Shown here one piece after another: positions 1 to 54,539 of a stretch of 54,539 nucleotides of DNA; within the stretch, counting starts at the first letter, position 1; each line of letters starts with the position of its first letter. The stretch lies in contig NZ_JANWVH010000009.1 in the NCBI RefSeq assembly GCF_025056915.1, positions 1 to 54,539 of the forward strand, read 5' to 3'. A model generated the notes under the pieces. The model was given only the letters and a program-made list of their open reading frames with translations, had not been told where the DNA came from and did not search any database. A program made the position numbers and the translations under genes. This stretch comes from Meiothermus sp. (lineage in GTDB: Bacteria; Deinococcota; Deinococci; Deinococcales; Thermaceae).

Positions 1-990
1 CGCCTGATTGGGGCCGAGCCCGAGGAGGTGGTGGTGGCCGACTCGACCTCGGTCAACCTCTTCAAGGTGCTGCTCTCTGCCCTCCGGCTGCGACCGGAGC
101 GCAGGGTGGTGGTCTCGGACGTGGACAACTTCCCTACCGACCTCTACATTGCCCAGGGGGTCTCGGCCCTGCTGGGCGGCCTGGAGCTGCGCTTTGTGAA
201 GAAGGACGAACTCGAGGCCGCGCTCGACCTCCAGACCGCAGTGCTGATGCTGACCGAGGTGGACTACCGCACCGGCTACCGCTACGACATGGCCCGGCTT
301 ACCCAGCAGGCCCATGCAATGGGGGCTCTGGTCATCTGGGACCTGGCCCACAGCGCGGGGGCCTTTCCGGTGCACCTGAACCGACACGGGGTGGATTTTG
401 CGGTGGGCTGTGGCTACAAATACCTGAATGGCGGCCCCGGCGCCCCCGCCTTCTTGTTTGTGGCCCGGCGGCATCAGCCCCACACCTTCCCCTTTCTCTC
501 GGGCTGGATGGGCCACCAGGCCCCCTTCGCCTTCGTGCCTGCGTACGAGCCCGCCGAAGATATCCGGCGGCTCACCGTGGGCACCCCGGCGGTGCTCTCG
601 ATGAGCGCACTGGAGGCGGCCCTCGAGGTCTTCGACGGGGTAGACCTGGAAGCGGTCAGGGCAAAGTCGCTGAAGCTCACCGACCTGTTCATCGAGCTCA
701 TGACCCCGCTGGCCACCCGCTATGGCTTTGAGCTGGTCACGCCCAGGGCGCACGCCCAGCGCGGCAGCCAGGTCTCGTATCGCCACCCCGAGGGGTACGC
801 CGTCATGCAGGCCCTGATCAGCCAGGGGGTCATCGGCGACTTCCGCGCCCCCGATATCGTGCGCTTTGGCTTCACGCCCCTCTACCTGCGCTTTGCCGAT
901 GTGTGGGAGGCAGTTAAGCGGCTCGAGCGCGTGATGCAGCAGGAACTCTGGAAAGAGGCCCGCTTCCAGCAGCGGGCCAAGGTGACCTGA
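1..990 (+). CDS. kynU: kynureninase, 5' end outside window
   Basis: Pyridoxal-phosphate enzyme that cleaves L-kynurenine to anthranilate and alanine in the cytoplasm. The reading frame is open from base 1, so the N-terminus (roughly the first 80-90 residues of a protein of about 410) is missing. Family motifs are visible: VVVADSTSVNLFK near the start, DNFPTDLY, and GCGYKYLNGGPG, whose lysine should form the PLP Schiff base. The stop codon overlaps the ATG of kynA (TGATG), so the two are translationally coupled. The third pathway enzyme, kynB, lies about 19 kb downstream. The assignment is firm from motif and context; only the true start cannot be seen. Confidence 0.93.
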   Translation, partial: RLIGAEPEEVVVADSTSVNLFKVLLSALRLRPERRVVVSDVDNFPTDLYIAQGVSALLGGLELRFVKKDELEAALDLQTAVLMLTEVDYRTGYRYDMARLTQQAHAMGALVIWDLAHSAGAFPVHLNRHGVDFAVGCGYKYLNGGPGAPAFLFVARRHQPHTFPFLSGWMGHQAPFAFVPAYEPAEDIRRLTVGTPAVLSMSALEAALEVFDGVDLEAVRAKSLKLTDLFIELMTPLATRYGFELVTPRAHAQRGSQVSYRHPEGYAVMQALISQGVIGDFRAPDIVRFGFTPLYLRFADVWEAVKRLERVMQQELWKEARFQQRAKVT

Positions 991-1826
991 TGAACCGCCC
1001 CCAGGATGAAACCTACCTCCAGGCCCACACCGACTTCCAGCAGAACCTGTCGTATGGCGACTACCTGATGCTGGATCAGGTGCTCTCGGCCCAGCGCCCC
1101 CTCACCCAGGCCCACGACGAGGTGCTCTTCATCGTGATTCATCAGGTGCAGGAGCTCTGGATGAAGCTGATGATTCACGAGCTGACCAGCGCCATGAACC
1201 TGCTGAAGCAGGGTCATGTAGACCCGGCCCTGAAGATGCTAACCCGGGTCTGCCGTGCCCAGGAACAGATGGCGGCCAGTTGGGAGGTGCTCAAAACCAT
1301 GACCCCCTCCGATTACTTGCAGTTCCGTGCCTCTTTCGGGCGGGCTTCGGGGTTTCAGTCGCACCAGTACCGGCTGATCGAGTTCCTGTTTGGGAACAAG
1401 CAGCCCTTCATGATGCGCCCGCACCAGCACCGCCCCGAACACCATCGGCTTCTGGAAGAGGCCTTGCAAGCGCCGAGCCTTTACGACATCGCCCTGCACC
1501 TGGTTGCGGCCAGAGGGCTGGATATTCCCGAGCGGGTGCTGAAGCGGGATTATTCGCAGCCCCACCAGCCCGATGCGCAGGTACGGGCGGCCTGGCTCGA
1601 GGTCTACCGCCACCCCGAGCAGCACTGGGAGCTTTACTACCTGGCCGAGAAGCTGGTGGATGTAGAGGACAACTTCCGCCGCTGGCGCTTCAACCACCTG
1701 ACCACCGTGGAGCGCATCATCGGCCATAAGCAGGGCAGCGGGGGAACCGCCGGCGTGCCTTACCTTCGGCGAGCCCTGGAGATTGTGCTGTTTCCGGAGC
1801 TGTGGCAGGTTCGCACCGACCTCTGA
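990..1826 (+). CDS. kynA: tryptophan 2,3-dioxygenase
   Basis: Haem enzyme that opens the indole ring of L-tryptophan to N-formylkynurenine, the first step of the kynurenine pathway. At 278 residues it has the normal bacterial length. Family hallmarks are YGDYLMLDQVL near residue 20, HDEVLFIVIHQVQELWMK near residue 40 (including the distal histidine region), the RASGFQSHQYR segment near residue 115, and WRFNHLTTVERIIGHKQGSGGT near the C-terminus with the probable haem-ligating histidine. The ATG overlaps the kynU stop. No terminator is evident downstream; the next 340 bases are non-coding and carry a dispersed repeat. Confidence 0.95.
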   Translation: MNRPQDETYLQAHTDFQQNLSYGDYLMLDQVLSAQRPLTQAHDEVLFIVIHQVQELWMKLMIHELTSAMNLLKQGHVDPALKMLTRVCRAQEQMAASWEVLKTMTPSDYLQFRASFGRASGFQSHQYRLIEFLFGNKQPFMMRPHQHRPEHHRLLEEALQAPSLYDIALHLVAARGLDIPERVLKRDYSQPHQPDAQVRAAWLEVYRHPEQHWELYYLAEKLVDVEDNFRRWRFNHLTTVERIIGHKQGSGGTAGVPYLRRALEIVLFPELWQVRTDL

Positions 1827-2000
1827 TTCCAACTCCAGGCAAACAAGCCACTTTCAAAGATGCAGCAGGTGAGGGTGGGTGGTGAGTGGGCCTCCAGCGC
1901 CCACCCCCTACCCCAGCCCCTTGCTCGCTGCCAGACCACTCCCCCACCTTGCAAGCCGGTATGGCAGCCATGGTATGAGGCCACGCTAAAACGCTCTGGA

Positions 2001-2152
2001 CATTATCGCACTCTTCACAGACGTGGCCGCCCACGAAAACGAAAATACGTCTGGGCCGAGACGCATGTTTTCGAGTTTCCAGGCGGCCACTGTTCTATTC
2101 AGAACCAGGCTTTCTCGAACTCGAATGGCTCACAACATGTGAAGAACGCTCT
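2001..2152 (+). repeat. dispersed structured intergenic repeat, copy A
   Basis: Member of a repeat family seen six times in this window (the others start at 4944, 13396, 21556, 37700 and 45315). It opens with TTATCGCACTCTTCACAG and ends with GTGAAGAACGCT, so the ends are near inverted repeats. Internally GTGGCCGCC pairs with GGCGGCCAC, and a GTTCTATTCAGAAC palindrome is followed by a TTCTCGAACTCGAA segment. It sits between the convergent kynA and the unknown membrane protein. The rest of 1827-2170 holds only C-rich sequence with weak hairpins. Confidence 0.85.
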
Positions 2153-2170
2153 AGCTCACCGACCCTGGTA

Positions 2171-4234
2171 TTACCTGGCCCCCCTATAGACCAGCAAAAA
2201 CCAGAGCAAAAGATGAACCCCCAGCGCCACAATGGCCATCACCACGCCCCAGGCGCTTCCCAAACGCCACAACCACAAAGCGCCCACCAAGGCCAGCAGC
2301 ACCAATAGACCCCAGCCCTGGCTGTAGGTGGGGCTTCCCGGAAACAGAAGCTGAACCGCGCGCCGCCAGGCCAGGTTGCCCGCCACTCCCTGAGGCCTTG
2401 GCAGGAAGAAGCACAGGATGTGATACAGGGTGAACAGGAGGATCACAAAGGCAATCGTCCAGGCCCACAGGGCACTGGGCCAGATGGGCAGGTCGCGCCA
2501 GGCTGCCACAAAGTCGGTCACAAGACCCTGTAGCCCTCCCAGGCCGATTGTAGCAGCGATAATCCGTGGGGTTGGGACTGCCTCACGCACCACCCCGGCC
2601 TCGCGGTAGACCGAGCTCCAGAAGTCGCCGCCGATGCCCAGGGTCTCCTGCACAACTGCCGAGGCGGGCGCCCGCCGGTAGGCCTGCGCCAGGGCCTCGG
2701 GCGTCCCGCGCCCCAGCAAGACATACGTCCAGGAGGGGGCCGCTGCGTAAAGCCGCTGGGCCTCCGCTGGGTTCTCTTTGCTCAGGGCATACGCCAGCAG
2801 ACCCTGCAAGGGCGCAGAATTGGCAAGGCTGCGCAAGGTTTCCTGGGCTGCGCTCGAGCGCAGGGTACCACGGGTCAGGCTGTCCTGGGCGAGAAGCGCT
2901 TCGGAGCGGGCCATCAGGCCCCAGCCAAGCAGGGCCATTGCGGCCAGCAAAAATAAAAAGAGCAGCAAGGTGCGCTCGCCAACCGAGGTGTAGGCCAGTA
3001 CGCTATGCCGCAGGCGCAGCAGGGGATGCCTCAGCCAGCCAAGCAGCCAGCCCCCGCTGGGGCGCAGGCCGCGCAGCTGGGCCGGCAGGTACATCAGGGT
3101 CAGGTAGAGCAACATCAGGGCGTACAGCCCCAGCAAAGCCCAGGTGGCGGTGGCCATGGTGCTGGAGGTCAGGGGGTTTTGCCAGCTCTTCACCTGGCGC
3201 AGGGCCTCGCGGTAGCGGGCGCCCAGGTCGGGGCGGCCCTGGGCCTCGAGCCAGCCCACCTGCTCCCACAGCATGGCCTCTGCACCCGGTAGCTGGGGTA
3301 GATATTTGAGGAAAAAGTCCGACCAGGCCAGGCTCTGCTCCAGGCCCTGGGCGCGGGCCGCTTTGACCTGCATCAGCCAGGGCTGGAGCCACTGCATCAC
3401 ACCCTGGCCCCAGGCCAGCTCGGGGCGGTGGGAGCGCTGGAGCAGGTCCCGCCCCACCGCCGCGAGGTCGGCAGGGCCGATGCTGCCAACCGGTCGGCTG
3501 AAGTAGTACCAGTAGGGGCGGTTGGTGTCCGGGCTCTGGTCTTGCGCTGGGCTGCCTGTTGCGCTCAGGGTCTCGAAGTATTCCCGGATTACCGCCAGGC
3601 TTTCCCACCGGCCCTCGTAGGGTTTTCCCGCAAAAGCGCTCAGGGCCAGCCGCCGTCCGTCCTCGAGCAGCACCGTTAGTTCGGCATCGGCCTCCAGGGC
3701 CTGCACCTCACCCGGCGGGTAGTGCTGGGCCACCACCCTGGGGTTGAGCAGGTCTATTTCGAGCACCAGCGGCCCCCGGGCAATAAAAGCACGCTGACCC
3801 AGACGCTTGGGGCCAATCCATTGCCCTTTGAGCGGCAGCTTCCAGTCGCCCAGCACCAATCCCTCGGGCCCCAGGGTGGGCAGGGCCAGCTCAGGCCGAG
3901 CCGGTGCAGAAGGTTGGGCTGGGCCCACCGAGGGAGGCCCAGAGGGGACGGCCTGCACGCGTGTCTGCGCCTCCACCGTGCGTTCCCCTACCCGGATGCT
4001 AATCCGGTACAACCCTTCCGCAGGGGGTGTCCAGGTTGTGGCGACGCTGCCGTTGAAGGTCTCGAGGTCCACCTCGGTCGTTGTGGCATCCGAGGCAATC
4101 TTGAGGGTGTAGCGGCCTGGGGGGAAGTCTGCCCCGCGAATTTCCATTGGCTGCCCAACCTGAGCCTCGGGCGGCGCGGTCAGGCTCTGGGCCAGCGTCA
4201 CGCCAAACAGGAGAACGCCCACCATCCATCGCAT
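2171..4234 (-). CDS. secreted/membrane protein of unknown function, 687 aa
   Basis: I do not recognise a named family. The protein starts with a hydrophobic signal-like segment (VGVLLFGVTLAQS), followed by a beta-rich domain of about 80 residues in Ig-like style (PPGRYTLKIAS to EGLYRISIRVGERT). A proline-rich linker near residues 100-120 and a large soluble region to about residue 350 follow. The C-terminal half has at least five hydrophobic segments, among them TWALLGLYALMLLYLTLMYL, LLLFLFLLAAMALLGWGL, AWTIAFVILLFTLYHILCFF and two close to the C-terminus. It probably sits in the cytoplasmic membrane with the N-terminal half outside. A TAAAAT box six bases before the ATG suggests a leaderless transcript. 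Confidence 0.8.
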   Translation of the reverse strand: MRWMVGVLLFGVTLAQSLTAPPEAQVGQPMEIRGADFPPGRYTLKIASDATTTEVDLETFNGSVATTWTPPAEGLYRISIRVGERTVEAQTRVQAVPSGPPSVGPAQPSAPARPELALPTLGPEGLVLGDWKLPLKGQWIGPKRLGQRAFIARGPLVLEIDLLNPRVVAQHYPPGEVQALEADAELTVLLEDGRRLALSAFAGKPYEGRWESLAVIREYFETLSATGSPAQDQSPDTNRPYWYYFSRPVGSIGPADLAAVGRDLLQRSHRPELAWGQGVMQWLQPWLMQVKAARAQGLEQSLAWSDFFLKYLPQLPGAEAMLWEQVGWLEAQGRPDLGARYREALRQVKSWQNPLTSSTMATATWALLGLYALMLLYLTLMYLPAQLRGLRPSGGWLLGWLRHPLLRLRHSVLAYTSVGERTLLLFLFLLAAMALLGWGLMARSEALLAQDSLTRGTLRSSAAQETLRSLANSAPLQGLLAYALSKENPAEAQRLYAAAPSWTYVLLGRGTPEALAQAYRRAPASAVVQETLGIGGDFWSSVYREAGVVREAVPTPRIIAATIGLGGLQGLVTDFVAAWRDLPIWPSALWAWTIAFVILLFTLYHILCFFLPRPQGVAGNLAWRRAVQLLFPGSPTYSQGWGLLVLLALVGALWLWRLGSAWGVVMAIVALGVHLLLWFLLVYRGAR

Positions 4235-4240
4235 AGGGCC

Positions 4241-4246
4241 ATTTTA
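4241..4246 (-). promoter_or_regulatory. candidate -10 box for the 687-aa membrane protein
   Basis: TAAAAT on the minus strand, six bases before the ATG at 4234. No Shine-Dalgarno sequence fits between them, so the mRNA would begin at or next to the start codon. No convincing -35 box. Confidence 0.5.
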
Positions 4247-4356
4247 TTCCACTGCCAGGCGAGGTCTCGGCAGGGCGCCCTCCTGCAACTTCCCCCATCC
4301 AGCAGGCCAGCCAAGGCCAAATGTTGCAGCAGAAGCCGCCCAGGCGAGCCTTGTAC

Positions 4357-4362
4357 TATACT
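4357..4362 (+). promoter_or_regulatory. candidate -10 box for greA
   Basis: TATACT about 45 bases before the greA ATG, leaving a short 5' leader with a TGGAGG ribosome-binding site. The -35 region is not recognisable. Confidence 0.4.
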
Positions 4363-4406
4363 GAGGCAAAGGTCTACGGTTTGTAGACCCTTGGAGGTTT
4401 TGTTGA

Positions 4407-4886
4407 ATGTCAGAGAAAAAGCCGGTGTACCTGACCGCTGAGGGCAAAGCGAGGCTCGAGCAGGAGCTTGCCTACCTGAAGACCGAAAAAGTCCAGCAAA
4501 TCGCCGACGAAATGGGCCGGGCCATCGCCGAGGGCGACCTGCGCGAAAATGCTGGCTACGATGAAGCCCGACGGGCCATGTGGCAGAACAACAGCCGAAT
4601 TGCCGAGCTCGAGGACATTCTGAGCCGGGTGCAGATTGTCGAGTCCGGCAACGGGGTTCCCACTGAAGTGCAAATCGGGGTGACGGTCGAGCTCGAGACC
4701 TCCACCGGCCAGCGCATGAGCGTCACCATGGTCGGCAGCCACGAGGCCGACGTATTCAGCGGAAAGATTTCCAACGAGTCGCCCCTGGGTCAGGCCCTGA
4801 TGGGCAAAAAAGTGGGGGACGAGGTGCAGGTCAAAAGCCCCAAGGGCAGCCAGACCTACGTTGTGGTGGATCTGGTGTACGCCTAG
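4407..4886 (+). CDS. greA: transcription elongation factor GreA
   Basis: Rescues backtracked RNA polymerase by stimulating cleavage of the nascent RNA 3' end. 159 residues is the normal length. The N-terminal coiled coil spans about residues 1-75, and its tip carries EGDLRENAGYDEA with the two acidic residues (D and E of DLREN) that coordinate the catalytic metal. The C-terminal FKBP-like domain ends GKKVGDEVQVKSPKGSQ. The intact acidic tip argues that this is GreA, not the inhibitory Thermus paralogue Gfh1, in which the tip is rearranged. A TGGAGG site precedes the ATG. It stands alone between two unrelated genes. Confidence 0.95.
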   Translation: MSEKKPVYLTAEGKARLEQELAYLKTEKVQQIADEMGRAIAEGDLRENAGYDEARRAMWQNNSRIAELEDILSRVQIVESGNGVPTEVQIGVTVELETSTGQRMSVTMVGSHEADVFSGKISNESPLGQALMGKKVGDEVQVKSPKGSQTYVVVDLVYA

Positions 4887-4943
4887 CACGCTGCCATGGG
4901 CCGATTCACCCGTGTACAGGCCACTCGCAAGTTTTAGCCCCTT

Positions 4944-5108
4944 TTTCGCGCTCTTCACAGACGTAGCCGCCCACGAAAACGAGAAGGGACAAGTGTCTGC
5001 GTTGCGTCTGGGCCAAGACGCATGTTTTCCAGTTTCCAGGCGGCTACGGTTCTGTTCAGAACCAGGCTTTCTCGAACTCGAATGGCTCATCAGTGAAGAG
5101 CACTCTGA
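4944..5108 (+). repeat. dispersed structured intergenic repeat, copy B
   Basis: Begins TTTCGCGCTCTTCACAG and ends CAGTGAAGAGCACT, giving the clearest inverted ends of the family. Compared with copy A it has an extra internal segment (AAGTGTCTGCGTTGCGTCTGG) shared in part with copies C and F. It lies in the 500-base gap between greA and the aldolase gene; the remainder, 5109-5385, shows nothing coding. Confidence 0.85.
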
Positions 5109-5347
5109 TGGCACACCGGAGCCAACCAGGCGGTTCGGTGGCCGGCTTATTCCAACCTGGCTCGAGCCTCTGCAAATAGGGCGTTGAGGCAGGAAGCAGG
5201 GCTTGGCAGCCGGTGGAGGCACCCACCCCACACAAAGTTGCCTTTGAACCTCAGGCTGGTCTTGCTCCGAATCGGGTCTAAAGGCTGCAAGTGGACTTCC
5301 CGCCACCCCGGCTCGAGCCCGCCTGGTGCCGGGCAGCCTTCATGCGA

Positions 5348-5353
5348 TAAAAT
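5348..5353 (+). promoter_or_regulatory. candidate -10 box for the DapA-family gene
   Basis: TAAAAT 32 bases before the ATG at 5386, leaving a short leader with AAAGGAAC as ribosome-binding site. No clear -35 element. Confidence 0.4.
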
Positions 5354-5385
5354 CACCTGGTTTTGACCCAAAGGAACGCCGAACC

Positions 5386-6246
5386 ATGATCATCCCCCCT
5401 CTCCCCACCCCTTTCGATCAGAGCGGACACCTCGATGCGGAAGCCTTTCGCGACCTCGCCCAGGCCATCGAACCCCATGTGGATGGGCTGCTGTTTTACG
5501 GTTCCAACGGCGAAGGCGTTCATCTAACCCGCGAGGAGCGGGCCGCGGGGCTGGCTGTCCAGACCCCCCAGAAGCCTGCCATGGTGGGCTTGATGGAAGA
5601 AACCCTGGCCCAGGCGGCCATTGCTCTGGGTGAGGCCGAACACTTGAAGGCCAGGGTGCTGGTCACGCCCCCCCGCTACTACGAGGCCAACCTGGGCAAC
5701 GATGGCTTGTTGCGCTATTTCGGGGGCATCGCCGACATGGGCAAGGCCGAGGTCTGGCTCTACCATGTGCCGGCCAACACCAAAGCCCCGCTGCCCCTGC
5801 CGGTGGTGGCCGAGCTTTCCAAGCACCCCAACATTGGGGGCCTCAAGGACTCGAGCGGGGAGCTGGCCCGCATGGCCTTCTACGCCTCGCAAAAACTGGC
5901 CCTCGAGCTCTACACCGGCCATGCCCCCACCTTCCTGGGGGCCCTGGGTCTGGGCGCCAAGGGGGGCATCCTGGCCGTTTCCAACCTGGCCCCCAAACCC
6001 TACAAAGAGATGCTAACGCTCTGGCAGGCCGGCAAGGTCGCCGAGGCCCAGGCCCTGCAAGCGGAGGTCGAGCCCTTTGGCCGGGTGCTGGCCCAGGGCG
6101 GCTTTGTGCTGCTCAAGCAGGCCCTGCGCCATCTGGGTCTGCCCGGGGGCTACCCCCGCCCCCCTTACCCCAGCGAAAGCCCGGTCTGGCCGGCCTTCAA
6201 GCCCCTCCTGGAAGAGTTCAGGGCCCGGGGCTGGACGGTGGGATAA
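5386..6246 (+). CDS. dihydrodipicolinate synthase (DapA) family aldolase
   Basis: Class I aldolase of the DapA/N-acetylneuraminate lyase family, 286 residues, TIM barrel. It opens MIIPPLPTPF, has the substrate-loop motif YGSNGEGVHL near residue 40, the tyrosine of YHVPANT near residue 130, and the Schiff-base lysine in GGLKDSSG near residue 155. The second position of the usual G-T-T-G-E loop differs (GSNGE), so this may not be the lysine-pathway enzyme; other 2-oxo-acid aldolases of the family are possible. I chose ATG 5386 over an upstream in-frame ATG at 5326 because it follows AAAGGAACG and aligns with the family start. Confidence 0.85.
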   Translation: MIIPPLPTPFDQSGHLDAEAFRDLAQAIEPHVDGLLFYGSNGEGVHLTREERAAGLAVQTPQKPAMVGLMEETLAQAAIALGEAEHLKARVLVTPPRYYEANLGNDGLLRYFGGIADMGKAEVWLYHVPANTKAPLPLPVVAELSKHPNIGGLKDSSGELARMAFYASQKLALELYTGHAPTFLGALGLGAKGGILAVSNLAPKPYKEMLTLWQAGKVAEAQALQAEVEPFGRVLAQGGFVLLKQALRHLGLPGGYPRPPYPSESPVWPAFKPLLEEFRARGWTVG

Positions 6247-6303
6247 GGTTGAAATAACCGCACCTGCGCACAGGCATCCGGTAAGCTCGGTTTGGAGGAA
6301 ACC

Positions 6304-7089
6304 ATGAAGGGCATCTCACTGTGGGTATGGTTGGGTCTGGCTCTCGCACTGGGCGCTTGCGTGCCGCAGGCCGTGCGGCCCCAGGCCCCGCAGGTCGAGC
6401 TGTTGCAGTTCAACCTGGTTTCCATTGACCCCTTCAGCGGGCGGGGCGAGTTTGACGTGCGCCTGCGCCTGACCAACCCCAACGGCTTCACCCTGCCCCT
6501 GCTGGACAGCACCCTGACGGCAGAGCTGGGGGGCTCGCAGTTTCGCCTGACCCTACCCGCCCTGGAAATCCCCTCAGGCGCCAGCCGCGACACCAGCACC
6601 CGCCTGGTGGTGCCCATCGTGGAGGGCACCCGCGCCCTGGCCAGCCTGGTGGGCGGACAGAGCACCCGTTTTCGTCTGTTGGGTGAGTTGCGGGTTCAAC
6701 TGGGCCCGGCGGTGGTGCCGATTGGGCCTGTAACCCTGGTCGACCGCGATGTGCGCATTCAGTTTTCTTTCCAGCTTCCAATCATTCGGCTGGCCGAGAT
6801 TCGCCTGGAGGGGCTGGCCATCCGGCTGGTCTTGGAGGTGGAGAACCCCAACCCCATCGGTTTTACCCTGGAAGGCCCCCTGCGTATTTTGGTCGGCGGA
6901 CGCAGCGTGGCCGAGAGTGCGCTCAACCTGGGCTTGGGCCCCAACGGACGCAACCGGGGCGAGTTGCGTCTTTCGCTCTCGGGGCTGCCGGGCGTGGGCG
7001 GCGTGAGTGTGGATTTGGGCCTCAGCGCCCGCATTCCGGGTATTCTGGAGCGCTCGGTCGCCCAGGTGCTTCAGGGACTTCTGCGCTGA
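6304..7089 (+). CDS. LEA14-like (LEA type 2) lipoprotein
   Basis: A 261-residue lipoprotein. The signal peptide [13 protein letters not shown] ends in a lipobox (LGAC), so the mature protein is anchored by lipid on the cell envelope. It contains two copies of a beta-sandwich resembling LEA14/water-stress domains: [20 protein letters not shown] (about residues 45-65) and [19 protein letters not shown] (about 175-195), both with the N-P-N-x-x-x-F signature. The start at ATG 6304 follows GGAGGAAACC. Its exact role is unknown; relatives are linked to desiccation or envelope stress. Its last 68 bases overlap the 3' end of the convergent dihydrouridine synthase gene. Confidence 0.85.
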
Positions 7090-7978
7090 GCAGGGCTTGC
7101 CGCAGTTCCCTGAGGGTGGACACCTGTTTGAGCACGGGATGGAGTGCTGGGATTGCCGGGAAATAGCGGTAGAGTACCTTGCGAAGCTGGCGAAGGCCAT
7201 TGAACTCGCCGTACCACTGCACATTGAGCTCTGCGTGTCGCAGCGCAGTCTGGATGCGCTCCTGGAGGGTCGGGGCAGGTGTGCCTGAGGCAATCTGCCG
7301 AAAAATCCAGGGGTTGCCTACCGCGCCCCGGCCAATCATGACCCCGGCCACGCCAGTCTCGAGGCGCTGGAAAAATCCCTCACACGTAGTCACATCGCCC
7401 GAACCCAGCACCGGCACCCGCACAGCCTGGGCCACCCGGCCAATGGCCTCCCAGTTGGCCAGCCCCGCATAGCGCTGGCGGCTGGTGCGCCCGTGCACGG
7501 TGATAAGGGCCACCCCGGCGGCCTCCAGGCCCTGGGCCACCTCCAGGCTCCCGTCTTCGTCCCAGCCCAGGCGAATCTTGGCGCTGACCTCGAGGCCCGT
7601 CCCCTGCCGCATGGCCCGCACCAGCTCAAAGGCCCGCTCAGGGGTTTGCAGCAAACAGGCCCCGCCCCGCCCGGCCAGCTTGGGCGCGGGGCAGCCCATG
7701 TTCAGGTCCAGCGCCACCGGCGAAAAGAGCGCCTCGGCTTTGGCGGCGGCATCGCGCAAAACCTCGGGGTCGTCGCCAAAAAGCTGCACCACCAGGTTGG
7801 GCTCCCCCGGATAAGGCGCCCCCAGCTCGGTGGATTTGCGCTCGCCGGCCAATAACCCCCGGGCCAGCACCATCTCGCTGACCGTCCAGGCCGCCCCGTG
7901 TTCCAGGGCCAGCCGCCGAAAGGGCGCGTCGGTATAGCCGGCCATGGGGGCCAGCACGGCCCTGGGGCTCCGGAGCAT
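7022..7978 (-). CDS. dus: tRNA-dihydrouridine synthase
   Basis: FMN-dependent reductase that makes dihydrouridine in tRNA. The N-terminal TIM barrel shows the FMN-binding [32 protein letters not shown] with the catalytic cysteine of the GRGGACLL-type loop, the phosphate-binding [17 protein letters not shown] and [11 protein letters not shown]. The sequence is closer to DusB than to the DusA type of Thermus. The likely start is ATG 7978 ([14 protein letters not shown]); the longer frame to 8059 would run into hutH. The 3' end overlaps the convergent lipoprotein gene by 68 bases. Confidence 0.9.
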
Positions 7979-8045
7979 CTCCCGGTAAAAGGGGGTCTTG
8001 GGCGTTGCCGTCGCAACCACAACCTGCACAGTATAAGGGCTTGCC

Positions 8046-9566
8046 CTACACCAACGCACCCACGGCTTGCTCGGCCACCGCCACCAGCTCCCCCGTGCGA
8101 ATCAGCTCGCACAGCCTGAGCAGCTCGGGCTTCAGGTAGCGGTCGCGGTCCAGGTGGGGAATCTCCTGCCGGATGCGCCGCCAGACTGCCTCCACCCCCC
8201 TGCCGGGCCGCAGAGGGGCGTGGAAGTCGAGGGCCTGGGCCGCAGAGGCCAGCTCGATGGCCAGCACCCAGAGGGTGTTCTCGAAGATGCTGCGGGCCTT
8301 GCGGCAGGCGATGGTGCCCATCGAGACGTGGTCTTCCTGGTTGGCGCTGGTGGGAATCGAGTCCACCGAGGCCGGGTGGGCCAGTACCTTGTTCTCGCTG
8401 ACCAGCGCGGCGGCGGTGTACTGGCTGATCATCAGCCCCGAGTTCAGGCCGCTGCCCTCGGCCAGAAAGGCCGGCAGGCCCGAGAGCGCCGGGTTCAGCA
8501 TCTGCTCGATGCGCCGCTCGGCGATGTTGGCCAGCTCGGCCAGGGCGATGCCGGCGTAGTCGGCGGCCAGGGCCAGGGGCTGGCCGTGGAAGTTGCCCGC
8601 CGAGAGGGTGCGCCCCTCTTCGGGCAACACCAGGGGGTTGTCGGTCACGCTCTGCATCTCCCGGAGCACCACCTCCCGCACGTGCGAAAGGGCATCGCGG
8701 CTGGCCCCGTGCACCTGGGGGGCGGCCCGCAGGCTGTAGGCGTCCTGCACCTTGTCGCAGTCGATGTGCGAGCGCATAATCTCGGAGTCTTGCAGCAGCT
8801 TGCGCACGTTGGCGCTGCTGGCGCTCAACCCCGGGTGGGGGCGGAGCCTCGCCACCGCCTCGTCGAAGGGCCGGTGGCTTCCCTTGAGGGCCTCCACGCT
8901 CATGGACAGCGCAATATCGGCGGTTTTGAGCAGCACCTCGGCGTCCAGGAGCAGGAGGGCCAGCAGGGAGGTCATGGCTTGGGTGCCATTAATAAGGGCC
9001 AGGCCCTCTTTGGCCTCGAGCTCCAGCGGCGCCACCCCATATTCCCGCAGCACCTCCCCCGCAGGCCGCACCCGCCCTTTATGGAGCACCTCCCCCTCGC
9101 CAATCAGCGGCAGGCACATATGGGCCAGGGGGGCCAGGTCGCCCGAGGCCCCCACCGAGCCCTGGGAGGGCACCACCGGCAGGATGTCCTGGTTGAGGAA
9201 CCATAAGAGCCGCTCCACCACCTCCACCCGCACCCCGGAGTAGCCCAGGGCCAGACTCTGGGCCCTGAGCAGGAGCATCCCCCGCACCACCTCGACGGGG
9301 AAAGGCTCCCCCACCCCGATGGCATGGGACAGGAGCAGGTTGCGCTGCAAGAGTTTCAGGTCGCCACGCGCAATGCGCACCGAGGCCAGCTTGCCGAAGC
9401 CGGTGTTGAGGCCATAGACCGGCTCTCCCTGTCGCACCAGGGTATCCACAAAGGCACGGCACCCTTCAACCCGTTTTCGCGCCGCGTCGGAAAGCCCAAC
9501 GGGCTCTTTTTGACGAACGACCCGGCGGAAGTCCGGCAGATTCAGTTGAAAGTCGAGTTCCAGCAT
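8046..9566 (-). CDS. hutH: histidine ammonia-lyase
   Basis: Deaminates L-histidine to urocanate, the first step of histidine degradation. 506 residues, normal length. The self-forming MIO cofactor site is intact in [14 protein letters not shown] (Ala-Ser-Gly) near residue 145; [11 protein letters not shown] near residue 50 and the [13 protein letters not shown] active-site segment near residue 390 are present. The ATG follows AAGGTGAAAC. No other hut genes are in the window, so the rest of the pathway must lie elsewhere. 67 bases separate it from the downstream dus gene, so the two may be co-transcribed. Confidence 0.95.
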
Positions 9567-9957
9567 GTTTCACCTTTTTGCATGGTACGCCAACGAAACC
9601 TCGAGAATGGGCCACGCTGGGCTTTGCTTGTAGAAGCGCAGTGGCCTGTGTTGGGTTGTCCGGGTCCTCGGAGCTTCGATGGGCAGAGGCTCGTACTTCT
9701 GGCCAGGGAGCGAAAACCAAAGACGAAACGCCCGCGCTCGTCTAGCTGCCATTGAGTTGATACCCTCCTGGCTTGAGCACTTTACAAACTTCGGAAGCGG
9801 CGGTAGGTGGCGGTGGCCCACCGACAACGACCCACCCTCAGCTCGAGAATCGTTCGAGGTCGGTTGTACACCGAAGGTTGGCCATACTCTTCTGGCACAG
9901 CAGGCAAGGGGCTCCAGGGCCATCCTGTCCACACTATTTGGTACACTCGAGGCTCCT
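9567..9957. other. 391-base intergenic region between divergent hutH and the hydrolase gene
   Basis: No gene is supported. It must hold the divergent promoters. On the plus strand TTGTAC (9864) and CATACT (9883) are too close for a normal promoter pair, and I cannot choose a convincing one. A C/G-rich weak hairpin lies near 9805-9840. Confidence 0.5.
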
Positions 9958-10746
9958 GTGGAGCATCCTCGCATAAAAGATACCCTTGTGGAAGTTCCGG
10001 GCGGCCAGGTTTTTGTGCGGCAGTGGAACATGGGCCGTCAAAACCTGGCCCCCATCGTTTTACTGCACGACTCGCTGGGCTCGGTGGAACTCTGGCGGGG
10101 GTTTCCGGAGGCCCTGGCCCAGGCAACCGGACGAACCGTCTGGGCCTACGACCGCCTGGGTTTTGGACAGTCCTCACCGCGCCATGAACAGCCTTCCACG
10201 GCTTTCATCCTCGAGGAAGCCCGGCTCTACTTTCCGGCCATTGCCGAGCAGCTAAAGCTTGACGAGTATATCCTCTTCGGGCACAGCGTGGGAGGTGCGA
10301 TGGCCATATGCATTGCGGCCCATCGGCCCAATCGCTGCCGCGCGGTCATTACCGAGGCCGCCCAGGCGTTCGTGGAGGAACGTACCCTGGAGGGCATTCG
10401 GACTGCCCAAACCAACTTTGAAGACCCTGCCCAGTTCGCCCGGCTCACCCGCTGGCACGGCGGAAAAGCCCGCTGGGTGCTGGAGGCCTGGACGGGGGTC
10501 TGGCTCTCGCCTGCGTTTCGGGGCTGGACGCTGGAAGTCTGCCTGCCCAGGGTGCGTTGCCCCGTGCTGGCCCTTCATGGCGACCGCGACGAGTATGGCT
10601 CTGTGGCTTTTCCATCGCGAATCGTAAAAGGGGTGCAGGGCCCTGCGCGCATGGAGGTGCTGCAAAATTGTGGCCACGTCCCCCACCGGGAGCAGGAGCC
10701 CCTGGTGCTGAAGCTGGTCGAAGATTTCCTGCAAAACATTCCGTAG
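9958..10746 (+). CDS. alpha/beta hydrolase
   Basis: Serine hydrolase fold, 262 residues. The oxyanion region reads VLLHDSLGSVELW, the nucleophile elbow is FGHSVGG, an acid appears in ALHGDRDEYG, and the catalytic histidine is in NCGHVPHRE near the C-terminus, giving a complete Ser-Asp-His triad. The substrate cannot be told from sequence. No ATG is available near the conserved start; I chose GTG 9958, preceded by CGAGG with five bases of spacing, while GTG 9988 is the alternative. The longer frame back to 9679 has no family similarity. There is no signal peptide, so it is likely cytoplasmic. Confidence 0.82.
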   Translation: MEHPRIKDTLVEVPGGQVFVRQWNMGRQNLAPIVLLHDSLGSVELWRGFPEALAQATGRTVWAYDRLGFGQSSPRHEQPSTAFILEEARLYFPAIAEQLKLDEYILFGHSVGGAMAICIAAHRPNRCRAVITEAAQAFVEERTLEGIRTAQTNFEDPAQFARLTRWHGGKARWVLEAWTGVWLSPAFRGWTLEVCLPRVRCPVLALHGDRDEYGSVAFPSRIVKGVQGPARMEVLQNCGHVPHREQEPLVLKLVEDFLQNIP

Positions 10747-10779
10747 GGTTGGTGCGCTCTTCGGGTTGGTGCGCTCTTC
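10746..10779 (+). repeat. perfect 17-bp tandem duplication
   Basis: Two identical adjacent copies of GGGTTGGTGCGCTCTTC directly after the hydrolase stop codon. The second runs on into GCGCTCTTCACA, which matches the terminal sequence of the dispersed repeat family, so this may be a repeat remnant. Confidence 0.8.
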
Positions 10780-10846
10780 ACACAGGGGCGCAGGTTGAAG
10801 GGGGCGCAACCAGGATTTATGCAATTTTCGCCAAGCCCTCGGGGTG

Positions 10847-10855
10847 TGCTACTAT
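10847..10855 (+). promoter_or_regulatory. extended -10 promoter of the speD-like gene
   Basis: TGC followed by TACTAT, an extended -10 element eight bases before the GTG start, implying an essentially leaderless mRNA. The -35 region is poor, as expected for extended -10 promoters. Confidence 0.55.
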
Positions 10856-10863
10856 AAAAAGCC

Positions 10864-12304
<1,441 letters not shown>

Positions 12305-12434
12305 CCAGCGAAAACATGGCGAGGTGCGGTGGCATTGTTGCCGAAAAAATACGCTATCATTGGCCCCCGTGCCTTCCGCAGTGAGCTTCTCCGCTTGCTC
12401 AGGGCAGCTTCTGCACTTTTTCATCCACAAGCAC

Positions 12435-12440
12435 TAGAAT
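12435..12440 (+). promoter_or_regulatory. -10 box of the DsbA-like gene
   Basis: TAGAAT exactly seven bases before the ATG at 12448, with no Shine-Dalgarno sequence. Fits a leaderless transcript. The rest of 12305-12434 shows no gene. Confidence 0.55.
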
Positions 12441-12447
12441 CTAAAGC

Positions 12448-13134
12448 ATGCAAAGGACCCTTTTTGTTGCCGTTGCGCTCCTGGCAATCGTCGTAGCCGC
12501 GGTTTTGTTCCTGGTGCTCAGACCTCAACCTTCTGCAGGGGCCACCGATGCAACCCAAGGGGCCCGCTTTGTCATCGGCAACCCCGATGCCAAGGTGACT
12601 GTGGTGGACTTTTCCAACTACCTTTGCGGGCACTGCCGTGACCATTCCAACGATGTATTTCCCCTCATCAAGCGGAACTACATAGACACCGGCAAAGTTC
12701 GCTATATTTTCCGCGATTTTCCTTTTGGAGGGCAGGAAAACGTAATTCGGGCGGGCGAGGCCGCAGCCTGCGCCGCCGACAACAACCTGTACGTTGAATA
12801 CCACGAAGCCCTTTTTCGGGCTCAAACACAGTGGGCCAGCTTCAGCGGAGAAGCCCTGGACAACTACTTCGCCGACCTCGCAGGCCAGATTGGAATGGCC
12901 CCCGCAACCTTCCTGGAATGCCTTAAGTCGGGCAAAAAAAGGGCCGGGGTGCTGGCCGACCAGAAGCTGGCCAGCGACCTGGGGCTGACCGGCACCCCCA
13001 GCTTCTTTGTCAACGGTGAAAAGTACACCGGCCAGCGTTCTTACGATAGCTGGCGCGAAATTCTCGACAAGGCCCTGGCCGGTCAAGCCCCCGGCAACAA
13101 CCCAGGAGGCGCCAGCAGCCCCGCCAAGCCGTAG
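12448..13134 (+). CDS. membrane-anchored DsbA/BdbD-like thiol oxidoreductase
   Basis: Thioredoxin-fold disulfide oxidoreductase, 228 residues. Residues 5-24 are a membrane anchor (FVAVALLAIVVAAVLFLVL), placing the catalytic domain outside the cytoplasmic membrane. The active site is CGHC in NYLCGHCRDHSN near residue 59, and the cis-proline loop is GTPSFFVNGE near residue 187. An additional cysteine pair (AACAADN near residue 110 and FLECLKS near residue 155) may form a structural disulfide, as in BdbD. It likely helps form or repair disulfides in exported proteins. A glycine/proline-rich tail follows. No neighbouring dsbB/vkor gene is seen. Confidence 0.88.
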   Translation: MQRTLFVAVALLAIVVAAVLFLVLRPQPSAGATDATQGARFVIGNPDAKVTVVDFSNYLCGHCRDHSNDVFPLIKRNYIDTGKVRYIFRDFPFGGQENVIRAGEAAACAADNNLYVEYHEALFRAQTQWASFSGEALDNYFADLAGQIGMAPATFLECLKSGKKRAGVLADQKLASDLGLTGTPSFFVNGEKYTGQRSYDSWREILDKALAGQAPGNNPGGASSPAKP

Positions 13135-13154
13135 CGCCCGGCTTGGGTGGGGCT
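13117..13154 (+). terminator. hairpin over the stop codon of the DsbA-like gene
   Basis: AGCCCC..CCAAGCCG pairs with CGGCTTGG..GGGGCT around the TAG stop at 13132. Strong stem but no T-run behind it, so it may act as a mRNA 3'-end hairpin more than as a classical terminator. Confidence 0.4.
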
Positions 13155-13213
13155 AGATGCAGTTGGTCTCTTGTCGTTCGATGGAAAGCCAACCCCACCA
13201 GAGCTGTTCTAAC

Positions 13214-13397
13214 AAATCCCCTCAAAGTGACCCCTAAAGCCAGAATAGGGCTATGTAAGGTGTCATTCCGAGTGCAGCGAGGAATCCGTACGCGCTACCG
13301 TCCCCCGCATTCACCACCCCTGTAAGTATCAGATTCCTCGTCGCACTGCGTGCTCCTCGGAATGACAGCACAAATCCCCTCAAAGCGAGGCCTAAAG
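13214..13397 (+). repeat. imperfect 27-bp direct repeats flanking a palindromic element
   Basis: CAAATCCCCTCAAAG is followed in one copy (13214-13240) by TGACCCCTAAAG and in the other (13371-13397) by CGAGGCCTAAAG: three mismatches in 27 bases. They bracket the GTCATTCCGAG element exactly, and the right copy runs straight into repeat copy C. Confidence 0.8.
13261..13368. repeat. GTCATTCCGAG-type palindromic repeat element
   Basis: The left arm starts TGTCATTCCGAG and continues GCGAGGAATC; the right arm has GATTCCTCG and ends CTCGGAATGACA. The arms are complementary, so the whole unit of about 108 bases can fold into one large hairpin. The right arm is longer (an extra TCGCACTGCGTGCTC). Elements with this GTCATTCCGAG..GAGGAATC sequence are, from general knowledge, scattered through many bacterial genomes as non-autonomous repeats. 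Confidence 0.8.
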
Positions 13398-13589
13398 CGC
13401 TCTTGACATTTTATGAGCCACTCGAGTTCGAGAAAGCCTGGTTCTGAACAGAACAGTGGCGGCCTGGAAACTCGAACACATGCGTCTTTGCCCAGACGCA
13501 ACGCAGACAAGCCTGCCTCACAGGGTGAGGCACGTCTCTTTGTCCTTTCTCGTTTTCTTGGGCGGTCACGTCTGTGAAGAGCGCGATAG
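13396..13589 (-). repeat. dispersed structured intergenic repeat, copy C (full length)
   Basis: Longest copy, in reverse orientation between the convergent DsbA-like and amidase genes. Ends are AGCGCTCTTGAC and GTGAAGAGCGCG. It carries the internal hairpin GCCTCAC..GTGAGGC that is missing from copies A, D and E and only traced in B. The remaining stretch 13590-13671 has a short hairpin (ACTCGG/CCGAGT at 13645-13660) and no gene. Confidence 0.88.
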
Positions 13590-13671
13590 GTGTTACCTCG
13601 TCGTAGATTTGGCATACCACCCACCACCCACTCCCACCTTTTTTACTCGGATACCCGAGTCTGGATAACCT

Positions 13672-14847
13672 TCAGTGTGGCCCCAATAGCCGGTTCGACA
13701 GCGCAAGCAAGCCCATATCGCTCCCCCAGGGCCCCACCAGCTGCACGCCGATGGGCTTTTCACCTGGCTGTTCAACCGGCACCGAGACCACCGGCGCGCC
13801 CAGCAGGCTGGCGTAGCAGGTCAGGCTGAGGGTGCGCCAGCGGAAGGCCAGGGCTTTCTCGGGGTCTTGCAGCTCGCTCACCAACGGGGCTGAACTGGGG
13901 GTCGCGGGCAACACTACGAGCGTTCCGGGCGAAAGCCAGGCACCCATCTCGGCTTTCAGGCGCACCTGCTCGCCAAGGGCCCGCCCGATTTCGCCGGGGG
14001 TGAGCCTCGAGGCCATCTCCAGAAGCCGCCGCACATCCTCGCCCAGGCGGGGCTGCCGCGCCACGAGCCACTCCTGGTGAAAACCCCAGGCCTGCGCCCC
14101 CTGCAAGACCCGCTGGGTCTCCCGCGCCTCGGTCAGCAAGCCCAGCTTTTTCTCGTGGATGGCCAGCCCCAGGGCTTCCAGCCTTCGTGCGATGCGTTCT
14201 ACGGCGTTCTGGGCTTCCGGGGTGGCCAGCTCGAGGGCATCGCGCAGAATCACCGCCCGGTCAAACCCCACCACCGGCAGGGCCTCGGCCAGCAAAACCC
14301 TGGCAAAGCGCTCCATCACCCCTGGGTTGGCCGCCAGCAGCCCCACCGTGTCGAAGCTGGGGGCCAGCGGAACCACGCCCTGGGTGGGAATGGCCCCGTG
14401 GGTAGGGCGATAGGCGTATATCCCGCACAGCGAGGCGGGAATCCGCACCGAACCGGCGGTATCGCTGCCCAGCGCCACCGGCACCAGACCCGCCGCCACG
14501 GCGACCGCCGAACCCGAGGAGGAGCCGCCGGGAATTCCCCCCGGCACCTTGGGGTTTCCGGGCGTGCCGAAGTGGGGGTTGATGCCGGTCATGCCATAGG
14601 CCAGTTCGTGGGTGTGGGTTTTGGCCACCAGCCTCGCACCCGCTTGCTTGAGCACAGCCACGGCCCAGGCATCCTGAGTTGGAAGGCCCCAGCGTTCGGC
14701 AAAATCGGGGTTGCCCGCTGCGGTGGGCAGTCCGGCCACATCGAACAAATCCTTGGCGGCAAAGGTCTGTCCGGCCAGCGAGCCACACCCCGGCTTGAGC
14801 GGGCTGGACTCCACCCAGGCCACCACCGCTCCGTAGTTGTCGTGCAT
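13672..14847 (-). CDS. amidase (amidase-signature family)
   Basis: Hydrolyses an amide bond through a Ser-Ser-Lys triad. 391 residues, slightly short for the family. The catalytic lysine is in FAAKDLFDVAG near residue 30; the signature GGSSSGSAVAVAAG lies near residue 110, and GSDTAGSVRIPASLCG near residue 130 holds the nucleophile serine. The substrate is unknown; GatA is unlikely because the C-terminal part and context do not fit. I chose ATG 14847 over the upstream GTG 14856 because CGAGGT stands seven bases before it. It is divergent from the esterase gene, and the 178-base gap contains no other gene. Confidence 0.88.
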   Translation of the reverse strand: MHDNYGAVVAWVESSPLKPGCGSLAGQTFAAKDLFDVAGLPTAAGNPDFAERWGLPTQDAWAVAVLKQAGARLVAKTHTHELAYGMTGINPHFGTPGNPKVPGGIPGGSSSGSAVAVAAGLVPVALGSDTAGSVRIPASLCGIYAYRPTHGAIPTQGVVPLAPSFDTVGLLAANPGVMERFARVLLAEALPVVGFDRAVILRDALELATPEAQNAVERIARRLEALGLAIHEKKLGLLTEARETQRVLQGAQAWGFHQEWLVARQPRLGEDVRRLLEMASRLTPGEIGRALGEQVRLKAEMGAWLSPGTLVVLPATPSSAPLVSELQDPEKALAFRWRTLSLTCYASLLGAPVVSVPVEQPGEKPIGVQLVGPWGSDMGLLALSNRLLGPH

Positions 14848-15008
14848 CGGGCTCACCTCGTCATCCTACCAACGAGCGCACCCATTTTGTTTCGCCTGCC
14901 CATTGCGACCCGAATGCTTTTTTTCCCGGTTCCCTGCTTTCCGGAAAAAGGCCGGGGCGCGTAGGGTTGCCCTGGACAGTGTCGGGAGGCTTTCAACCGT
15001 GCACACCA

Positions 15009-15014
15009 TAGAAT
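15009..15014 (+). promoter_or_regulatory. -10 box of the esterase gene
   Basis: TAGAAT eleven bases before ATG 15026, leaving only about four to five untranslated bases; no ribosome-binding site. Confidence 0.5.
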
Positions 15015-15025
15015 GAAGGCCGGTT

Positions 15026-15985
15026 ATGGTTGAGGTACACCCCCGTTCTGTGACCTTTCACCCCCCTGCCCAGGCAAAGTTCCTGGTGGGCGACTTTACC
15101 GACTGGGACCGAAAACCCATTCCCCTGGACGGGCCGCTGACCCTCGAGTTCCCCGCCGGTGCCTACATCGAGTATGCCTTTCTGGATGCCAACCGCGAGC
15201 CTTTCCCCGACCCCGACAACCCCCACAAGGCCCAGAACCCCTGGTGGAGCTACCCCAGGGCCATCGAACTTCCGGGGTTCCGCTTTACCACGCCGCACCA
15301 ACCCTCCCGCCCGGTAGAAGTGCACCGCCACCGGCTGGAGTCGAAAGCCTTTGGCAGCACCCGCCGCTACTACGTGTTTAACCCCCAAGAACCCGCCCAG
15401 TCCACCCTGTACGTGCACGACGGCGTGGCCTACTACCGCACCGCCAGGCTGGCTGAGGTGGCCCAGGGGCTATTGGAGTTGGGCGAAATCCGGCCCGTGC
15501 GGATTGTTTTTTTGGAACCCGAAGACCGCCGCCGCGAGTACTGGTTCAGCCCCATCTACGAGCAGCACGTACTGAACGAGGTTATCCCGGCGGTGGAGGC
15601 GCACTACGGCCCCACCCCGGAACGGGGCCTGCTGGGCGCCAGCCTGGGGGGGCTGGTCTCCTGCTGGCTGGCGCTGCGCCATCCCGGGGTGTTCCAGAAG
15701 GTAGCCACCCAGTCGGCCTGCCTGACCGCAGCCCCCGATGGCGGCGACTCGTACCACGACCCCGAGTGGCTCACCGAGCAGTATCTTGCCGCCGATACCC
15801 TGCCCCTGCGCTTCTATTGCGAAACTGGCCAGATTGAGTGGCTGCTGGCCCCCAACCGCCGCTTTGCGGCCATGCTGGCCGACAAGGGCTACCCCCACGC
15901 TTACCTGGAACGCCCCTCCGGCCACAACTGGATGACCTGGCGGCAGGGGCTGGCCCCGGCCCTACAGTACCTGTTCGCAAACTGA
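15026..15985 (+). CDS. esterase of the enterochelin-esterase (Fes/IroE-like) family
   Basis: Alpha/beta hydrolase of the putative-esterase family, 319 residues. The N-terminal 90 residues look like a carbohydrate-binding-module-48 type beta sandwich (KFLVGDFTDWDRKPIPL). The catalytic part has LYVHDGVAYYRTARL, the nucleophile elbow LLGASLGGLVSCW near residue 205, an acidic residue after RFYCETGQIEW, and the histidine in SGHNWMTWRQG near residue 300. No signal peptide, so cytoplasmic. The physiological ester is unknown, and no siderophore genes accompany it. The next gene, TerC, begins 23 bases downstream but seems to have its own -10 box. Confidence 0.85.
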   Translation: MVEVHPRSVTFHPPAQAKFLVGDFTDWDRKPIPLDGPLTLEFPAGAYIEYAFLDANREPFPDPDNPHKAQNPWWSYPRAIELPGFRFTTPHQPSRPVEVHRHRLESKAFGSTRRYYVFNPQEPAQSTLYVHDGVAYYRTARLAEVAQGLLELGEIRPVRIVFLEPEDRRREYWFSPIYEQHVLNEVIPAVEAHYGPTPERGLLGASLGGLVSCWLALRHPGVFQKVATQSACLTAAPDGGDSYHDPEWLTEQYLAADTLPLRFYCETGQIEWLLAPNRRFAAMLADKGYPHAYLERPSGHNWMTWRQGLAPALQYLFAN

Positions 15986-15995
15986 GGGCAGATGA

Positions 15996-16001
15996 TAGGC
16001 T
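15996..16001 (+). promoter_or_regulatory. -10 box of the first terC gene
   Basis: TAGGCT seven bases before ATG 16009, the leaderless spacing; no ribosome-binding site. Confidence 0.45.
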
Positions 16002-16008
16002 TTAGGTT

Positions 16009-16710
16009 ATGGAGTTTGGTTCGGCTTTTGTAGCCATTCTAATCATTGTGGCCCTCGAGGCCGTTCTATCGGTGGACAACGCCATGGTGCTGGCCGTGAT
16101 GGTGCGGCCCTTGCCGGAACACCTGCGCTCGAGGGCCCTGCTCTACGGCATTATTGGGGCCTACGTGCTGCGCGGGCTGGCCTTGCTGTTTGCCACGGTC
16201 ATTATCCAGATCTGGTGGATTCAGCTTCTGGGAGGGCTTTACCTGGTCTATCTGGCGGTCAATCACATCTTTCGGCGGCAAAGCCACAGCAACGCCGACC
16301 CCGCCAGCGTTCAACAAGCCGCCGCGGCCAGTTTCTGGCGCACTGTGATCATGATCAACGTGGTTGACCTGGCCTTTGCGGTGGACTCGGTGCTGGTGGT
16401 GATTGCCTTCAGCCGCGAGTTCTGGGTGATTTTTACCGGGGTGGCCATCGGGATTCTCTTGATCCGGCTGGCCGCGGGCATCATGGTCACCATCATCGAG
16501 CGGTATCCGCGGCTCGAGACCGTGGCCTACGCGGTGGTGGGCTGGGCCGGGCTCAAGCTGATGCTGGAGGGCTGGGGGCACGGCAGCGAGGTCTGGCTGC
16601 ACCGCCCGGAGCTGGCGCTGCACCTGCCGCAGGGGTTCTTCCTGAGCATCACCCTGGCCATCCTGGTGCTGGGCAGCCTGTGGGCCTTCCGCCGTTCGTC
16701 CGAGTCCTGA
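16009..16710 (+). CDS. TerC family integral membrane protein (paralogue 1)
   Basis: TerC/Alx/MeeF-type membrane protein, 233 residues with about seven transmembrane helices. The family acidic residues in helices are present: LEAVLSVDNAMVLAVMV near residue 18 and DLAFAVDSVLVVIAF near residue 120. Family members export manganese or help load metals into secreted proteins. It shares its layout with the second TerC at 17613 but has no riboswitch of its own. It is followed after three bases by a methyltransferase gene, probably in the same transcript. Confidence 0.9.
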   Translation: MEFGSAFVAILIIVALEAVLSVDNAMVLAVMVRPLPEHLRSRALLYGIIGAYVLRGLALLFATVIIQIWWIQLLGGLYLVYLAVNHIFRRQSHSNADPASVQQAAAASFWRTVIMINVVDLAFAVDSVLVVIAFSREFWVIFTGVAIGILLIRLAAGIMVTIIERYPRLETVAYAVVGWAGLKLMLEGWGHGSEVWLHRPELALHLPQGFFLSITLAILVLGSLWAFRRSSES

Positions 16711-16713
16711 CCC

Positions 16714-17262
16714 ATGCCCAAAGACTGGGATGCCCACTACCTGCACCAGCCCCCCCTGAGCCAGCCCGCCTTTGTGGTGGCGGCCTATGCCCACCGGCTT
16801 CCGGCAGGCCCGGTGCTCGACTTAGCCGGGGGCACCGGGCGCAACGCCTTTTTTCTGGCCAGGCGGGGGCATCCGGTATTTTTGCTGGAGAAAAGCCGGG
16901 TGGCCCTCGAGTTTGTCCAGGCCGAGTCCAACCGGCACAGGCTGGGCATCTGGGCGCTGGAGGCCGACCTCGAGGCCCCCGACCCCAGCCTGCCCCCTGG
17001 CCCTTTTGCGAGCGTGGTCAACTCGTACTTCCTGCACCGTCCCCTGCTTACCCGCTTGACCGAGCGCCTTCTGCCGGGAGGCCTGGTGCTCCTGGAGGGT
17101 TTCACCGTGCAGGAAGCCGCCCGCCGGGGCAGCCTGGCGTCGCATTACTGGCAGGCAGGCGAACTCTTGCACCCGCCCTCTGGCCTGCATTTGCGGGCCT
17201 GGGCCGAGGGCTGGATGGACGGCCACCACCGCACCTGGGCCGTCTGGGAGAAGCCGGTCTGA
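16714..17262 (+). CDS. SAM-dependent methyltransferase (class I)
   Basis: Small Rossmann-fold methyltransferase of 182 residues. The SAM-binding motif I is VLDLAGGTGRNAFFLARRG near residue 35, followed by the acidic end of strand 2 (VFLLEKS) and motif II-like LEADLEAPD. It resembles TehB/thiopurine-type methyltransferases that often sit near stress or metalloid genes, but the substrate cannot be deduced. It begins three bases after the TerC stop, so it is likely co-transcribed and may be translated by coupling. Confidence 0.85.
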   Translation: MPKDWDAHYLHQPPLSQPAFVVAAYAHRLPAGPVLDLAGGTGRNAFFLARRGHPVFLLEKSRVALEFVQAESNRHRLGIWALEADLEAPDPSLPPGPFASVVNSYFLHRPLLTRLTERLLPGGLVLLEGFTVQEAARRGSLASHYWQAGELLHPPSGLHLRAWAEGWMDGHHRTWAVWEKPV

Positions 17263-17376
17263 GGCCTGCTTCAGGGGCTACGGGCCGCTTGCTGGGATAC
17301 ACACGATGGAGTGAGAGGCCGCAAGCCCCTGTTCGCTGCCTCACCGTACAGCGTGCTGGGCGTTCAAGCAAGAATG

Positions 17377-17424
17377 GCATGAGGCCCGTTCTACCCACTC
17401 GAAATGGTAGCCTCATGCGCTTTT
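17377..17424 (+). terminator. rho-independent terminator after the terC-methyltransferase unit
   Basis: GCATGAGG (17377) pairs with CCTCATGC (17411); an inner stem CTACC/GGTAG extends it; GCTTTT follows. A second small hairpin CGCTTTTC/GAAAAGCG overlaps at 17418-17438. Confidence 0.65.
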
Positions 17425-17449
17425 CATCTGGAAAAGCGTGCTACCCTGC

Positions 17450-17553
17450 GGGCGGGTTGGGGAGTAGCCACCCTTTACAGGGTTGATTAATCGTCAATAC
17501 GAAGCAGAAGCTTCCGGTTAATCTGGGCGCATTGCCCTGGTGAGACCACCACG
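17450..17553 (+). promoter_or_regulatory. yybP-ykoY manganese riboswitch aptamer
   Basis: The conserved features of the yybP-ykoY class are visible: GGGGAGTAG at 17459-17467, a variable stem (17480-17520), then GCGCATTGCCCTGG and GAGACC at 17542-17547. The class senses Mn2+ and usually precedes TerC or Mn-exporter genes, exactly the arrangement here. The 3' edge GACCACCACG is shared with the terminator stem that follows, so Mn2+ binding should prevent termination and turn the TerC gene on. Confidence 0.85.
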
Positions 17554-17584
17554 ACACGAAATGGCCGTGGTGGTTTTGTGTTGT
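17545..17584 (+). terminator. riboswitch expression-platform terminator
   Basis: ACCACCACG (17545-17553) pairs with CGTGGTGGT (17566-17574), followed by TTTTGTGTTGTTT. The 5' arm lies inside the aptamer closing region, the expected mutually exclusive design. Confidence 0.8.
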
Positions 17585-17612
17585 TTGGCCCATCCACGGC
17601 TGCGAGGTGCCC

Positions 17613-18356
17613 ATGGAACAACTTGGACAAGCGCTGATCGTCATTGGAATCCTGATTGTCCTGGAGGCAGTGCTCTCTGCCGACAACGCTATGGTGCTGG
17701 GGGTGATGGTCAGGCAACTACCCCCGCCCTGGCGGCAACGGGCCTTGTTTTATGGCATCGCAGGGGCCTACATTCTGCGTGGCCTGGCCCTGCTTTTTGC
17801 GGTGTATCTAATTCAGTTCTGGTGGATTCAGGCCCTGGGGGCCCTTTACCTGCTCTACATCGCCATCCGGCACTTCAGCAAACGGGGGCCTAAAGAAGAA
17901 GTGCGCCCACACAGTGGGCAAACCCTGACCACCGTGACCCCGCGCCAGTTCTGGAGCATTGTGGCCCAGATCGAGCTGGCCGACCTGGCCTTTGCGGTGG
18001 ACTCGGTGCTGGTGGCGGTGGCGCTCTCGGACAAGCTGTGGATCATCTTCACCGGCGTATTTATTGGCATCCTGGCCCTGCGCTTTGTGGCGGTGCTGTT
18101 TGTGGGCTTGCTGGAGAAGTACCCCCGCTTCGAGGCGGTGGCCTTTGCGGTGGTGGGCTTTGCCGGGGTCAAGCTGGCCATCGGGGGCTGGGACAAGTTC
18201 GCCAAGGAAGTCCTGGGCCGCCCCGAGTGGGTCACGGGCATAGACAAGGCCCAGTTCTCGCTCTTTATCCTGGTTGTGCTGGTGCTGGGCGCTATCTGGG
18301 CCATGAGCCAGAAGCCCAGGGCCGCTGCACCGGACAATAAGCCCACCAGGGTCTGA
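17613..18356 (+). CDS. TerC family manganese transporter, riboswitch-controlled (paralogue 2)
   Basis: Integral membrane protein of 247 residues, seven predicted helices, with the paired family motifs LEAVLSADNAMVLGVMV near residue 15 and DLAFAVDSVLVAVAL near residue 120. Because a yybP-ykoY riboswitch stands directly upstream, Mn2+ export when intracellular manganese is high is the most likely function. The start at ATG 17613 has GAGG five bases before it; the GTG at 17607 is inside that site. It is a paralogue of the TerC at 16009, and the pair may have arisen by local duplication with the methyltransferase gene left between them. Confidence 0.92.
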   Translation: MEQLGQALIVIGILIVLEAVLSADNAMVLGVMVRQLPPPWRQRALFYGIAGAYILRGLALLFAVYLIQFWWIQALGALYLLYIAIRHFSKRGPKEEVRPHSGQTLTTVTPRQFWSIVAQIELADLAFAVDSVLVAVALSDKLWIIFTGVFIGILALRFVAVLFVGLLEKYPRFEAVAFAVVGFAGVKLAIGGWDKFAKEVLGRPEWVTGIDKAQFSLFILVVLVLGAIWAMSQKPRAAAPDNKPTRV

Positions 18357-18399
18357 GCCAGGGCGCTTTTCTGCCCTCCTCGGGCCCCGGTAAATCTGG

Positions 18400-18405
18400 T
18401 AAGGT
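18400..18405 (+). promoter_or_regulatory. -10 box of the PlsY-reductase fusion gene
   Basis: TAAGGT seven bases before ATG 18413, leaderless spacing. A weak hairpin (AGGGC..GCCCT, 18359-18378) just upstream could end the terC transcript. Confidence 0.45.
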
Positions 18406-18412
18406 TGTGCCG

Positions 18413-20083
18413 ATGAATGCTGTACTGGCCATCCTGGCCTACCTGATTGGCGCGCTGCCGCTGGGGTACTGGGCCATCCGCCGCCTGACCGGGCAGGACC
18501 CTCGCCTGGCCTCGGCTTATAACCTGGGCCTCGAGAACACCCTGAAGCGCCTGGGCCCCGGCCCGGCCCTGCTGGCTTTTGGCCTGGATTTTCTGAAGGG
18601 GATGCTGGCGGTCTGGCTGGGGGGGCAGTTTGGGCTTTCCTGGGCGGTGGTTTTTGCTCTGCTGGTTTATCTGGGGCACCTCTACCCTCCCCGCTGGCTG
18701 GCCGAGGGTGCGCTTCTGCGCGGGCGGGGCGCGGGGGTGCTGGTGGGCCTGGTGTTTGGGCTGCACTTTAGCGGGCTGCCTTACCTGCTGACCCTGGGCG
18801 TGCTGCTGATTGCGGTGGCAGGCCTGTTGTGGAGCCGCTACACCGCGCTGGCCGCCCTGCTGATTCCGGCTGTGCTGGCCCTGCTGCTCAGCTTTCTGCC
18901 CATCTCGGGCTGGGCCAAGCTGGCCGCCTGGGTTTTATTTCTGCTGGCTTTGTGGCGCTACAAGGAGAACCTGGGGCGGATGCTCGAGGGCACCGAGCCC
19001 CGCCTGGGCGAGCCTCTGCCCATGCCCTCGGAAAAGACGGTGGTCTGCGCCTTTATGATTCACCCGCTCACGCTAGACGACCTGTTCCAAAGCCCCCGCT
19101 TCCGCTGGGCCAAACCCCTGGTCGAGCGGGGCCTGATCCGGCAGAGCCTGGTGGAAAACCTGGCCGAGGCCATCCGGCCCATGAAGGTGGGCGAGTTGCG
19201 CGGGGTCAAGACCTCCGATGGGCGCGAGATTCGCTGCCACCTGCTCTCGGCCCCACTGCTGCCCCACCAGATTACCGGCAACCCCGAGCTGGCCACCCAA
19301 CGGGCCATCCAGGGGGCGCGGCTGGCCAGGGAACTGGGGTGTACGGTGGTGGGGCTGGGCGCCTTCTGGAGCGTGGTGGGCGAGAAAGGCCGCCTTGTGC
19401 AGGAGGCCGTGCCGGAAATCGAGGTTACCAACGGCGGGGCCTACACCGCCGGTACCGTGAGGGCCGCTATTCCCGGTATTCTGGCCCACTTCGAGCAGAG
19501 CGGACGCCCGCTCAAGCAGGCCACCGCCGCGGTGGTGGGGGCCAATGGGGTGGTGGCCTTCGGCATTGCCCGACAGATTGCCCCCCTGGTGGGCCGGCTG
19601 ATTCTGGTGGGGCGCAACCTCGAGCGCCTGGAAAAAAGCGCCGCCACCCTGCGGCAAAACCTCGAGCGCAAAGGCCAGCCGGTGCCCGAAATACTCACCA
19701 CCCTGGACATTGCCGCCATCAAAGAAGCAGACTTGATTTTTACCGCCACTTCCGACCCCTCAGCCATCATCTTTCCCGAGCACGTCAAGCCCGGCGCCTG
19801 GATTTACGACGAGGGGGTACCGCCCGACGTGCACGACTCGGTCAAGCAGCTTCCGGGGGTGCGGGTGATTCCGGGCGGGGTGGTGCGGCCTCCGGGGGCC
19901 ATGACCGGCAACCTCGACCTGCACTTTGGCGAGGGGGCCGTACCGGCCTGCCTGGCCGAGACCATGATTCTGGCCGCCGAAGGCGCCTACGAGCGCAAGA
20001 GCCTGGGGGGCGAGACCAAAAGCGAGAACATCCAGTTTTTTGTGGAGCGGGCCGAGGCGCTGGGGTTTCAGGTGGTGGACTGA
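18413..20083 (+). CDS. fusion: PlsY-like acyltransferase plus acyl-ACP-reductase-like domain
   Basis: A 556-residue protein of two parts. Residues 1-200 form a multi-helix membrane domain of the PlsY glycerol-3-phosphate acyltransferase family: YLIGALPLGYW, a diverged motif 1 (ASAYNLGLENT against the usual SGNxGATN), GHLYPP with a diverged RGRGAGVLVG loop, and a well-kept ENLGRMLEGTEPRLG. Residues 204-556 resemble cyanobacterial long-chain acyl-ACP reductase: GLGAFWSVVGE, NGGAYTAGTV, a Rossmann loop VVGANGVVAFG near residue 375, and PACLAETMILAAEG, whose Cys513 aligns with the acyl-accepting cysteine. It may channel acyl chains between reduction and glycerol-phosphate acylation, perhaps for long-chain diol or other unusual lipids; that is inference. 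Confidence 0.8.
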   Translation: MNAVLAILAYLIGALPLGYWAIRRLTGQDPRLASAYNLGLENTLKRLGPGPALLAFGLDFLKGMLAVWLGGQFGLSWAVVFALLVYLGHLYPPRWLAEGALLRGRGAGVLVGLVFGLHFSGLPYLLTLGVLLIAVAGLLWSRYTALAALLIPAVLALLLSFLPISGWAKLAAWVLFLLALWRYKENLGRMLEGTEPRLGEPLPMPSEKTVVCAFMIHPLTLDDLFQSPRFRWAKPLVERGLIRQSLVENLAEAIRPMKVGELRGVKTSDGREIRCHLLSAPLLPHQITGNPELATQRAIQGARLARELGCTVVGLGAFWSVVGEKGRLVQEAVPEIEVTNGGAYTAGTVRAAIPGILAHFEQSGRPLKQATAAVVGANGVVAFGIARQIAPLVGRLILVGRNLERLEKSAATLRQNLERKGQPVPEILTTLDIAAIKEADLIFTATSDPSAIIFPEHVKPGAWIYDEGVPPDVHDSVKQLPGVRVIPGGVVRPPGAMTGNLDLHFGEGAVPACLAETMILAAEGAYERKSLGGETKSENIQFFVERAEALGFQVVD

Positions 20084-20135
20084 GAATAAGCACCCTGGCC
20101 CCTTCACCAGACATTTGTAAGAGGAGGTTTTCCCC

Positions 20136-20795
20136 ATGCTGCTTTTTCTGAGCCCCACCCGGTTCGAAGCCGCCTTCCTCAAGGGCCGAACGTTTACCTT
20201 CCACGGGCGCGCCGGGCTGCGCGGGGAGGGCTGGGTCTGGCTCGAGAGCGGCATCGGCAAGGTCAACACCGCCGCCACCCTGGCCGCCTTTGCCAAAGGC
20301 CGAAAGGTGGAGCGGGTGCTGCTCTTTGGCATTGCCGGGGCCTACCCCGATGCCGGCCTGGAGTTGGGCGATGCGGCTCTGGCCGAGAGGGAAATCCAGG
20401 CCGACCTGGGCCTTCGGGACGGGGGCATGAAGGGCCTGGGCTTCCCCACGCTGGAACTGGAACATAGCCGTTATCACAACCGCTTCCCGCTGGACAGCGC
20501 CCTGACCACCGAACTGAGCCAGAGCCTGGGGCTGCCCAGCAAAACCTTCCTGACCCGCGATATGGTCTCGGAAAACCCCACCGAGGCCCGTCTGCTCTCG
20601 CGCAGGTGGGAGGCCCACCTCGAGAACATGGAAGGCGCGGCCTTCGCCCAGACCTGCTTGTGGCTGGGCCTGAAGGGCGCCGAGCTGCGGGCGGTTTCCA
20701 ACCTGGCCGGGGTGCGCGACAAGGCCCAGTGGCGCATCAAACTGGCGGTGGAGAGCCTCGAGCACCACATTCTGCGTATTATTGGGCCATGCTAG
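20136..20795 (+). CDS. mqnB: futalosine hydrolase
   Basis: Nucleoside-phosphorylase-fold hydrolase that removes adenine or hypoxanthine from (aminodeoxy)futalosine in the alternative menaquinone pathway. 219 residues, normal for the family. It has SGIGKVNTAATLAAF near residue 38, FGIAGAYPDAGLELGD near residue 65, ENMEGAAFAQTC near residue 165 with the catalytic/purine-binding glutamate, and SNLAGVRDKAQW near residue 188. AGAGGAGGTTTTCCCC precedes the ATG. It overlaps the start of kynB by seven bases. Menaquinone would be the electron acceptor for the complex I encoded nearby. Confidence 0.9.
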   Translation: MLLFLSPTRFEAAFLKGRTFTFHGRAGLRGEGWVWLESGIGKVNTAATLAAFAKGRKVERVLLFGIAGAYPDAGLELGDAALAEREIQADLGLRDGGMKGLGFPTLELEHSRYHNRFPLDSALTTELSQSLGLPSKTFLTRDMVSENPTEARLLSRRWEAHLENMEGAAFAQTCLWLGLKGAELRAVSNLAGVRDKAQWRIKLAVESLEHHILRIIGPC

Positions 20796-21391
20796 ACATC
20801 ACCCGCCGCATCTACCCTGGGGTTCCGGTCTGGCCCGGCGACACGCCGTATAGCTACCAACTGACCGCCCTGATAGCCCAGGGCGACAGCGTGAACGTGG
20901 GCAAAATCACCACCACCACCCACCTGGGCACCCACCTGGATGCCCCCTGGCATTATGTGGATACAGGCGAAAAGCTAGAAAGCGTGCCGCTCTCGGTGCT
21001 GGTTGGCCCCTGCCGGGTGGTGGACGCGCGGGGGCAAAAAGCCCTCTCGGTGGCGTTTCTCAAGGGGGTGGAGCTGGCCGAGCGAAGCCTCTTTTTCACA
21101 GGGCAGCCCAACGACTGGGCTGATTTTCCCCACCACTTCATGCACGTAGAACCCGAAGCAGCCCGATACCTGGCCGGGCAAGGGGTGCGGCTTTTTGGCA
21201 CCGACTGCCCCAGTGTGGACCCTCTGACCTCCAAAGACCTCCCCGGCCACAAGGCTTTTGCGCAAGCCGGGGTGTACATATTGGAAGGGCTTGCGCTGGA
21301 GGGCGTACCGGCAGGCACTTACGAACTTCTGGCCCTGCCGCTTAGGCTCGAGGGGGCCGACGCCGCGCCGGTGCGGGCCATTCTGCGCTGA
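20789..21391 (+). CDS. kynB: kynurenine formamidase
   Basis: Metal-dependent cyclase-family hydrolase that converts N-formylkynurenine to kynurenine. 200 residues. Conserved elements are DITRRIYPGVPVWPGDTP at the start, THLGTHLDAPWHY near residue 50 with the metal-binding His-x3-His-x-Asp, GTDCPSVDP near residue 140, and YELLALPLRLEGADAAPVRA at the end, all as in known KynB. The ATG lies within the last codons of mqnB, so it is translationally coupled to a menaquinone gene while kynA and kynU sit 19 kb away. Together the three complete tryptophan to anthranilate. Confidence 0.9.
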   Translation: MLDITRRIYPGVPVWPGDTPYSYQLTALIAQGDSVNVGKITTTTHLGTHLDAPWHYVDTGEKLESVPLSVLVGPCRVVDARGQKALSVAFLKGVELAERSLFFTGQPNDWADFPHHFMHVEPEAARYLAGQGVRLFGTDCPSVDPLTSKDLPGHKAFAQAGVYILEGLALEGVPAGTYELLALPLRLEGADAAPVRAILR

Positions 21392-21395
21392 CAAC

Positions 21396-21439
21396 CCTCG
21401 GATTGTGGCATGACCAAACCTCGGACAGTGGCATGACCC
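21396..21439 (+). repeat. short direct repeat
   Basis: Two adjacent units of about 22 bases with the core CTCGGA-TTG/CAG-TGGCATGACC directly after the kynB stop. Function unknown. Nothing else is seen between here and copy D. Confidence 0.6.
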
Positions 21440-21555
21440 GAGGAGCCTACCCGGACGTTGCCCGCCCGAAGCACGGCTCTTCCCCAAGCCACTTGGACTC
21501 TGAGGAGTCTATCTGAACTGTGGCCGCTCGAGCAGGCCAGGGCCAAACCCCGCAC

Positions 21556-21650
21556 TTATCACGCTCTAAACAGACGTGGCCGACCACGAAAACGAGAATC
21601 CGTCTGGGCCAAGACGCATGTTTTCGAGTTTCCAGGCGGCCACGGTTGCA
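21556..21650 (+). repeat. dispersed structured intergenic repeat, copy D (truncated)
   Basis: Begins TTATCACGCTC and keeps GTGGCCGACCACGAAAACGA and the pairing GGCGGCCACGG, but breaks off before the GTTCTGTTCAGAAC palindrome. Located between the convergent kynB and nuoN genes. Confidence 0.8.
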
Positions 21651-21672
21651 AACAGCACAATGAACCCTGCGC

Positions 21673-23916
21673 CTACTGTACCTTCAGGGTGATGGTGGCG
21701 AGCGGGGGTTCGGTCTCGAGCTTCCCGGTCTCGCGCACCTCGTAGGTGACCTCCCCAGGGCCGGGGTCGGAGAAATAGCTCCAGCCACAGGCTGCGCTTA
21801 GCGGAATCTCCTTGCGTCCTATAATCCGATCCCCGCGCCGCACCAGCACGGTGTAGCTGCTGGCCGAGCCCACCCCGCCGAAGCGGAAGGGCCTCGAGAC
21901 CGTACCCCCCGCTTGCAGGTTGGAAAGGGCAAAGCTCTGGCTACAGATGGCCCCCGCCTGGGCTTCGGGCACCACCAGCGAGATTCGAGCGCCCGAGGCA
22001 GCGCCTTCGGGCCGCACCTCGTACACCCGGGTTCCGCCAGAAGGCGGCGGGACATTCAGACTCCACTGCCCGTTGGCATCGGCTGTAACCCGTCCCAGGC
22101 TGGCCCCGTCCTCAAAGACCTCCAGCACCTGGCCCGGCTGGGCCGTACCCTGCAGGGTAAAGCCCGTAGCAGCCACGGTAGCCCCATCCTGGAGTCCGGT
22201 GAAAGAGGGGCCTGAAGGCCTGAGGAACTCAACCTCGACGCGCTCACCCCGAGTCTGACCCGGTTGCCGGGCCTCGAAGGTGTGCGCTCCGGGTGCTTGG
22301 GCCGAGGCTGGCAGGGGGAAGCTCCACTTTCCATCCGGGCCCACCGTCACTGTCCCCAGGAGGTTGCCGTTGTCGAAGAGCTCGAGGCTCTCCCCCGGCC
22401 TGCCGGTGCCCTGCAGGGCCTGGCTGCCGGCGGTCAGGGTGGAACCACTCTTGGGCGCGGTAATGCTCAGGGCAGCCACCGCCGGTGTAAGGCCCGCGCT
22501 AAAGGCCCGCAAACCCAGCCCGGGCAAAACCGAGAGCAGGCCCAAAAGGCCCATCGCGGCCAGCAGAAGGCCCAGGGCCGGCGCACCCATCCGCGCCGCC
22601 GGCGCCATCAGCCCCTGGGTCAGGCCCATTGGTGCTGCCGCGACCGGAATACCCGGCGCTTCCGAGCTGCCAAACTGGGCCAAGGCCGCCTCGGCCTCCC
22701 GGTCTTCGGCTTCCTGCACAGGGGTGGGCTTGCTGAAAATCAGAAAGAAGGTTTTGAGGTAGTAGTAAGCCCCAATGGCCGAGGTCACCAGAGCCAGCAC
22801 CACCAGCCCGTAGAAGCCCGCCCGGGCCGCCTCCTGGAAGACCAGGTACTTGGCCCAGAAGCCGGCCAGAGGCGGCAGCCCCAGCACCGAAAGAATGCCC
22901 AGGCCCATGGCCCCACCCAGCAGGGGCTTGCGGTACCACAGGCCGCGCAGGCGCTCTAAGGGCACGTCCTGGTTGGAGAGCATCGAGAGCACCGCGAAGA
23001 TAAGGCCCGTGGCCAGGCCGTAGGTCAGCAGGTAAAAGGGCACGGTGGCCTGTCCGGTCGGGCCAAGGAGCCCCAGCCCAAGGTAGCCCGCGTTGGCGAT
23101 GGAGGAGTAGGCGAAAAGCCGCTTGGCCTCGGTCTGGTTCAAAGCCCCCAGGTTGCCGAACAGGGTGGATAGGGCAATCAGCACCGCCATCCCCACCCCC
23201 CAGGCTTCCAGGCCCTCGGGGGTAAAGATGCGCAGCATGGCCGCAAACGCCGCCGCCTTAACCGCCGTGGCCATGAACAGCGTGACCACCGTGGGGCTGC
23301 CCTGGTACACGTCGGGCGACCACCACTGGAAGGGCACCATGGCGGTTTTGAAGGCAAAGGCCGCCATGATCAGGAACAATCCAGCAATGTAGAGGGGCCC
23401 CGAGCCGGACGACCCCGCCGTAAAGCTACCGGTTGCACCAAAGTAGAGGGCGATGCCATACAGGAAAATGGCCGCACCCAGGGCCCCCAGCAAAAAGTAC
23501 TTCAAGCCCGCCTCGAAGCCTTTCTCGTCGCGTTGCCAGGTAGCGAGCACGTAGAGAGGTAGCGAGAAGACCTCGAGGGCAATCAGCAGCACCACCAGGT
23601 TGGGGCTGCTGGCCATGATGTGCATACCTGTCACCGCGAATAGCAGCAGGAGGGGGTACTCAAACTTTTTGGCCGGCCCCAGCAGCAAGGCCCACAAGCC
23701 GCCCAGGATGGCCACCAGGGTCAGGCCCCTGGCCAGGGTGTCGAAGCGGTAGAGGCCCCCAAAGGCCTCCACCGTCTGGCCCCAGCCCACCACGCAAAAC
23801 AGCCCTGCCAGTACCAGCCCCGCCACCGTCACGATGCGGGTGGCCTCACGGGAGATGACAAAGGCAAGCAACGACAGTACCGTGGCGAAGCCCGCCAGCA
23901 CGTACAGGGTTAGCAT
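21673..23916 (-). CDS. nuoN: NADH-quinone oxidoreductase subunit N with C-terminal Ig-like extension
   Basis: Last gene of the nuo operon. Residues 1 to about 480 are the usual antiporter-like proton-pumping subunit with 14 helices, including the pump lysine/proline regions (KTAMVPFQWWSPDVYQGSP near residue 190). The Thermus protein ends near residue 427. Here residues 486-747 are extra: two similar beta-rich units (LQGTGRPGESLELFDNG.. and LQGTAQPGQVLEVFEDG.., each ending in a D-G-K-W or N-G-Q-W-S strand) like bacterial Ig repeats, then a third beta-rich domain with two cysteines. In complex I the NuoN C-terminus faces the periplasm, so these domains would lie outside the membrane. GGAGGTG precedes the ATG. 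Confidence 0.92.
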   Translation of the reverse strand: MLTLYVLAGFATVLSLLAFVISREATRIVTVAGLVLAGLFCVVGWGQTVEAFGGLYRFDTLARGLTLVAILGGLWALLLGPAKKFEYPLLLLFAVTGMHIMASSPNLVVLLIALEVFSLPLYVLATWQRDEKGFEAGLKYFLLGALGAAIFLYGIALYFGATGSFTAGSSGSGPLYIAGLFLIMAAFAFKTAMVPFQWWSPDVYQGSPTVVTLFMATAVKAAAFAAMLRIFTPEGLEAWGVGMAVLIALSTLFGNLGALNQTEAKRLFAYSSIANAGYLGLGLLGPTGQATVPFYLLTYGLATGLIFAVLSMLSNQDVPLERLRGLWYRKPLLGGAMGLGILSVLGLPPLAGFWAKYLVFQEAARAGFYGLVVLALVTSAIGAYYYLKTFFLIFSKPTPVQEAEDREAEAALAQFGSSEAPGIPVAAAPMGLTQGLMAPAARMGAPALGLLLAAMGLLGLLSVLPGLGLRAFSAGLTPAVAALSITAPKSGSTLTAGSQALQGTGRPGESLELFDNGNLLGTVTVGPDGKWSFPLPASAQAPGAHTFEARQPGQTRGERVEVEFLRPSGPSFTGLQDGATVAATGFTLQGTAQPGQVLEVFEDGASLGRVTADANGQWSLNVPPPSGGTRVYEVRPEGAASGARISLVVPEAQAGAICSQSFALSNLQAGGTVSRPFRFGGVGSASSYTVLVRRGDRIIGRKEIPLSAACGWSYFSDPGPGEVTYEVRETGKLETEPPLATITLKVQ

Positions 23917-24007
23917 CGCGCACCTCCAGCAGTCGAGAACCGCGGGCCTGGGGTCAACAAGCCAACCCCAAAGCCCGAACGGGCCGATGAATCAAGCGCA
24001 AAGGCCT

Positions 24008-25425
24008 TCACGAAGCACCTCCCAAGAGGGCGGCGATGGCCTTGCCCAGGGGCTCGAGGTAAACCGTGAAGAGCTTCGGGTAGAGGCCCATCAAGAGCAG
24101 TACCGCCACCGTCACCGCGGCAAAACCCCACTCGCGGGCGTTTAGGTCAGGCACGGCCTGGGCCTGGGCGCTCTCCTGGAAAAGTTTCTGGAAGGCCGTG
24201 AGCGCATAGGCCGCCGCCGCAATGACCGCCAAAAAGGCCACAAAGGTCAGCCAGGGCGACACCTTGTAGGCCCCCAGCAGGGCCATCAGCTCGCCCGGGA
24301 AGCCCGAAAGCCCGGGCAGCCCAATCATGGCCATCAGCAAGAACATCCCCAGCACATAGAGCGCAGGGGTGTGTTTGGCCAGCCCCCGCACAGGGTTAAT
24401 CTCGAGGCTGCCGGTGCGCCCATAGACCAGCCCCACGAACAAGAACATAGCCGAGCCGTAAATCATCGAGGCCCCTAGCAAGTAAAGCGCACCCACCGTA
24501 CCTTCCGTGTTGCCACTAAAGAGCCCCAGCGCCCCAATGCCCATGTGCGAAACCCCGGCGTAGGCCAACAAAGTCTTCCAGTCGGGGGCGCTGAAGGCCA
24601 CCCAGGCCGCATAGATGGCCCCAAAGGCAGCCAGGAACAAAAGCAAGCCCTGCCACTCCCTAAAACCCTCCGGCATCAGGGGAATGGCCCATTTGAAGAA
24701 GGCGAAGATGCCCACCTTATAAAGCGTACCCATGGCATCGGCCAGACCCGAGGGGTGGTTCTGCTGGTGGAAGCTCGGCAGCCAGGCGTGCAGGGGGAAG
24801 AGCGGGGTCTTGACCGCCAGCGCCACCAGAAAGCCCAGGAAAGCCAGCGCGGCGGTTTGCCCGGTCAGGGGGTTGGCCGCCAGGTCGGTGTAGAGGAAGC
24901 TATCGGCGCCCCCCAGGAATCGCACCGCAAAGATGGCCGCCAGCATGGGCAGCGAGCCCACCAGGGTAAAGAGGGCAAAGATGTAGATGGCCCGCAGGCG
25001 CTCCGGCCCGCCATAGAACCACAGCATCAAAAGCGCGGGAATCAGGGTGGCTTCGAAGAAGAAGTAGAAGAAAATCAGGTCCTGCGCGGCAAAAATACCC
25101 AGCAAGCCGGTCTGCATCATGAGCGCATAGGCCAGGAAGCGCACCGGCACATCGGCAATCCAGACCCCGAGCAAGACCACCAGATTCACCGCCACCCACA
25201 AGAACAGGCCCGCTCCATCCAACCCCAGCGCGTAGTAGACCCCGGCCTCGGGCAGGAAAGGAATCTGACTGGCATAGGCCACGCCCTGCCCACCGTAGCC
25301 CGCAAACAGCACGCACGAGATAACCAGGCTCACCACTGCCGAGGCAACGGCGAAGGTACGGCCCAGGCCAGGCAGAATGAGCAGCAACAACCCCGCCAAG
25401 AGGGGCAACCACAGCCCTAGATGAA

Positions 25426-25429
<4 letters not shown>
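24008..25429 (-). CDS. nuoM: NADH-quinone oxidoreductase subunit M
   Basis: Antiporter-like proton-pumping membrane subunit of complex I, 473 residues, about 14 helices (Nqo13 in Thermus). The pump-channel glutamate lies in [19 protein letters not shown] near residue 125, and [22 protein letters not shown] near residue 210 holds the essential lysine and the broken helix. The ATG overlaps the nuoL stop (ATGA). A 91-base gap separates it from nuoN. Confidence 0.96.
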
Positions 25430-27258
<1,829 letters not shown>

Positions 27259-27261
27259 GAT

Positions 27262-27552
27262 TTACCCCCTCAGTTGCCGCAGCTCGTCCACGCTGGTGGT
27301 CTCGCGCCGGCGGAAGATGGCCACAATCAGGCCCAGGCCCACCGCCACCTCGGCGGCTGCAATGGCGATGATGAACAGCACCACCACCTGCGCGTCGAGG
27401 CTGCCCGAGAGCTTGGAAAAGCTGATCAGCGAGAGCGCGGCTGCGTTTAGCATTAGCTCAATCGAAAGAAACACCAGGATTGCCGTGCGCCGGGTCAGCG
27501 CGCCATAAGCCCCGATCGAAAACAACAAGGCGGAAGCTACCAGCCAGATCAT
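27262..27552 (-). CDS. nuoK: NADH-quinone oxidoreductase subunit K
   Basis: Small membrane subunit (Nqo11), 96 residues, three helices. The glutamates in the helices needed for proton transfer are visible in LSIELMLNAAAL (near residue 32) and AIAAAEVAVGLGL (near residue 68). ATG overlaps the nuoJ stop by four bases. Confidence 0.96.
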   Translation of the reverse strand: MIWLVASALLFSIGAYGALTRRTAILVFLSIELMLNAAALSLISFSKLSGSLDAQVVVLFIIAIAAAEVAVGLGLIVAIFRRRETTSVDELRQLRG

Positions 27553-28148
27553 CGCTTCACCACCGCCCTCTCATCCTTCTGTTCGGCAATCGGGGGGTTG
27601 GGCTTTTTTTCCTGGCGGGGGTGGGCCGGATGGCCGGTGGCCGCGATAATACGTTCCGGCTCAATCAGCACCACCGCGGCCACGGTGGCCACCAGCAGCA
27701 AGAAACCCACCACCAAAAGCGCATAGAGCCACTTCTCGGGGTCGTAAAGCAGCGGCCCCAGGGCCTGCGGCAGACCACCGCCCAGCGCGGGCGCACCGGC
27801 AGGCGGCTGAAACCGGGTGACCGCAAAGGTCAGCACCCCAGCCAGAGCCAGAGCGCCCAGGCCCGCCACCCAGGGCAGCCGTGGCAGGAAGTCTGCGCCC
27901 ACATTTGCGCTTGCCGCCGAGAGCAACATGATCACAAACAGGAACAGCACCACAATGGCCCCGGCATAGACGATGATCTGAACCATGGCCACAAAACGGG
28001 CTTCCAGCGCCACATAAACACCCGCCACCACAAGAAAGTTGGCAATCAGCGCCAGGGCTGCGTGGACGGCGTTTTGCAGGCGCACCACCGCAATGCCGGT
28101 TCCGACCAGCACCAGCAGCGCAAGGATCTCCCAAAATCCGGCACTCAT
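27549..28148 (-). CDS. nuoJ: NADH-quinone oxidoreductase subunit J
   Basis: Membrane subunit (Nqo10) with five helices, 199 residues. The conserved helix with the pi-bulge reads VQIIVYAGAIVVLFLFVIML near residue 55. The start at ATG 28148 is set by GGAGGAATCA before it; a GTG further upstream at 28160 would lie inside that site. A glycine/alanine/proline-rich loop and a charged C-terminal tail (about residues 170-199) are longer than in E. coli. A 137-base gap to nuoI holds no gene. Confidence 0.94.
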   Translation of the reverse strand: MSAGFWEILALLVLVGTGIAVVRLQNAVHAALALIANFLVVAGVYVALEARFVAMVQIIVYAGAIVVLFLFVIMLLSAASANVGADFLPRLPWVAGLGALALAGVLTFAVTRFQPPAGAPALGGGLPQALGPLLYDPEKWLYALLVVGFLLLVATVAAVVLIEPERIIAATGHPAHPRQEKKPNPPIAEQKDERAVVKR

Positions 28149-28285
28149 TGATTCCTCCACAGGTTTGGTGAGCCTCCAGAACCGTTCATAATCCGAGTGA
28201 TTCTACTCAGAAAAATGTGCATTCGGGAATACTCATCTCCGGTTCTCGGCCGACGTCGAACGGCTCCGGCAACCCGATACCGGGC

Positions 28286-28825
28286 CTACTTTGCCCTGGG
28301 TGGCTTCACGCCCTCGAGCTCAGCTCTTACGTAGGGCACGCTGTAGCCCTTCTTCACCGGCTTGCCGGTATAAGCCGCCTCGCGGCGCTGGGGCTTGGTG
28401 CCCTCCACCTCGACCAGCATATCTTCCTTGCCGTACACAAAGTCGGAGTAGCGGTAGTCGGCCATCTCGAAGTCGTAGCCCATCACCACCGCACCGGTCG
28501 GGCACGCCTCTTCGCACAGGCCACAAAAAATGCAGCGCAGCATATTTATTTCGTAGACCCTGGCATAGCGCTCCCCCGCGCTGACCGGGTTTTGCGGGTC
28601 GTTTTCGGCGGCTTCCACATAGATGGCATAGGCCGGGCAGGCCGCCGCACACAGCGAACAGCCAATGCACTTTTCCAGCCCGTTGGGGTGCCGGGTCAGC
28701 ACATGCCGCCCGTGGAAACGCGGCTTGAGCGGTACCGGAGCATCCGGGTAGGGGATGGTCACAGGTTTGGAAAACAGCGCTTTTAGCGTGATGCCCATGC
28801 TTTGCGCCAGCGCAGCGATGCTCAT
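28286..28825 (-). CDS. nuoI: NADH-quinone oxidoreductase subunit I
   Basis: Ferredoxin-like subunit (Nqo9), 179 residues, binding clusters N6a and N6b that pass electrons towards N2. Both CxxCxxCxxxCP motifs are complete: [12 protein letters not shown] near residue 53 and [12 protein letters not shown] near residue 98. The C-terminal tail is basic and shorter than the Thermus one. Sixteen bases after nuoH. Confidence 0.96.
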
Positions 28826-28841
28826 GAAATCACCCCTTTCG

Positions 28842-30044
28842 TCAGTCGCCCGCGCCCATGCGCGGGAGGGCCCTGGGTTTGGGCTTGCTGGTCAGAATCA
28901 CGTAAACCGAGAAGGCCACCAGGCTCAAAAGCGAGAGCCAGCCCAGAATGGCAACGGGCAGCTTGTAGGCCACCACCAAGGCCGCCACCATGAACCAGGC
29001 CAGCGCCAACGGAAAGAGCCGACCCCAACTAAAAACCATCAGCTGGTCGTAGCGAAGCCGGAAAAGCGTGCCCCGCACCCAGATGAAGAAGAACAAAAAC
29101 AGCGCAATCTTGGCGAACATCCACACATAGGGCAGTGCAAACAGTCCACCGATGACGGGGAGTTGCTCCATGAAGCCGGGCATCCGCCAGCCGCCCAGAA
29201 AGAGCGTGGGAATCAGGGCCGCAGCCGTAATCAGGTGGATGTACTCGGCCATCTGAAACAAGGCCCACTTGATGGAGCTGTACTCGGTGCTGTAACCCCC
29301 GACCAGCTCTTGTTCAGCCTCGGGCAGGTCGAAGGGGGTGCGGGCCGCTTCGGCCATACTGGTCAGCAGGAAGATGGCAAAGGCCGGGAGCATATAAAGG
29401 ATGAGCCAGCCGTTTTCGTGCTGCCAGTTCACGATGTTCTGGAGGTTAAGCGACCCCACCAGCACCACCGGGGCCAGCAGGCTGATGCCCAGGGCCAGCT
29501 CGTAGGAGATGAGCGAGGCCGAGGAGCGCAACGAACCCAGAAGCGAATACTTGGAGTTCGAAGCCCAGCCTGCCAGGAAGATGCCGTAGATGGCCATCTC
29601 CGAGACCGCAAAGACGTACAGCAGGCCCACATCCAGGTTGATCACCCAGGGGTCGTAGCCGAAGAAGGCATCCTTGGGGCCAAATGGAATCAGGCCGAAG
29701 GTCAGCACGGCAAAGGTGACCGAGATCATGGGGGCCAGCACGAAGACCACCTTGTCGGCCCTGGCCACCACCAGGTCTTCCTTGAAAATGGACTTGATGG
29801 CATCGGCCAAAGGCTGCAAAAGGCCATCGGGCCCCACCCGGTTGGGCCCCTGGCGAATCTGGATGCGGGCCAGCAGACGGCGTTCAATCAGGGTCATGTA
29901 AGCAAAGGCCGTCAGCAAGCCAAAAATCACCAGAAAAGCCTTAACCCCGACCATCCAGAGCGGGTCGGTGGCGTTGGGGTCGGCGGCAGGGGTGGGGTCG
30001 GCGCCCAGGGCGATACCGGCAAGGAGCAACGAAACAAAAACCAT
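28842..30044 (-). CDS. nuoH: NADH-quinone oxidoreductase subunit H
   Basis: Membrane subunit (Nqo8) forming the quinone-chamber entrance and E-channel, 400 residues. Signature segments are [33 protein letters not shown] and [22 protein letters not shown] with its charged residues. I place the start at ATG 30044 ([10 protein letters not shown]..); an in-frame ATG at 30149 overlapping the nuoG stop would add 35 residues encoded by a heptamer repeat and a hairpin, which have no counterpart in the family. Even so, residues 1-30 are a signal-peptide-like extension relative to Thermus. Confidence 0.93.
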
Positions 30045-30078
30045 GTGCTTACGAACGGAAGGAAATGGGTTACGGCCA

Positions 30079-30136
30079 GGAGTGGATTCACTCCAGGCAA
30101 CCCACGATCCCCTGTCCCCTGTCCTCTGTCCCCTGT
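30079..30136 (-). repeat. heptanucleotide tandem repeat and hairpin at the nuoG-nuoH junction
   Basis: Plus strand 30109-30136 reads four tandem CCCCTGT units (the third is CCTCTGT). Next to it, 30079-30094, GGAGTG/CACTCC forms a hairpin. Resembles short tandemly repeated sequences of cyanobacteria. It lies in a spacer of about 100 bases inside an otherwise tightly packed operon. Confidence 0.75.
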
Positions 30137-30145
30137 CTTGAGGCT

Positions 30146-32521
30146 TCATGCTTCACCCCCAACCAAGATTCTGGCCTCCACCCGGCGGCCCGCCCAGGCG
30201 CCCAGCGCTGGTAGATACATGAACCCGTTGGGGAGGCCGGGCACCACCCTGACCTCGAGCTTCTCTACTCCTCTCGGCGTATCCAACTCAACCCGGTAGC
30301 CATCGGCCAGGCCCTGGGCCCGGGCCGTCTCCGGGCTCATCTCCAGCCTGACCTCTACCGCCCTGGCCACCGCCCCCACCAGCTGCTCCTGCCGCCACAT
30401 GGTCGGGCGCAAGTAGAGCGGGCCCTGGGTCACGTCCGACTCGGAGGCCGCCCAGCCGGTGGCTTTGGGCATCCAGCGCTCCATCACCGCAGGCAGTTTG
30501 AGTTTTTCGTGGAGCCAGCGGGTAGCCTGGCGCACCAAACGGAAGGGGGCCTTTACCCCGGCGGCCTCGGCAATCAGGCCCAAAGCCGCCACCGCCCCGT
30601 CGGCCTCACCGTTGTTGATACCGGCGGGTTCTAAGGGCAGCACGCGGCCCTCGAGGTTGAGCGTATGCCCCCGCTTTTCGTAGGCGGTCTGGCCCGGCAG
30701 CACCACATCGGCATACCTGTCGGCCAGGGGGTGCCGGTGGGTCAGGTGCAGGATACGGAAGGAGGCCGCGCGGAGCTGGGCTTCCTGTGGCAGGTAGGCA
30801 AAATAGACCGCCTTGGGGCCGGTTTCGGTCCAGCCCGCCCCTCCTTTTCCGGGGAACAAGCCCAGGGCTTCCAGCCCCCTGGCATTGGCCGCAGGCGTCA
30901 TGCACATCACCTTGGCGCCCAGGCGATCGGCCAGCTGCCTGGCCCTGGTGGCCGCCTCGGGCTGGTTGAGCACCCCTGCGCCCAGCACCAAAACCACCCT
31001 CTGGCTGGCGGCCAGCCGACCCTTGACCCAGGCCACCGGCTGTTCCAGTCCAGCGGGGGCCTCGCCCTGACCCAGCAAGGCCGATAACAAAGCCACCTCT
31101 GCCCCAGGCGCGTGCACGGCACTGGCCCCGGCCCATTTTGCGGTGTTGGCCGGATAGACGCTGAAGAGGGCCAGCTTGTCCGTGAGGCGCGGCATCCGCT
31201 CCTTGATGTTGAGGTCTGCAAAGGGCGTACCGTGGTTGAGCTTGCCCGCTGGCTTGAGGCCCCGGCTGTACTCCGAAAGCCGCAGGTGCAGGGTGGGGGC
31301 CTCCTCGGCGGGGTCGCCCAGCACCAGCACAAACTCGGCGTCCAGCAGGTCGTCGAAGCTGGCCGGCGAGAAAACCGTAACAGGGTAGGCGGTGCGGCCC
31401 TGGAAGTCGCGGTGGGGGGTGCTCAGGGCCTGGGCCAGTTCGAAGGCCGCCAGGCCCTCCTCGAGGGAAGCGTGGCCGCCCAGATAGACCCCAATGTCGG
31501 TTCTGGCAACGCCCTGCAAACCCTTGCGGATGGCCTCGAGGGCCTCTTCCCAGCTGGCCTCCACCAGCCGGCCCTCCTTGCGTACCAGGGGCGAGCGCAC
31601 CCGGTTCTCGTTCACCCATTCGTGGCCAAAGCGGGCCGCATCCGAGATCCAGACCTCGTTCACCTCCCGGCGCTCTGCCGCCCGGATGCGCTCTAAAAGC
31701 CCGCTGCGGGCATCCACCGTAATGGCCGCCCCGCAAGCATCGTCCATCGAGGTGGTCTCGGTGGAGTCGTACTCCCAGTTGCGGGCCCGGAAACGCGCGG
31801 TCTGATCCAGCAAGGCCCCCACGGGACAGATATCCACAATGTTGCCGGTGAAGTTGGAGGGCAGACCGGCTTCCTCGCTGTTGATGAAGGTGTGCACCCC
31901 CCGCTCGATGAAGTCCAGCACCTCGTCGCCCGGGATTTCCTCAAAGTAGCGCACGCAGCGCTTACAGTGAATGCAACGCTCCCGGTCCAGCACGATGAAG
32001 GGCGAAAGGGCATGGTGCTTGTCCACGTGCCGCCGGGTCATCTCGAAGCGGGTGTAAAGCGGCAGCTCCAGCGGGTCGGGCTGGTAGAACTTTTCCACCA
32101 GGCCGTACTCATAGCTGCGGTCTTGCAGCTCGCAGGCCCCGCCCTTGTCGCAGGTGGGGCAGTCGAGCGGGTGGTTGAAGAGGGTGAGTTCGACCATCCC
32201 CGACTGGGCGTGCTTTACCTCGTCGGAGAGCGTATCGATCACCATGCCATCGCTGACTGCGGTTATACAGGCCGCCGACAGCTTGGGCATCCAGAAAATC
32301 TTGGGCTGTCCATTTTCCAGGATGAACTGACCATCCGGCCCTTTGCGGGGGCTTCCGGTCCTGACCAGGCACATCCGGCAGGCCCCGATGGGCGAGAGAT
32401 GCTTCTCCGCGCAGAACAGGGGCACGTCGTAGCCGGCATGAAAGATGGCATCCATGACCGAAGTGCCGCTCGGCACCTCGACGGTTCGATCGTTAATGGT
32501 TACCTTGGCCATCGCCTCCAT
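30146..32521 (-). CDS. nuoG: NADH-quinone oxidoreductase subunit G, N7 cluster ligands absent
   Basis: Large iron-sulfur subunit (Nqo3), about 791 residues. The N-terminal ferredoxin domain has the N1b ligands ([16 protein letters not shown], then SAACITAV), the His-Cys3 N5 site ([14 protein letters not shown]) and the N4 site ([11 protein letters not shown] with [10 protein letters not shown]). In Thermus and E. coli four further cysteines bind N7; here the region reads [18 protein letters not shown] and [10 protein letters not shown], so none of the four ligand positions is cysteine. The remainder is the molybdopterin-oxidoreductase-like domain without cofactor. ATG 32521 overlaps the nuoF stop (TGATG); ATG 32512, preceded closely by GGAGG, fits the family start equally well. 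Confidence 0.95.
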
Positions 32522-33840
32522 CACCCCCAGCGGCTCCCGGCCCGCTCAACGGGCTTGCCGTTTTCCACAAGGTCCACAAACTGCTGGCGGAAGTGTTTGA
32601 GGCTTCCCCGCACCGGCCAGCAGGCGGCATCGGCCAGCGCACAGAAGCTGCGGCCCTCAATCTGGTCGAGCATATCCTCCAGCAGTTCCACATCGCCCTT
32701 CTGGCCCTGGCCTGTGCCAATCTTCTCGAAAAGGCTCACCATCCAGCCCGAGACCCCCTCACGGCAGGGGGTGCACTTTCCGCAGGATTCATGGCCGTAG
32801 AAGCGGGTCACGTTCCACATTGCATCAACCATGCTCATGCTGGCCGGGATGCCAATCACCCCCCCGGTGCCCAGCAAGGAGCCTTTGGCGCTGATGGCCT
32901 CGTAGTCCATGGGGGTGTCCAAAATCTCTTCCGTCCAGGGCAGCGGTGGGCAGGAAGAGCCCCCGGGGATAATCGCCTGGATGGGCTCGGTGGGGCCGCC
33001 TGCCCAGTCGAACAAAAGCTCGCGGAAGGTGGTGCCCAAAGGCAGCTCGTACACCCCCGGACGCTTGAAAGGCCCGCTGACCTGAAAGAGCTTGTGGCCC
33101 TTGGATTTTTCGGTGCCCATGCTGGCAAACCAGTCGGCCCCCCGCTCGACGATGTGAACCACCGAGCACAGCGATTCAACGTTGTTGATGGTGGTGGGCA
33201 TCCCCCACAGGCCCGCCTGGGCCGGGAAGGGAGGCTTCATGCGCGGGTTGGCGCGAAGGCCCTCGAGGGAGTTCATCAGGGCCGTTTCCTCGCCGCAGAT
33301 GTAGGCCCCAGCGCCCCGATGCACATACAGATCGAAGCTGAAGCCTGTGCCCATCACATTCTGGCCCAGGTAGCCCTGGGCATACGCCTCCCGGATGGCC
33401 GCCACCAAACGGTCGTAGGCCCGACGGTACTCCCCCCGGATGTAGATATAGCCCTTGCTGGCCTGGATGGCCACCCCGGCAATCATCATGCCCTCAATCA
33501 GCTGGTGAGGGTCATCCTCCATCAGATAGCGGTCTTTGAAGGAGCCCGGCTCCGACTCATCCGCATTGCAGACGATGTAGTGCTGCTTGCCGGTGTTCTT
33601 GGGCATGAAGCTCCACTTGAGCCCGGTGGGGAAGCCGGCCCCACCCCGCCCGCGCAGCCCGGACTTTTTGACTTCCTCAATCACCCAGTCCTGGCCCTGC
33701 TGAATGGCCTTGCGGATGGCCTGATAGCCGCCGTGCGCCAGGTAGAAATCCAGCGTCCAGCAGCCCGGTTGGCCCACGTAACGGTACAGGGTTCTCTCAA
33801 AGCGGGGGTCCTTGCCGCTGGTGATCGGCCCACTGCTCAC
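32521..33840 (-). CDS. nuoF: NADH-quinone oxidoreductase subunit F
   Basis: NADH- and FMN-binding subunit (Nqo1), 439 residues, entry point of electrons. [15 protein letters not shown] near residue 65 binds [21 protein letters not shown] and [18 protein letters not shown] follow, and the N3 cluster ligands are in [11 protein letters not shown] with a distal [13 protein letters not shown] 33840 overlaps the nuoE stop (GTGA) and matches the Thermus N-terminus; the longer frame to 33966 runs inside nuoE. Confidence 0.95.
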
Positions 33841-34400
33841 GCTCCCACCTCTTCTCCACGGTTGTGTACGACGTGGCCGGCTTTGCCCGGCAGCACGATC
33901 TCCTCCAGTCGCTTGCCTTCGCGCAAACCCTGCAAAAGGGCGTGCAGGCGAGCTTTGGTCACACACTCCACGTAGGGCTCGTCGTTAATCTGCACCACCG
34001 GCGCGGTGTGGCACGAGCCCAGGCACTCCACCTTTTGAATGCTGAAGAGGCCGTCGGGAGTGACCTCGCCGCGCAGGATGCCCAGCTCCTGCACTAGCTC
34101 ATCCCACAGTTCGTCGGCCCCGCCGATTGCGCAGCTCAGGGTCGCGCAAACCTGGATGTGATACCTGCCGGTGGGCAGGGCCTGGTAGTAGCTGTAAAAG
34201 CTCATCACCCCCGCCACTTCGGTTGCTGTGGTTCCCAGAATGCTGGCAATCTCCTCCTGGCGCTCAGGGGAGATCCAGCCCTCGTCCTGCTGTACCCGGC
34301 GCAGCATGGGCATCAGGGCCGCTCTGCGCCCCTGGGGGGTGTCCGGATACTGCGCGAAGACCTCGCGCAGCCAGTCCTGTTTGTCATCGAAAAATCCCAT
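33837..34400 (-). CDS. nuoE: NADH-quinone oxidoreductase subunit E
   Basis: Thioredoxin-like [2Fe-2S] subunit (Nqo2), 187 residues. Ligands of cluster N1a are in [12 protein letters not shown] (near residue 85) and [16 protein letters not shown] (near residue 125). The N-terminal helical bundle includes [21 protein letters not shown] precedes the ATG. A 72-base gap separates it from nuoD. Confidence 0.96.
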
Positions 34401-34472
34401 AGGCCTCCGCTTTGATGTGGGGATTCATGTTCAGAAACACTGTTGTTTGTCCGCTGCCGCCACTTCGAAAAC

Positions 34473-35720
34473 TCATCGGTCCACGTCCCCCATAACCGGG
34501 TCGAGCGAGGCGATGACCGCGACCATGTCGGCAACCTGTACCCCCTTGCAGGCGTAGGGCAGGCTCTGCAGGTTGACGAAGCTCGGCGAGCGTACCTTGA
34601 CCCGGTAGGGCATGGAACCCCCGTCGGAAACGATGTAGTAGCCGAGTTCTCCTCGAGCGCTTTCGGTGGGCACGTAAACCTCGCCCAAAGCCGGGTGGAA
34701 GCCCTCGGTCACCAGCTTGAAATGATAGATGACCGCCTCCATGGAGGTTTCCAGCAGGTGCCGGGGCGGTAGCGAAATTTGCGGGTTGGGGTCACGGATG
34801 GGGCCGGGGCCCAGGGCCTCGAGCCGCTCGACGGCCTGCTGGATAATCTTGACCGACTCGCGCATCTCCAGAATGCGAATGACCATGCGGTCGAAGATAT
34901 CGCCACCGTCCAGCACCGGCACGTCAAAGTTGTAGGTTTCGTAGCCGGCGTAGGGGTAGGCCTTGCGCACATCGTAGTTGACCCCCGAGGCCCGCAGGCT
35001 GCCCCCAGTGAGCGAGAGGTTGATGGCGTCCTCCGCAGGAATGACCGAGACACCGCGGGCGCGCTCGTAGAAGATGGGGCTCTCCCGGAACAGCGCCTCG
35101 TACTCGTCTATGCGGGCCGGCATCTGCACGATGAATTTTTTGACCTCGCCCAGGAATTCCGGCGGCAGGTCTTCCTTCAGGCCCCCGATGCGGATGTAGT
35201 TGTGGTGGAAGCGCTGGCCCGAGACCCACTCGAAGAGGTCGAGCACCGCCTCGCGCTCCCGGAAGGCATAGAAGAAGGGCGTCAGAGCCCCAAAGTCGAG
35301 CAGGCCGGTTCCCAGAAAAACCAGGTGCGAAGCGATGCGCGACAGCTCGTTGAGCATCACCCGGATGGCCTGGGCCCTGGGGGGCACCTGGGCCCCTACC
35401 AGCTTTTCCACGCTCAAGGCGTAGGCCAGGTCGTGGCTGAAGCTGTGCAGGTAGTCCATGCGGGGGGTATAGGTAATGCACTGGGTGTAGGTGCGGTACT
35501 CCATGTTCTTCTCGAAGCCGGTGTGCAGGTAGCCGATATGGGGGGTCAGGCGCAGAATCTGCTCCCCGGAAAGATCGACCACCACCCGCAGCACCCCGTG
35601 GGTCGAGGGATGCTGGGGCCCCACGTTGAGGGTCATGACTTCGGATTTGAGCTCCGGCGCATCGGCAATATCGTAGGCCTCGACCGAAGGGCTGTGCAGC
35701 TTCTGGGGGTCGCGCACCAT
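34473..35720 (-). CDS. nuoD: NADH-quinone oxidoreductase subunit D
   Basis: 49-kDa-type subunit (Nqo4), 415 residues, forming the quinone-binding cavity with NuoB. Hallmarks are [14 protein letters not shown] near residue 33, [20 protein letters not shown] with the quinone-pocket His and Tyr near residue 70, and a hydrogenase-like C-terminus ending DPVMGDVDR. The ATG overlaps the nuoC stop by one base. Confidence 0.96.
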
Positions 35721-36343
35721 CAGTTGCCTCCTTTGACCACTTTCTGCACCTCGGCAGCCACGTCCTGATAGCCCTTGCGGGAGCCACCCCGCCAGCCGGT
35801 CAGGCCACCCTTGTTGCCGGAGAGACCAGCGCGGAAAGCGTCGGGGTCAATGAAGCGGCCCTCCTTGAAGAGCGTGGGGGTCTCGCCCAGCGGAAAATCT
35901 TTGCGCAGGGGGTAGCCCTCGAGGTCCTCTGGGGTCAGGATTTTTCTAAGGTCGGGGTGGCCCTCAAAGCGGATGCCGAACAGGTCGAACACCTCGCGCT
36001 CGAGGTAGTCAGCCCCCATCCACAAATCGGTCAGGCTGGGCAGGCTGGGGTAGGCCTCGGGCACGAAAACCCGGATGAAAACCCGGCTTCCGTCGCCCCC
36101 CTTGTAACCCGGCAGCGATACCAGCTCATACACCACACAAAAGCGCTCGGGTTTTGGTTGCGGATAGGTCAGGTAGTCAATGCCCACCACATCGGCCAGG
36201 TAGTTCCAGCCTTGCTCCTTGAGGGCTGCCAGCACGGACTTGAACTCGCTTCTGGGCAGCACCACCCAGGTGTTTCCGTGGGCCTGCTCGATTTCCCAGC
36301 CCCTGGTGCGGGCCTGTTCTAGTAGCTCTGCCAGCTTCTGCAT
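35720..36343 (-). CDS. nuoC: NADH-quinone oxidoreductase subunit C
   Basis: 30-kDa-type subunit (Nqo5), 207 residues, linking the peripheral arm. The signature is [40 protein letters not shown] near residues 105-145. The start at ATG 36343 has GAGG five bases before it; the upstream in-frame GTG 36349 overlaps that site. Ends with a basic C-terminal extension. Confidence 0.95.
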
Positions 36344-36358
36344 ATGCACCTCGGGCTC

Positions 36359-36898
<540 letters not shown>

Positions 36899-36925
36899 TC
36901 TCAAGACCTCCGTCGCGGGCTAGAC

Positions 36926-36964
36926 GTCGCAGGTCTCGAGTTCTTGCAACTTGAGACTTGCGAC
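36926..36964 (-). other. inverted repeat between nuoA and nuoB
   Basis: GTCGCA-GGTCTC-GAG and CTTGAGAC-TTGCGAC form an imperfect stem with a loop of about nine bases in the 73-base nuoA-nuoB spacer. It has no T-run, so it may be a processing or stability hairpin and not a terminator. Confidence 0.5.
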
Positions 36965-36971
36965 CGCATGG

Positions 36972-37331
36972 TTAGTGCCACTTCATCACGCCCTTGTACC
37001 ACTCGTATAAAAAGCCCACAAAAAGCAGCACCGTAAACACCACCAGGCCCCAAAAGCCCACGATGCCCACGGTGCCCGCACTCACCGCGTAGGGCCACAG
37101 AAAAGCCACTTCTACGTCAAAAATAATGAACAGCATAGCGACCGCGTAAAAGTGCACCGGGAAACGCTTGACCTCCCCCGCCGGGTCGTTGCCCGACTCG
37201 TAAGGCATCAGTTTGAAACGCCCGCCTTTTTTGGGCCCCAAAATGGCCCCCACCACGGCGGCCAGAACCGCAATTCCAACGGCAACCGCCAGGTACACCA
37301 GTAGAGCCTGATACTCACTTATAGGTGACAT
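36972..37331 (-). CDS. nuoA: NADH-quinone oxidoreductase subunit A
   Basis: First gene of the operon; small membrane subunit (Nqo7), 119 residues, three helices. The loop MPYESGNDPAGEVKRFPVHFYAVAMLFIIFDVEVAFLWPYA carries the conserved cysteine-replaced (Ser) quinone-loop region and acidic residues. AAGGAGG precedes the ATG. Confidence 0.96.
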   Translation of the reverse strand: MSPISEYQALLVYLAVAVGIAVLAAVVGAILGPKKGGRFKLMPYESGNDPAGEVKRFPVHFYAVAMLFIIFDVEVAFLWPYAVSAGTVGIVGFWGLVVFTVLLFVGFLYEWYKGVMKWH

Positions 37332-37418
37332 GCGCCTCCTTTTTTGGCGGCTTGGCTTGTGCCGGTCTTCACGAGGTTCTCAATACCCGCACCGCCTCCC
37401 CGCACTGCTGTCGCCAAC

Positions 37419-37446
37419 ATCTTACACTTTCACATTCACGACGCAA
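37419..37446 (-). promoter_or_regulatory. candidate promoter of the nuo operon
   Basis: On the minus strand TTGCGT (37446-37441), 16 bases, then TAAGAT (37424-37419), leaving a leader of about 80 bases before nuoA. It is the best candidate in the 545-base gap between nuoA and clpX. Confidence 0.45.
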
Positions 37447-37699
37447 ATATCGTTCAGAAAAATTTTACTTTTCGCGGCCCGCCCACACTGTAGACCAGGC
37501 TCTTAACATCATGCTGCTGGGCTCAGGTGGCGGCCCCATCCACCCGCTGCCCTTGTGTTTCTTTCCGACCATTCCAGAGGAGCAGCCATCGTCAACCATC
37601 GCTTCACCAAGAGGGGGAGCGCTTCAGAGCGGTCAGACAAGGAAAAAATCTCTTTCGGATCAGGGCGTGCACCTCGCTTCACATTCGCAGCCTTGGTGC

Positions 37700-37771
37700 G
37701 AGAATGCCTGGTTCTGAACAGAACAGTGGCCGCCTGGATGGGCGGCCACGTCTGTGAAGAGCACGATAACC
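37700..37771 (-). repeat. dispersed structured intergenic repeat, copy E (internal deletion)
   Basis: Read on the minus strand: TTATCGTGCTCTTCACAG, GTGGCCGCCCATCC, GGCGGCCAC, then GTTCTGTTCAGAACCAGGC. The hairpin loop has been lost, leaving a nearly minimal stem. The rest of 37447-37876 shows no supported gene. Confidence 0.82.
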
Positions 37772-37876
37772 TGGTTAGATAAACTTCCCGTCCGTCAAGG
37801 GTCCGAGTAACTGAAATTCTGGCCCAGATGGCCTGAAGGCTCAGTTTTGGGGCCTCCCGCTCGTCGTTCTGTATGT

Positions 37877-39073
37877 TCAGGAGGCCTGCCGCAGACGAGC
37901 TTCCTCGAGGGCCTTCAGGGGCCTGTCGAGGTGGGGCAGGTCGAACACCACCTCCGATACCCCCGAACCGGGCAGCTCGTACATCAGGTCAACCATGGCT
38001 TTTTCGATGACCGCTCGCAGGCCGCGGGCGCCCGTTCCACGCTTGAGGGCCCGGCGGGCAATCTCGCGCAGCACACCCGGCGTAAAGCGCAGCTCGATGC
38101 CCTCCATGCGCAGTAATTCCTGATACTGCCGGATAAGGGCGTTCTTGGGTTCGGTCAGGATACGCACCAGGGCTTCTTCGTCGAGGGCCTCGAGCTGCAC
38201 CATCACCGGCAACCGGCCCACAAACTCGGGAATCAGGCCAAAGCGGATGAGGTCTTCCGGGATAGGCTCGGGCTTTTCCTCGGTTTTCTTGGGGCGGGTG
38301 AAACCGATGGGGTTCTGGTCCACCCTCGAAAGCACGATGCGCTCGAGGCCCTCAAAAGCACCGCCCAGAATGAACAGGATGTTTTTGGTGTTCAGGGTGA
38401 TGAACTCCTGGTGCGGATGCTTGCGGCCCCCTTGTGGCGGCACATTGGCAATGGTTCCTTCCACAATTTTCAGCAGGGCCTGCTGCACCCCTTCCCCCGA
38501 GACGTCCCGGGTCAGGCTGGGGTTCTCCGACTTGCGGGCGATTTTGTCAATTTCGTCAATGTAGATGATGCCCTTTTCGGCGGCCTGAATGTCAAAATCG
38601 GCAGCCTGCAAAAGCCGCAGCAAAACGTTTTCCACGTCCTCGCCAACGTAACCCGCCTCGGTCAGAGTGGTGGCATCGGCAATCGCAAAGGGCACATCGA
38701 GCATCCGGGCCAGGGTCTCGGCCAGCAGGGTCTTGCCGGTTCCGGTGGGGCCAATGAGCAGCACATTGGACTTTTGCACCTCGGCCTCGGGGTGCATCAG
38801 GCGCTTGTAGTGGTTGTAGACCGCTACCGAAAGGGTTTTCTTGGGCAGTTCCTGCCCGATCACATACTGGTCGAGGAAACTCTTGATTTCGGCAGGCTTG
38901 GGCAGGTGGCTGGGGCCTACAAAGCCCGGCCTGGGTTCTGCTTCCAGCAGGTCGTTGGCCCGCTCCACACACTCGTTGCAGATGAAAACCTCGCCCAGCG
39001 GCGACTCGATCAGGTGGGCCACCTCGGGGTGCTTGCGCCCACAAAAACTGCAGGAGGGCTTACTGCGTCTCAC
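37877..39073 (-). CDS. clpX: ATP-dependent Clp protease ATP-binding subunit ClpX
   Basis: AAA+ unfoldase that feeds tagged proteins to ClpP; 398 residues. The zinc-binding domain ([18 protein letters not shown], residues 8-38) is intact. It also has Walker [16 protein letters not shown] near residue 110, Walker [10 protein letters not shown] near residue 168, the pore loop GYVGEDVE, and sensor 2 [13 protein letters not shown] start. Its first 14 bases overlap the end of clpP, so the two are co-translated as an operon. Confidence 0.96.
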
Positions 39074-39647
39074 GGCTAACCACCTGGTCTACCAACCCGT
39101 AGCCAGCAGCCTCTTCGGCGGTGAGGTAGTAGTCTCGTTCGGTATCGCGCTCCACCTTTTCCAAAGGCTGCTTGGTGTGGCGGGCGATGATGTTGTTGAG
39201 CACCTTGCGGGTCTTGAGGATTTGTTCGGCCTGGATGGCAATATCGGTGGCCTGTCCACCCAACCCCCTGGCCCAGGGCTGGTGAATCATGACCTTGGAG
39301 TGCGGCAGTGCATAGCGCTTGCCGGGTTCACCCGCCGCCAGCAGAACCGCACCCATCGAGGCAGCCAGCCCAACGCAAATGGTCGAGACCGGGGCCGAAA
39401 CAAACTGCATGGTGTCGTAAATGGCCAGCCCCGCATCCACATCACCCCCTGGCGAGTTGATGTACATGCGGATTTCCTGATTGGGATTTTGCGCAGCCAG
39501 AAATAGAATTTGCGCCACAATGGTGTTGGCCACCTGTGCGTCTATGGGCGTGCCCAGGAAAATAATGCGATCCTTGAGCAGGCGGCTGTAGATGTCGTAA
39601 ACGCGTTCACCGCGGGCAGTCTGTTCGATGACGTAGGGAACTACCAT
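39060..39647 (-). CDS. clpP: ATP-dependent Clp protease proteolytic subunit ClpP
   Basis: Serine protease that forms the 14-mer chamber, 195 residues. Catalytic serine in [14 protein letters not shown] near residue 94, histidine in MIHQPWARG near residue 119, aspartate in [11 protein letters not shown] near residue 168. The -10 box TAAAAT stands nine bases before the ATG with GGAG between. Confidence 0.96.
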
Positions 39648-39656
39648 ATCGGCTCC

Positions 39657-39662
39657 ATTTTA
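39657..39662 (-). promoter_or_regulatory. -10 box of clpP-clpX
   Basis: TAAAAT on the minus strand nine bases before the clpP ATG, so the transcript would start only a few bases upstream of the gene. CTCTTG 16 bases further up is a weak -35. Confidence 0.45.
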
Positions 39663-39820
39663 TGCCTGAATGCAGGGTCAAGAGGGGGTTGGCGCACATA
39701 AAGAAGCTTTGGGCAGCGACCGGCGATGGATGGTGTCGCCCAATGACTGCGCCAAAACTGCGGACTACAGCGCGTTTGGTTCTTTCTGGCTGAGACTCTC
39801 AGCCCACAGTCCCTTGCTGC

Positions 39821-41035
39821 TCAGCCTTCAATTCGGCTCACAGCCTCCAGCAGGGCTTTGTCGTGTAGACGCTGGATCCGAAGGCGGGCTATGGTGCCCT
39901 GGCCCAGTTCGCTTTGCAGGCGGGCCGGCGTAGTCCGGTAGGCTCGGGCCACCTCGCTCAGGTACTCTTCAAACTCCTCCTGGCTCAGGTCAGTTTTGAG
40001 TTCCTCGGCCAGGGCCTCCACCGCCAGCGAACGACGCAGGCGCTTGGCCGCGTTCTCGCTGAGGTTTTGCTTGAACTCCTCGAGCTTCCCTTCCTTCTCG
40101 AGCTGAGCCAGAAATTCGCTCAGTTCAAGTTTTTGCTCCTTGAGTTCGCCAGCCAGATTTTCCAGCAGGCTTTGCTCCTCGCGCGCCTGCATGGTGGGTG
40201 GAATTTGCACCTCGAGGGCCTCGGCCAGCTTGTCCAGCAGTTGATTGGCCTTGGCGTTGCGGACCTCGCGTTCAAACTGGGCCTGGAGGCTTTCCCGCAC
40301 CTTGCGGGTCAGGGCTTCCAGGTTGTCTTCACCCACCGTCTTGGCGAACTCGTCGTCCAGCTCGGGCAGTTGCAGGGTCTTGACCTCCAGCACCTTGGTT
40401 CGGACTTCGCGCACAACGGTTTCGCCGTCCTTAACCGGCACCATCACCTCGTCGCCGGCTTTCTTGCCCAGCAGGGCTTCGCGCACGTGGGGCTGGGCGT
40501 TTTCCATTACCACCGGGAAGCGACCGCCGTCCTCGGTCTCGATGAACACATTGTCTTTTTCCTGGGCTTCCCGTTCTACCGCCACCATTTCGCCGTAGCG
40601 GGTGCGCAGGTCGTCCAGGGCACGGCTCACCACCTCGTCGGTTACTTCGGGGGTTTCGACCTCGAGCTTGAAGTTTTGCCAGTCCGGCAGCTTGACTTCG
40701 GGATAGTTTTCAATCTCGACCGTATAGACGTAGGGCTGTCCAAAGGTCAGGCTTTCCTCGAGTACCCGCGCGCCCACCGGCAGCAGCGACAGCTCCCGGG
40801 CCGCCTTGGGGAAGGTCTCGTCGCGCAGAACTTCCTTGACCTCATCGAGGAGCGATTCCTTGCCGATTCTGGCCTCGATGACCTTGGCCGGGGCCTTCCC
40901 GGCACGAAAACCGGGTAGCTTGACCCGCCCGGCATAGTTGTTCAGCACCTCTCGATAGGTTTGCTCGACCTGGCTGGCCGGAACCTCTACCTTGATTTTC
41001 ACCTTGTAGCCTTCGCGTTCCAGAATTTCTGCCAC
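39821..41035 (-). CDS. tig: trigger factor
   Basis: Ribosome-associated chaperone, 404 residues. The N-terminal ribosome-binding domain contains the loop LPGFRAGKAPAKVIEARIG near residue 40 (family GFRxGKxP). The middle PPIase domain (about 155-235) shows KDNVFIETEDGG, and a long helical C-terminal domain rich in Glu, Leu and Lys follows. GTG start with CGAGGTG upstream. It lies 173 bases from clpP in the usual tig-clpP-clpX order. Confidence 0.95.
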   Translation of the reverse strand: MAEILEREGYKVKIKVEVPASQVEQTYREVLNNYAGRVKLPGFRAGKAPAKVIEARIGKESLLDEVKEVLRDETFPKAARELSLLPVGARVLEESLTFGQPYVYTVEIENYPEVKLPDWQNFKLEVETPEVTDEVVSRALDDLRTRYGEMVAVEREAQEKDNVFIETEDGGRFPVVMENAQPHVREALLGKKAGDEVMVPVKDGETVVREVRTKVLEVKTLQLPELDDEFAKTVGEDNLEALTRKVRESLQAQFEREVRNAKANQLLDKLAEALEVQIPPTMQAREEQSLLENLAGELKEQKLELSEFLAQLEKEGKLEEFKQNLSENAAKRLRRSLAVEALAEELKTDLSQEEFEEYLSEVARAYRTTPARLQSELGQGTIARLRIQRLHDKALLEAVSRIEG

Positions 41036-41754
41036 AACACACCTCGAGTCCGACCCTGGGGGTCGCCAAGAGCCTAGTGTACAACCAGCCAGCGGGATTT
41101 AGATACACCCCCGGGCTCCTATCACATGGTGGGTCGCGCCCGATCGCAACCCCTCCACCGGCCAGCCCCCTTCCACGTAGTTGTGACCTCAAACACACAG
41201 TTGTAAAGATACCCATACACGCCCACAGGAGATTGATAGCCCTCAACCCCCTCCCGACCGCGTAGAGAGGGTTGGGGAAGGTATTTGCCAAGGCCCTCAA
41301 TGATTGCATGAAGGGCCAGGTCAGCCACCCCACCGGGCCCCTGCGAGGTAGGGAAGAAATCGAACGAAGCCGGGCTAGGACTATTTCCCTAACACTGCGG
41401 GGGTGGCTGTACGGGCTTTTATGCAACACGGCACTAAAGGCCATCGGTCAAAATGCAGGAACAGGCATGGCCTGATTGGGCCCCTGAATCGCTGGTTCTC
41501 TCAAAAGCGGGTGGCCATCTTGCGTTTTGAGCCCCTTGTGGTCATGCGCTGTGGCTGCCTCGAGCCTGCAAAACACCCCAGGGGTGGAAAGTCATTTCCC
41601 GTGCAGTTCAGGGGGGAGTGCAGCCAGCGACAAATACAGAGCCTGTCCCTCTGGGCTGCGCCTGGGCAGAGCAAGGAGGGTGGCTTTTTGTGGGACAACT
41701 GACCCTACATACCCCCCACAGGTATGAAGTACCTTGAAAACCAAGGAGTTAGCC
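41036..41754. other. 719-base intergenic region between tig and the flavoprotein gene
   Basis: No gene can be supported; short frames on both strands lack a plausible start and family similarity. One inverted repeat is seen near 41250-41280 (CCTCAACCCCCTC / GAGGGTTGGGG). It must contain the divergent promoters of tig and the flavoprotein gene. Confidence 0.5.
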
Positions 41755-42963
41755 ATGAAAACCATCCTGGTAATCGGAGGAAATTTCGGCGGGATGACCA
41801 GCGCATTCGAGTTAAAGCGCAAGCTGCGCAACGAGGCTCGAGTGGTGGTGGTCTCGAGGCAGAAGGAGTTTGTGTACATCCCCTCGCTAATCTGGGTTCC
41901 CTTTGGTCGCCGCAAGGTTTCAGACATCACTTTCGACGCAGAAAGCACCTTCCGCCGCGGGGGCATCGAGTTTATCCTGGGCGAAGCCACCCAGATCAAA
42001 CCCGAGGAAAACCAAGTGATGCTGGCCGATGGAACCGTCCTGGACTACGACTTCCTGGTCATCGCCACCGGCGCCAAGCTGGCCTGGGACGCGGTGCCGG
42101 GCCTGGGGCCCAAAGGGTACTCGCACTCCATCTTCACCCCGCCCGACGCTGAAAAGACCTACGAAGCCTACAAGAAATTCCTGGAAAACCCGGGCCCTGT
42201 GGTGATTGGCGCCGTTCCGGGAGCGAGCTGTATGGGGGCCGGCTACGAGTACCTGTTCAACTTCGACCATCAGGTTCGCAAAGCCGGCAAACGCAACCAG
42301 GTCAGCATTACCTGGGTCACGCCCGAACCCAAGCTCGGCCACTTTGGAATTGGCGGCATGACCGGCGGCGAGGCCATGCTCAAAATGTTCCTGAAGATGC
42401 AGGGCATTGACTACCGCGTCAATGCGGCCATTACCGAGGTACGCCCCGATGGGGTGGTGCTCGCTAGCGGCGAGGTGCTGCCCTCCAAGTTCACCATGCT
42501 GGTTCCCCCCTTCGAGGGCGTGGAGGTGATGCAAAAAACCCCCGAGCTGGTGGATGCCAAGGGCTTTGTAGAGGTCTCCGACGGCTACCAGAGCACCCGC
42601 TATCCCAATATCTTCGCAGTTGGGCTGGCCGCCAAAGTGCCCAACCCCTTCAAGGGCGATGTGGCTTTTGGGGTGCCCAAGACCGGCTTCCCCACCGACG
42701 AGATGGCCAAAACCGCAGCCGCCAACATCCGCGAAATCCTCCACGGCAACGTCAACAACCTGCACTGCAAATCCTTTGGCAGCATGCCGGCGGTCTGCGT
42801 GATGGATGCCGGCAATAAAGAGGTCGTCATCCTGGGCAACCACCTCTTCCCACCCCGCCAGTTCCAGGTCATGCTGCCCAACGTGCTGGGCGACTTCAAC
42901 AAGGTACTGGTGGAAAAAATGCTTCTGCTCAAGTATCGCAACGGCTGGTCCTTCCTGCCATAA
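41755..42963 (+). CDS. sulfide:quinone-reductase-like flavoprotein (NDH-2/SQR family)
   Basis: FAD-dependent two-dinucleotide-fold oxidoreductase, 402 residues, probably bound to the inner face of the cytoplasmic membrane and passing electrons to quinone. FAD motif VIGGNFGGMTSAFEL at the start, LVIATGAK near residue 105, PNIFAVGLAAKV near residue 285. The SQR-type segment GASCMGAGYE holds Cys159; further cysteines lie at 338 and 348 (VCVMDAG). The position of the first SQR cysteine (SICT-like) reads SIFT, so sulfide oxidation is likely but not certain; a type II NADH dehydrogenase is the alternative. The ATG follows AAGGAGTTAGCC. Confidence 0.82.
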   Translation: MKTILVIGGNFGGMTSAFELKRKLRNEARVVVVSRQKEFVYIPSLIWVPFGRRKVSDITFDAESTFRRGGIEFILGEATQIKPEENQVMLADGTVLDYDFLVIATGAKLAWDAVPGLGPKGYSHSIFTPPDAEKTYEAYKKFLENPGPVVIGAVPGASCMGAGYEYLFNFDHQVRKAGKRNQVSITWVTPEPKLGHFGIGGMTGGEAMLKMFLKMQGIDYRVNAAITEVRPDGVVLASGEVLPSKFTMLVPPFEGVEVMQKTPELVDAKGFVEVSDGYQSTRYPNIFAVGLAAKVPNPFKGDVAFGVPKTGFPTDEMAKTAAANIREILHGNVNNLHCKSFGSMPAVCVMDAGNKEVVILGNHLFPPRQFQVMLPNVLGDFNKVLVEKMLLLKYRNGWSFLP

Positions 42964-42979
42964 AAGTCCCTTAGTGGCA

Positions 42980-43006
42980 CCCCTCTCCCGACGGGAGAGG
43001 GGTTTT
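42980..43006 (+). terminator. rho-independent terminator of the flavoprotein gene
   Basis: CCCCTCTCCCG pairs with CGGGAGAGGGG, followed by TTTTGT; 17 bases after the stop codon. Confidence 0.9.
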
Positions 43007-43240
43007 GTCAGAATTGTTCTGATGGCACGTTTTGCTTCCGCTGTCATCTTTGCTCAAGCGCTCTGCAAACCAGGAGCGCTGAGGCGGGGAGCAGGGGCGG
43101 GAGACCGACGGCCACCCATGCACAACGTAGGGCTACTTGAACGCGTATTGTTGGCCTAAAGCTAGTGTGGTGCGCGAAGCTTGCAGGAAATCCACTCGAG
43201 GTCTATTCCAGCCATCCGCAGCTTGCGCCTGGCAAAATCA

Positions 43241-43279
43241 AGCTCGAAAAATCGAGAAACCCCGGTATCCTCCGGGGTT
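43241..43279 (-). terminator. rho-independent terminator of the tRNA operon
   Basis: On the minus strand AACCCCGG pairs with CCGGGGTT, then TCTCGATTTTT. Begins four bases after the CCA end of tRNA-Leu. Confidence 0.85.
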
Positions 43280-43282
43280 CGG

Positions 43283-43367
43283 TGGTGCGCGGAGGGGGAC
43301 TTGAACCCCCACACCTTGCGGCACAAGATCCTAAGTCTTGCGTGTCTACCAGTTCCACCATCCGCGC
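43283..43367 (-). tRNA. tRNA-Leu (anticodon UAG)
   Basis: 85 bases including an encoded CCA. The acceptor stem GCGCGGA pairs with TCCGCGC. The anticodon stem CAAGA/TCTTG encloses the loop CTTAGGA, giving anticodon TAG followed by G37, so it reads CUA-family leucine codons. A long variable arm (TGCCGCAAGGTGT) and the T-arm GGGGGTTCAAGTCCCCC confirm a class II tRNA. Confidence 0.95.
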
Positions 43368-43426
43368 AGGTTGATTGGGATTCGGGGACAGAGGGATCAC
43401 CGCACCCTGCCCCCGATTCCCTGTGT

Positions 43427-43504
43427 TGGGGTGAGCGATGGGACTTGAACCCACGACCCCCGGTTCCACAGACCGGTGCTCTAACCGGCTGAGCTACGCT
43501 CACC
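43427..43504 (-). tRNA. tRNA-His (anticodon GUG)
   Basis: 78 bases including the extra G-1 and encoded CCA. The acceptor GTGAGCG pairs with CGCTCAC, with G-1 opposite C73 as required for histidine identity. The anticodon stem CCGGT/ACCGG encloses CTGTGGA (anticodon GTG). The T-arm GTGGGTTCAAGTCCCAT is normal. Lies 59 bases upstream of tRNA-Leu in the same operon. Confidence 0.95.
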
Positions 43505-43524
43505 GCGTCGCGGCAGCAGAAGGT

Positions 43525-43553
43525 ATTGTAGGCTTCGCACTCCTTAGCGTCAA
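43525..43553 (-). promoter_or_regulatory. promoter of the tRNA-His/tRNA-Leu operon
   Basis: Minus strand TTGACG, 17 bases, TACAAT, about 20 bases before tRNA-His. The best match to a sigma-70 consensus in the window together with the tetR promoter at 43680. Confidence 0.85.
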
Positions 43554-43679
43554 GAAGGGTTGGCAAGGCGCCGGGCTCGACCGAATGCACCTAGCTCCCC
43601 TACCACCTGGGGAAGCGCGAACCCAGCACATGACAGGCGCTTGGGCTATGGGTGCAGTTCAAAAATTGAGCCCTTGTCG

Positions 43680-43708
43680 TTGACGCAGCAATATGCAGCC
43701 TCTATACT
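43680..43708 (+). promoter_or_regulatory. promoter of the TetR gene at 43719
   Basis: TTGACG, 17-base spacer, TATACT. Predicted start of transcription near 43715, only a few bases before the GTG codon. Confidence 0.8.
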
Positions 43709-43718
43709 CTGCGCCAAG

Positions 43719-44357
43719 GTGTCAAACAATCGTTCGTTTGAAGAGGTCAAGACCGAAAAAGCCAGTCGTCGTGACGAAATACTGGACGCAGCAGGTCAAC
43801 TTTTCAGCCGTCAGGGTTTTCATGCCACCTCCATGCGCGACCTGGCCCGAGCGGTGAATCTGCAGGGGGGCAGCCTGTACGCCCACATCGAGTCGAAGGA
43901 AGAGGTCTTGTTCGAGCTGGTCAACCGCGCAGCCGATGAGTTTTTGAATCATGCAGAGGCGATTCCGGCAAACCTATCCCCTAAGGAGCACCTCGAGCGC
44001 CTCATCCAGGGACACCTCGAGGTCATCGTGCGCTCGCTCGACCATGCCACCGTCTTCTTCCACGAATGGAAATTCCTCAACCCCGAGCTGCAAAGAAAAA
44101 TCACCGCCCGCCGCGATGCTTACGAGGGCCACTTCCGCAAGGTTATTGAGGCCGGGGTCAGGTTGGGAGAGTTTGAGGTTGAAGATGTGCGGCTGGCAAC
44201 CTTATTTGTGCTGTCTGCGCTGAACTGGACCTATCACTGGTACCGGCCCGGCGGCCCGCTCACCCTCGAGTCGCTCTCGAGACACTACCGCGACCTGGTA
44301 TTCAAAACCCTGGGCGTACGGTCAAACCGTTCCACGAGCCGAGCAAATGGGGCCTGA
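43719..44357 (+). CDS. TetR/AcrR family transcriptional regulator
   Basis: DNA-binding repressor of 212 residues. The helix-turn-helix lies near residues 20-65 (ILDAAGQLFSRQGFHATSMRDLARAVNLQGGSLYAHIESKEEVL split over several helices), followed by an all-helical ligand domain. The C-terminal part (HATVFFHEWKFLNPELQ) resembles regulators of fatty-acid or phenylacetate catabolism (FadR/PaaR-like). I chose GTG 43719 because the promoter's -10 box ends ten bases before it. An 18-base near-palindrome covers codons 2-8, suggesting autoregulation. The target genes are not in the immediate neighbourhood. Confidence 0.88.
   Translation: MSNNRSFEEVKTEKASRRDEILDAAGQLFSRQGFHATSMRDLARAVNLQGGSLYAHIESKEEVLFELVNRAADEFLNHAEAIPANLSPKEHLERLIQGHLEVIVRSLDHATVFFHEWKFLNPELQRKITARRDAYEGHFRKVIEAGVRLGEFEVEDVRLATLFVLSALNWTYHWYRPGGPLTLESLSRHYRDLVFKTLGVRSNRSTSRANGA
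43723..43740 (+). promoter_or_regulatory. probable autoregulatory operator of the TetR gene
   Basis: CAAACAATC/GTTCGTTTG, seven of nine positions paired, a few bases past the predicted transcription start and overlapping the first codons. From memory the Thermus PaaR site is CNAACGNNCGTTNG; this sequence matches nine of its ten fixed positions. Confidence 0.5.
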
Positions 44358-44423
44358 GTTATCCCAACCATGCGTGTACGGGCAACGTACAGGGACACAA
44401 AAGGGGGGGTCGGTAGGTTGTGA

Positions 44424-45062
44424 CTAAACCCCTGGATGGCTGCCCCGGCCCGAGCCATCCTCCAGGGCAAACTCCAGGGCCATCCTCCAGGCCAGCTGTT
44501 CGTGTTGCAATACCTGGCCGACCACCCAGTCCACTTCCTCCAGCGGGAGTTGCTCGCAAACCTCCAGCGCCAGGCTGCCGAAGTCGTGAATCAGCGCCTG
44601 GGCTTCGGGGGCCATCCAGTGCTGGGCAATTTCCTCGGCCAGCCCGCTCAGCGGCGCTTGCGCCGTGTTCGGCTGGAGGGAACTCAAGGCATCCAGAAAA
44701 GCCCGATAGCGGGCCCAGTGGGCCACTATACCCATTGCATAGGGGGCCTGTTCGAGGCTCTGGATAAAGTGAATGTACCTCATACGAAGGGGGTGGATGG
44801 ATGCTGGGGGTAGCTCGAGGCTGGCCAGCCAGTCCAGCTCTTCTACCGTGACCAAAAGTGCATTGACCATAATCAGGCGGTGTTGCTGCGGCGCACGACA
44901 CAACAGCGACGCCTGGAGACCCAGCAAGGCCTCGTACAGGTACTGCTCCTGCACCAACCAGCGCTCAAAGACAAGGCTCGAGACCATCCCCTGGCGCAAA
45001 AGGTTCAGGAAGGGCTGCTCGGTGAGCGTAGCCCAGCCCCTGAAACCCCGCAGGTCAATCAC
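44424..45062 (-). CDS. TenA/thiaminase-II-like protein
   Basis: All-helical haem-oxygenase-fold protein of 212 residues resembling the TenA/THI-4/PqqC group: PFLNLLRQGMVSSLVFERWLVQEQYLYEALLGLQASLL near residues 18-55 matches the family N-terminal region. TenA enzymes release or salvage the thiamin pyrimidine, but the active-site cysteine of classical TenA is not obvious here and no thiamin gene or TPP riboswitch is nearby. Another substrate is therefore possible. GTG start at 45062; no good ribosome-binding site. Convergent with the TetR gene. Confidence 0.65.
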   Translation of the reverse strand: MIDLRGFRGWATLTEQPFLNLLRQGMVSSLVFERWLVQEQYLYEALLGLQASLLCRAPQQHRLIMVNALLVTVEELDWLASLELPPASIHPLRMRYIHFIQSLEQAPYAMGIVAHWARYRAFLDALSSLQPNTAQAPLSGLAEEIAQHWMAPEAQALIHDFGSLALEVCEQLPLEEVDWVVGQVLQHEQLAWRMALEFALEDGSGRGSHPGV

Positions 45063-45314
45063 AACTTAAAGCCTGAGGCCAAAAAGGCCCAATGGGTGTG
45101 CGTAGGGCTAAGATTGAAGGCACAAAAACCTTCATTCCGCCGCAAACCGTGATTGAGTTACATTTCGGGCCGGATGCCAGTTTCGCACAGCCCAGTACAG
45201 CTCACCCATCCATGCATAGCGGTCTAGCCCACCTCCCTCCCGGGCCGTGCAAAGGTAGCCCACCCACGCAAGCCGCCGCGGCCTGACCCCGTTGTTTGAA
45301 GAAACTACTGGTCC

Positions 45315-45493
45315 AGAGCGCTCTTTATGAGCCATTCGAGTTCGAGAAAGCCTGGTTCTGAACAGAACAGTGGCCGCCTGGACACTCGAAAACATGCGTC
45401 TCGGCCAAGACGCAACGCAGACAAGCGTGCCTCACCGAGGTGAGGCACGTCTCTCGTTTTCGTGAGCGGCCAGGTCTGTGAAGAGCGCGATAA
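45315..45493 (-). repeat. dispersed structured intergenic repeat, copy F (full length)
   Basis: Reverse orientation. Outer ends AGAGCGCTCTTTATG and GTGAAGAGCGCG; contains both the GTTCTGTTCAGAAC palindrome and the internal hairpin GCCTCAC-CGAG-GTGAGGC. It lies in the 597-base gap between the divergent TenA-like and EF-G-2 genes; the rest of that gap (45063-45314, 45494-45659) has no supported gene. Confidence 0.88.
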
Positions 45494-45631
45494 GGGCTCC
45501 ATAAGGCGCACTCGCTCGCAGAAGCCTCAAAAAGCACCCAAAGGTTGGTCTTGGGGTCGCTCAGAAGTCGGTGGGTTCCAGATTGGTCGAGGCTGATGCG
45601 TGTAAAAGTATTTTTGTCACCCCCAAACCCT

Positions 45632-45637
45632 TATACT
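45632..45637 (+). promoter_or_regulatory. candidate -10 box of the EF-G-2 gene
   Basis: TATACT 23 bases before the ATG; AAGGAGG at 45648 is a strong ribosome-binding site. TTGTCA upstream is too close (12 bases) to be a normal -35. Confidence 0.45.
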
Positions 45638-45659
45638 GAGGCCACCAAGGAGGTTCACC

Positions 45660-47630
45660 ATGATTCGCACTGTCGCCCTCGTGGGGCACAGCGGCAGCGG
45701 AAAAACCACCCTCGGCGAAGCTTTGCTTTACTTCACCGGGGGCAAGGATCGCATGGGCAAGGTAGAAGAGGGCAACACCACCTCGGACTACACCCCGGAG
45801 GAAAAAGCCCACCGGGTTTCGGTTCGCACGGCGGTGTTGCCCCTGACCTATCAAGGGCATCGGATTTACCTGCTCGACGCGCCCGGCTACGCCGATTTCG
45901 TGGGCGAGATTCGCGGGGCCATGGAGGCCGCCGATGCCGCGGTGGTGGTGGTCTCGGGCGAGACCGGCGTGCAGATTGGCACCGAGCGGGCCTGGACGGT
46001 GGCCGAGCGGCTGGAACTGCCCCGGATGGTGGTGGTGACCAAGCTGGAAAAGGGGGGCGATTTTTTTGCCCTGCTCGAGGATCTGCGCTCCACGCTGGGG
46101 CACATCCTCCCGGCCCACCTGCCGCTCTACGAAAACGGGCAGTGGGTCGGCCTGATTGACGTGCTGCACGACCGCGCCTTCCGCTACGAGAAGGGCCGCC
46201 CGGTGGTGGCCAGCATTCCCGAGGCCCAGAAGGCCCAGGTCGAAAAATTCCGCAACGAGGCCCGCGAAGCCATCATCGAGACCGACGAGAGCCTGCTCGA
46301 GAAGTACCTGGAAGGGGGCGAGGTGGAGGAAGTGGCCCTCTCCCGGGCCTTCCACGAGGCGGTGCGAAAGGGCCAGATTTACCCGGTGGCCATCGGCTCC
46401 TCCGGGGCGCTGATTGGGCTGGACATGCTGCTTGACCTGTTCCTGGAGGCCCTGCCCTCCCCCGAGGAGCGCTGGGGCACGGGCGGCCCGGCGGCCAAGG
46501 TGTTCAAGGTGCAGGTGGACCCCTTCATGGGGCAGGTGGCCTTCGCCCGGCTGTACCGGGGCAAGGTGAAGGCGGGCGACACCCTGCAATCCGACAACGG
46601 CACGGTGCGGCTGGCCCACCTCTACACCGCCAAGGGCAAGGACCTGGTCGAGCTGGAGGAAGCCGAGGCCGGCACCATTCTGGCCCTGCCCAAGGCCGAC
46701 AACCTGCACAAAGGCATGGAGCTTTGGCAGGGGGAGCGCCCCGAGTTCCCTTCGGCCCGCCTGCCCGACCCGGTGGTCATGCTGGCCATCGCACCCGAAA
46801 CCCGCAACGACGAGGCCAAGCTCGGCGATGCCCTTCGCAAACTTTTGGAAGAAGACCCCAGCCTGAAATTTGAGCGCAACCCCGAAACGGGCGAGCAAAT
46901 CCTGTGGGGCATGGGCGATTTGCACCTGGAAACCGCCAAGGAACGCCTGGCCGACTACGGGGTAAAAATCACCAGCCGCCCCCCCAAGATTCCCTACCGC
47001 GAGACCATCCGCAAGAAAGCCGAGGGCCAGGGCAAACACAAAAAGCAAACCGGCGGGCATGGGCAGTACGGCGATGTCTGGCTTCGCCTGGAACCCCACG
47101 AGGATTACGAGTTTGTCTGGGAGATTACCGGCGGGGTCATACCCACCAAGTACATGGAGTCGGTGGAGATGGGCATCAAGGAGGCCGCCAAGACCGGGCC
47201 GCTGGCCGGGTATCCGGTTATCGGTTTCAGGGCTGCGGTCTATCATGGCTCCTACCACGAGGTGGACAGCTCCGACATGGCCTTCCAACTGGCCGCGCAA
47301 CTGGCCTTCAAGAACGTGGTGGCCCAGGCCAGCCCAACGCTGCTGGAGCCCATCTACACCCTCAAAATATTTGTGCCCCAGGAGCGGGTGGGCGATATTT
47401 TGTCGGACATGCAGTCGCGCCGCGGGCGCATTCTGGGCATGGATCAGGAAGGGGCGCTGGCCGTGGTGAGCGCCGAGGCGCCCCTGGCCGAAATTCTGGA
47501 ATACAGCCGCACCCTTTCGGGGCTGACCCAGGGCACCGGCGCCTATAGCCTCGAGTTCTCACACTACGCCGAGGTGCCGTCCAACCTGGCCCAGAAGGTA
47601 ATTGCCGAGCGGCAGAAGGCCGAAGCCTAG
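45660..47630 (+). CDS. EF-G-2, elongation factor G-like GTPase
   Basis: Translational GTPase paralogue, 656 residues, matching the length and order of Thermus EF-G-2 and distinct from true EF-G (about 690). The G1 loop GHSGSGKT (9-16) is intact. G3 is DAPGYADF (73-80) where EF-G has DTPGHVDF, so the catalytic histidine is tyrosine. G4 is TKLE (127-130) instead of NKxD, implying altered guanine recognition or slow hydrolysis. Domains II to V follow (KVQVDPFMGQVAFARLYRG, the domain IV loop GGHGQYGDVWLRLEP, and domain V PIYTLKIFVPQERVGDILSDMQSRRGRILGM). The cellular role is not settled for the family. It stands alone and convergent with a TetR gene. Confidence 0.9.
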   Translation: MIRTVALVGHSGSGKTTLGEALLYFTGGKDRMGKVEEGNTTSDYTPEEKAHRVSVRTAVLPLTYQGHRIYLLDAPGYADFVGEIRGAMEAADAAVVVVSGETGVQIGTERAWTVAERLELPRMVVVTKLEKGGDFFALLEDLRSTLGHILPAHLPLYENGQWVGLIDVLHDRAFRYEKGRPVVASIPEAQKAQVEKFRNEAREAIIETDESLLEKYLEGGEVEEVALSRAFHEAVRKGQIYPVAIGSSGALIGLDMLLDLFLEALPSPEERWGTGGPAAKVFKVQVDPFMGQVAFARLYRGKVKAGDTLQSDNGTVRLAHLYTAKGKDLVELEEAEAGTILALPKADNLHKGMELWQGERPEFPSARLPDPVVMLAIAPETRNDEAKLGDALRKLLEEDPSLKFERNPETGEQILWGMGDLHLETAKERLADYGVKITSRPPKIPYRETIRKKAEGQGKHKKQTGGHGQYGDVWLRLEPHEDYEFVWEITGGVIPTKYMESVEMGIKEAAKTGPLAGYPVIGFRAAVYHGSYHEVDSSDMAFQLAAQLAFKNVVAQASPTLLEPIYTLKIFVPQERVGDILSDMQSRRGRILGMDQEGALAVVSAEAPLAEILEYSRTLSGLTQGTGAYSLEFSHYAEVPSNLAQKVIAERQKAEA

Positions 47631-47670
47631 CCAAACCCTCTGTGGCCAAATAGAATCTTTTGACTTCGGG

Positions 47671-48351
47671 CTAGGTTCGGCCCCTGGTCGGCTTGGGCCA
47701 GTGTCCCTTTTCGGTCATCCAGTCGTAGGTGCGAGCAGCCATGCTGAGGGTCTCAACGGTAAGCAGGTAGACCACCAGTTCCTTGTTCAAAGAGGGCTCC
47801 CAACGCAGGCTTTGCACCGAGCTAAGCAGCATGCTCACCATCAGGTCGGCCAAGAAAGCGGCTTCTGGTCGGCCTCCGTTTGGGATATCTAAGGGCTTCA
47901 GAATGCCCACCAGGTGTTGGGTTAGTTCATCTCGAATGCTCTGTTGAATAGAAGACAATGTACGCCCCAGGGGCGTGGGTTCGCGGAAGTAGCGCAGCAA
48001 TAGTTCGATAAACTGCCACTGGGCCTCCACCTCGGTCAGCAGCCGTCGGTACAGCGACAGAACCAGTTCAAAGTCGCCCACCCCTTGCTCACGCAACAGG
48101 GAAAGACCTTCTCGAATGGAATCCCGTATGCGCTGTCCGATGTGTTCGGCGGCCACCACCACGCATTCCTCGAGGCTGGCAAAGTGCGCGTAAAACCCCG
48201 ACTGCACAATCCCCGCATCGCGGGCCACTCGAGCCGTCGAAACAGCCCCCAGGCCCTCCCGGCTCAGGATTTCAACCGTGGCTTGAATAAGCCGCTCCCG
48301 TGTGGCCTGGCCATCGCGGCGCTTGCGTTGGGGCTTAACCTGGGCGCTCAT
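47671..48351 (-). CDS. TetR/AcrR family transcriptional regulator
   Basis: Repressor of 226 residues. A basic N-terminal tail (KPQRKRRDGQATR) precedes the helix-turn-helix (TVEILSREGLGAVSTARVARDAGIVQSGFYAHFAS, about residues 25-60); the rest is an alpha-helical ligand domain. It is divergent from a lipoprotein gene, with two palindromes in the 109-base space between them, so it most likely represses that gene and itself. The -10 box TAAGGT close to the ATG on the minus strand suggests a short leader. The ligand is unknown. Confidence 0.9.
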   Translation of the reverse strand: MSAQVKPQRKRRDGQATRERLIQATVEILSREGLGAVSTARVARDAGIVQSGFYAHFASLEECVVVAAEHIGQRIRDSIREGLSLLREQGVGDFELVLSLYRRLLTEVEAQWQFIELLLRYFREPTPLGRTLSSIQQSIRDELTQHLVGILKPLDIPNGGRPEAAFLADLMVSMLLSSVQSLRWEPSLNKELVVYLLTVETLSMAARTYDWMTEKGHWPKPTRGRT

Positions 48352-48362
48352 GCGTCACCTTA

Positions 48363-48388
48363 CCTTAGAGCTTAACGTAACGCTAAGG
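48363..48388. promoter_or_regulatory. palindrome 1 between TetR and lipoprotein genes
   Basis: CCTTAG / CTAAGG outer arms with a TTAACGTAA centre, 26 bases. Lies 11 bases from the TetR start codon, in position to control the regulator itself. Confidence 0.65.
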
Positions 48389-48389
48389 T

Positions 48390-48417
48390 TTGAGACTTTG
48401 GGTTGAAGAGTTAGAAT
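48390..48417 (+). promoter_or_regulatory. promoter of the lipoprotein gene
   Basis: TTGAGA, 16 bases, TAGAAT. The -10 box is the left end of the perfect palindrome described at 48412. Confidence 0.7.
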
Positions 48418-48435
48418 GATACCACTATCATTCTA
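48412..48435. promoter_or_regulatory. perfect operator palindrome over the lipoprotein -10 box
   Basis: TAGAATGATA and TATCATTCTA, ten bases each without mismatch, separated by CCAC. It covers the -10 box and the predicted transcription start, a classic repressor position. Confidence 0.8.
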
Positions 48436-48460
48436 CTGGGCTTTGACCCAAGGAGGAACC

Positions 48461-49336
48461 ATGGGCCAATCTCGTCCATTATTGAACATGCTGAGCGTAG
48501 GACTTATAGGGCTTCTAGCAGCCTGCGGCCAACAGCAGCCCACCACCGAACCCCTCAGCCAATCGGATGCACAAAACCTCAAGGTTGCTTTGGAGACCAG
48601 CAATAAATACCTGGTTGCAGCCATCGCCAGCCCTTCGGGGGTGGTCACCACCAACCGTGTGGGGGGCCAGAGCCTGCCCTCTCCGGTAGCGAATATCCTC
48701 CTGGCCTCGGGGCTGGAACCCCAGTCTATCGACTGTAGCACCAGAAAAACCCCTCCCGAGGCCGACCAACAAGACCTGGACAACGACAAAATTCCGCGTG
48801 AGGCCCGCTATCAGGTGGACTGCAAGGTAAATGATACCCGGCTCAGGGGGAGCATTCTGCTGAAGGACAAAGACGACAACAACCCTACCAGCGGCTACAC
48901 CCTCGACACCGATCAGTACGAGCTCACCTTCAATACCGGCAAGCCCAACGAGTCGGGTATCAAACTTGATCTCGACGTGGACGTAACCCGCAACAACCCC
49001 AACTACGCGATTCGCTACAACTTCAATCTTGAAATCTACGGCGACGGCAAACGGCTTGGCACCACCTACAGCTACACCGCCACCTATGCCCCCGACAACG
49101 CCCAAACGCCTTTTGCCGCGGGCACCCTCAACTACGAGGGCACGCTGGATTACCGCACCACAACTAAGTGGTACCGGCTGAGTGGCAAAGCCACCAACCT
49201 CAAGTTCAGCAGCACCTGCAAGCAAACCTTTGTGGGCGGAAGCTGGAGCCTGGAAGACACCCGAGGCAACCGACTTCTGGTGCAGTACAACGGCTGCAAC
49301 AACGTGACCGTGACCTACAACGGCGAAGCTCTGTAA
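48461..49336 (+). CDS. predicted lipoprotein, unknown function
   Basis: 291 residues. The signal peptide LSVGLIGLLAACG ends in a lipobox (LAAC), so it is anchored to the envelope by its first cysteine. The mature protein is rich in Asn, Asp, Thr and Tyr with alternating beta strands (YQVDCKVNDTRLRGSILL, AIRYNFNLEIYGDG, TLNYEGTLDYRTTTKWYR), pointing to a beta-barrel or beta-sandwich, and holds two further cysteine pairs that could form disulfides. I do not recognise a family. AAGGAGGAACC precedes the ATG at 48461. A perfect palindrome over its promoter and the divergent TetR gene suggest that it is induced by a ligand. Confidence 0.82.
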   Translation: MGQSRPLLNMLSVGLIGLLAACGQQQPTTEPLSQSDAQNLKVALETSNKYLVAAIASPSGVVTTNRVGGQSLPSPVANILLASGLEPQSIDCSTRKTPPEADQQDLDNDKIPREARYQVDCKVNDTRLRGSILLKDKDDNNPTSGYTLDTDQYELTFNTGKPNESGIKLDLDVDVTRNNPNYAIRYNFNLEIYGDGKRLGTTYSYTATYAPDNAQTPFAAGTLNYEGTLDYRTTTKWYRLSGKATNLKFSSTCKQTFVGGSWSLEDTRGNRLLVQYNGCNNVTVTYNGEAL

Positions 49337-49384
49337 GCGTTGCCTCGCGAAGGCGGTCTGACATCCAGGCCTGACTCAGGCGGG

Positions 49385-49390
49385 TATCAT
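49385..49390 (+). promoter_or_regulatory. -10 box of the 474-aa secreted protein gene
   Basis: TATCAT seven bases before ATG 49398, leaderless spacing. CTGACA further upstream is 21 bases away, too far for a normal -35. Confidence 0.45.
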
Positions 49391-49397
49391 GGGACAC

Positions 49398-50822
49398 ATG
49401 GCTCGCCTGATGTTTTTTTTGCTGCTGTTGCTTGGCCCGGCCCTGGCCCAAAACCTCGTTGCACTGGCGCCCCAGGGGGCGTTGGCCGGCTTTTACATGA
49501 ACGACCTGCGCGGTAGCCGCTACATGAAAGGTTTGGCCGCCGATTGGAAGCAAAGCGGCCTGGAGGCCTGGCTGAACCGCGAGTTGCGGCGGCAGATCGG
49601 TGATGACGCCGACCTGCTGGGCGTGGCAGCGGGCGGTGTGGCGGTTGCCCTTTACGCCGATGGCTTCTTTGTCGTCGCCCGGCCCAGTGCAGCGGCCATG
49701 CGAGCCCTGCGCAAGGAGGTCAAGAACCTTCGCGCCCAGGGCGGCTGGTTGGTGGGGGGCGACCAGGACGCGCTGACTGGCTTCAGTCGGGAGTTGGTGT
49801 TCCTGGCCTCGCCCAAATATGCCCGAATGTTCCTGCAAAACCGCCGGGGCCTGCAAGCCCCGGTCAAGGGCGACCTGGTGTTGTGGGGTGCGCCACCGCA
49901 AGAGCTGATTCAAAGCCTGAAGCTACCCCCCAGGACCAGCGGAGCAGCCCGCACCCTGCGCCGCTTCAGTTATGCCATCCAGCTCACCGCTGGAGGCTAC
50001 ACCGAAGAGGCCCGCCTGGACGTAAACCCGGCCCCAGACCCCGCCCTGGCCAGCCTCCTGCTACCCAGGGAGCGCCCATACGACGCAGCAGACCTTCCCC
50101 AGGGCTATGCGGTCTCGACCGGGGTGCTGGATCTGAGCCGGGCCGGGGCCTATCTCAATGGCCTCTTGCGCGAGTTTGACCTGCGAATCAACCTGGATTT
50201 GCGGGCTTTTGGGGCACGCTTCGCCACCGTGACGGTGCAGGGGCCACCCCCCGCGCCCGATGGCCGCAGTGAGGCCGTTCTGGGGCACAACCTGATTTAC
50301 TGGGAGGTGCGTGACCCTGCCACCGCCGAAGCCAACCTGCTGGCGCTCTTGCAGAGTCTGGCTGCCTTCTCGACCCCTCAGGGCCAGGGCGGCTTCAAGG
50401 TGCTGGGCAACGAGGGCGAGTTCAAGGTGGTGGAGGTGGGTCTGGCTGGAACCCTCTACTACAAAATAGAGCCCACCCGACTGGTCATTGCGACCAGCCA
50501 AAGCGCCCTGCAAGCGGTGGGCAACCCCCCCTGGAGCCAGGAACCCAATTTCCGGCGTTTTCGCGCGCGAATTCCGGCCAATGCCATCGGCTACAGCTTT
50601 GGCAACCAGGGCTCAGCCTTGCAAGAGCAGCTGGGGCAGCTTGGGTTCACCCTCCCACAAACCATTGGCAGCGAGCTGGATCAGCAAACCTCTCGCGAGC
50701 TGGCCAGGGCGCTGACCAATTTTATGGAGAGGCTGGCCAAACGCTTCGGTTCGGGGCTTTCGTATGCGGTGGTAGAAGGCAACAGCCTGATTAGCCGGGG
50801 TTTTTACGAGGTGCGCTGGTAG
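49398..50822 (+). CDS. secreted protein of unknown function (DUF3352-like)
   Basis: 474 residues with a signal peptide (LMFFLLLLLGPALAQ, cleavage after ALA). The body alternates helices and strands without cysteines, opening LVALAPQGALAGFYMNDLRGSRYMKGL; the overall pattern is reminiscent of DUF3352 proteins, but this is only an impression. I chose ATG 49398 over ATG 49389 because the latter overlaps the -10 box. It is followed after 134 bases by a vWA-domain gene and may belong with it in an envelope function. Confidence 0.75.
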   Translation: MARLMFFLLLLLGPALAQNLVALAPQGALAGFYMNDLRGSRYMKGLAADWKQSGLEAWLNRELRRQIGDDADLLGVAAGGVAVALYADGFFVVARPSAAAMRALRKEVKNLRAQGGWLVGGDQDALTGFSRELVFLASPKYARMFLQNRRGLQAPVKGDLVLWGAPPQELIQSLKLPPRTSGAARTLRRFSYAIQLTAGGYTEEARLDVNPAPDPALASLLLPRERPYDAADLPQGYAVSTGVLDLSRAGAYLNGLLREFDLRINLDLRAFGARFATVTVQGPPPAPDGRSEAVLGHNLIYWEVRDPATAEANLLALLQSLAAFSTPQGQGGFKVLGNEGEFKVVEVGLAGTLYYKIEPTRLVIATSQSALQAVGNPPWSQEPNFRRFRARIPANAIGYSFGNQGSALQEQLGQLGFTLPQTIGSELDQQTSRELARALTNFMERLAKRFGSGLSYAVVEGNSLISRGFYEVRW

Positions 50823-50944
50823 CTGCCAAGAGCCCAAAGCCAGAGGCCGAAAGCGGCGCTTGAAGAAGGTTGCTCCGCAACAAGCGACCCTTACTGGGGG
50901 CTTGGATACCGAGATTGCTTGAACACCTGGCAAACCGTAGGAGC

Positions 50945-50950
50945 TATGCT
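50945..50950 (+). promoter_or_regulatory. -10 box of the vWA-domain gene
   Basis: TATGCT six bases before GTG 50957. TTGAAC at 50919 is 20 bases upstream, slightly too far for an ideal -35. Confidence 0.4.
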
Positions 50951-50956
50951 AAAAGG

Positions 50957-52375
50957 GTGCGGGTCGCGTTTGGACTGCCCTGGTTGTTGCTTCTCTTGCC
51001 CCCGGTGCTGGGGCTGGTCTGGTGGTGGTACCGGCGACGGCGGCCCCCTGAGCGCAGGGTAGCCGGGCTCTGGCTGTGGCAGAAGGCCCTGCGGAAGGGT
51101 CGGGCCCGGCGGCGCTTCGACCTGCGGCTTTTTTTGTTGTTGCTTTCGGCTTTGCTGGGAGTGCTGGCCCTTTCCGCCCCGCAGGTTTCGCTCGAGCGCC
51201 CCGGCGAACGGGTGGTGGTGCTGGATGTCTCGGCCTCGATGGCCGCCACCGACGTAAGCCCCAGCCGCTTGGAGCGTGCCAAGCAACTGGCCCGCGAGCG
51301 CCTCTCGGCCTCGCCCAGGGCGGTTTTGGTGGTGGCCGGAAGCCCGATTCAAACTTTTGGCCCGGCCTCTGGCCGCAGCCTGGTTGGCAACCTCGAGGGT
51401 CTGAAGCCCGCCGCGGCCAGCGCCGACCTCGAGACCGCCGTCGCCAGGGGCCAAGCCCTGCTGCCCGGGGCCCGCGTCCTGACCCTCTCCGACCAGGCCG
51501 CCCCGCCCGGAAGCGACGGACATATCAATGTGGCGGGCAACGGGGCCAACGTGGGCATTACCGCCATTGGCCCTGGGTTTGTGGCGGTGGCCAATGCGGG
51601 GCCGGGGCTGTGGCGGGGCGAGGTGCTGGTGGATGGCCGGCCCTTTGCGCTCGAGGTGCCCGCCCGGGGCTTCAGCAGCCTGGAGGTGCCCTCGGCTGCG
51701 CCGAGCGCCCGGATTACAGACCCCGACGCCCTGGCCCTGGACAACCAGGCCCGTTTTTCCAGGCGGCTGGTGCAGGTGGAGGTCTCGGGCCGCTCGCCCG
51801 CCCTCGAGCGTCTGCTGGCCCTTCTGGGCACCAGCCGGGGCAGCCCCGGCGAGGTCTTCTTCGAGATTGGAACCCCCCGCCGCGAACCCACCCGCTTCAC
51901 GGTGTTTTTCGCCGAGCGGGCCAGTGGACAGGCCACGGTTTTTGACCTCGAGCGCACCCTCCCCTACCTGCGCGGGGCCGAGCTGGTGGGCTACAGCCTG
52001 GCCGTTCCCCCCAGCCCCCAAGCCCCAGGCTGGCGGCCCCTGGCTACCAGCGAGACCGGCCAGGCGCTGGCCTGGTACCACCCCCAGGGGCTTTACCTGC
52101 CCCCTGCCGAAAGCCTGCAAAACCTACCGGCCTTCCCGGTGCTGCTTTACAACCTGATTGCGCCCAGGGGCGAACTTCGCAGCGGCCTTTTGGACCCCGG
52201 CGAAACCCTCTTGCCCCGGCCCAGCCCCGACCGGCCCCTGCCCCCTGGCCTCACCGTGCCCCTGGCCCCCTGGCTGGCCCTGCTGGCTGCGCTCGTGCTG
52301 GTTGCAGAGTTTTACATCTTCCAGTACCGCCCCATGCGCGAACGCCTGGAAGCACCTCCGACGCCCGCCTCCTGA
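50957..52375 (+). CDS. BatA-like membrane protein with von Willebrand factor A domain
   Basis: 472 residues. Two N-terminal membrane segments (LPWLLLLLPPVLGLVWWWY and FDLRLFLLLLSALLGVLAL) are followed by a vWA domain whose metal-binding site starts DVSASMAATD (DxSxS type) near residue 95. After a beta-rich region to about residue 430, a C-terminal membrane helix (LAPWLALLAALVLVAEFYIF) and a short basic tail end the protein. The order matches BatA/BatB-like proteins, but no MoxR ATPase is next to it. The frame is open to 50870, but GTG 50957 is the first start behind a -10 box and gives the expected membrane N-terminus. Confidence 0.8.
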   Translation: MRVAFGLPWLLLLLPPVLGLVWWWYRRRRPPERRVAGLWLWQKALRKGRARRRFDLRLFLLLLSALLGVLALSAPQVSLERPGERVVVLDVSASMAATDVSPSRLERAKQLARERLSASPRAVLVVAGSPIQTFGPASGRSLVGNLEGLKPAAASADLETAVARGQALLPGARVLTLSDQAAPPGSDGHINVAGNGANVGITAIGPGFVAVANAGPGLWRGEVLVDGRPFALEVPARGFSSLEVPSAAPSARITDPDALALDNQARFSRRLVQVEVSGRSPALERLLALLGTSRGSPGEVFFEIGTPRREPTRFTVFFAERASGQATVFDLERTLPYLRGAELVGYSLAVPPSPQAPGWRPLATSETGQALAWYHPQGLYLPPAESLQNLPAFPVLLYNLIAPRGELRSGLLDPGETLLPRPSPDRPLPPGLTVPLAPWLALLAALVLVAEFYIFQYRPMRERLEAPPTPAS

Positions 52376-52395
52376 GCCAGGGGCCGCGCATCGCG

Positions 52396-52401
52396 TAAAA
52401 T
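52396..52401 (+). promoter_or_regulatory. -10 box of the HMA-fold gene
   Basis: TAAAAT seven bases before ATG 52409; textbook leaderless spacing. Confidence 0.55.
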
Positions 52402-52408
52402 TGGGGGC

Positions 52409-52618
52409 ATGACCCGGGTGATTTTGGAAGTGAGGGGCATGGAACGCCCCGAGCAAGTGGAAAAGGTGCTGAATGCCATCAAAAAACTCGAGGGCGTCGG
52501 GGGTGTGCAGCCTGCCGATACGGAACAGCTCGAGGTCGAGTACGACCCCCATCTTCTGACCGTGGTGGACCTGATTCGGGTGGCACGGGAGCAGGGCTTC
52601 CTGGCCGGAATGCTCTAA
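52409..52618 (+). CDS. small HMA-fold protein without metal-binding cysteines
   Basis: 69 residues with the beta-alpha-beta-beta-alpha-beta pattern of heavy-metal-associated domains: VILEVRGM, a helix VEKVLNAIKKLEGV, strands VGGVQPADTEQLEVEYDP and a second helix VVDLIRVAREQGF. The usual GMxCxxC loop reads GMERPEQ, so it cannot bind copper or zinc in the normal way; it may be a degenerate chaperone or a protein-interaction module. It follows the vWA gene by 33 bases but has its own -10 box. Confidence 0.75.
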   Translation: MTRVILEVRGMERPEQVEKVLNAIKKLEGVGGVQPADTEQLEVEYDPHLLTVVDLIRVAREQGFLAGML

Positions 52619-52992
52619 CCCCTCGCCTCCACCCACCAGGGCGGTCTTCCGGGTTGGAAGGGCTGGGAAACGGGGGTTTGCCCTGGGCTAGCCGTGCGGA
52701 GCTAAAACCGCACCTGGCCCTTCTCCTGGCCGGTTGCTGGCCCCCCTGCCCTAAAAGCATCTTTTTCGTGTAAACTAAAAGGCATCTGAGGCAGGGCGCA
52801 CCCGCCCAGGCATCTAATCCAGCCCTAAAGCCCAAGGCGGATACCTCCGCTATGCGAAAGCTATTTACCCAGGCGCGCCTCGAGTAAACCACTTGCGCTT
52901 CGGATGCCTCCGATTGCCTGTTGCGTACCATCCGCAATGCTCGGCGCTGGTTTTCTGCCTGCACCAAAGCCACTTGCTCAAGAGGAGAATGT
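52619..52992 (+). promoter_or_regulatory. 374-base region upstream of aconitase with a long structured leader
   Basis: TAAACT at 52771 is a candidate -10 box, which would give a leader of about 210 bases. Within it GCGGA-TACC-TCCGC (52837-52850) forms a tight hairpin, and several GGATGC/CCGATT-type segments could pair. A cis-acting control element is possible, but I recognise no known riboswitch class. No gene is seen. Confidence 0.4.

Positions 52993-54539
<1,547 letters not shown>

Follow-up and report, generated by a model that had tools for sequence, protein, structure and literature searches.

A modular, TA-flanked repeat family of Meiothermus with the features of a MITE

The RUP element of Streptococcus pneumoniae, an IS630-Spn1 MITE (miniature inverted-repeat transposable element), is described as 107 bp long, present in 108 copies and directed to a TA target (PMC2229807). 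As far as that account goes, the Meiothermus repeat reported here resembles RUP in its TA target, inverted ends, intergenic position and stem-loop fold. However, RUP is outlined as AT-rich, with ends that resemble those of an IS630 element found in S. pneumoniae itself (PMC3049150), whereas the Meiothermus element is GC-rich and carries nested arms, and no partner was found for it. Correia/NEMIS repeats of Neisseria are comparable by description, with TA at the termini, terminal inverted repeats and a stem-loop (PMC2229807). The many independent hairpin arms of the Meiothermus element set it apart from them. A shorter, internal-deletion form of Correia/NEMIS exists. BOX of S. pneumoniae, again judged by its description, is built of outer modules that enclose inner modules in varying number, and its fold is predicted to be stable (PMC3049150). 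Unlike BOX, which is described as repeating one module in tandem, the Meiothermus element has distinct hairpins in a fixed order, each of which is present or absent. Finally, the small noncoding repeats (SNR) of Deinococcus radiodurans (295 copies of at least nine types) are described as short, mosaic and numerous (PMC1978522), and in that description they resemble the present element. Our literature searches returned no description of the present family, which is not proof of its absence from print.

The window, the whole 54,539-nucleotide stretch of Meiothermus DNA that was analysed, holds six copies of the element (Table 1). All six had been listed in an earlier note; they are present and alignable, and the extra inner hairpin ascribed to copies C and F is borne out. 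The description of D and E as truncated or internally deleted stands for D, which lacks its 3' part and stops short of the palindrome core GTTCTGTTCAGAACCAGGC, but copy E is not simply a local deletion product, since several genomes contain a length class of ~106 bp with the same form, in which the main stem is closed directly. The palindrome core occurs five times in the window at ≤3 mismatches, against 0.01 expected. In copy B both sides of the main stem are altered (GTAGCCGCC / GGCGGCTAC).

Table 1. Copies of the element in the window, with the parts of copy A. Refined copy limits take in the flanking TA wherever it is kept.
Feature	Position	Strand	Remarks
Copy A	2004-2153	+	arm class B; full length, TA at both ends
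Copy A, 5' terminal inverted repeat	2006-2019	+	TCGCACTCTTCACA vs TGTGAAGAACGCTC; partner 2138-2151
Copy A, main stem, left arm	2023-2031	+	GTGGCCGCC
Copy A, main stem, right arm	2082-2090	+	GGCGGCCAC
Copy A, small hairpin	2092-2105	+	GTTCTATTCAGAAC
Copy A, 3' terminal inverted repeat	2138-2151	+	partner 2006-2019
Copy B	4944-5107	+	arm class AB; terminal TAs decayed
Copy C	13393-13588	-	arms A, extra hairpin and B
Copy D	21557-21650	+	arm class B; 3' part lost
Copy E	37668-37768	-	core-only class; 3' end decayed
Copy F	45314-45492	-	extra hairpin and B arm; 3' end slightly shortened

The element is bounded as TA|TCGCGCTCTTCACA...TGTGAAGAGCGCTC|TA. Its terminal inverted repeats are imperfect and ~14 bp long, and the inverted ends expected of full-length copies are confirmed by 12 end-to-end pairs, with 90.7% and 91.1% of cells paired. 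Two-ended spans number 164 (73 in the own genome and 91 in others, with four places, L013, L016, L139 and L181, counted twice), and 158 of them measure 85-287 bp; the six longer ones are explained by a second copy, by nested repeats or by an end that was paired wrongly. On these span lengths, the element is short and appears to lack coding capacity. In the own genome the lengths cluster at about 98-109, 146-151, 156-167 and 179-198 bp. Between the ends, 15 combinations of inner hairpin arms, always in the same order, were found among the 146 of 164 spans that were classified, and these combinations make the gain and loss of hairpins directly testable. The hairpin modules were also considered as independent repeats, a reading we reject because few matches lie outside detected ends: 3/84 for the extra hairpin, 4/58 for module C, 0/7 for D and 15/200 for B, where palindromic modules may be counted on both strands. 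The outside matches inspected (all except one of the B matches) mostly look like decayed, nested or oppositely read copies, and some resemble chance matches in genes.

The flanks and empty sites identify TA as the duplicated target. Of the 73 two-ended copies in the own genome, 56 have TA at the 5' end and 56 have it at the 3' end; in other genomes the figures are 75/91 and 81/91. Both ends carry TA together in 44/73 own and 66/91 other copies. These counts are raised by anchoring patterns which themselves contained TA. A Y precedes such a TA in 45/56 own and 64/75 other copies, and an R follows the 3' TA in 45/56 and 47/81, the latter weak outside the own genome; own copies sit within YTAR. 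Using all 164 joined flanks as queries, we obtained three interpretable empty sites, and in every one of them a dinucleotide is decayed or variant. One is orthologous: a copy in genome G007 faces an uninterrupted C-TA-T in G018, with 500 bp of flanking sequence 97.6% identical without gaps, and the 5' TA of the filled site reads CT. The two others are paralogous, own copies at L097 and L016 against empty repeats, in which the break falls at the dinucleotide. This dinucleotide is TA or CA in the unoccupied paralogues, and for L016 the match extends just 12 bases leftward. At locus L013 a single TA is common to two copies. A further candidate, L137 against L113, is not clean.

The TA ends and the insertions at the dinucleotide indicate a MITE that targets TA as IS630/Tc1 elements do. 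As in IS630-derived MITEs, TA is both target and duplication, and an IS630-type element is described as duplicating TA (PMC2170065). We therefore consider it quite probable that the element is a MITE and that a transposase acting in trans, in all likelihood an IS630/Tc1-mariner enzyme, recognises its ends. Insertion at TA leaves TA on both sides of the element, whose ends enclose a GC-rich stem. Further hairpin arms on this stem range in number from zero to several and keep a fixed order. These arms are lost or exchanged as whole units, perhaps by slippage or recombination across the hairpins, giving discrete length classes. The mobile element is thus real and of a fairly ordinary kind, with an unusually modular build.

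Copy number and distribution support the non-autonomous mobile element proposed at the outset, together with the inverted ends, duplicated TA and empty sites. The six window copies belong to a large family: 180 five-prime ends occur in the own genome at ≤3 mismatches, against none for the reversed control pattern. At ~150 bp each, ~180 copies would amount to roughly 0.9% of the genome (an estimate), which places the element among the major repeats in this lineage of Meiothermus. The 180 ends are spread over 3.02 Mb, about one every 17 kb on average, and the window is denser, at 1 per 9 kb. The element is carried by 10 of 18 Meiothermus genomes (1 to 170 each); an order-wide scan matched 13 of 111 genomes, all within one taxonomic family, and a search of a plasmid collection gave no match. 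Occupancy differs between relatives, and copy D is missing from G013 and G015, whose entire intergenic stretch differs there. The closest relative of a copy lies within the same genome for 64/66 own copies, 13/14 in G015 and 11/12 in G005. The corresponding figures are 2/15 in G020, 0/7 in G013 and 10/16 in G007, so recent amplification is not general. According to gene calls made for this analysis, all six window copies are intergenic, as had been claimed (B within the gap 4886-5386), as are 54 of 55 examined copies, where ~83% of the DNA codes. Copies are in excess between convergent genes.

The main stem covaries between lineages. Neither the number of changed cells nor the score was reached by any of 500 shuffles, while 72/500 reached the five pairs changed on both sides and 310/500 matched the observed count of additional pair types. 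In the arm-bearing class (18 sequences) covariation is weak: two pairs are changed on both sides vs 2.2 in shuffles (412/500 reach this), with 8 changed cells vs 4.1 (4/500) and a score of 0.082 vs 0.066 (0/500); RNAalifold prefers partly different inner pairs in this class. Compensatory changes are present between lineages, but among own copies most stem changes lack compensation (broken cells number 54, against 4 changed on both sides and 19 of wobble type), in a count that left out 41 of 193 (35 without both ends or with >7 mismatches, 6 without the right arm) and placed the right arm partly by its own consensus. The 4 doubly changed cells compare with 1.25 in shuffles, 23/1000 of which reach 4. 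In two sets of own copies, each of one exact length, differences are similarly frequent at paired and unpaired positions (57/1066 vs 75/1053 in 13 copies, p 0.11; 51/984 vs 86/1332 in 12 copies, p 0.21), any constraint on the stem being slight and not significant.

Lineage covariation combined with near-equal decay within a genome suggests that any importance of the fold lies with the founder that spreads and not with each inserted copy, and hence in transposition and not in a benefit to the host. This comparison offers a simple way to separate transposition selection from host function in bacterial MITEs. Paired stem changes might instead stem from hairpin-templated correction of DNA at replication. 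Core-only copies carry the stem loop in both orientations, CATCCAG and CTGGATG (a rough letter test gave 31 forward, 6 inverted and 7 other copies), as if hairpins had flipped at the DNA level. Given the 54 uncompensated against 4 compensated changes, such correction would have to be rare, and we regard this explanation as possible, if somewhat doubtful. A further reading, in which a DDE-type miniature transposon depends for its spread on its own hairpin tree, seems unlikely. On that view founders with an intact stem would multiply while copies, once inserted, would be free to decay, whole arms would be traded or lost as units, and the fold itself would be the selected transposition signal.

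The transposase could also be another TA-duplicating DDE enzyme, such as one of the IS5/IS427 group. IS427-type insertion sequences have TA targets, and DUF4096 has three matches in the own genome and occurs in 17 of the 18 genomes of the genus, with 117 matches in all. Yet 30 scanned DUF4096 loci showed no matching end pair around the gene, and alignable copy borders read differently from the element ends; this mover is quite unlikely. For the preferred IS630/Tc1-mariner type, DDE_3 gives no match in the own genome and 72 in 14 of 18 genomes, and 30 of these 72 loci, scanned in draft genomes whose breaks at repeats limit such a search, likewise lacked a matching end pair. A full-length element with the same ends and a transposase was therefore not found among the 30 loci scanned for each profile in 18 genomes. 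Apart from a MITE copy next to L235 and another within L257, end hits at scanned loci are weak and occur singly. Where copy borders could be aligned, they and the inverted repeats beside TA show ends other than the signature TATCGCGCTCTTCACA / TGTGAAGAGCGCTCTA, for example CCAA-TCT-CGAGGTGACAC in G015. Of 15 end patterns without the usual following G, 13 belong to MITE copies that are intact, decayed or cut. In L261 nothing but the ends is left, and in L262 unrelated sequence adjoins a single end; reading ~200 bases inwards revealed no insertion sequence.

The earlier note had also raised a structured RNA family, each locus of which would then serve the host. Strong folding (copy B has z -3.1 and the 282-nt form z -8.9), main-stem covariation and the slight excess of doubly changed own cells would suit it, but Rfam gave no match (window at gathering score, seven loci at E up to 1), paired and unpaired positions decay alike and near-neutrally, own stem changes are mainly uncompensated and occupancy is not uniform between relatives, leaving this highly improbable. 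A palindrome of REP/REPIN type, mobilised by a Y1 transposase that acts on single strands, would share the high copy number, palindromes and intergenic position, but inverted ends with a duplicated TA, as the empty sites indicate, are not expected of that mechanism, and we give this reading hardly any credence.

The element breaks assemblies. Several contigs start inside a copy, and copies are located at several synteny breaks.

All six copies proposed in the earlier note are present in the window, which is the entire contig 191 of a 3.02 Mb draft genome (table). The same genome holds further copies, whose absence the note would have taken as evidence against its reading: TCGCGCTCTTCACAGACGTGGCCGCC, the 5' end of the element, has 180 matches at up to three mismatches (83 forward, 97 reverse), against none for its reversed control. 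A 28-base pattern occurs in 10 of the 18 genomes of the genus, 170 times in the source genome and 82, 34, 34, 31, 15, 8, 5, 2 and 1 times in the others; the control is zero in all 18. Across the order, a degenerate pattern matches 13 of 111 genomes, eleven in the Meiothermus genus group and one each in two sister genera of the same family, and is absent from all 27 genomes of the large genus g4. DNA searches gave matches in 13 of 50 across the taxonomic family, and no element match in plasmid records. A scan of named genomes with an exact 26-base end pattern, which may omit records near the source genome, found four stretches in total, confined to Meiothermus granaticius NBRC 107808 and an uncultured Meiothermus MAG.

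We extracted 193 copies or partial copies, of which 164 have both ends (73 from the source genome, 91 from others; four places counted twice). The element runs from TA-TCGCGCTCTTCACA to TGTGAAGAGCGCTC-TA. As the anchoring patterns include the terminal TA, its counts are biased upward: 56/73 at either end in the source genome, 75/91 (5') and 81/91 (3') elsewhere, and at both ends of one copy in 44/73 and 66/91, respectively. The bases next to TA lie outside these patterns. A pyrimidine precedes the kept TA in 45/56 source-genome and 64/75 other copies, and a purine follows it in 45/56 and only 47/81. The target is thus YTAR in the source genome and YTA in the others. At locus L013 two copies have one TA in common, and at L032 the TA of a copy is also the terminal TA of a different repeat.

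The earlier note had also called for empty sites. Among 164 joined flanks, 10 gave matches across the joint, three of them interpretable. In the genome G007 a site is filled by a 354-bp copy, itself carrying nested repeats, and is empty in G018 (GGCACGC-TA-TTTGAAAG); the flanks align gap-free over 500 bp at 97.6% identity, and the filled site now reads CT on the 5' side and TA on the 3' side. Two source-genome copies have inserted into repeats that also occur without an insertion: at L097 the dinucleotides read CA...TA when filled and TA or CA when empty; at L016 they read TA...TA when filled and CA when empty, with a left-side match of only 12 bases. A further candidate, L137 versus L113, was set aside with 14 further bases missing, and the remaining six were self matches, partial or too complex. 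The site of copy D has no element in G013 and G015, where the whole intergenic stretch also differs.

The ends and target best fit a transposase of the IS630/Tc1 type acting in trans. In the available text of PMC2170065, 34 of 39 ISY100 insertions had normal TA duplications, and a cited title gives TA within CTAG as the preferred target of an IS630 composite transposon. The transposase-carrying element with the same ends that the note had envisaged was not found among the IS630-like (DDE_3) and IS5-like (DUF4096) loci scanned; those with readable borders have different ends, and the search used found no DDE_3 in the source genome. The partner may have been lost, be unassembled or belong to another family. 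The nearest relative of a copy lies in the same genome for 64/66 source-genome copies, 13/14 in G015, 11/12 in G005, 10/16 in G007, 2/15 in G020 and 0/7 in G013. Amplification has occurred within some lineages, and others hold older copies.

The main stem GTGGCCGCC/GGCGGCCAC is followed by a small hairpin and then the 3' end. Optional arms sit within the stem in the fixed order A, h, B (enclosing D), C, and the modules match almost only within the element. By self-set thresholds that miss decayed arms, 146 of the 164 spans could be classified: 46 are armless and the rest show 14 combinations (AB 23, B 18, BC 17, AhB 16, AC 6, AhBDC 5, others rarer). A long ancestor losing arms as units would suit both this fixed order and the presence of the full form in G015 and G020; arms may also have been gained. 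The 282-nt form L139 has a predicted RNA fold of -153.3 kcal/mol (z -8.9), and copy B a z of -3.1. In some core-only copies, whose main stem closes directly, the loop is inverted. One G015 copy is reduced to its two ends.

Features of the element and its surroundings (G, individual genomes of the genus group; L, individual loci)
Feature	Location	Strand	Sequence
Copy A	window 2004-2153	+	
Copy B	window 4944-5107	+	
Copy C	window 13393-13588	-	
Copy D	window 21557-21650	+	
Copy E	window 37668-37768	-	
Copy F	window 45314-45492	-	
Arm A			GGGACAA...TTGTC
Arm h (extra hairpin)			GTGCCTCACC/GGTGAGGCAC
Arm B			TGCGTCTGG/CCAGACGCA
Arm D	nested in arm B		
Arm C			CCCAAGC...GCTTGGG
Stem variant	G007 and G018		GTTGCCGCC/GGCGGCAAC
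Stem variant	G005		GTGGCCTCC/GGAGGCCAC
Stem variant	G005, also G003		GTTGCCTCC/GGAGGCAAC
Stem variant	G001		ATTGCCTCC/GGAGGCAAT
Stem variant	window copy B		GTAGCCGCC/GGCGGCTAC
Ends-only copy	L261:1501-1527 (G015)		TATCGCGCTCTTCACAAGAGCGCTCTA
Second small family, 73-117 bp	L032:1382-1498, L083, L133, L141, L143, L144, L219		TATCGYGTTTCCCAC...GTGGGAACCGCTCTA
Repeat adjoining copy C	window 13589-13618; also L056, L067		CCAAATCTACGACGAGGTAACAC
Inverted pair	window 13261-13368 (arms at 13261 and 13356)		TGTCATTCCGAG, CTCGGAATGACAG
Dispersed repeat, at least 200 bp	window ~41203-41434 and many source-genome loci		
Nested repeats	L126:6805-7158, L134, L172		TACCAGATTCGG..., AGGATTCAAAAAGA...CTTTTTGAATCC
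Two tRNA genes	window 43286-43367 and 43430-43503	-	

The compensatory stem changes that the note had asked about are found between lineages, where the two sides of the stem change in step, and much less so within the source genome, where changed stem cells are mostly broken (54, with 19 wobble-type and 4 doubly changed; shuffle mean for the last 1.25, 23/1000 as high). The stem is 97.3% paired in 29 core-only copies, and their whole-structure covariation score is 0.128, against 0.067 in shuffles (0/500 reach it) and at most 0.077 when slid. Set against within-genome shuffles, 44 cells are changed on both sides (mean 36.4; reached in 1/1000). Covariation support is weaker in the arm-bearing class than in the core-only one, and in two sets of 13 and 12 source-genome copies of exact length, paired positions vary about as much as unpaired ones. 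Most simply read, the fold is retained by founders, and copies drift once inserted.

The element is intergenic, as previously claimed, in 54 of 55 copies from the window and 20 source-genome stretches, picked because they hold copies, with a home-made hexamer gene caller; the 55 omit copies listed under another locus, including copy B. With both neighbours called, 15 of 48 copies lie in convergent-gene gaps, where the share of intergenic bases predicts about 6, and 3 in divergent ones (about 11.5 expected). Eight of 10 neighbouring window proteins match ordinary Pfam families, e.g. GreA, ClpX-like AAA and elongation factor G; two have no Pfam match. In G015 the genes on either side of A, B and F are found at separate locations, synteny with five relatives stops just before copy E, and G018 has the A-to-B block inverted with respect to the gene that follows B. 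Counter to a copy-at-break rule, a G015 break at ~4258-4345 has no copy. Two tRNA genes also lie in the window.

Literature searches returned no published description of this family. By description, it works like RUP and Correia, TA-flanked hairpin-forming MITEs (available text of PMC2229807, PMC3049150); BOX elements are likewise modular, and Deinococcus radiodurans is described as having mosaic small repeats (available text of PMC1978522).

Other repeats accompany the copies. The second small family has ends styled like those of the element, and several of its copies lie within or adjoin element copies. CCAAATCTACGACGAGGTAACAC resembles the inverted ends of a 1.1 kb G015 element that matches DDE_3 weakly and has TA alongside, and probably marks a further mobile family in the source genome. 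The nested repeats, inside or around copies, look like one or two more TA-flanked families. The inverted pair at 13261-13368 is apparently another MITE-like repeat, and the dispersed repeat is the target of some insertions.
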